From the NCBI GenBank assembly GCA_032358255.1, contig JAULBX010027164.1:1-40456 (forward strand): DNA of 40,456 nt, read 5' to 3'. The DNA is from Heterotrichella gracilis. Its lineage: Eukaryota; Sar; Xanthophyceae; Tribonematales; Xanthonemataceae. The notes beneath the pieces are model-generated. The model was given only the letters and a program-made list of their open reading frames with translations, had not been told where the DNA came from and searched no databases. Of this stretch, positions 1 through 40,456 are shown in pieces (position 1 is the stretch's first letter; the number at the start of each line of letters is the position of its first letter). A program made the translations under genes and the position numbers.

Positions 1-76
<76 letters not shown>
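1..76. repeat. 76-nt C homopolymer
   Basis: The first 76 bases are all C. Such a run is very unusual in nuclear DNA and may be a sequencing or assembly artefact at a contig edge, or a genuine C/G tract. It abuts short satellite and telomere-like DNA. Confidence 0.95.
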
Positions 77-79
77 TAG

Positions 80-380
80 GCACCATACAGCCATACAGCC
101 ATACAGTGCCTGAAATACACCCATGTCAAGTGCCTGTTAGGGTTTCGATTTAGGTTTTTAGGGTTTAGGCTTTAGGGTTAGAGTTTAGGGTTTTAGGGTT
201 TAGGGTTTTAGGGTTTAGGGTTCAAGTTTTCGAGGCTGAGATGGCGGTATGGCGGTGTGGTGCCTTAGGTACTCCCCACATATTCATAAGGCTGTATGGT
301 GATATGGCGGTATGGTGCCTTTACCCCCCCCCCTATCATCTTGAGCTGGTATGGTGGTATGGCAGTATGGTACCTCATAC
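80..380. repeat. CCATACAG / TATGGCGG short satellite with telomere-like tract
   Basis: Three CCATACAG units occur near 85-110, and TATGGCGG/TATGGTG variants recur at 240-265, 294-320 and 346-375. Degenerate TTTAGGG units fill about 137-222. No coding potential is visible. Confidence 0.7.
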
Positions 381-1436
381 GCCCCCCCCCTTCTCCGTTC
401 AATGAGAAGACAAGAATATATCTTTGATAAAAGGCTTATATATATATATATGCTGTATATACGGCTACCATACAGGCAAGGCTGTATACACATACTGTCA
501 TAGTGGGCCAACCCTCCCGTGATAGGGCGTAGGGTTCTGGGTTTAGGGCTTCAGAATTTCTGGTCCCATGCGATGACGTCATTTGATACCCGTGATAGGG
601 TTCAGGTTTCAGGGTTACAAGGGTTTAGTGTTTAGGGTTTTAGGGTGCTCACCGCTGGGCATAGCTGCGCAGGCTTGACCGTGAAGCCATAGCTGGATCG
701 GTCGGATGGGAGCCAAGGCAGGAAGCCCTCTGCAGGGTTTGGGAGGCGAACATTAACGTTTGCTTGGGCAGGGAAGACAGCAGGGTTTCCTTGGGCAGGG
801 ACAGCAACATGCGGGGAGGTTTTTGAGATGGTGACAGGCCTTCAAGCCCGGTGACAGCAAGGCCAGAACAGAGGTGAATATTCATGTGCCATGCTATTGT
901 GTATGAGGCTGGAACGGCTGATAGCCACTTGTCTACTGACCATACAACCGGCTGGTGCCATACCACTGGCAGCACCCATCAGGTCAGGGCTAGGGTTTAG
1001 GGTTTAGGGTTTAGGGTTCCGCACCTGTTTGTGGTGGCGAGGGCGGAGGCGAGGGCGGATGGTTGTAGTTCTGCACACCAAAACCCTTGGTCAGGCTGTG
1101 TTGAAAGACGATTTGTAGGGCGTGTGCAAAACCCTTTATCAGGGTGTGTGCAGAGCTTTTGGCAAAGGGGTATGTGGGAATCCATGCGGGGCTGTTTGCA
1201 TGTCAATGTGGGGTTTCGGTCCCAACCCAACCCCTGCTCCACAGATGTGTGAAACCCTGTAACCTGGAACCTAAACCCTAGACAGGCTAGCCACCTACGG
1301 GTGCATCCCTGTCTCGCTTGGCCAACCTGCTGATGGGATCCCTCAATCCCTAGCCCTACAACCTCAACCCCAAACCATGGATGGGATCGTTAAACCCTAA
1401 AACCCTACATCATGAACAAACCCTAGACCCTACACC
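381..1436. other. Non-coding spacer with telomere-like tracts
   Basis: No convincing gene is seen. The stretch includes a (TA)n run at about 437-451, degenerate TTTAGGG arrays near 526-640 and 992-1017, and CCCTAAA-type units near 1260-1280 and 1390-1436. It would be the 3' flank of the minus-strand gene that ends at 1437. Short open frames here have no recognisable family features. Confidence 0.5.
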
Positions 1437-4400
1437 CTACACCCTAGCCCCGCCACCACGCACCACTGGTGTGCATTTGAAGCTGACTTGCGTCACACTT
1501 GGGTAGCCGTTCCTGTACACGAACTGCCAGCCAGTGATGCGCCCGTAGATGCCGCAGTCAAAGTTGAATGTGGGCTGGTAGGACAGCAAGGTGGCATTGG
1601 GCAGGCCCAACAAGTGGATGATCTGCGGTGGGGAATGGGGGTGGGGGTTGGGGGTGGAGTTGGGGTTAAAAGTGGAGGTTTGAAGCTGGGATTAATGGTC
1701 GTGACGGGGATAGGGTGGGGGTTGAGGTATGGTGGGATGCGAAATTAATCAGACCACAAGATAGGTTTCTAGCACGTTTCGCATTGCTCGTGATTGGCGA
1801 GGCGGGTGGCTGTTACGGTAGTACTTGATTTCGTATAGGAAGCTGGCATGGGAACCAATGCATATGGTGCATAACATCTGCTTACAAACGTAATGAGGTG
1901 TGTTTAAGGGTTCATGCTTTAGGGCAAAGCAAGTGAATAGGCGCACGTGGTGGACTGGTTAGGGTTTAGGGTGAATGTTGGGCGCGTTGGGCATTTAGGG
2001 TTCCAAGGCGGTCGGGGTTAAGGGTTTAGGTTTTAGGCAGCCCTTGTTGAATCCTTGGCTTGCAGGGCAAGGTGTAGGGTGTAGGGTGTAGGGTTTTCCA
2101 CGTACGTTTGGCGTGTATTGAGATGGGGCATAATCGGTGTAGGACCATGAAACCGCCGCCTGGGTAAAGCCAGCGGGTGACGTTGCCGCAGGGTCGCCAA
2201 ACACGTATGTGTCTGAGCGCTTGTAGAGCAACGAGGTTCCATCGGTGCAGTTGGCTTCAAATGCCGTTGCTGCGGTTGCCACCCGCACAGAGGCCACCCA
2301 GGTTCCCTACACGAGGGGAAGGTGTGGAGGCGTTAGTGAACCCCAAACCCTAGGCTATGTACCCTACAAAGGAGCGGAGGCATAGGAACATAAACCCTAC
2401 ACCCTGAACCCTAAACAGCTGTGGCTGGCATTCAACGCTCACAGGCTGGCAGTGCCATTTGCACACAGGCGGATCCAAGGGTTTTAGGACTTACCGATGG
2501 GCACTCCTGCCTGGGCCCAGTAATCATGTCCGTGAGCCCGTCCTGGCGGGGCTTGTGGATTAGGGTTTAGGGCTTTAGGGTTTATGTTAGGGTTTGAGGT
2601 TTAGGGCTTACCGATGGGCACTCCTGCCTGGGCCCAGTAATCATATCCGTGAGCCCATCCTGTCGGGTGGGGAAGAACGGGCGCCAAGACACTGCGGGTG
2701 GATGGGAGCAGGGGGATGGGGATGAGTGAGGCATACCCTTGGAGAAGGGGTTCCAGGCAAAACCCTTGATGAGGGTTTCATGTGGGGCTTTGACGAGGGT
2801 CCCAGGCACAATCGACTGGAACATGGGTTTTAGGGAACCCTTGACGAGGGTTCCAGGCACAGTCGGCAAGGAGTAAGTGATTCAGGTGCACGCCCAAAGC
2901 GGTATGGGGGGCCATGGGGGGGGCTGCGACAATTTACAATTTATCAAATGTGGCACAGGGGGACATTAACAGAGGGGAAAACGGGGTTAGAAACAGGAGG
3001 ATAGGGTATGGGCTTCGATTGCCAGGTGAGGGGAGCATGCTAGGGATTGGTGTTAAGCATGTTGCGTAGGAAACCCTTGCCTTCATGTTTACGGTTGAGG
3101 GTTTATTTATTTGAAAACAGGGAACCCTCACCATCCTGAGGTGGCGCCGGTGGTGGTGGTGGTGGCGATGGTGGTGGCGTGGGTGGCGGTAATGGTGGCG
3201 ATGGTGGTGGTGGTGGAGGTGTTGGTGGTGGGGGTCTTGGTGATGGCGGCGGGGGGGGTGATGGCGGTGGGGGGGTTGGTGGCGGTAGGGGTGGTGAGGG
3301 TGGTGGTGGTGTGGGGGGCTTTGGTGGTGGGGGGGTTGGTGGTGGTGATGGAGGTGGGGTTGGGGGGGGGGCTGCAGATACACAACCCTAGGGTCACAAG
3401 GGCACTGGTAACCCCTGACAAAGGGTTATTTTGACAATGTAAACACAAAATTGGGGTTCACAAGCAAGTACAAACCCTGGCAAGGGTTTTGCCAATCTCG
3501 ATGTCAATTTGAGTCGTATTATATGCACAATCAAATAGCTTTTATTTGGTATTATTTGGTTTGGTTTCCCTATGCGCACTTGGTGGGGGAGGAGTGGGGG
3601 GTGGCGGCCTGGGTGGGGGGGAGGGGGGAGGAGGGCGCGGCGGCGGCGGGGTGGGTGGCGGCGGCGGTGGGGGGCTGGGTGGTGGCGGGGGTGGGGCTGG
3701 CGGGGGCGGCGGGGGTGGCGGGGGCGTGGGTGGCGGCGGGGTGGGTGGCGGCGGGGGTGGGGATGGCGGGGGCGGGTTTGGTGGTGGTGTGGGTGGGGGC
3801 AGTGCAAGCATGTCGCAGTAGAACCTCAGGTTGCGCACCCCGACAGAGTCTGCTGCAGTGCTTGGGCGCGACACCACTTCCACATCAAAGCCAACCTGCA
3901 GAATGCAGATGGCAACATAACAAGCCAGCAAATATGTCCACTTTCCAGCGTTGAAGCCTGGTCAGCATGCCGGGGATTGTCTCGGCCCCCAGTCTAAAAG
4001 CCAGGCCTTTTCTGACCCTCCATTGCCATCGAGGCCTCAAAAATCACGTAAATAGACAAATGGCCACATAAGCAAGTATGCGCACTCCGGCTGTGAAGCC
4101 ATACAACAATCTGCATAAACGCTAAAATGACATAAAATAAAACAAAAGAATCATTAACATTTATTTTATTTTGTTGTGCATTTCAGCTGTGAAGCTAGCT
4201 TGGCGTGTCTGAGTAGGCCTCTGGACATGGCAGCATGGAGCTTGGCCATAGAAACAAGATGAACCAGGCACAGGAAGGGGACACTGGGGAGGATTGCCCT
4301 CTGAGAGGGAAACCACGTACCACATAGCTGAGTGGGGGGCACACGCCAGGCACGTTGGCGGAGTCTTCACCATAGGGGAGGTTGTATGCAGCAAAGCCAC

Positions 4401-7400
4401 CAAAGCCACCAAACTCAATCCCTGAGGTGGTGGTGGGGAGGAGGGGGATTGTGGGTTTATATGTTGAGTTTTGCATGTGCATGGAGGTCGCTGGAACGGT
4501 TGGGTGGATGGAAACAAGGGGCACATGCGCTATGCAGTGACGAGGAATAGATGCAAGCAGAACCACCAGGCAGAGACGGCACCTAAACCGCTGAAAGCAA
4601 CCCCTGGCGTGGTCGGTGGGGCCATATCCTGGGCTTGGAATTTCTACCAGGTTTTGGAATTGTGAGATTGCATCGCATGACAGCCGGTGGAAGCAGCGTA
4701 TGGTGGATGAATCACATAACGAATGCCACCAGGAATGGGATTCTCAAGGACCCAAAATACGGCATGTGCAATGGTGGTGGTTGCTGTGGTGGTGGATGGC
4801 TGTGGTAATCCCCCAAACATCCCACACCCACCCACCTTCTGGCGTGGAAGGTGGGCGGTAAAAGCCCTGGCACACCCTCCCCAGAGATGTGTCTGTGAAG
4901 CAGTAGGTGTAGTCTTTCCCCCCGTTTGTGGCATCTGTGGGGGGGTAGATCTGTACAATGGGGAGGGTGCTCTGGTCGGTACAGTTGCCGCCCAGAGCGA
5001 TGGTGGTCCTGCGAAAGGGTGGGGGGTGGGGGTGAGGGGGTGGAGGCGTGGTGGAGGTGGGGGAGTGAGGAGCGAGGGGTGGTGGAGAGGGTGGAGGCGT
5101 GGGGGGGGAGGGGCGCCACTGTGGATGGAAGTCTAGTGGTGAAAACCCTGGGCGTGGTTCTGGAGGGTTTTAATTAAGGCCAGCTTAAGGGTCTGACGCC
5201 CGGGTAGCCAACTTAAGGGTTTGAGGTTTGGGGTCTGGGGTTTGGCCCAGGCTGCAATATCCCAGGACGTAGGCTTTAGGGTTTGGGGTTTAGGTTGGGC
5301 CCAGGCTGTTGCTTTCCTAGGACAAGGAGGGAAGGTAGGTGACATGGGGGAGGAAAGAGCCAAAGCCCTAAACCCTTAACGCTGGGTGACTCCCTTTAGA
5401 GTCCCCCCCATCTCGTGGTGGCACCACGAAAAGGAGACTTTCGGGAGCAAGGTCTAGGGTTGCACCCTGGGGTCTAGGGTTGCAGGGTCTTGCTCTCACC
5501 CGGCATAGCCGAAGTCCAAGTTCTTGATATCCCGGATCAAGGCAGTGAGATAGCTGCCAGGGGGGCACATTATTGTGCTGACGGCAGCATAGGATGCACC
5601 CACCGCGGGGCTGCCCAGCAGCGCGGATCGGGAGGTGAATGAGCGGGTGGGGGGCACGGGAGGCGGAGCTGGGAGGGGAGGGGAGGGAGGAGGGTAAGGA
5701 AGGGCGTGCACCCATGGGGACGCAGGTCAAGAGGTGCACTGTAGGGTACAACATCGATGCGATTCGCGCGCACATCTCTGATAATCAAGGGATACTGGCA
5801 ACGCCAAAGCACGCAGATCTTGCCAGAGCTTCCTGGCCAATCTCTACAGCATGGCCTATGCAGCTTTGGACCATTTGTCAACATTTAAAGCCATCGCCCC
5901 CCCTGCTCACCTATGTCAAAGCCAGAGCAGCGCCACGCCAGGCTGGAAATGTACCTCCCTGGGGTGGAATAACGGCAATTCTGGGTGTCATAAAAGGCGT
6001 CATTGCCCGCAACCACCGCCTCGAACCCCACCGCCACGCTCCCCTTGGGGCACTGCTGGTCAAAGGGGGTGTCGCCACATGCCCATTTGGTGTCCATTTG
6101 GTTGAGACCGCACAGGAAGGGTCCAAATCGCCCGCCGAAGCGCGACACGCCGTATGGGAAGGGGAGGGTGGTGGATTGCTTGAGGGAGTAGGGGTACCAC
6201 TGCATGGAGGGGGAGAGGAGTAGAGTTAGGCTTTAAGGTTGGGGGCAGCATTGCGGATTTAGTGGATGTTATTTCTTTTCATCCGTCCTTGCAATAGTAA
6301 TCTTCCTTCCAACGAGAGGTAGCCAGCCCCTTCATGTAGGACACCATAGTTTAAAACATTTAATGAGATTGCTCAGTCCATTACGCTAATTTTGGCTCAC
6401 TAATGTCACATCCATGCCGGGGGAGGGGAGGGGGATGAAGCTTTACGGTTTGGAGCACCACCGCAGATGTAGTGGATATAGTGCGTTTTACCGTCCTTGC
6501 AATGTTTCCTCCTAAGAGAACTACCTGCTCCGCTGACCAATGTAGGAGAACACAATATTAACACTATTAATGAAACTTCCTGATAAATGATGCTCTTATT
6601 TGGCTCACCGACGTCAGATCCACGCCCGGGTCGCTGGCCCCTCCCGAGCAGGCTATCGACAGCCTGACAATGGGGGGGGAGGGGTAGTAGCAGGGCAACC
6701 CAACCCTCGCGAGGGTTATTGCCGTGATGTACTGGCCCTCGGGGCAGGTGGTGTTGATGCTGGCCTTCACGCTGGCCTTTGCAGGGTCCAGAGTTGCCGT
6801 GAGTCGGGTGGTGGTGCCTGTGTGGGAGGGCGGGGAGGATCAGCGAGCTTTAAAGGCTGCAAAATAACTCGTTGACTCTTTGGCCAGCTTTCAGAGTGCC
6901 GTGGCAGGGTAGCAAACACAGTAGCCTGTGAGGGCGTGTGATGTGCGTTGGTGGTGCGGAGCTTACCTCTGAGGTGTTGGTTACATGACCAACTGGTGAA
7001 TAAGAATTAGACTTGAGCTACATATATGACACAAATGGTGTATACCCAACAAAACAGTGGGTGGATTTATTAGTCCATACGACGCGCACGGAATGCTTGC
7101 GCATGTGTAGCGAGATGGGTAACGGGGTAGCAATGCATGCATACTAAAACCGCACGTCAGCACCCACCATAGGCGGCCCACCAAGGCGCGGGTGGCGAGG
7201 GCGGGGCAGGCGGGTTGGGAGGTGGTGCAGGGGGGCTTGGGAGAGGGGGTGGGGATGGCGACCTTGCCACATACACCACGTAACTGACCGGATAGTATTG
7301 ATACTGGATGTAGTAGGGGATGTCGTGCGCCTGATAGCTGGTCCCCGTCAGCCTGGACACAAGAAATGGAAATCACTTTATACAATAGTGCTGACGGTAT

Positions 7401-9864
7401 TGTTACTGTAGGGATATCTGCCACTCAACCGCTCATCTGCCGATCATAGAAATTGAATGTGATTGATTAACCACATACAAACATAACATCCTGTATCATA
7501 GAAATTGAATGTGATTGATTAACCACATACAAACATTCTGTAAATCCAATATGAGATCATCAAAAGACGTGGATTTGGGGCCCACGGGCGGAGCAAAAGG
7601 AGTTAGGTTTAGACCTTGAAATACATTGAAGCAGCCACATTGTTGCCCATCGTTTTCTTGAGCCATGGCGGGTACTCTTTAGTAATGAGTAATTCGAATA
7701 ATAATGACCCATGCGACACTAGAATTACATCTGCATTCATCCAAATCCCTACCTGATGCAGTAGCCCTGCTGCCCCGTGGTGGTTTCATCTAGCCCTTCC
7801 AACGGCGAGGTCTCCTGTGCGTATTGGGTGTCGTCATCCATTGCACAGGTCCACTTGCCGAACAGGGTCTCGTCGGGGTGCGCGCTGTAGCGGCAGTAGT
7901 CCCGCGGCCCTTTGCCGGAGCACGTCGCGTCGTACCACCCCAACGGCCTCGTTGGGTCGCCCAGGTCGGCTATGTAGCGCGGGGACGGCGGCGATGGGGG
8001 CGGCGACGGTTGGGGGGGCGGGCTAGGCGGCGGGGGCGCAAGCTCCACCACCATGACCAAGAGCGGGACGCACACACCGGAGTTATCGCAGTCGTATTGC
8101 GTATAGCTTGCCCCCGTCAGCCGTAGGCAGTAGTTGGGCGTTCCCACCGTGGCTTCATTAAAGCCGTATATGCTTTGGCGAGGAAAGCTTGTCTCTGACT
8201 GAGGCGCAGCGATGTTAAGCGCACAGGTCCACTGCCCGTAGTACACCTGGCGGGAGCTGTAGCGGCAATAGTCGACGGGGCCCGCGCCGGAGCACGTCGC
8301 GTCGTACCACCCCGACGGCCGGTCCGGAATTCCCATGTCAACAATCGCGCGTGGCGCGGGCGGCGACGGCGGCGGCATCGGCGGAAGTGGCGGGGACGGC
8401 GGCGTCGGCGGTGGCGACGGCGGCGACGGCGGTGGTGGTGTGGGGGGCGGTGGCGATGGTGGTGGTGGTGGCGTTGGGGGTGGCGGGGCGCGGTCATATG
8501 CCACCACGTCCTCTCTTTCACTTGTGGTCCCTATCACCACCAGACAGAACCCTGGCGTGCCGACTGTCGTCTCATCCAAACCCTCCAGACGCGTAGTGTA
8601 TTGGTGGGCGTATAAGTTGCTGGTCACTTGCAGTGCGCAAGAGAAACGGCCATCGGGCGTCCCATCCCACACGTAGCGGCAGTAGTCCACGTTGCCTTCC
8701 CCGGTGCACCTGGCAAAAACAAGTAGTAATGACAAGTAAAAAATCACATCATTTTGTTATTCTTCAGATATGTACTTTCCTTGTGTAAAGCCAGTGGGTG
8801 ATGGTTGTGGAAAAGGAAGAGTATAGAAAAGAAAACCTCTCTTATACAGCTTATTCCTTCTTTCACATGGCCCCCCCATTGGCGTACCTTGCGTCATACC
8901 ATCCATGGGGAAGGGCATCGTATCCGAGGTCGTCGATGTTGCGAGGCGATGGTGGAGGCCGGGGAGGGCGGGGGGGGGGCCTTGGTGAAGGAGGGGGCTT
9001 TGTGGGTGGGGAGGGTGGTCTTGGTGGAGGAGATTTTGGCGAGGGGGGGGGGGGGTGTCTTGGTGGAGGGGATTTTGGCGAGGGGGGGGATGGTGGTGGT
9101 GATGCAGGGGGTGAGGGCGGAGGAGTGGGCGGTGGCGGGGACGATTTTGGTGGTGGCGAAGGTGGTGGTGTGGGAAGGGGAGGAGAGGGCGGAGGCGGTG
9201 AGGGTAAAGGTGGCGGTGGTGATGGCGGTGGTGATGGCGATAGCTTTGGCGAGGGCGGGGGTGGCGAGGGTGGAGGAGGCATTGGCGAAGAGGATGGTGG
9301 TGATAGCGGTGGTGAGGGGGACAACAATAGCGAGGGCGTGGGTGGCGAGGGCGGTGGAGGCGTTGGCGAAGGGGAGGGGGGTGATGGTGGTGGTGAGGGG
9401 GATAGCAATGGCGATGGCGGGGGTGGCGAGGGCGGGGGAGGCGTTATCGAAGGAGGTGGTGGTGATGGTGGAGGTTTTGGAGAGGGTGGAGGTGGGGATG
9501 GTGGTGGTGGCTTGGGTGATGGTGGCGGTCGTGGTGGTGGTCGTGGCGGTGGTGGCTTGGGCGAAGGTGGCTTTGGTGGTTTGGGTGAAGGTGGCTTGGG
9601 TGGGCGGGGCGAAGGTGGCTTTGGTGGTTTGGGTGAAGGTGGCTTGGGTGAAGGTGGCTTGGGTGGGCGGGGCGAAGGTGGCTTTGGTGGTTTTGGTGGT
9701 TTTGGTGAAGGTGGCTTGGGTGGTTTCAATTTGGGTGGGGGTTTCTTTGCTGGCGGTTTGCTTGCCCCGCGCGCCCCCGCAGGCGCTGCAGCCGCCAGCA
9801 GCAGCGCCACCACTACCCATGCCAAGCTCACCCTCGCCATGGCGCCGAGGGTGCCTTGCGCCAT
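1437..9864 (-). CDS. Secreted modular hydroxyproline-rich cell-wall glycoprotein (13 exons)
   Basis: Proposed exons, 5' to 3' on the minus strand: 9864-8888, 8709-7753, 7352-7168, 6817-6609, 6199-5911, 5668-5500, 5008-4836, 4421-4321, 3895-3580, 3371-3132, 2691-2612, 2306-2106, 1622-1437 (stop TAG). All phases agree, giving about 1360 aa. Residues 1-33 are a signal peptide (Met9 is an alternative start). About 35-315 is (Ser-Pro)n/Pro-Lys extensin-like sequence, normally O-glycosylated. Three Cys-rich modules of the type GWYDATCSGAGPVDYCRY follow (residues about 320-660), joined by PPPPSPPP linkers. The C-terminal half carries five or six modules starting CPxG(Y/S/T) and ending in a hydrophobic strand with C, split by two more poly-Pro hinges (about 1057-1205). 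This is the architecture of volvocine extracellular-matrix proteins. I do not recognise a named family. The weakest junction is the donor at 3579. Confidence 0.72.
2495..2542 (-). repeat. Duplicate of exon 11 (48 nt, in phase)
   Basis: A near-identical copy of the 3' 48 bases of exon 11 (2612-2659) lies in the next intron with its own CAG acceptor and GTAAGT donor. Both ends are phase 0 in the protein frame, so it could be included as 16 extra residues or used instead of part of exon 11. The intron between the copies is built of CCCTAAA-like units. Confidence 0.75.
6247..6630 (-). repeat. Tandem duplication of the exon 4 / intron 4 boundary
   Basis: Two diverged copies of about 175 bp (roughly 6247-6422 and 6452-6630) are adjacent. 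The second contains the true 3' end of exon 4 and its GTGAGCC donor. The first, inside intron 4, keeps a decayed version of the same boundary (TTAGTGAGCC on the minus strand). Confidence 0.65.
7443..7536. repeat. 42-nt direct repeat, two copies
   Basis: The 42-nt AT-rich unit beginning ATCATAGAAATTGAATG occurs at 7443-7484 and again at 7495-7536. It lies within intron 2 of the wall-protein gene. Confidence 0.9.
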
Positions 9865-11350
9865 GTCCGCTGCTAGCTGTTGAAGGGGTGGGTTCCAGGG
9901 AACATGTGGCGTTCAATGGCTGCGGGGTGGTGTGCTTGTGCCTGCACACAACCCACTACACCAGTCAGTGCCAATGCCGGTATGTCACATGCAGGCATAC
10001 ATGGGGTGGGCACACGTGGGTGGGCACAACCCAATGGGGCTTCGAGCGCCAGCATGGGAAGACTTCCAAATTTGGGCTGGATGTGGATGCCTAGGATGCC
10101 TAAGGTGGGCCACAAAGCCAGGAAGGGAAACGAATTTTTGGGGCTTTTTTAGGGTTTGGATGTGGTGCACGGTTGGACAGCAGCGTGCGTCGGCTGGTGG
10201 GGATAGCAATTATAGCAGTGCTGGGGGCTGGCTGGCTATGGCTTTGCTACATACAGGGACGCACCCAGTACTAGCACTTGCGCGAGCAAAAACCCTCCCA
10301 AGGGCGAGGCGCGATGCACCCTGAAGCCTAGCCGATGCGTGTTGGGCTGCAAGGGGCTGGCCAGCTTGCAAACAAACAGTGTGCCTCAGGTGCTTGCCAG
10401 GTGGATGGCTCGAGTGCATCGAAAGCTGGCGAGCAGCTAGGAACGAGCGGGGAACAGGCCGTGCAGCATAACATGCGTTGGGAACAAGTGGGGTGCTCAA
10501 GGGCAGTAGCTGCTACCATGCACGCACGCTCGACCGGCCAGCGACAAACAGCCGAAAGGAAGGTTCCTTCACAAGACAAAAAAGGAGCAGCCGGGCTCCA
10601 CACGCACAACGCACGCCGACGGTCTGATCAACCCTGCCGTATCGAGACAAGACACTAGTGTGGCTACTTCGGAGTAGTGTCTGTCATGCCCCACCAGGCT
10701 AGCACATGCAGCACATGGGCGACGCCCATATGCATGCATGCATGCTAGCGGACAGGGCTAGCCCCCAACCTCTAGAGCTGAACGTCGCTGCGTACTGCTG
10801 GCAAAGCGCGGAGTACAACGGACAAAGCGGCGGTGTGCACATACGCACGCACGGGTAGCTGTCGCTTCAGGGGTGCACGCACGTTCACCCCCGCCACTAC
10901 GCCACTTGTCCCACAGTGAGTGCCGGTACAACGGTCGTACCACAGTACAGAGTCATTCGAAAAGGGCAAACCTTCTGCACACACCTGCGTCGCACTTCCT
11001 CGCGAGAGTTGGGCGGTGTTGGGAGCCTGGTTTGAAGCGCTGCCCGGGTGGAAGTGGTGGCGCCTTGGACAGCTGGTGGCAGCCTGGGAACCCAGCGATG
11101 GGTGGATGGAGGCTCACCAGCTGTCACTCTCAGCTAGTGCTGCCCTTGCTTAGAAGGTTGCAAGGGGCAGCCTATCGTGGTGGCCACTTCGAAAGAAAGT
11201 GCAGGGCGTTGACCGAGCACGCCAACCAGAGAAGGGGGTGTACCAACCTGGCTATTTTGAATGGCTCAGCAGGAGGATGCGTATGCCTCGGTGGTGGGAG
11301 TGCGGCGGCTGAGATAAGTGTTGCCTACGCACCCACCGTGTGTTTGAACT
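8888..11350 (-). repeat. Left arm of a large inverted duplication
   Basis: Exon 1 of the wall-protein gene plus about 1.49 kb of its upstream flank is repeated, diverged and inverted, at 38030-40456. Matching landmarks include the CATCGGCTAGGC motif (minus strand near 10335; plus strand near 39055) and the GTGCGGCGGCTGAG-like block near 11300 versus 38085. The arms are about 27 kb apart. Confidence 0.75.
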
Positions 11351-12416
11351 TAAAGCGAGGGTCCCTCTTCTGAGGGGTGGATAGGCTGTTCCGTAAACCA
11401 CCACATTGGTCTATGTGAGAACAAGAATAACATTTTATTGTGTGTCCGAAGGGGAGCCCCAGAAAAGACTGCCCAACACCCTAGCAAATACCCTAGCCCG
11501 TACAAGGTGCACCCTATAACCCTAAACCTTACCATATGTCCCCAAAACGATATACGTGTACATACCTTTCTAGGAACCCACTGCAAAAACAAATTGTGAA
11601 GTACTGTGGGCCAATTTAAAGATGATTATTTTGAGTAAAAAATGGCCAAACGTCAGTTGCTGGCGTGTCTAGGCACGCCTGCCGAGCATCACAAAAACTG
11701 TTGTACGCTGCAATAGGTGGGGAAATTGCGTGCTCAAGCTGCCCTCAGGCAGTGTCACTGGTGCCAAGCCCCTTCCCCAGAAGCCATCGTCCAGCACTTT
11801 GCCTGCTTGTTCCTCCACAGTACTTCATGTTGGTAAAAGCTGCAAACTTTGTTGAGAAAGTGTTGTTGAAAAACCAATAACCAATTGCTATCGCCCCCTC
11901 CTGCAAGTGGGGGCACTCCAACACCTCGTGTACCCAGGCCAGCACATGAATCAAAACAATAACCAGGGCTGGTGACTCGCAGCTCCTGTAAACAATTGGA
12001 CCAACCACAGGGGATTAATCTAACTCTGAAGGCTGTCATGACGCATCCTGGCCAGGCACCGGTGGCACACATGCAACCGTTGGGCCATGGGCCCATGGCC
12101 ATGGGCTCGCTTAGGGCATGTGCTAGGGTTTTGCAGCCTGGGAAACGGGTGCACCTGATCGGAACTCTGTTGAGCCAAGGCTGTATGATCACACTCACGC
12201 AACGGCACGAACAGTTGCACCAGCACCCATACACCCCATACACCCCGACGCTCATACCCATACACTCACTTGTGGCATGTCGACGTGGCCCCACCGTTCG
12301 TACCGGGTTTCGCCGTTAGGCCACGTGCAAGCGCACTACCTGCACTAACTGCAGACTTTTAACGCGGGTCTGGAGTCTCTGACCTGCTGTGCAAGGTTAG
12401 GGGATAGGGTTTAGCC
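9865..12416. other. Spacer between divergent genes (upstream of both)
   Basis: No gene is supported. Up to about 11350 the sequence is the inverted-repeat arm and includes a TGCATGCA tract near 10730-10746. From 11350 on there are CCCTAAA-like units near 11500-11527 and degenerate TTTAGGG just before the start codon at 12417. Promoters of both flanking genes must lie here, but no clear TATA element was found. Confidence 0.5.
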
Positions 12417-15400
12417 ATGGGTGGGTGCTACCTTGCCACGGTATTGTGCATCGCATGCCTCGTGCGGTGCGGTTTCGGAGCGGCGTTGACCCGAGGCCCT
12501 GTGGCAAGGCGGACCAACAGCTCGCAGCAGGACGCCATTTGGTTCAAGGGGCACTGGAACTACGTGCAAGTGCGGCCTGGCGCGTACATGTTCTGGTACG
12601 GGCCAGGTCAAAGCCATGCATGCATATGCATGCAGTTTGGTGCACGCACTGATATGGACACTGTTGCACAGCTGGATGGCATGACAAGGCATTTGTGACA
12701 TGCTTTTTCCTTCCATCCCTTGTCAGCAGTGCATGCTTTCTTGCGCATATGCATGCATCAATGCATGCATGCCGATCCGGAACAGCTGAATGCACTGCAA
12801 AGCAGACTCGCAACACATTTCTCTATCTATATTTTTTTTATTTTGGAGCCAAGCAACTCGTGGCATGTGCTTTTCCCTGCAGGTTGTTTGCGCCATGCAT
12901 CGAGTGCCACCACATGTCCATATTTGAAGAGCCACTGGTTATATGGATACAGGTGGGTGGTCAAACACTGGAGCAGCAAGCAAAATGTCATGAGTCAACA
13001 TAGATGTCCATCCAAGCACGACTGCCATGATCTGAACTGCCCATCACAACACGCATGCCGCACTGGAGTTGCCGCACTGGAATGAAGCTATATGAGCAGT
13101 AAAGCCGCGCAACCGATGTATTCACTAGGTTACCTTGGCACTGCCTTGACACTGTCCTATTGAATTGGTTGCTCCTGATCAGTGTGTACCACACAAGTGA
13201 TTGGGTGTTCTGTCATTGCAATGCAACATGGCGTGGACACGGGAACCTGAAAGGTAGCCCTGCGTCACCTGCATGTTTGTTGCGATTCGTGCACATTCCC
13301 ATTCCCATCCCCATTTTTATTTCCATTCCCATCCCCATTATCATTTTTCAGGGCGCCCCAGGTGCATCCAACGCGTGTACACCATGTCACTTTGGTATTC
13401 CCGTTCAAAATTTGTTGGCAACCTGCAGCTGACATCGTTAGTACCATGCATCCAGGGAATACAGCCAGCGTTAGCAACGCTTATAATATATCCTGGCATT
13501 TCCCACCCCAATGGGCCTGTTTAACCCCCGTTTCTTGCCACCTATGTTTTTACACATACCCTATTTATGCTACCACTGCAGGGCGGCCCAGGTGCTTCCG
13601 GCGTGGGGTACGGCAATGTGGAGGAGATTGGCCCCTACAAGCGGTGGTGGAAGCCGCGCACCCACACCTGGGCCACGCAGGCCAACCTGCTGTTTGTGGA
13701 CAACCCAGTGGGCACAGGCTACAGCTACGTGGACAAGCACGGACAGTTTGGTGGGTGATCAAGGCGAAATTGCTTGACAATAATGAATATTATTTATTAT
13801 TCCGCCAGCAAATGATACACCACTCCGTCAAATATATAATCATTTTTTATTATTTATTCACATTGATGATAAAAAAAATGATTCTATATTTGACGGAGTG
13901 GTGCATCATTTGCTGGCGGTATGGCACGGTGGGGGTGGGTGTATGCGATATGTGCGCATGCATACTGGGAGCATGCCTGCAGCGTGGTGTGTACAGCGCT
14001 GTGGGCACAGGAGGCAGCTAAGTGGCTGGTTTGGTGAGTGCGCAGGGCACTCTTAAAATCTTGGAGGTCCAAATCAGTTTTTTTTCGGGGTTTTCCTTTC
14101 TGATTCTAACCCAAAAATATTTTCTGGGCTTTTTTGGAGGACATGCATTCAAACTGGCGGTATACAAAGTAGGTACTGCATGTCACCTACTAACAATCTG
14201 CTGGAGCCACCTGTGCAGCCACCGACAATGCGCAGATAGTCGAGGACCTGATGACGTGGTTCAACGAGTTTATTTCCATATTATAGAATATTAATAAAGG
14301 ATTTGAAATTACATCCACCTGTGCAGCCACCGACAACGTCCAGATAGCAGAGGACCTGATGACGTGGTTCAACGAGTTCCTGACAGGGCACTACGAGTAC
14401 CACGAGGCGCCCATCTACATTGTGTGCGAGTCGTACGGGGGCAAGATGGGCGCGGCGTTTGCCAAGCGGATCGTGCAGGCCCGGGACCAGGAGGGGCTCA
14501 AAATCAACTTGAGGTATGATTAATGAATGAGAAATGCAAAAAATGATGAATAATATATAGGAGTATAAGTAATATGGGGCCAAGTGGGTCGTGACCAGGT
14601 GGGGCTCAAGATCAACTTGAGGTACGATTAAGTGAATAAAGAAATAAAGCAATAAAATATAACTTACTGATAAAAGGCCAAGCGGGTTGTGCATGCTCAT
14701 ACCCAGGAGGGGCTCAAGATCGATTTGAGGTACGACCACATAAAAGAACAACGAAATGATGAATAAATGAGTAAGGTGAAGGGTTAACGAAGGTGAAGTA
14801 CAAGCATGGCACTGTTGTACATACACACACTTGTGCAATCAATCTGCGGCTCGTGCCGTGGTTTCTAGGGGCTCGGATGGATACATCGAGTCATGGGAGC
14901 ATGGATAAAGGAACTTCCACTCAAGTATTAAAATTAGCATTGTTAGATCAACTGATATCAAATCTGGTGTAGCTGGGCAGTGGCAAACAGCTAACCATGG
15001 GCATATGCAGGGGGATTGCTCTGGGAGACTCGTGGATCTCTCCGCTTGACTACACTGACTCATGGGGCGAGTACTTGAAAGCGCTGTCGCTGCTGGATGG
15101 GGAGGAGTTCAACCAAGTGCAGATGGTCGCGGCAACAGCCAAGGCAAGTGGACTTTTTCTGGTGTGCGGTTTAGGGTGCAGGGTATAGGGCGAGCGAACA
15201 ATACACCTGGTTGCATGCCGCCATCACAGCATGCGCCCCAGGAGGCATTCATCATTAGTTTAATGACGAGTGCCTGCACATGCTGCATGCATGCTAGTAG
15301 AGGAGCATTGCGTGCCAGCCAGTTCAAATATCAAAATCCTACCTTGCCATGAGAGTAAAACCTGCGCCACAGCGTCAACCGCCGCAATGCCACCCTGCCC

Positions 15401-17236
15401 TCCACTAAAGACTGAACCCTGTAATGTACTGTGTATCAGGCGGCGGTTTAGGATGGCAATTTGACCCACGCCACCGAGCTGTGGGGCCAGCTGGAGGAGG
15501 TCATCGCCAACCTGACTGCCAATGCAAACCCTAAACCCTAAACTTCCCTGTGCTGAGTCAGAATCAGCAACATACGGCAGTGTAGGAGCCGGTCCAACCC
15601 TGATTTTTGTATTTACTGCTTGGCAGGCAGCGGTGAAGGATGGCAATTTGACCCATGCCACCGAGCTGTGGGGCCAGCTGGAGGAGGTCATCGCCAACCT
15701 GACTGCCAATGTGGACTGGTACAACGTGCTCATCCACCACACGCCAGAGGAGGAGGAGCAATCCATTGATGGCAACGGCCTGCTTGCTGCTTGGAAGGAG
15801 GTCGACGGTAAGGGTGGACCATAATGTTGCTGGTGCTGTGTTCAGGGTTTTGTAGGGGGTTGAGGGGAGGTTCCACCAACTTGATGGTGGACTTGTTTTT
15901 AGGGCAGGTGAGGGTGTAGGGAAGGCGTCTAGCCATCTGCGTGACTCTGTCCAGTGCGCGGGATGCTTACATGGTCGTGGTGTGGTGTGTGCGTGGGATC
16001 CCCCAAGAAGCTGCAGCATTGCACTACCTGAACAGGTCCAAGCAGAGCTGTTGTGCGGGGGTTCCTCAATGGAACTGCAGCACCCCAAAATACGTACAGC
16101 CTTTGTCTTTAGGTTGCCGGTTATGCAAACATACCATGCTCTAATCGCAGGTGCCGCTCTGTGAACCCTAAAGCTGAACCCAAAACCCTACACGCAGGCC
16201 TGCAGCCCGCCGCGTTGCGCATGCTGCAGCGGCACCACCCGCATAGCCTGGCCAAGTTCATGAACGGAGAATTTAAGGACATGCTGGGCATAGTGCCTGA
16301 CGACGTCACCTGGGGGGGCCAGTCCGGGAAGGTATTCAAGCACCTGGCTGGGGATTTCATGGTGGATGTGATCGGCGTGGTGGATGAGCTGCTGAACGCT
16401 GGTGAGCAACCCTGGATCCTAAACTCTAAACCATGAACCCTAAACTCTCTTTAATTGGCTGAAGCTGTAAACCCTATTCACTCCTAGATTGCACCTGGCG
16501 GGGATTTTCATGGTGGATGTGGCCGACGTGGTGGACGATATGCTGAACGCTGGTGAGCAAACCCTAAACCCTAAACACTCCTAATTGAAATCCATGGTGG
16601 ATGTGATCAACGTGGTGTACGACCTGCTGAACGCTGGTGAGAAACCCTAAACCTAACCCCCAAAACCTTAACCCTCTTAGATTGCTCGTGGCGGGGGAAA
16701 TCATGGTGGATGTGATGGAAGTGGTGGACGACCTGCTGAACGCTGGTGTGTACTTCCTAAAGCTATACCCTAAACCCTCTTAGGTTGCGCCTGGCGGGGG
16801 ATGTTATGGTGGGTGTGATCGATGTGGTGCACGACCTGTTCAACGCTGGTGAAACTGGTATTCATGTGTTGCCCGGTGCTGACCTTGCAAACCTGTACCA
16901 CCCCCTGCAGGCGTGAACGTCACTGTGTACAACGGCCAGCTGGACCTCATCTGCGCCACACTGGGCACCGAGCGGTGGATGAACAAGCTCACCTGGCCCG
17001 GCTTGGGCGCCTTCCAACGCGCCAAAATGGAGCCCATCGTGCTGCACGAGAAGGGCAAAGCAGACACCGTGGGGTTGATGAAGTCGCACCAGAACCTGAA
17101 CATGTATGTGATGCTTTCTGCGGGCCACATGATCCCTTCGGACCAGCCCGAGGCAGCGCTGGCCATGCTGAAGCTCATCATGAGCGACGTGGCGGCTCCG
17201 GACCAATCTGTGGCGTCGACAACAGCTGCTCGTTGA
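12417..17236 (+). CDS. Retinoid-inducible serine carboxypeptidase-like (SCPEP1, peptidase S10)
   Basis: Exons: 12417-12595, 12883-12952, 13582-13750, 14327-14513, 15011-15143, 15627-15807, 16198-16401, 16911-17236; 482 aa, phases all consistent. This is a secretory or vacuolar/lysosomal serine exopeptidase that removes C-terminal residues. A signal peptide spans residues 1 to about 24. Family landmarks include WIQ-GGPGAS around the exon 2/3 join (oxyanion hole), GNVEEIGP, LLFVDNPVGTGYSY, ESYGGKMGAAFAKR with nucleophile Ser175, ALGDSWISP, ATELWGQ, NGQLDLICATLG with Asp386 and AGHMIPSDQ with His447. The pattern matches animal and plant SCPEP1/SCPL proteins more closely than yeast CPY. Intron 5 starts with GC (AAG|GCAAGT), chosen because it alone keeps phase and the family spacing. 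The exon 1/2 join restores a Trp codon at the conserved MFW position. Introns are full of partial exon copies. Confidence 0.9.
13304..13345. repeat. CCCATT/CCATT microsatellite
   Basis: A pyrimidine-rich run of CCCATTC and CCCCATT units lies in intron 2 of the carboxypeptidase, immediately upstream of a decoy copy of the exon 3 start. Confidence 0.8.
13352..13371 (+). repeat. Echo of carboxypeptidase exon 3 start
   Basis: TTTTTCAG is followed by GGCGCCCCAGGTGCATCC, nearly the same as the true exon 3 start at 13582 (GGCGGCCCAGGTGCTTCC). Similarity fades within about 20 nt. The Gly-Gly-Pro-Gly motif would become Gly-Ala-Pro-Gly, so this is not a usable exon. Confidence 0.6.
13802..13919. mobile_element. 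Fold-back palindrome (MITE-like) in intron 3
   Basis: Arms of about 47 nt (13802-13848 and 13871-13919) are near-perfect inverted repeats, both ending in CCGCCAGCAAATGAT..., around an AT-rich loop of about 22 nt. The element is far AT-richer than its neighbours. No clear target-site duplication is visible, so mobility is inferred only from shape. Confidence 0.6.
14219..14265 (+). repeat. Echo of the 5' part of carboxypeptidase exon 4
   Basis: The copy keeps the CTGTGCAG acceptor and about 47 nt of the exon 4 start, then diverges into AT-rich sequence. The true exon begins at 14327, about 108 bp downstream. Confidence 0.8.
14583..14729 (+). repeat. Two echoes of the 3' end of carboxypeptidase exon 4
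   Basis: Copies at 14583-14621 and 14676-14729 repeat the last 40-54 nt of exon 4 (true end 14513). Each finishes in TTGAG followed by a GTACGA donor. They lie in intron 4. Confidence 0.85.
15440..15524 (+). repeat. Echo of carboxypeptidase exon 6 with a stop codon
   Basis: About 85 nt almost identical to the start of exon 6 (15627) follow a GTATCAG acceptor. The fourth codon is TAG (15449-15451), where a GTTTAGG heptamer-like change replaced GTGAAGG. The copy ends in CCCTAAACCCTA units. Confidence 0.88.
16493..16848 (+). repeat. Four echoes of the 3' end of carboxypeptidase exon 7
   Basis: Copies end at 16552, 16636, 16745 and 16848. Each repeats the last 45-65 nt of exon 7 (true end 16401), including a G|GTG donor-like end. 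They recur about every 100 nt and are separated by CCCTAAA-type tracts. Confidence 0.9.
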
Positions 17237-19192
17237 GTGCGCTCTTCTGACTACCTGTACTGGTTTTGCTTTCCATCCCTGCCGATGGCTCTTTTGAACG
17301 GTCCATCTGCTGCCAGTGTACCTGCTGGTTAATTTTTCAATGCCCAGGGGATGGGTTTAGGGTTTAGGGTTTCATGATGTGGGGTTCTCTAACCATGGTC
17401 CAACTCATCATGGGGGACGTTACAGCAGGGTGGTTATGTCTTTTCCCTCATTTTCCTTTCCTTTTCAACTTTGGGGGTACATCCCTTCATTTTGAACCTG
17501 TTATGGGTCTCTGCACGCCTGTCAACTCCATCTTTTGCTGTCATTAACGTTCACAGTGCCAGCAGGGCCAATCTCTGGATGTGCTCTGGGGGTTGCTAGT
17601 TAGTGCACGTTATGCTTGCAGACGAAAGGGTGCCAGGTGGCATACCTTTAAACTGCACGTTCGGTGGAGTAACAATCCCTCTACATTCTGTTGTGCGAAC
17701 AGGACACCATTGGTGGCGAACGCTTCCTAGTTGAAGTCCTGAAGGGTGCTGCCAACTTGAAGTTGCCATTCATGCACGTGCACCCCTGTACCCATCATGT
17801 TATATAGGTGTAGAAGCGCACCTGGGTTGGCACTGGTCCTTGTAAATTTGGTCTGTGTCCGGTTGCGGTTGCGCAGTTCGAGGCGCCAATAAGAAGTAAG
17901 GCAAGCACGAAAGAATGGCGGGAAAACCCACCCGAAGCAGGCAAGGCGGGTGCAGGTGTTTGGGTGCAGGGTGGGTAATGCATGCATATAGAACAGTGTC
18001 GGTGCCCACACCGCGTGAGACGCGCTAACCACTTGTCACAACCGAAAGTGCTCCAGCCGACTGTGTTGTGGCTTGTGTATAAAAGCCTGCTTCCGTGGTT
18101 CTTTCTGCTCACTCCGCACCTTTGTGATCCCACACGTACATTGCTTCCTGCCGACACCCACCTCCTTCCTGTCCCTTTCACACACACCCCCATACTCTCT
18201 GTCCCTCTATTCACTGTATACGTAGAGAGATTTGGCACACTGTCTAGCAAGAGCTGCGCTACAACCTGTAGACCATTCTTGAAGCGTAGGCCCTCCACGT
18301 GCACGAAAGGCGCCTCCGACACCCCACAGCTCGCTTTCCAAAGCACCACCCCTTTTGGTAAGCTTCAAGTTTGCAAGCACTTGATGCACTTTGCTTACAC
18401 ACTCGTCGTGGTTCCTTCTATAGAAACTGCTTGGTTGCCAGAATGCCATGGCAACTGCCCACAGTCGCCGACTGTGTAACACCCAGATGGTTATAGCGAT
18501 TGCTTGCAGGTTGCTGTAAACACCCACTTGTTTGCGTGATATCGCAGCTCTTCTATTTGCCAAATCGAAGGCTTCAACCCGCTCTAGAAGATCTTCACTG
18601 CTTCCTGGCTGAGACACCCATCGGTACGTAGTGCATGAGGATGTAGTGCGTGCACCCAACACGCGTACAAGTTGCATAGAAAGGCGGCGATACACCAACT
18701 GTTGCAAAAAGAAGCACCAGCGACACACGTTCAGCGTTGCAGGTTGCAACATTTGGTACAGTCTGCTTGCAGCGACACATTCCCCGATTCGGTGGGGTAC
18801 CCGAATGCAACGTTGCAAAGCCACGCCGTGATCACTCTCATGACTCTGGACCCTGCAGCCCAAACACGTCTTTGAACCCACTCTCCACGTATGCTGGGAG
18901 CCGCTGCCTTGCTTTCCCATCGGCGCGTACGCCTGCTTGAGCTTCAACCCCCCGCCCCCTCCGCTACAAAGTGTGTCGTTGGATCCTAGTTGCCTATTCG
19001 GCTGGAGCTACACCAAATAAGAGCGCTGCCACTGATCCCTATGCATACGCCCTATATGTGCCCTTATCTATGAACCCACAGCTATCTATGTGTGTTTGCA
19101 ACCGTAGGCCCTCCATCCAAGGCAGTGCAACCACAACACCCCACCACTGCAGCGTCACCTCCATCAAGGCAAGGCACCTACCACAGCGCACC
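17237..19192. other. Spacer: 3' flank of the carboxypeptidase and 5' region of the next gene
   Basis: No gene is supported. It holds a TTTAGGG array at about 17355-17371 and a TGTAA (algal poly(A)-signal type) near 17839. The block from 18100 to 19192 may be a long 5' UTR, possibly with an intron, for the gene starting at 19193. Confidence 0.45.
18078..18085 (+). promoter_or_regulatory. TATA-box candidate
   Basis: TATAAAAG stands in GC-richer sequence upstream of the membrane-protein gene. If used, transcription would begin near 18110, giving a leader of about 1.1 kb before the ATG at 19193. Nothing else supports it. Confidence 0.35.
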
Positions 19193-22100
19193 ATGGCGGC
19201 TCCAGCTCCCTCCACACGCACTGCCCTGCTGGCTGTGTGTGCGCTGCTGGTGCTGCTGGCGCTCCTCCCCGCCCACGTGCGCGCCCAGATAGGCGGCACA
19301 ATCAACGGGCTGGACCAGGTCTACAACTTCAACTGCAGTACGTGTGGTGGGGTAGGGTGGGGGGTGAGGTGGGGTGGGGGCTGCCAGTGCCCTCCCCTCC
19401 CCTCCCCTCCCTTATTTGACTCCCATTTCTTTCTCACCCGCTGAAACACGTACCACACCAGGGGTGGTGTGGTAGGTGGTGTGGTATGGGGTGGTACTTG
19501 CGTCACGTGTGCTGTGACGTGGGGTGCTGTGCTGTGTTGTGGTGCTGCTGGTGCCCTCCTCTCCCCTCCTTGTTGCATCATACCTGACTCTCATTTACTC
19601 CCCTACCCCAGGCGCCCCCACCCTCCCCCACCTGGCGGTGTGGCAGTCCAGCACCGCTGACCAGTTGCAAGCACCCGCACACGCCTCCCGGGCCCTGGAC
19701 ACATCCTGCGACACCTGCTCCGCCACAGCCACGGAGGGGCGCCAGTACATCACGCTCTACCTGGGGGTGAGGACCGCCACTACCATATACCCCTTGCGTG
19801 TCTGCTCGTGTCTCCTCCCCTGCGCTCTTCTTCCTGCCCTTCGCTTGCTGTATGCCTTTTGGGTCCTTCGCCACTTCTTGTCCATCCCTGGGTATCTCCT
19901 CCCCTATCCTCCCTGTCCTCCCTGTCCTCCTTGGACCTCTCTGATACAGACGGGGGGCCACCAGTACAGCACGCTCTATCTAGGGTTGAGGCCAGCAGCT
20001 GGCACATTTAACACTTTGCTGGCGCATCTAAACCCTAAAACCCTTATCTCTTGGCAGGGCGCATGCATAACCCTTTAACGCAAATTTTTGTGCAGGGTTC
20101 CACCCTTGTTGACCGGCCTCACCCTGGTCACCGGTCGCCTGGATTCATCCTAAACCCTAAAGTGGGATCTCTGAACCCTACACCCTTGTGCAGGGTTCCT
20201 CCCTTGTGTCCGGCCTCACCCTGGTCAGCACCGGCCTGGACTCATCCTAACCCTAACCTCCGACTTCTAAACCCTACACCCTTGTGCAGGGTTCCTCCCT
20301 TTTGTCCGGCCTCACCCTGGTCAGTGGCGGCCTGGCACACGCAACCCTACACCTGGGAAACGACAGCAGCCAGGGGGGGTGGGCAACCCAATCTGCGCAC
20401 AGGTAACAGCGCCAACCCATGACTGCTTCCCCGGGAGCTTGCAACAAGCACCGGCACAGCATGTACGCGCGCATGCGCTTGAACATGCACTCCTTAAAGG
20501 CCCTCCAAGGAGTGCATGGAGTGCAAGGCTTTCAAGCCGAACACTGGCACAGCCATACCATTGTGGACCCGATCAGAATTGCAATTATTGCAATCGCGGC
20601 ACAAACTTGTGCACAATCTTGTGCACAATTGCGGTCGCAACCACAATCGCATCCACAATCTTGTGCATGGCTCGCAGGGCAGGACTATCAGCCCCGGGGC
20701 ACACGAGCCAGCTCATAATCACAATCACAATCATGATCTAAATATAATGCGATGACAATCATGGCCCGCAGGACGTGACCATCAGTGCCGGGGTGCACCA
20801 GATCATAATCTCAGTCACAATCATGATTCTAATTGTAATGTAATCACATTACACTAGATCACAATCATGATCTGACCACAATGCACTCACAATCGCGGCC
20901 CGCAGGACGTGACCATCAGTGCGCCAGATCATCATCTCAGTCACATTCATGATTCTATTTATGATGTGATCATGATCGCGGCCCGCAGGACGTGACCATC
21001 AGCGCCAGGGTGCGCGCCTTCATCCCCTGCCAGGGCATCGGCTCCTTCCTCACACTCACCACCAAAGCATGGGGCGTGTCGGTGTGTGACATGCAGCCAC
21101 ACGCGCAGCAGACGCACCAGGGCCAGGGGGTATACTGCGCAAATGGTGACGGGGAGGTGGCGCCCTGCCCCCCTACCCCGGCCCCGGCACCTCTATTTGA
21201 AGGACCTGCCACTGAGGACGAGGTTCCCTCCCCTGCACCAGCTCTCGCTCCTAACCCCCTTGCCCAGCGGTTTTACCCAGGGTCCTATGCGTATGCGTAT
21301 GGTGGGTGGGGTCGAGCTACGTCCCAACCGCTGGTGCCTCGTCTACCTCTTCCCCCTACAACTACGCCAGCTATGCCACCGGCATCCCCTACATGGCTGG
21401 TGCACCAGCTGAGCTAGTTGTGGTCAATTTGGCCCTGGTGGCAATAGGTGAGTAGGCTTGGGCACGTTGTAGGGTATAGGGTGTGGGTTTAGGGTTTGCA
21501 GGCCAGGTTTTGGCATTGGCGGCAATAGGTGCACCATGTGGGGCTCAGCCAGCACAGGTTAGGGTCTAGGGTTTGGCGCTGGTGGCTGCTGCAGTAGGTG
21601 GGTGGGACTGTGGCATGGCATTGCTGCACTACCATAGTGATAACATGCATGCATGCAATTTGTGATGCATGCACCCCTAATTCCATGGCGTTTCCCTCAC
21701 GCTTCCACTGCGCGCTGTTACAAGGCAACTCCAATCAGCTGCCTAGATTGCTTGAATTCCTGGGTAATGAATACGGTTTAATTTATCTCCATGCCACAAC
21801 CTGACCCTTACCTCCCCTCCCCTCCAGGCGGCGGCCCCAGCGGCCCCCTTGTCCACGCCGCCACCACCCAGGTACAGGCCCTGGTGGCAGAGGCTGCGGG
21901 GGTGAGCCCAGACGACGTCACCATGGCAGAGAGGGAGGATGACAATGCTTCCCAGACAACAGCAGGGGATGCCCATGATCCCTGGACAATGTGGATGGAC
22001 GCTGCAAAGGCGGAGCCGCTTACAGCACTCGCACCAGCACTCGCACCAGCGGCGGCGCTCACGCAGACGTCTGGTGCGTCCCGCCGCATGCTGCGGGGGG

Positions 22101-23672
22101 TCCCCAGGTCCCTTTCCAACACCGCAACAAGCACCACCACGACCACCACCACCGCAGCCACCACCGCCTACGCCCCCACCGCCGGTGCCACCACCCTCAC
22201 CGCCCGCATCCAGACCAGCGAGGGGGGCCAGGTGCAGGCGCGGGTGGTGGCGGCTGCGGGTGACGGCACACTGGCTGATGACCTGGCGGGTCTGGGGCTG
22301 GAGGTGGGCCCCTGGGGACTCACCATTGATGGCAAGGTGGGGTGCTTGGGTTGGCATGGCATGGTTGGGGTGGGTGCATGGATTGCACCAGGGATGACCA
22401 CTGGTTGTAGAGGTGCTGCGCCCTTTTTAGGGTTTAGGGTTTAGGGCGACAGCAGCCTGGCTGATGGCCTGGCAGGTGGGCTAGAGGTGGCGCAATGGGA
22501 CTCACCATTGATGGGAAGGGGGGGAAGGTGGGGATGTGGATGGTCAAATGTTGAGCAGCAGGGGGGGGTGCGTTAGTTGTGTGGGTGGTGTGCTTGTTGT
22601 GCATGGGCAATGTGCATGTATCTGCTCAACAGGTAGGAGCATGGGCATGTGTGGCTGCGCCACCTTGCAGGCAAATGACATGCTGCACCATCCTACACCA
22701 TATAACCCCTGGTGGCGCTGCTGGCAATCGACGCGCTATGCCACCCAACATCCTAAACCCGAAAATAAAACCTAAACCTAAACCCCCTGATGGCACTGCA
22801 GGCAATCGACGCGTTGCGCAACTCAGCCACCACAAGCGCGGGCACCAGCAGCGCCAGTGCGGGCAAGGGAACCCAGGGGAACAGTGGAAAACCTACCCCT
22901 GCACCTCTGAGTGGAGGACGGATTGCTGGCGTTGTCATCTGCAGCATATATGGCACCCTGGTGGTGGTGGCGCTGGTCATTCTGCTGGCGGCCATGGGCA
23001 GAAAGGTGTGTGCTTGGGACACATGCGTTGATGTGCCTGCATGCGACGCCCCAAACAAGAATGCAGGAGCCTGAGGACATTGTAGGCATTGGGAAAATGG
23101 ATGCGATGGTAGTGCATGCGGTGTCATTGACTGCATGTGCGTGAGCTGCGTAGTGCGCTTTCCGATGGGAAGTCCGTCATTTGTGCAGCTGACATTGCAG
23201 CACACTCCCGCCTGTCAGCATGCTGGACTAAATTGCTATCACAAACCCCTCCGTATTGGGGCGTGCACGTGCATGCAATTACTGAGTGACTTGATGTAGT
23301 TTACTTGCATATACTGTACATTTTATCACTCACCTCGTTATCTTGTTTTGCTCTCTGATCCCCCGCTGGTCCGCCCAGTGCACTCAGCCATACATACGAC
23401 ACTGCAGACCCCTATCGCACCCTCCCTGTCCCCCACAGGCACGCGTCCAGCGCCAGCAGCTGCCCATCACCCACCCACGCACCCACGCCAAGGCTACCCC
23501 CAGGCATTACAGCAGGATATGCAGTGTGGTGGCATCAAGCACGCCTGAGAGCCCCTCCGCTGCTGGCGCACCCAGCACAGCATCACCAATCCCCACCACG
23601 CAGCGCCACCTCTCCCCACCACCCCACACACACTCCAGTCACCAGCCTGAGCTGCTGCATCCCACGAGGTGA
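19193..23672 (+). CDS. Unrecognised type I single-pass membrane protein (about 7 exons)
   Basis: Exons proposed: 19193-19337, 19612-19766, 20290-20319 (a 30-nt micro-exon, uncertain), 20989-21447, 21828-22336, 22802-23005, 23439-23672 (stop TGA). A strong signal peptide (Leu/Ala-rich, ending AHVRAQ) is followed by a Cys-containing ectodomain, a Pro/Ala-rich stretch, and a Thr/Ala-rich region with ATTQVQALVAEAAGVSPDDV, a helical pattern that recurs more weakly as QVQARVVAAAGDG. One membrane helix follows (GVVICSIYGTLVVVALVILL), then a basic tail starting RKARVQRQQ. This topology fits a cell-surface protein; I do not recognise the family. The frame changes within 21298-21313: upstream codons end AYAYGG and downstream codons resume as VGSSYVPTAG. 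Either one base is missing in the G-rich run or a splice there was not resolved. Confidence 0.62.
19949..20250 (+). repeat. Echoes of exon 2 end and of exon 3
   Basis: At 19950-19990 the end of exon 2 (GCCAGTACATCACGCTCTAC) recurs in decayed form. At 20096 and 20194, after TGCAG, two further copies of the exon 3 sequence (GGTTCC...CCGGCCTCACCCTGGTCA) precede the third at 20290. CCCTAAA-type tracts separate them, and it is unclear which exon 3 copy is spliced. Confidence 0.75.
20678..20940 (+). repeat. Echoes of the exon 4 start with CAATCATGATC-type filler
   Basis: CGCAGGACGTGACCATCAG, the acceptor and start of the true exon at 20989, recurs at 20772 and 20906, and more diverged at 20678. 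The filler between copies is built of ATCACAATCATGATC variants, some of them palindromic (GATCATGATC). Confidence 0.85.
21495..21602 (+). repeat. Two echoes of the exon 4 end
   Basis: TTGGCATTGGCGGCAATAG and TTGGCGCTGGTGGCTGCTG repeat the exon 4 end GGCCCTGGTGGCAATAG (true end 21447), each followed by GGTG. TTTAGGG-like units lie between them. Confidence 0.65.
22447..22745 (+). repeat. Echoes of the exon 5 end and the exon 6 start
   Basis: 22447-22525 is a decayed copy of the last 80 nt of exon 5 (true end 22336). 22727-22745 copies the exon 6 start (GCAATCGACGCG, true start 22802). Both are in intron 5, with CCTAAACC-type units between 22750 and 22790. Confidence 0.75.
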
Positions 23673-25252
23673 TTGACATCCCACGAGGTGATGCACACTT
23701 CCTGCGCACCAGCCGAGACGCACACAGCCACCTACACCCCCACCACCAGCCACATGGCGCAGCGCCAGAGCCTGCACCTCACCACCGGTGTCATTGTGTG
23801 GCAGCTCATGAGCGTGTGGGCGGGGGAGTGGCTGGCAGGCCTGGTGCGCTTTTTGGGACCGGTCCACAAGGGCTCTAAGGCGTGGGTTTAGCCCACAATC
23901 AGCAGCAGCAGTGGCAGCAGGACGGGCCCTCAGATGAGATTTTGGTCAGCAGCGTTTTTAGTCCACCACCTGCAAGACCTCGGCATGCGCATGCAACCCT
24001 TGATAGGGTGTGGGAACTTGACCATGCATGTGCAACATTCGATCGTCTAAAGCTCTTAGAGTAAATGCAGACTAGTTTTGTCCCATTAGTATTACATATG
24101 TACTCACGTTATGCTTCATGCAATTTACCATATTTACTGCAGCCACATCAGCAGTCCTATTTGCCTACATTGGGTGAGGAGACTGATTCATTGCTTGCAC
24201 ACTATTAGTGTATCATTCCGCATTTTTTGAGGGCAAACACAATGATTGCCAACCAGACTTCATCATGATAGCGGGCACACCCATCTAGTTGATATCTTTA
24301 AATTTAGGCTAGGGTACGCTAATGGTATAAGGACAGGTTAGTACTGCAGCCTGTGGCATTTTGCGCCCCAGCAAGTTGTAGATGTCAAAGTATGTTGAGT
24401 GTTGGTAGCCTATTGAGTGTGCGTCTGCTGTGTCTGTTGTCCACACACCTACGCATTGCAGAATCTTTTAGACAGGAAGGTTTGGAGAGAGCTCGAGCAA
24501 ATTGCTTGAGAGATATTTTTGTCTCCAAGGACATGCTGGCGCCAATGCGCATTGGTCTGCCCTTTTTTGAACCAGCTTCCATGTTTGTATGATACTCAGA
24601 TTTCGTCCGTTTCAGATTTGTCACTTTTCCTGGCATGCCTCCATTTGTCACTTTTCCTGCCATGCAACCATGGTTTGCCTTTGCCATATGAAAAGTCTGA
24701 GTCTAGATGATCTTCAAGCTTTGTCTCTTGTCATTGTTCAACCCAGTGTTGTTATCGAGTTGCGCTTTTGTCACGACCTTTGGGGTTCAGCCCACTAAAG
24801 CATTTACAGTAGCAAATTCTCCCCCTGCCCCACCTCCTTCCCCCCAAGTGGACTGTGAATGCTTTACAGTTGCAAAGGAGTCTACCTCATCTGTTTTATC
24901 CAACAACTGTAAATGCACAGGGCTGGGACCCTGTCTGATTGCAGCATAATACCCCAAGCTAGGGTGTGGCTGGGGAATATGAGACTTGGATCAGGGCACA
25001 GCAGCTATAATGGCTTAGCAGCCAGTTATCAGCTCTGCATGCACAGTGCAGATAGCTCGAAACCTGTCAATAGCATACACTTCTTACCTGGTCCAGGTTA
25101 TTCAAGTTTTCCTTCACAGGTTATATAAGAGGAGACTGGTCTAACTTGAGGACCGTCCACGTTCGATACTGTCACCTGGTGCTATTCTGTGAAAGCCACT
25201 TCCCTGGCAGTTACCAGGTGTTTACATACTGGTCCAGGAGTCGAAGTGCAGC
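23673..25252. other. Spacer with short repeats; possible unassigned exon
   Basis: No firm gene. A direct repeat, TTTGTCACTTTTCCTG, occurs at about 24618 and 24646, and TTTACAGT(A/T)GCAAA occurs twice (about 24803 and 24863). The open stretch 24353-24592 reads like protein in its second half (RIAESFRQEGLERARANC) and could be an unassigned exon, or an upstream exon of the next gene. Evidence is weak. Confidence 0.35.
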
Positions 25253-28200
25253 ATGTTTCGCACTGCTGCCAGCTTCATATCAGGTCCAGGCGCAAGTGAC
25301 AACACATGTGCACTCTTCTTGAACAGCCCCGTTGGGTTGGGGTCGTTTGCCAGAATTAGTGTGCCACTGGCACAAGTGCCACTGCAGAACTCAGACGACT
25401 TCTCAGATGACTGGGAGGCATCTGAATGCCTCCTATCACACCAGTTTGCAGACCCATGTGGTACAGCCTCATCCCACTTGCAGCTGTTGGAGGTTTGTGC
25501 AAACCTCAACTCAGTGCAGCTGGGAGGGCCTGTTGTTGCCTGGCCTTGCAGTGACAGGTGCCTGCAAGTTGTGTGTCACAAGGTACGAGTCCTCTATGCA
25601 CATCCATGGCTTGGTTCAATAGTCAGTTATCAGCTACACCCATACCACCTGTTGCTGCCCCAGGGGGGTAACAATTGTGGGTGTACACTGCAGACTGTCC
25701 TCACCAAGGTCTTCAAAGCCTTGGCATCAAGTCAAAACATGCTGAAAGTCAAGATGAAGGACGTGAAATCAAGTATACAGCTGGGCAAAATGTCTTGCCA
25801 GGAGCTCACGCAGTGTGTGAAAAGCGCTGTGCAGAAGTCACTGGAAATGTCAGGCTGGTCCCGAATTGACAATCCTCTGGCAGCATCTGACACGTGCCTG
25901 ATACGCGTGGATGTGGCAGCTGCTGAACCTGGGCAGCTGTGTGTCGCTGACTACATTGAACTGGAAGCTGACGCTGCATCAGAAGACTCCGTAGTGGTCA
26001 TGGTGAAACCAGGCAAGTATCAGTGGTATTGAAATAATGCAGACACATGGCGCAGTATCCTCCAATCGCTGCGGTAGCATCATGCAATATCATAGTCAGT
26101 AAACTTGTGGCATGCAACGCATGTTTCCCAAGCGCCATGGAATAAATTATTTGGAATGGCAATGCACGACGTTAAATTAACAATCCTGGACATGATTTGT
26201 CAAGTAAATGCTTATGGCTGCAGGCACAGTGCGCTTCAAACCATTTTCTGTCAACCGCCTGTTGAACAAGTCGCAAGGTTGCGCACTGCCCGACTCACCC
26301 CAAGAGTGGAAGGATGTGAGCAGAGCAATGAAGGGCGCGCCATGCTTTCTGCTTCCCGACCTGCGGTGTGTGTGCGCATGCAGTGCATATGCAAAAATCC
26401 ATGCACAGCGGATGTACCCAAATTGAGCAAGATCAAGACATCAAAGTAGAGTGAAAACTAACCTGCGCAACCCACTTTGTGGTTTACTATTTCCTGTTTG
26501 TGTCCAATCCTTCACTGCTACTCCATTTACATATTTATTCAGTGAAGAGCCAAGGGTTATTGTTTCTTATTTGTTGCACTTGATCACTGTAATTCACGGT
26601 GGTGTGCTTGCAATCCAGGCGTGCAGTCCTGTGGTCAGCTATGCCAACATACAAAGATGCAGCCGCCTTGAAACAATACTGGAAGAGCCACATGGGCTAC
26701 AATTTCACAGAACCTATCACGTGTTTTTTGGAAGTCAAGATGCTGGACGATGACATGGCCCCCAGTCTCGTGTATCCCAGTTGTTGCGTGTGGACCTTGG
26801 CAAGCATCTCATCTGGCAACCTGGCACCTTCACAAGGGGCTGCAGTGGTTGACAATGTCACACGTGAGTCCACACTGTACACCTACGTCACTGCATGCCA
26901 CTTAGTGCGTCATCACTCAATGTGACTGAGAATTGTCTCCTTGCAACAATGCATTCATATGACCATGCTGCACTGCAAGCACTCACTTTTCAAGGAACAT
27001 AAACGTGCAAAATACATGCTTGAATCTTGTTTACTATCTAGTAAAGATGATTTTAGCTAAACCTGTGACAATGTCACGCGTCAGTCCACAGTGCACGATA
27101 CATTGCTGCATGTTACAAACTGCACCATCAATGAATGTGACTCAAGAATATAACTCTTCAAGATGGTGGCACCTTGGATGCAAATGCATGAACCTTGTTT
27201 AGCATCTGGGCTGAAACTGTGGCTCGTACGGGATCACCCAGAGGCCATTTACATTTTGCTTGAAAATTACAAATGCACTGATTACTTCCTCCATGTTCAG
27301 GAGACATACTGTGCAGCCCATTCAAGTTCTGGGGAGGACAGAATCTTCAAAACAGCCTGCCATCGTTGATCACACCTGATCAGCCAGCTGCCCACCATGA
27401 ACAAGCAAATCGGCGCACAACACAGCCAGCGCAACCGATGAAGCTAGCATCTCAGTGGGTCAGCGGATTGCAGATTGCAGAAAAGGACGAGCACCAATTC
27501 ATGGGGTTTACAAACCTGAATCACGCCAAATCCTCCCCAGCGATGGGCGGCAGCTGCAGCCATGAGCTGGCAGTTGGAGATGGCGAGGGCATGTGGGATA
27601 CCCTGCACAGTGGGACACCTGCAGAGGCTGCTACACCAGCAAATGATCATTGCGCTGAAGGCAGTGTCAGCAAGCTTCCAGTGCGTCACCATCAGCAACA
27701 GCATCTGCCACCTGACCTGGCAGCCTACCTCAAGAAGCTTAGCCAGTCAAATGACAGTGGCAACCGCCAGATAGCATGCAATACACCGGTAAGGAGATGG
27801 GCAATTCATGCATGCATTGCAGCAGAATACAAATTGCAGTTCCAATCACATGATGCTGATAACTGGCCCAAGCTGCACATTCCTAACACACACATGACTC
27901 ATGCTGGCGTATTTGAGCCTGCAGTACATCTCATTTCAGAAGGTTGATAAGGGTTGTCTAAACGGGAATAAGATGGTTTCCTTCTAACAACAGACGCCCA
28001 AGCCTCCTCCACGGCAGCTCGCACTTGCTCCTGGGCCACCAGTGAGGCCAGTGTTTGGCAAAAGGCAGGTAGATACCAACATCCAACTCGCCATTGGCAA
28101 GGCGCCCAAACCTCCCAAGGCTGCCAATGCTGCCCAGAAACCAAAGGCCTGCAAGCCACCAAAACCACCTGCGGCAAAAGTTGACGCTCGTGCCCAGCCC

Positions 28201-28952
28201 CACCCCTCCCAGAGTCCCGCACTGATGTCAGCCTCCAGCAGCCTAGTGCAATCTTCAACTGCCGCAGCCGCAGCATGCACATCTGGCGCGGGGCAACAGG
28301 TGGCATGTGGCAGCATGCTTCAGCACCATCAATGCAGCGCTGGTGCAGCATCAAGCAGGCTCAACGGGACCTCAACTGCGCAGCAGAATCATATAAAAGG
28401 CCACTCATCACCACATTTGCCAGCAGCAGGAGCAACTGTGGCAGATGTGGATACCGCTGTTGCAGGATGCAAGCTACCAGCACAAGGGAAAAGGAGCAAA
28501 CCACCTGAAGGGGCCGCTGAAGGTGATCGCCATAAAAAACCATTAATCATTGTTTCTTTTCCCAGTGTTTTCATCATTGCCAGTCATATATCATGAGTAT
28601 CTGGATGCACATGCCATGTGCCTCGTCATCTACACGACTGCCACGCTGTGATGACACACATAGGCATACATGTTGCTCGAGATCTCCACAGGAAAAGGAA
28701 TTAAGTTAGTGCTTTTCTTCAGGTACAGGCGGCGCTGCACCAAGGAAGCGCACAAAAGCAGATGATTTGGATACTGTGGCGGTGGAGGCAAAGGTCAGGC
28801 AGCATTGCAGTGCAGGAAAGGTGGATGACCTAACAATGCCTGAGATGAAATGCTTCCTCAAAGCCCGCAAACTGCCAGTGGGTGGCAAGAAGGCTGACTT
28901 GGTTGCCAGGGTCATGTCGCTTTTGCAGCCCAATGCCAGTCCAGCAGTGTAA
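25253..28952 (+). CDS. C18orf63/DUF4708-like protein with C-terminal SAP motif
   Basis: Exons: 25253-26012, 26224-26365, 26619-26863, 27301-27788, 27994-28522, 28723-28952; 797 aa, phases consistent. The segment at residues about 250-400 follows the pattern I recall for the uncharacterised animal protein C18orf63: a TVRFKPF strand, then CFLLPDLR (294-301), then a Tyr-Lys-Asp...Tyr-Trp-Lys-x-His-x-Gly-Tyr block (312-328), then LVYPSCCVWTL and a SPFKFWGG motif. Residues 546-720 are low-complexity Lys/Pro/Ala-rich. Residues 728-733 are a basic PRKRTK motif (nuclear signal candidate), and 757-790 form a SAP helix-extended-helix (LTMPEMKCFLKARKLPVGGK), normally a DNA/chromatin-binding element. Intron 1 uses a GC donor (CAG|GCAAGT), the only choice that keeps frame. 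The in-frame segment 25583-25663 could be a short intron. Earlier 5' exons are possible. Function unknown; nuclear location is inferred. Confidence 0.65.
27064..27100 (+). repeat. Echo of the exon 3 donor region
   Basis: GACAATGTCACGCGTCAGTCCACA resembles the true exon 3/intron 3 junction at 26850-26876 and is located 200 bp downstream in the same intron. The GT donor has decayed to GCGTCAGT. Confidence 0.6.
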
Positions 28953-29955
28953 GGGGTGCTTCATGCAAATGCCAGGATGATTGTTGCGCTAACAAGTCAT
29001 GCCCACTGGCTTAGGTAAGCCCCTGGATGTCATTGACCAAAATATTTTGTTACAGACAATTGTCCTATCAGATCTCTAGCTTTTTATACTCATTGTGGCA
29101 AAACACTGCAATACAAGATTTACAAGATTTTATTTGACAGTCACATTCAGGGAGCCAACCCGGGCTCACAAGACTGTTGGGGGTGCTTGAAAAAGTCACC
29201 CCGCTTACTAAATAAACTGTGAATTAATGGAGCCACATTGGCCCCACATTTACTTCCAAAAAAGCTAAACAAGTTTCTTGAAATGCCATTATAGCAGCTC
29301 TGAAATGCTTCTCTAACATCGTGGTATATGCAATATGAAAATGTGCAATGCTCAATCCACAGGGAAACAGTGAAATAGCGTGCGAGATGCACTCCAAAGG
29401 TGTCCTGAATTGACCATAACTACACTTGATACTCTGAATCTGTTTTGTTTCCTTGACCCTCATCATGTAAAAAAGAAAGTAACACGCCAACAAATTGCCG
29501 ACACCAGTTGTTGCTTGTAAACACGCCACATTGCCAACCCTCAGCTGGGGCATGCGCACGCTCAGCCCTTGTGTTGGGATCAGGAACAACAGTGTGAGAT
29601 ATATCAAATTTGCTGGTTCCATTGAGCAGCAGTAGGGTCCTTGCTGTCCAGCTGTTTGCCCACAATCTTGAGGCCAACCAAGTCCAGGTTGTAAACGCCA
29701 TAATTAATTGCATTTTCCCTGAAAATACAACAATTTTCTTTTTCAAGCGAGGTCACAAAGTTGAAGCTGTTGGCCCAAATGCATATAACAATCATATGCA
29801 TCGAGAGGTGCAACCGTTGTTCCTGACTGAATCTTTCTCGTCAAAGTCAGTACTGGGCTAGCTACAGTGTGTTCGTTGTTGACCGTCGCATCGCTGACAT
29901 TGCTGGGCACTGTTTCCCCTGCTTGCCTGGAGAGTAAAGAGCAAGGCTCCTGCAT
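28953..29955. other. 3' flank and short spacer
   Basis: Contains the 3' UTR of the SAP gene. Minus-strand TGTAA (plus TTACA) at about 29116 could terminate a minus-strand transcript. The only coding hint is the small minus-strand candidate at 29604-29813. Confidence 0.4.
29604..29813 (-). CDS. Possible minus-strand terminal exon, unknown protein
   Basis: A TTTTCAG acceptor on the minus strand (near 29718) opens into a frame reading NYGVYNLDLVGLKIVGKQLD and ending QWNQQI-stop at 29604. Composition looks like real protein and the 3' spacing to TGTAA at about 29116 is reasonable. No upstream exon with a start codon was identified, although the frame stays open to an ATG at 29813. No family recognised. 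Confidence 0.25.
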   Translation of the reverse strand: MHLSMHMIVICIWANSFNFVTSLEKENCCIFRENAINYGVYNLDLVGLKIVGKQLDSKDPTAAQWNQQI

Positions 29956-30186
29956 ATGGTGGACCAACTTGATAAGTCTGAAGCCGTGAGTCTGTCGGTA
30001 GATCAGAGGGCAAGTTTGAAGGAAACAGCCAGGCTGACAGGCTTGGATCTGAGGGACGAAGTGCTTGACATTCTCTTGGACCTGCTGTGCACTAACATCT
30101 CTCCAACCAACTTTGCCAGCGTCCTCAGCCTTCTCTGCCCAAAGACAGCAGCCACATCCAGCAAGTACACGGGGCAAACCAGCTGA
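29956..30186 (+). CDS. MOZART2-like gamma-tubulin complex-associated small protein
   Basis: A single-exon frame of 76 aa. Residues 20-60 (TGLDLRDEVLDILLDLLCTN, then ISPTNFASVLSLLC) match the MZT2/MOZART2 pattern: an acidic-hydrophobic helix with 'ILVDLL', an N-(V/I)-x-P turn and a second helix ending LC. MOZART2 proteins are short helical partners of gamma-tubulin complexes at microtubule-organising centres, so a centrosome/basal-body role is inferred. The N-terminus is shorter than in animals. It ends only 65 bp before the AP-1 mu start codon on the same strand, which suggests a shared transcript. Confidence 0.6.
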   Translation: MVDQLDKSEAVSLSVDQRASLKETARLTGLDLRDEVLDILLDLLCTNISPTNFASVLSLLCPKTAATSSKYTGQTS

Positions 30187-30251
30187 CACCATACCTTCAT
30201 AGGCACACAGCGGGGGCAACCGGTTCTGGCGTTACGAGCACACACCACAGG

Positions 30252-32451
30252 ATGGCAGCCTCAGGCGTGTTCATCCTTGACTTGAAAGGCCGAGTCTTGC
30301 TGGCACGGGACTACCGTGGCGATGTGCCTGTGAAGCACGCAGACAGGTTCATCACCAAGCTGAACGAGCTGGAGGAGGCAGGCAAGCTGTCCCCTATCAT
30401 ATACGATGAGGGGATCACTTACCTGTATGTGCAGCACAGCAACCTCTACCTGATGGCAGTCACCAGGACAAATATCAACGCAGCTGCAATCCTGGTATTC
30501 CTGCACCGGCTGGTGGAGGTGTTCAAGCACTACTTCCAAGAGTTTGAGGAGGAGTCCTTGCGGGACAACTTTGTGATCGCCTATGAGCTCCTGGATGAGG
30601 TATGCAGAGCTGCTACTAGCTGAGCTGTTGCAGGAAAGCACACATCTGCCTCTTACATAAGTGAAGTAACACACTTGTGAATGCAGGTGATGGACTATGG
30701 CTACCCACAGTTCACAGAAGCCAAGATCTTGGCGGAGTTTATCAAGACAGATGCCTACAGGATGGCGGTAGGTTTAACTACACCAAACTTTCCTAATGCC
30801 TACTGTCTGCTCTTTGGGCTGTGTGAGACGATGCTGTGTCCCTGGCAGGTGCAACCCAAACCCCCAATGGCAGTGACAAATGCAGTGTCTTGGAGAAGCG
30901 AGGGCATTGCCTACAAGAAGAACGAGGTGTTCCTGGACGTGGTGGAGAGTGTCAACCTGCTGGTGAACAGCAACGGGTCAGTGATACGCTCAGAGGTGGT
31001 TGGGGCGCTGAAAATGCGCACATTCCTGAGCGGCATGCCAGAGTGCAAACTGGGGCTGAACGACAAGGTACTGGTCCTTACCCACTATGTGCTCATCGGT
31101 TGTCACTGTATCTTGGGCTACCTGGTCTAGCTGTCTCATAGTTTATCACTGGAGCACAAACTCCTCTGCTGAACCCACTGTATCGAACCCACAGGTGCTG
31201 TTTGAGCAGCAAGGGCGGGCAGGGAGGCAAAAGGCTGTGGACCTGGAGGACGTCAAGTTCCACCAGTGTGTGCGCCTTGCACGCTTTGACAACGACAGGA
31301 CGATATCCTTCATCCCACCTGATGGCTCCTTCGACCTCATGTAAGCTATCCACTGTACTGAACCCTAAACCCTAAGCTTTGCTAGCATTGCGCATTTGAC
31401 AAGTCACTGGCTTCAGACCCGTTGACTGCCTAACATCCCTGCCTAACATCCCTGCAGGTCATACCGATTGAGCCAGAACGTGAAGCCCTTGATCATTGTG
31501 GAGTGCTCGGTTGAGCGCCACAGCCGCAGCAGGATAGAGTACCTGGTCAAGGCCAAATCGCAGTTCAAGGAGCGCAGCACAGCCAACAACGTGGAGATCC
31601 TGCTCCCACTGCCAGCGGATGCAACACTGTCTGCAGCGGCCAAGACGTCGCAGGTGGGTAGGGCTTTGGGCTAGCTCATTGGGCGTTGCTGACCTCATGA
31701 AGGCAGTGAACTGCGGCTGCATTGGCCTGGGCATGTTTGGTATTTGTCACAGGATTAGGGTACTAAATTGCATTTGCTTCGACAGAGCAATAGTTAGTTA
31801 GTTACATGCATTCCAGCAAAATAGCCAGATTAGCAGTCAGTCTTGCACATGCGGCGCCACGCAGCTCTTTCCTGGCACTGTTTGAACCATCTGTTGATCC
31901 CACGCGAGTTGACAGAGCAATAGGACAGGGTTATGCTGTTGGAAGGACCAGAGCCATATGGGCTGACCTTGCGTTGCATGGCCTAGCTGCATTGCAACTG
32001 TAAGATTCAGAATTAGTATTGGCGGTGCCAGGACAGGCCTGCCTGGCGCTGTGCGTGCAAGGCTGATTGGTCAACTTGGGTTGCAGCGGGATGCATGTAC
32101 TCTGACAATTCTGCATGAGGGCATGCGCATTGACGTGGCCATTGCGCGTTGCACCTGCAGGGCACCGCTGTGCACGCCCCCGAGAAGGAGGCCCTGATCT
32201 GGAAGATTAAGAACTTCCCTGGCGGCCGCGAGTTCCTGCTGCGGTGCAAGTTCAGCCTGCCGTCGGTGGAGGCGGAGGATGAGCAGCACGGGCGCATGCC
32301 CCCGATCCGGGTCAAGTTTGAGATCCCCTACTTCACTGTGTCGGGGATCCAGGTGCGGTACCTCAAGGTCATTGAGAAGAGCGGGTACCAGGCGCTGCCC
32401 TGGGTGCGCTACATCACTGCAGCGGGCGAGTACGAGATCAGGATGGCGTAA
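30252..32451 (+). CDS. AP1M: AP-1 clathrin adaptor complex, medium (mu) subunit
   Basis: Exons: 30252-30599, 30687-30767, 30849-31067, 31195-31340, 31458-31653, 32161-32451; 426 aa, the usual length for AP-1 mu. It sorts cargo with YxxPhi signals into clathrin-coated vesicles at the trans-Golgi and endosomes, as part of the AP-1 heterotetramer. The start MAASGVFILDLKGRVLLARD is characteristic of mu1. An N-terminal longin-like domain spans about 1-140. The mu-homology domain follows from about 160 and contains WRSEGIAYKKNEVFLDV and SGYQALPWVRYITAAGEYE. Asp173 and Trp411 correspond to the tyrosine-motif pocket residues of mu chains. AP-1 is favoured over AP-2 by the VPVKHADRF region and the GTAVHAPEKEALIWKIK segment. 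Introns use GT-AG and begin mostly GTA/GTG. Confidence 0.95.
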
Positions 32452-32469
32452 GCTGCAGCTGCTGCACCG

Positions 32470-32862
32470 CCTGTCAACAGGACGAGTGGCCATGTAGTTC
32501 AGCCGGGTGTTTCTGGCGTCAGTTCCATCTACCACCGGGGAGGGCGTGTGCCAGGTGCTGTCCTGGATGCGCCGCATCACTGCAGCGGGCGGTTGCAGCA
32601 TCAGGATGGCATAAGCTGCAGCTGCACGCAGGTCGACCGAAACACGTTGCCATTCAGATCAGCCGGGGTGCTTCAGCTATCATTTCCATCCATCATTGAT
32701 AAGAGCGGGGTTGCAAGATATTGCCCTGGGTACGCCACAGCAAGGGCAGAATGAGGATGGCATACGCTGCAGCTTTGGATCAATTCAATCAACAATTACT
32801 CGTATGCTGCTTGCATGTAGCTGCACGCCTGTCATCAGGAACACGTTGCTGTTCAACCAGTC
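32470..32862 (+). repeat. Decayed tandem copies of the AP-1 mu 3' end
   Basis: The stop-codon region of the last exon (CTGCCCTGGGTGCGC... GGATGGCGTAAGCTGCAGCT) recurs at about 32525-32630 and, weaker, at 32695-32780. A fragment of the adjacent 3' UTR recurs at 32814-32862. These are the same kind of copies as in introns, but in a 3' flank. Confidence 0.75.
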
Positions 32863-33753
32863 TGTTCTGATGACATCTCCTGCATCCACCGCGTGCGCTG
32901 ACCCATGTTGCACCCAGCATTTACCAAGACAGTACTCTGCCACCTTGTGATTCCATATCAACCAATTGGGCCAGCAGCGTTGGCAGAACATGCATGCGCC
33001 CGGCGCCTATCCATCATGCAGGACCACCCGATGATGTGATGTTTTTTCTTTCGAGACTGGAATGTCTTGTGTAACCAACAGATCTCTTCTGTCTTGAGCT
33101 CATATGTGCGGAGTGTACATCCACATTTGGGGCTTGTAACTCAGAATTCACAGACTGAATTTTGGTCGATTCGAAACGGGCCCTCTTCACCAACTCTCTC
33201 ATGCCAGCAGTCTGTGGCACACAATGCATTTTGCCAGAATATTCATGCATAGGGGCCATGGCTTTCCAGCAACATCCAGTGCCTTGGAATCGGAATTACC
33301 CTGCCCACCCTGGTCGGCAAGGTGACTGGTAAAAGCACGCCGTGGAGGGTTCCTAGCCTAGGGTTCCCATGAAACCCCATCAGGGCTGCTTCTTACCTTG
33401 GCACCAAATGCTGACTCTGACATCAGAATCCGGGCTCAGAGCACCAAGGACCAGTTCCATCGTTCGCCTCAGTTAGGGGGCAAGCATGCTGTGACACAGC
33501 CTCTGTTGCTTTCGTCGTGTCTCTTATAGCCCTCATGTTTCGCGATTGGGCAAAAAATGTTTTCGCATGCATCTGTGTCGGCTATGCGCTTGTCTGCAAA
33601 GACTATAGAAAGCTGTAAACGACGCTTAAAAGGCTGATCGGTGGTTCAACTTGCTAATTTCGCAGCAAAGCGTGACCCCTGTTTCGGAAGTGTCGCAGAC
33701 CTCTTCTGAGTCAGGCCAAACAACACTGGCAGTGCCACATAAGCTGAGTGGAG
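32863..33753. other. Intergenic spacer
   Basis: No gene seen. TGTAA near 33072 and 33135 could serve as poly(A) signals for AP-1 mu. The promoter of the gene at 33754 should be within the last few hundred bases, but no clear element is visible. Confidence 0.4.
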
Positions 33754-36700
33754 ATGGCTGCTCTCGGGAAGACCTCTGGGCGTATCATGCACAAGCTCCG
33801 CAATGTAAGTAGCCATGGTAGGAGGTCCCTCATAAACCCATGCTTGTTATGGGTTCCGACCCCACCATGGGCCCCAGTGCACTGCTGCAACTTTTGTCGC
33901 TCTTAACCATGCTTTTCTTGAGCCAGGCTTGGTACTGTAGTGAACACTAGAGACCACTAGTGCTACTAGCTAAGCCCAACTCAGCACTCCTGTGGACTGT
34001 GTTCAGAAGTTCCTTGTAACTACAATTGTATGTATTGGAGTACCTGCTGAGCAATGAGAAGCTCCAAAAACTACCACCAGGCCCTGCAGGCATTTAGCTT
34101 GCCCCCATCCAAGGCTGAGCCTCACAGTGTTGGCAAGGCATATGCACAGGGTACTAGCGGTGCTCACTAAGACTGATTGAAACACCTGGCCCATTGTAGT
34201 TGCATTCATTTGGCAATGCGGGGCCTGCATGCACCGACGTGGTGTGTCCATTTGCAACCGCATGGCAATATCTCAAATCCCAAGTGAACTGGTTGCAGCC
34301 TCTGCCAGGCATGCAGCCAAATACCTGATGTCTTTTGGATGCATACCTGGCAGGGTCTGCTCCAATTCCCTTGCGATTGGGTGCATTGCCATGGGGTTGC
34401 AAATCGGCACACACATGCGTGCATGCAGGCCCTGCAGCACGCAGCGTGCAGCAGGTGTGAATCATTCCCATCCAGCCACCCTGCGGGATGCCTTCCCCTG
34501 CAACCGACATTTCAGTGGCACTCATCATACACCAGCACCCCATTGCATGCATGTGGCCCCTAGTCGGTTTCAGGGCTTGCCGCAATTCACTGTGCATCCA
34601 TTGAGACCTCTTGCATGCGGTCCCAACCCTGCTGACCACCCACCGCATGTCTGTAATTCACTGAGCCAGAAACATCCATGCCGTTTCACTGTAAGTGCAG
34701 CTGTGCGCCATGCCGCTGACCCTGCAAGGCCACTCATGCCTCCCACTGTCTACGGGAGCTGGCCACTGCTGTAAGGGGCGCTGCCCTGGGCTTGGCACTG
34801 GTGGCGCACCCTGGCCTAGAGGCTCATTTCCATATGCTGACTCACATGACCCCCTTGCAGCCGCAAGCAAGCAGACCACTCGCCTCATCTCTGTAGCACA
34901 AATACCCAAAATCCTGTATGGAGTTTTCCGTCATGCACGGGTTTGAGCCACCCATCTCTCCCCTTGCCTGTAGGTGCCAGAGCTGGCATTTGCTGCTGGG
35001 GGCGCAGCCCTGGGCCTGGCGTTGGCGGCGTACACTGGCGCATTCACCTCCAGCACCATGGAAACGTGAGTTTAGGGTTTAGGGTTAAATGGCCTTGCGC
35101 TGGCGGCGTACACTGGCGCATTCACCTCCAGCGCCATGGAAACGTAAGTCTAGGGTTTAGGGTTAAATGGCCTTGCGCTGGCGGCGTACACTGGCGCGTT
35201 CACCTCCAGCGCTGTGGAATTGATAGCTTAGGGTGTAGGGTTCAGTGGGCCGTGCACCAACACCATGCATGGCGCCAGGGGTGTTAAGATGTATAACCAG
35301 AGACTCTTGCTTTATGTAAGGACACCCTTGGCGCCTTGGCACGTGAATGGGAGATGTACGTGTGTCCAGGGGTATCCAGGGGGTTTAGGTTCAGGCTCTT
35401 TGGGTTTTAGGGTGTATCCAGGGGTACCCAAATAAGGAGAAAACAGTGAAATAAATAGTCCACACCCTGACATTATGAAGGGGTGGGGGTCATTACGATT
35501 GTGTATCCTCCCCATGTTTAATTTCAATGTGGTTATCATCCACATTATTCTGATGATCTATTCCAATCGTTTACTATCGTTTTGTTATAATTACTGGTTT
35601 TTGTGTGCAGCGCCGAGATTGAGGCTGGTGGCGCCACCCAGTCTGTCATGAGCGCACCCAACGCCACACCTGACACCAGCGCAAGGCCCTCGGTCTTCAG
35701 GAGGCTGAGCAAGGTGGGTGGGCTGGCTCAGATGTTCTAGGGTTGGGTTTCGGAGGTTTAGGATTTGTTGCGCCCGACAGCAGCGCTATGCGCTCTGTGT
35801 TGAGGAGGCTGAGCAAGATGGGTGGGATGGTTTTATGCTTTTTAGGGTTGGGAGTTGGAGGTCTAGGGTTTGTTACACCTGACAGCACCACCAGCCCCTC
35901 AATGTTCAGCGGGCTTTGTAGGGTTCCAGGTGTCAGGTTTAGGGTTTATGGTCCTGGCGGCTGCGCCAGACCCTTGGTGTTGAGGAGGCTCAGCAAGGTG
36001 GGTGGACATGGGGCACCTGTAGGGTTTCCTGGTGTGAACGTATAGGGTTTAGGGTTTATGGTCCTGGCGGCTGCGCCAGACCCTCGGTGTTGAAGCGGCT
36101 CAGCAAGGTTGGGGTGGACGTGGGGCGCTTGTAGGGTTTCCCGGGGTTTAGGGTTTAGACCAGCTGCAGCCACGGAACCCTAAACCATCAACATTTTCCA
36201 CCTCTGTCTTGGTGGACAGATGTAGCCCAACCCTAGGGGGAGGGTATTCTGTACCTCACAGCGACGCCAGGCCCTCGACGTTCACGAGGCTGAACAAGGT
36301 GGGTGAAAGGGGGGCGTGTAGAATTGAATCAGGGGTGGTTTGGAGTAAGGGTGGTATTTTGCGTGCAGCAGCGTTGGGCCCTGATTGGTGGGCAGGAGGC
36401 TAATCAAGGTGGGCGGTTAAGGTGCCTGCTTTCGTGCGCAATGGTGTGCACATGTGGGACTTCCAATTTTGGTTTTTTCATGGCGAGATTTGTTAAACCT
36501 CGGGTGATGAGCAGGATATTTCATATCAATTAAAATCTGAAATGAGGAAAACTGCACCCCCTGCTTGCAGATGTCGTGGGGACGCCAGCCAGGCCAAATC
36601 CTGTCCCTGCGGGAGGACGCACCACAGCCCCATGCAGGCAGCCAGCAGGGGGCACATGCATAAATCTACACAACATACTGATAAAGCTAGTGGTTTTCTC

Positions 36701-36945
36701 GGTTTTTGTTTGGCACATATTTTCGAAAATACAAGCGCCCTTTTTCCCAGTTAACAGTCCCGAATATGCTGTCCCCGCAGGCCTCCTGGGGACAGCAGCC
36801 CGGCCACATCCTCCCCATGTGGGGGGGCGTTTCCCAGGGTGCGCCCCGGGGTGGCGCCAGCAGCCAGCAGGGGGGGAGTGATAGCGCTAGCGAGGACGGG
36901 GATAACGGCCCCCCCATCTCCATGCTCACGCCCTGGAGTGCCTGA
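33754..36945 (+). CDS. Small single-TM protein, unknown family (4 exons)
   Basis: Exons: 33754-33804, 34974-35065, 35611-35713, 36781-36945; 136 aa, phases consistent. A short basic N-terminus (MAALGKTSGRIMHKLRN) precedes an Ala/Gly/Leu-rich membrane helix (about 20-42, PELAFAAGGAALGLALAAYT). A Ser/Thr/Ala-rich segment with a basic FRRLSK patch follows, and then a Gly/Ser-rich acidic tail ending LTPWSA. The basic lead and single helix would suit a mitochondrial or endomembrane tail-type protein, but this is inference. An alternative last exon at 36571-36663 is also in phase. Introns carry about ten partial copies of exons 2, 3 and 4. A TGTAA at about 37807 may be the poly(A) signal. Confidence 0.6.
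34752..34812 (+). repeat. Upstream echo of exon 2 (TM helix)
   Basis: GGGAGCTGGCCACTGCTG...GGCGCTGCCCTGGG resembles exon 2 (true start 34974) with several substitutions and lies 220 bp before it in intron 1. Confidence 0.7.
35088..35220 (+). repeat. Two tandem echoes of the exon 2 end
   Basis: Two units of about 73 nt repeat the last 50 nt of exon 2. The first keeps a GTAAGT donor (at 35144); in the second the donor is gone. Each unit is preceded by GTTTAGGGTTTAGGGTTAAA, so the echo plus telomere-like tract is the repeat unit. Confidence 0.9.
35774..36408 (+). repeat. Six echoes of the exon 3 end
   Basis: Copies end at about 35817, 35920, 35997, 36107, 36298 and 36408. Most read like AGGCCCTCGGTGTTGAGGAG followed by GCTCAGCAAG. 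Four keep an AAG|GT donor (35997, 36107, 36298, 36408); the first has AAG|AT and the second is badly decayed. TTTAGGG tracts lie between copies. Confidence 0.85.
36571..36663 (+). other. Alternative or relic terminal exon
   Basis: After TTGCAG, an in-phase frame reads MSWGRQPGQILSLREDA and stops at 36661-36663. It is a homologue of the proposed last exon at 36781 (ASWGQQPGHILPMWGG). Splicing to it would give a shorter C-terminus. It may be a live alternative exon or another echo. Confidence 0.6.
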
Positions 36946-38029
36946 GCCAAGCACAGCTGTAGTCCAATGCGCAACCCTGGCATGCCCTCTAACAACCACT
37001 TTGGAGGTTGCATTTTTGAGGTGCAGTAGAGGAGGTTGGGAGTGCAGTGTCTGCCGGTGGGGCAGACAGGGTGTGGTTTGCGGGGGTCCTAATGTTACCC
37101 TAGGGTTTGGCGGTGGTCGAAGCTATTTTGTGATCGGCGGCGCCCCATGCTGTGAGGAGGATTGCTTGTTGGACCGGCAAACCCTCCTATGATTCCCATG
37201 TATAATTCACCTGTATGTACAATAGTATGTTCTCATGTTATCAGCCAGTGACGATATTGGCTTGCGTGTAGTTGCTTGCATGTGCTCCGCATGTAGTTCA
37301 GCGCGATGGTGCGTTTTGAATCAGTGTCCAGATATTGTTTGAGTTGTGACATGTTTGTGCGTGTACAACAGTTTTGAGTAGACCCTCCTGTGTGATCCTG
37401 CCCTTGAGCCTCTGGAGAGGTTTTATTTGCGCTATGTTTATGTGAGGTGTGTATGTATGTAGAGCCTCTTGAGGGCTATGCGTGCGTGTGCGTGTGTTTC
37501 AAGCAGTTTTCAAGGGACCGTCCTGCCGTTCCCTCAGCTGCCGGGGGCTTTGAAAGCCATAGGGCTGGAATGCTTGTGTATGTTTCTGTAGTTGCCTCAA
37601 CAGCGCGTGGCTGAATCTCTAGCACTGTTGGAGTATTGAGTTGTCCTGGCAGCTGGGGCTGTATTGCAGCATCTAATTGTGTTTTGTAGCGTACCTGCAA
37701 CACTGCGCCCTGACATGTGATGTGTGCCAGGGCGGGGTGGTTGTTTCTGAGTTGTTTCCATAGGTGATTGGAGACACCGTTTCCCTAAAAACGATGCCAT
37801 AGAGGCTCTGTAAAACACCATCAACGGTAAACCATGGGAATTCCATTGCCTTTTTAATTTATTTGCAATTTTTGTGTGGGCGGTGGTAATAACTTGCCAT
37901 CCCCATCCCCTTGTTGGGATTCAAAACCAATGACTGATCACTGCCAACTTATATTATCATCACCGCCAACCACAACGCTTGGTACCATCTATACTTGGTT
38001 GTTTACGAAGCAGCCTATCAGCCCATCGG
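36946..38029. other. 3' flank and spacer
   Basis: No gene is supported. GT-rich tracts (GTGTGTATGTATGTAG near 37447; GCGTGCGTGTGCGTGTG near 37480) and a TGTAA at about 37807 are seen. Confidence 0.45.
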
Positions 38030-40456
38030 GATTGTCTTACTTTACAAAAGCAAGGTGGGTGCGTAAGCAGCACTTGTCAAGGTCTCAGCCGCCGTACTGC
38101 CACAAGTAGGGCATCCACCTCTTGAGGCATTAAAAAAGGCCAGGTTGGGACTACTCCCTGATCGCTTTACGCCGTGCACCTTGCTCCCTCCCGGTTGCTC
38201 ACCACAATTGGCTACCCCCTTCCAACCTTCTAAGGACAGCACTGTCTGTTTGCTAAGACTGACAGCTGGTGCGCATCCACCCATCCCAGGGGCCATCATT
38301 CATCAAAGGTTCCCAGGCTGCCAACTAGCTGTCCAAGGCACACCACTGCCACCTGGGCAGCGCTTCGAACAAACAGGCTTCCGACACCGTCCAACCCTAG
38401 AGAGGTTGTGCGACGCAGGTGGGTGCAGAGGTTTAAAATTACCCTTTGAAGTGACCCTGGTACCGCGCGGCAACTCGCGTGGTGCGACCATGGTACCGGC
38501 ACTTTGTTTTGACAAGTGGCGGGTTTTCGTGCTTTGCCATCAATACGCAGTTCAGTGTCCTACCCTGTTCGCTACCCTGCACGTGCGTCGCCCCTCTCGC
38601 ATGTCAGCCTGTGCTAGCCTGGTGGGGCATGGCAGGGAGTACTATTGTCAAGGTACTCGAGGTAGCTACACTAGTTTGCCCTGCAGCTCGAAACGGCAGC
38701 TTGATTTGGCACCGTCGAGGTGCGTTGTGCTCGTTGAACCAGCTGCGCTGTTTTCGAAACCTCCTCCGAAGATGAATGTCGCTAGCCGGTTCACCTCTGC
38801 GATTGTGCTCCCCACCTGACGCACCCTCGCCCATTAGGTGGTTGTAGCTGCTGCCCTTGCCCTAGGCAACGGTTTTCCCACGCCTGTCTGGGGTTGTGCA
38901 AGCCCCTTCCAAGCTGCTCACCAGCTTTCGACCCATTCGAGCTATATAGCTGGCATGCACCTAGACCCAGGCATGTGCGCAAGCTTGTTTGCAAGCTGTC
39001 AACCGTACGTATGCAAGCTGTCAAACGGTAAACCCTTTGTAGAGGCCTGGCAGCACATCGGCTAGGCTCAATGGATGCAACACGCTCATTGATTGTCTCT
39101 TTCGCGGAAGTACTACCGCGGTAGCTATAGGACTGGGTGCGCCCATGTATGAAGCACCCGCACCTATAGGACTGGGTGCGCCCATATATGAAGCAAAGCC
39201 ATAGCCAGCCAGCCCCCAGCACTGCAACCCCCACCAGCCAACGCACGCTGCTGTACCACCGTGAACCACCCCCAGCCCAAAACTCATGACCCTTACCACT
39301 TCCCATACTGGCGCTGGAAGCCCCGTGGCGCTGTGCCCACCTTTACTAAAGGGCCTTGTGTGCGTGCATGCAGTATACCTCTCAACAAGTGCAACGGTGG
39401 GTTGTGTGCAGGCACCTGCAGCCACTTGAACCACCCCACGTGCCCTGGACCCCAGCCTTGGACACGCTAGCCGCGGACCTGGCGCAAGGCACCTTCGGCG
39501 CCCTGGCGAGGGTCAGCTTGGCATGGGTAGTGGTGGTGCTGCTGATGGCGGCTGCAGCGCCTGAAGGGGCGCACGGGGCAAGCAGCCCGCCGCCGAAACC
39601 CCCACCCAAGCCACCTTCACCAAAACCACCCAAGCCACCTCCACCCAAACCACCATCACCTCGCCCCCCCCCGCGGCCGCCACCATCCCCACGACCACCA
39701 CCATCCCCACGGCCACCACCATCACCCAAGCCACCACCACGCCCGTCGCCACCACCACGCCCGCCGCCGCCGCCACGGCCGCCGCCACCACCCAAGCCAC
39801 CACCACGCCCATTGCCACCACTTCCATCACCCAAGCCACCACCTCCACGACCGCCACCATTACCCAAGCCACCACCATCTCCTCCGCCACCATCACCCAA
39901 GCCACCATCGCCAAAACCTCCTCCGCCTTCGCCACCCCCGCCCTCCCCATTGCTATCCCGCTCCCCACCGCCGTCACCCCCACCCCCTTCGCCCCCACCG
40001 CCTCCGCCCTCACCACCCCCGCCCTTGCCATTGCTCTCCCCATCACCACCGCCCTCACCACCGCCACCCATTCCAAAACCTCGACCCCCCTCGCCACCCC
40101 CGCCCTCGCCATTGCTATCCCCCTCCCCACCGCCATCACCACCACCCCCTTCGCCAAAACCACCGCCGCCTCCACCCTCGCCACCACCGCCCTCGCCATT
40201 GCTATCCTCCTCACCACCGCCAATACCACCACCTCCTTCCCCGAAGTCACCTTCGCCTCCGCCCTCTCCTCCCCCTCCCACACCACCCCCTTCGCCACCA
40301 CCACCCACCCCACCGCCCTCTCCTCCCCCTCCCACACCGCCACCTCCTTCACCACCCAAATTGTCCCCGCCACCGCCCACACCTCCGCCTTCGCCCCCTC
40401 CATCACCACCACCCTCCCCACCATGGCCAAAACCCCCTCCACCAACACCAACACCC
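38030..40456 (+). repeat. Right arm of the large inverted duplication
   Basis: A diverged inverted copy of 8888-11350: about 1.4 kb of upstream flank followed by the Pro-rich first exon. Distances from the flank edge to the ancestral start codon agree (about 1.45 and 1.49 kb). The copy runs off the window, so its full size is unknown. Confidence 0.75.
39368..40456 (+). CDS. Partial paralogue of the modular wall glycoprotein (N-terminal exon)
   Basis: The frame is open from an ATG at 39368 to the window end. The signal-sequence block (LARVSLAWVVVVLLMAAAAP) and the following Pro-rich region (KPPPKPPSPKPPKPPPPKPP, then SPLLSPSPPPSPPPP blocks) match the first exon of the gene at 1437-9864. Both methionine codons of that gene's N-terminus (its M1 and M9) are CTG here, at 39479 and 39503. 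In-frame ATGs at 39368 and 39545 would either add 37 residues ahead of the signal peptide or cut most of it off. It could start at CTG, use the upstream ATG, or be a decaying copy. The Cys-rich modules would lie beyond the window. Confidence 0.6.
   Translation, partial: MQYTSQQVQRWVVCRHLQPLEPPHVPWTPALDTLAADLAQGTFGALARVSLAWVVVVLLMAAAAPEGAHGASSPPPKPPPKPPSPKPPKPPPPKPPSPRPPPRPPPSPRPPPSPRPPPSPKPPPRPSPPPRPPPPPRPPPPPKPPPRPLPPLPSPKPPPPRPPPLPKPPPSPPPPSPKPPSPKPPPPSPPPPSPLLSRSPPPSPPPPSPPPPPPSPPPPLPLLSPSPPPSPPPPIPKPRPPSPPPPSPLLSPSPPPSPPPPSPKPPPPPPSPPPPSPLLSSSPPPIPPPPSPKSPSPPPSPPPPTPPPSPPPPTPPPSPPPPTPPPPSPPKLSPPPPTPPPSPPPSPPPSPPWPKPPPPTPTP

Follow-up and report, generated by a model that had tools for sequence, protein, structure and literature searches.

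The DNA analysed here, hereafter the window, comprises bases 1-40,456 of contig C466 of the Heterotrichella gracilis assembly (68.5 Mb, 903 contigs). Pherophorin-like proline-rich proteins and TTTAGGG repeats would in themselves suggest a green alga. A self-trained gene finder models its genes sensibly, and among them are one for a serine carboxypeptidase (Peptidase_S10, E 1.1e-81 in Pfam, for a protein joined by hand from two models) and one whose product matches Adap_comp_sub (Pfam, E 2.2e-83), which we take to be AP-1 mu. The window was also searched for RNA families and tRNAs, and none were found. Local self-comparison and BLAST located direct repeats at exon/intron edges (Table 1), at the places given in a preliminary description of this DNA: introns carry copies of the end of the adjacent exon, which we call echoes. 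Echoes had been attributed to at least six genes. By our reading the repeats at splice sites lie in five genes; in a sixth, AP-1 mu, the repeat (32378/32541) crosses the stop codon and not a splice site.

Table 1. Exon-end copies and related repeats located in the window
Feature	Position	Strand	Evidence and remarks
Copy 2483-2550 of small exon 2612-2659, splice sites included (parent 2600-2667)	2483..2667	-	94% over 68 nt, 117 nt apart
Old repeat, mostly intron, reaching the end of exon 6609-6817	6203-6422 / 6413-6630	-	69% over 228 nt; exon share 0.10, intron 0.90
Possible decayed acceptor-side copy, start of exon 13582-13750	13350..13390	+	By eye; absent from BLAST matches
Acceptor-side copy, start of exon 14327-14513, serine carboxypeptidase	14207..14270	+	92% over 64 nt to 14315-14378; includes 12 nt of intron; AT-rich spacer of 44 nt to parent
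Donor-side array, copies near 14569 and 14677 of exon end 14461-14513	14461..14767	+	Period 108; last copy 0.79 identity
Acceptor-side copy, start of exon 15627-15807, then CCCTAAACCCTAAA	15424..15524	+	91% to 15611-15711
Exon end 16340-16401, copied four times on the donor side (near 16491, 16593, 16702, 16805)	16340..16852	+	Self-comparison; Peptidase_S10 protein; some spacers telomere-like; parent exon 16198-16401 from one gene-finder run, extended to 16436 in a later run
Donor-side copy 19950-19991 of exon end 19731-19766	19731..19991	+	83% over 42 nt
Short exon-like unit including an acceptor, present three times, telomere-like spacers	20088..20335	+	Period 96-98; 86% over 152 nt; true exon among the copies unsure
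Acceptor-side copies, start of exon 20989-21305	20666..21013	+	Self-comparison
Donor-side copy 22444-22524 of exon end 22258-22336; TTTAGGGTTTAGGG precedes copy	22258..22524	+	80% over 85 nt
Acceptor-side copy 22692-22735 of exon start 22802	22692..22813	+	84% over 44 nt; pairs with repeat start 22771 in window self-comparison
Donor-side copy 27066-27142 of 26850-26927, exon end 26863	26850..27142	+	76% over 78 nt
AP-1 mu coding end and stop codon repeated into 3' flank, without splice site	32378..32774	+	70% over 250 nt at a distance of 163
Acceptor-side copy 34756-34815 of exon 34974-35065 (parent 34980-35039)	34756..35039	+	78% over 60 nt
Donor-side tandem array, 78-nt unit of exon end, donor and TTTAGGGTTTAGGG; copies 35013/35091/35169	35013..35248	+	89% over 158 nt
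Exon end 35652-35713, copied four times on the donor side (35756, 35936, 36046, 36237), TTTAGGG units	35652..36305	+	Self-comparison

Besides the window, the material consisted of 15 fixed-position samples (L016-L032 minus L027 and minus L020, which was left out as bacterial), L027, chosen around a weak match, and L033-L035, picked for telomere motifs. Genes scoring below 30, introns shorter than 50 nt and low-complexity repeats were excluded from the counts. The initial gene-finder settings over-split or merged genes and were dropped in favour of later ones. Because the gene finder is self-trained, single exon calls may be wrong; it splits two of the window's echo-bearing genes, each of which we read as one gene. 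Of 11 partial or whole proteins scanned, 8 gave Pfam family matches (no match for 1/7 proteins in one scan and 2/4 in the other), and echo parents outside the window with such a match include a GH20 hexosaminidase, eIF2D, pyruvate kinase, Vps18, HisG and a KH protein.

The exon-end copies are real, local and far above chance. Each of 318 introns was compared with its adjacent exons, giving 636 flank tests in which a score of at least 50 counted as a match. The adjacent exon matched in 41 of them (29/430 in the 15 fixed samples alone), against 0/1908 for exons of other genes, 0/636 for shuffled introns, 0/636 for reverse-complemented introns and 1/602 for non-adjacent exons of the same gene. 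These counts show an excess over shuffled controls, and they bear out two statements of the preliminary description, namely that copies adjoin their own parent exon and that they lie on its strand. No repeat in the complexity-filtered list is inverted; a separate count made without that filter has three inverted hits. The same description spoke of nearly every gene, which is too broad: at least one array is found in 5/7 multi-exon models in the window, and in only 11/29 in the fixed samples (1/2 in L027 and 5/8 in L033-L035). Exon-edge repeats were seen in 14 of the 19 other algal samples.

Thirty-seven of 52 filtered pairs are flush with the splice site, and in 18 of these 37 the similarity on the intron side exceeds the 95% level of the null. 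In successive 10-nt steps, parent-copy identity is 0.89, 0.84, 0.78, 0.69 and 0.61 into the exon, and 0.66, 0.42, 0.38, 0.38 and 0.35 into the intron (null 0.53, 0.28, 0.25, 0.26 and 0.25). By these two results, roughly half stop close to the splice site; the earlier claim that copies stop at the exon edge is overstated, given the 18 flush pairs with similarity on the intron side. The inner end of the copy lies inside the exon and, by eye, mostly lacks a second splice site, GT following two acceptor-side copies; many copies retain the GT or AG of the parental edge. Spacers are 25 to 214 nt long, and in many pairs they have no similarity to the flanks; intron-side similarity is absent from 17 of the 34 pairs with a gap of at most 3 nt. 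Slippage, which had also been proposed, agrees with arrays in which the whole unit is repeated, but not with the many pairs whose spacer is unlike the flanks. Introns with echoes have a median length of 367 nt, against 229 nt for those without. In a few arrays inspected by eye, copies farther from the parent were neither consistently older nor younger. One intron elsewhere (L024, 5209-5404, distance 195) is a candidate for an intron that is itself the duplicated unit, its copy being flush with the opposite splice site.

The location of the repeats was analysed in 46 genes (145 kb) containing 54 arrays. The parent was 70-99% exonic in 28 arrays, 30-70% exonic in 13, below 30% in four and fully exonic in five; one further array had both copies exonic and three were intron-only. 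Uniform placement would give 8%, 15%, 10% and 25% for the first four classes and 42% for intron-only arrays. The 33 arrays of the fixed samples alone are distributed in the same order as 20, 8, 1 and 2, with 2 intron-only, and those of nine gene models picked by Pfam match as 12, 4, 2 and 3, with none intron-only. The bias is not an effect of detection, since planted repeats were recovered about equally in the intron and at the edge: 123/135 intron-only and 25/28 edge repeats for a planted duplication with filler at 4% divergence, 120/140 intron-only and 18/21 boundary repeats of the 70-99% class at 8%, and 75/115 and 17/22, respectively, at 12%. The preference for exon edges is accounted for neither by detection nor by neutral survival. 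Unbiased tandem duplication filtered by selection was rejected on the location data (3 intron-only arrays of 54 against 42%) together with the planted-repeat simulation. More generally, ordinary tandem duplication could occur anywhere and be visible only where splicing renders it harmless; some arrays do repeat a whole unit (35013, 16509), and events across a boundary would require no function. However, intron-only events should be neutral and about equally visible, and yet 3 were observed against 28 (3 of 31, binomial p 3e-19, or 1e-8 under a harsher null), so that this explanation is strongly disfavoured and we regard it as quite improbable.

Alternatively, the exon itself might set the break points, for example through hybrids between mature RNA and the gene that end at splice sites, or through nucleosomes positioned on exons. 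The predominance of the 70-99% class and the fall in identity from 0.89 to 0.66 across the splice site, where the null is 0.53, both suit such exon-directed duplication. Copy-to-copy distances around 104 and 191, for which a two-mode fit is better by a BIC of 5.4 to 5.6, suit it as well, although this pattern is suggestive only. On the other hand, nearly half of the flush pairs continue into the intron and the edge of the AP-1 mu repeat has no splice site. We consider this explanation unlikely.

The copies look mostly near-neutral. Differences between parent and copy at codon positions 1, 2 and 3 number 70, 63 and 148 in 46 pairs (rates 0.083, 0.075 and 0.177), and 14 of 21 gaps are of 1 nt, a pattern that fits a free, unused copy whose neighbouring parent has accumulated mostly silent changes. 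Identities among flush pairs range from 0.78 to 1.00, in agreement with the earlier view of copies in different states of decay and of a process acting over time. One could alternatively imagine that the copies are alternative exons or regulatory decoys under selection. The retention of GT or AG in many of them would favour this, as would the small exon's 48-nt unit 2495-2542, which is in frame and called an exon by the gene finder, and the deficits of stops (4 in 808 codons against 8.6 simulated) and of amino-acid-changing codons (122 against 191). Because the simulation allows the parent no silent changes, these deficits leave room for weak constraint on the copies. Against selection, codon positions 1 and 2 change at equal rates, the gaps are mostly of 1 nt and the inner ends mostly lack a second splice site; the coding constraint along a full exon that characterizes mutually exclusive exons was not found in the gap and codon-position counts. 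Selected function is accordingly very unlikely in general, and the decoy splice-site function put forward earlier is not supported by these mostly neutral counts; coding constraint may nevertheless act on one of them, the copy of exon 2612-2659. An artefact of a draft assembly that contains a bacterial contig would hardly produce decay that follows the codons, or copies on many contigs, and its probability is close to nil.

The spacers give no sign of a mobile family. Introner-like elements would explain insertions of about 100-200 nt beside splice sites, and one short element of 38-76 nt does recur in several introns. However, among 666 cross-gene intron matches, 597 are telomere-like, and the other 69 reveal no family among the 39 listed; in a genome search of three spacers, two, including 15525-15626, have no second match anywhere and the third has partial matches only. 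A mobile spacer family was thus sought in both comparisons and none was found, which makes mobile elements extremely unlikely. The earlier view of a local process distinct from exon shuffling is upheld.

Telomere-like DNA is abundant in this genome, which contains 5629 instances of the dimer TTTAGGGTTTAGGG and only 5 of the reversed control. In the fixed samples the density of the two telomere 7-mers is 1.07 per kb for introns, 0.14 for exons and 0.65 elsewhere. In echo-free introns, 120/240 telomere runs are no farther than 45 nt from one end of the intron (93 expected, p 0.0003), and in those of the fixed samples 57/124 (46 expected, p 0.03). Around the copies, a telomere 7-mer lies within 30 nt of the inner end in 15/52 pairs and of the splice-site end in 12/52, as compared with 11% of random intron 30-mers; to say that copies are usually separated by telomere units is to overstate this count. 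Direct repeats flank 40/200 telomere-like clusters of at least 10 nt against 24/395 other sites at non-overlapping loci, with no inverted case, and 19/112 against 7/233 when clusters are at least 500 nt apart. With intron-matched controls, the figures are 33/132 against 58/528 for all annotated loci (p 0.0001) and 16/75 against 32/300 for clusters 500 nt apart (p 0.02), but 13/63 against 45/252 in the 15 fixed samples alone (p 0.59); the excess arises in the window and in the motif-chosen samples. The proposed link to telomere-like DNA is therefore retained in part: given the null result in the fixed samples, such DNA belongs to some echoes, mostly those of the window and of the samples rich in the motif, and is no general cause. 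Separately, L027 contains one case, suggestive by eye, in which an ancestral end may be in register with a telomere repeat.

We tentatively propose, at somewhat less than an even chance, that echoes are scars of recurring repair of staggered breaks at exon edges, which doubles a stretch of DNA and inserts filler. A break with staggered ends would take in a segment T, a few tens of bases long, where exon meets intron; fill-in of both ends would double T, and joining of the ends, often with filler that may sometimes be captured telomere-like DNA, would yield T-filler-T. One copy of T would retain a working and correctly placed splice site. The duplication would be tolerated, and the spare copy left to decay, because splicing removes the other copy together with the filler. 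Repeated events would produce arrays and longer introns. This scenario draws on the adjacency, direct orientation, near-neutral decay and exon-edge bias of the copies and on spacers without a family, as documented above, and on direct repeats around telomere-like tracts, which are partly documented. The direct orientation (none inverted in the filtered list or in 636 tests, three unfiltered) speaks in favour of T-filler-T, and in 17/34 pairs the filler between the copies is unlike the flanks. At AP-1 mu, a stop codon takes the role of the splice site (32378/32541), which suggests that tolerance, and not splicing itself, decides survival. Several results count against the break scenario: staggered breaks at random places would not produce the exon-edge bias, telomere-flank repeats show no excess in the fixed samples and in 37/52 fillers the 30 nt next to the inner end are free of any telomere motif. 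A search for paralogues in which the site is empty, made for two echo-rich 3.5 kb pieces, found none.

The main competitor is templated insertion, in which repair of an intronic break copies a short piece of the nearby exon end, through polymerase theta or replication template switching, so that T is pasted into an ancestral intron. It would explain why the similarity so often stops only a few bases from the splice site. The pyrimidine tract is better in the parent than in the copy in those 8 acceptor-side pairs that lack similarity on the intron side (0.71 against 0.56, p 0.016; p 0.055 for the whole acceptor score), and this weaker context of the copy suits copying into an ancestral intron better than T-filler-T. 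The two spacers without a second match agree as well. Templated insertion had been suggested beforehand, but copies in both orientations would be expected and nearly all are direct. Moreover, introns should serve as templates as commonly as exons, and 3 of 54 arrays are intron-only. We therefore hold templated insertion to be rather doubtful. A more novel reading is a mutational process in which gene structure sets the break points. Splicing-defined exon edges would then be the preferred ends of duplicated segments, for example where RNA-gene hybrids ending at splice sites are processed to staggered breaks, and introns would grow largely from their own exons; we regard this as possible but not likely.

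Several known processes resemble parts of what is described here. Duplication of mutually exclusive exons also leaves local exon-derived copies, whereas echoes are mostly truncated, near-neutral and mostly without an inner splice site. Introner elements are likewise intron-associated insertions found genome-wide; echoes differ in having no common sequence family. Daphnia and the AGGT model are precedents for intron gain through tandem duplication or the repair of breaks. For natural insertions in rice, Vaughn and Bennetzen are said to have described in 2014 tandem duplications derived from staggered breaks or adjacent nicks. PMC8355091 reports tandem duplications at breaks with overhangs, with CST-Pol alpha-primase acting at 3' overhang breaks. 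This process and the rice one give short direct duplications by overhang fill-in, as is proposed for echoes, which differ in being strongly biased to exon edges, recurrent at a site and often provided with a spacer. According to PMC7215372, short interstitial telomeric sequences are inserted at breaks, with the target directly duplicated at a few horse loci, and their intronic share in human fits random insertion. Some echoes may share this layout of telomeric repeats and a direct duplication, but the tracts here, compared with the human sequences, are crowded in introns, with some excess close to splice sites. PMC3296678 covers the origin of introns through tandem duplication and through break repair with filler. 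Here too splicing would render duplicated exon sequence harmless; however, we see no clear new intron, and existing introns are lengthened with the copy inside them.

The preliminary description knew of no name for the phenomenon. Within the literature searched, this stands for the combination only, since its parts have precedents: duplication at breaks, telomeric insertion and intron gain are already known, and we would class echoes as a variant of local break-repair duplication. No title or abstract was found for it; subscription papers were poorly covered, so that its absence from the literature is unproven.

Conspicuously long introns without known advantage occur in Chlamydomonas and its kin, according to PMC8226300. 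In H. gracilis, echoes would make one source of intron growth open to counting in a small genome, the copies ranging from fresh to much decayed. They would also serve as a natural experiment on the tolerance of splicing for duplicated splice sites. Finally, the preference for exon edges would tie the breakage of DNA to the structure of exons.

In L024, a sample locus of the same assembly, the hexosaminidase region that carries the HMGGDEV motif is present three times (3322-3917), with GGNEV in one copy, and two of the three copies are predicted as exons by the gene finder. Separately, the end of the AP-1 mu coding sequence, including the stop codon, is duplicated into the 3' flank in the window (32378-32774); by eye, a further (third) copy possibly lies near 32700. 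Two proline-rich genes, presumably pherophorin-like, form together with their upstream regions an inverted duplication (window 8983-11403 and 37996-40354), with one member at each end of the window. The contig opens with a run of 76 C (window 1-76), which is possibly a sequencing artefact.

The introns contain other elements as well (see table). Two are palindromes resembling fold-back elements, and a third, of 38-76 nt, was found repeatedly in several genes.

Elements found in introns
Element	Location	Note
Palindrome, fold-back-element-like	window 13799-13922	86% self-complementary
Palindrome, fold-back-element-like	window 34217-34436	77% self-complementary
Short element with CAGCAAAATAGCCAGATTAGCAGTCAG core	introns 44 (window), 286, 301, 200, 153	both orientations

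One sample locus, L020 (C180:20001-30000), has a GC content of 0.376 and ORFs that we take to be PorP/SprF-like and otherwise Bacteroidota-like. It is a bacterial contig, and the assembly is therefore not axenic.

In introns without echoes, across all samples, the telomere-like runs near acceptors were in the CCCTAAA sense in 42 cases out of 53, as if TTTAGGG, a sense that supplies an AG, were selected against at this position.
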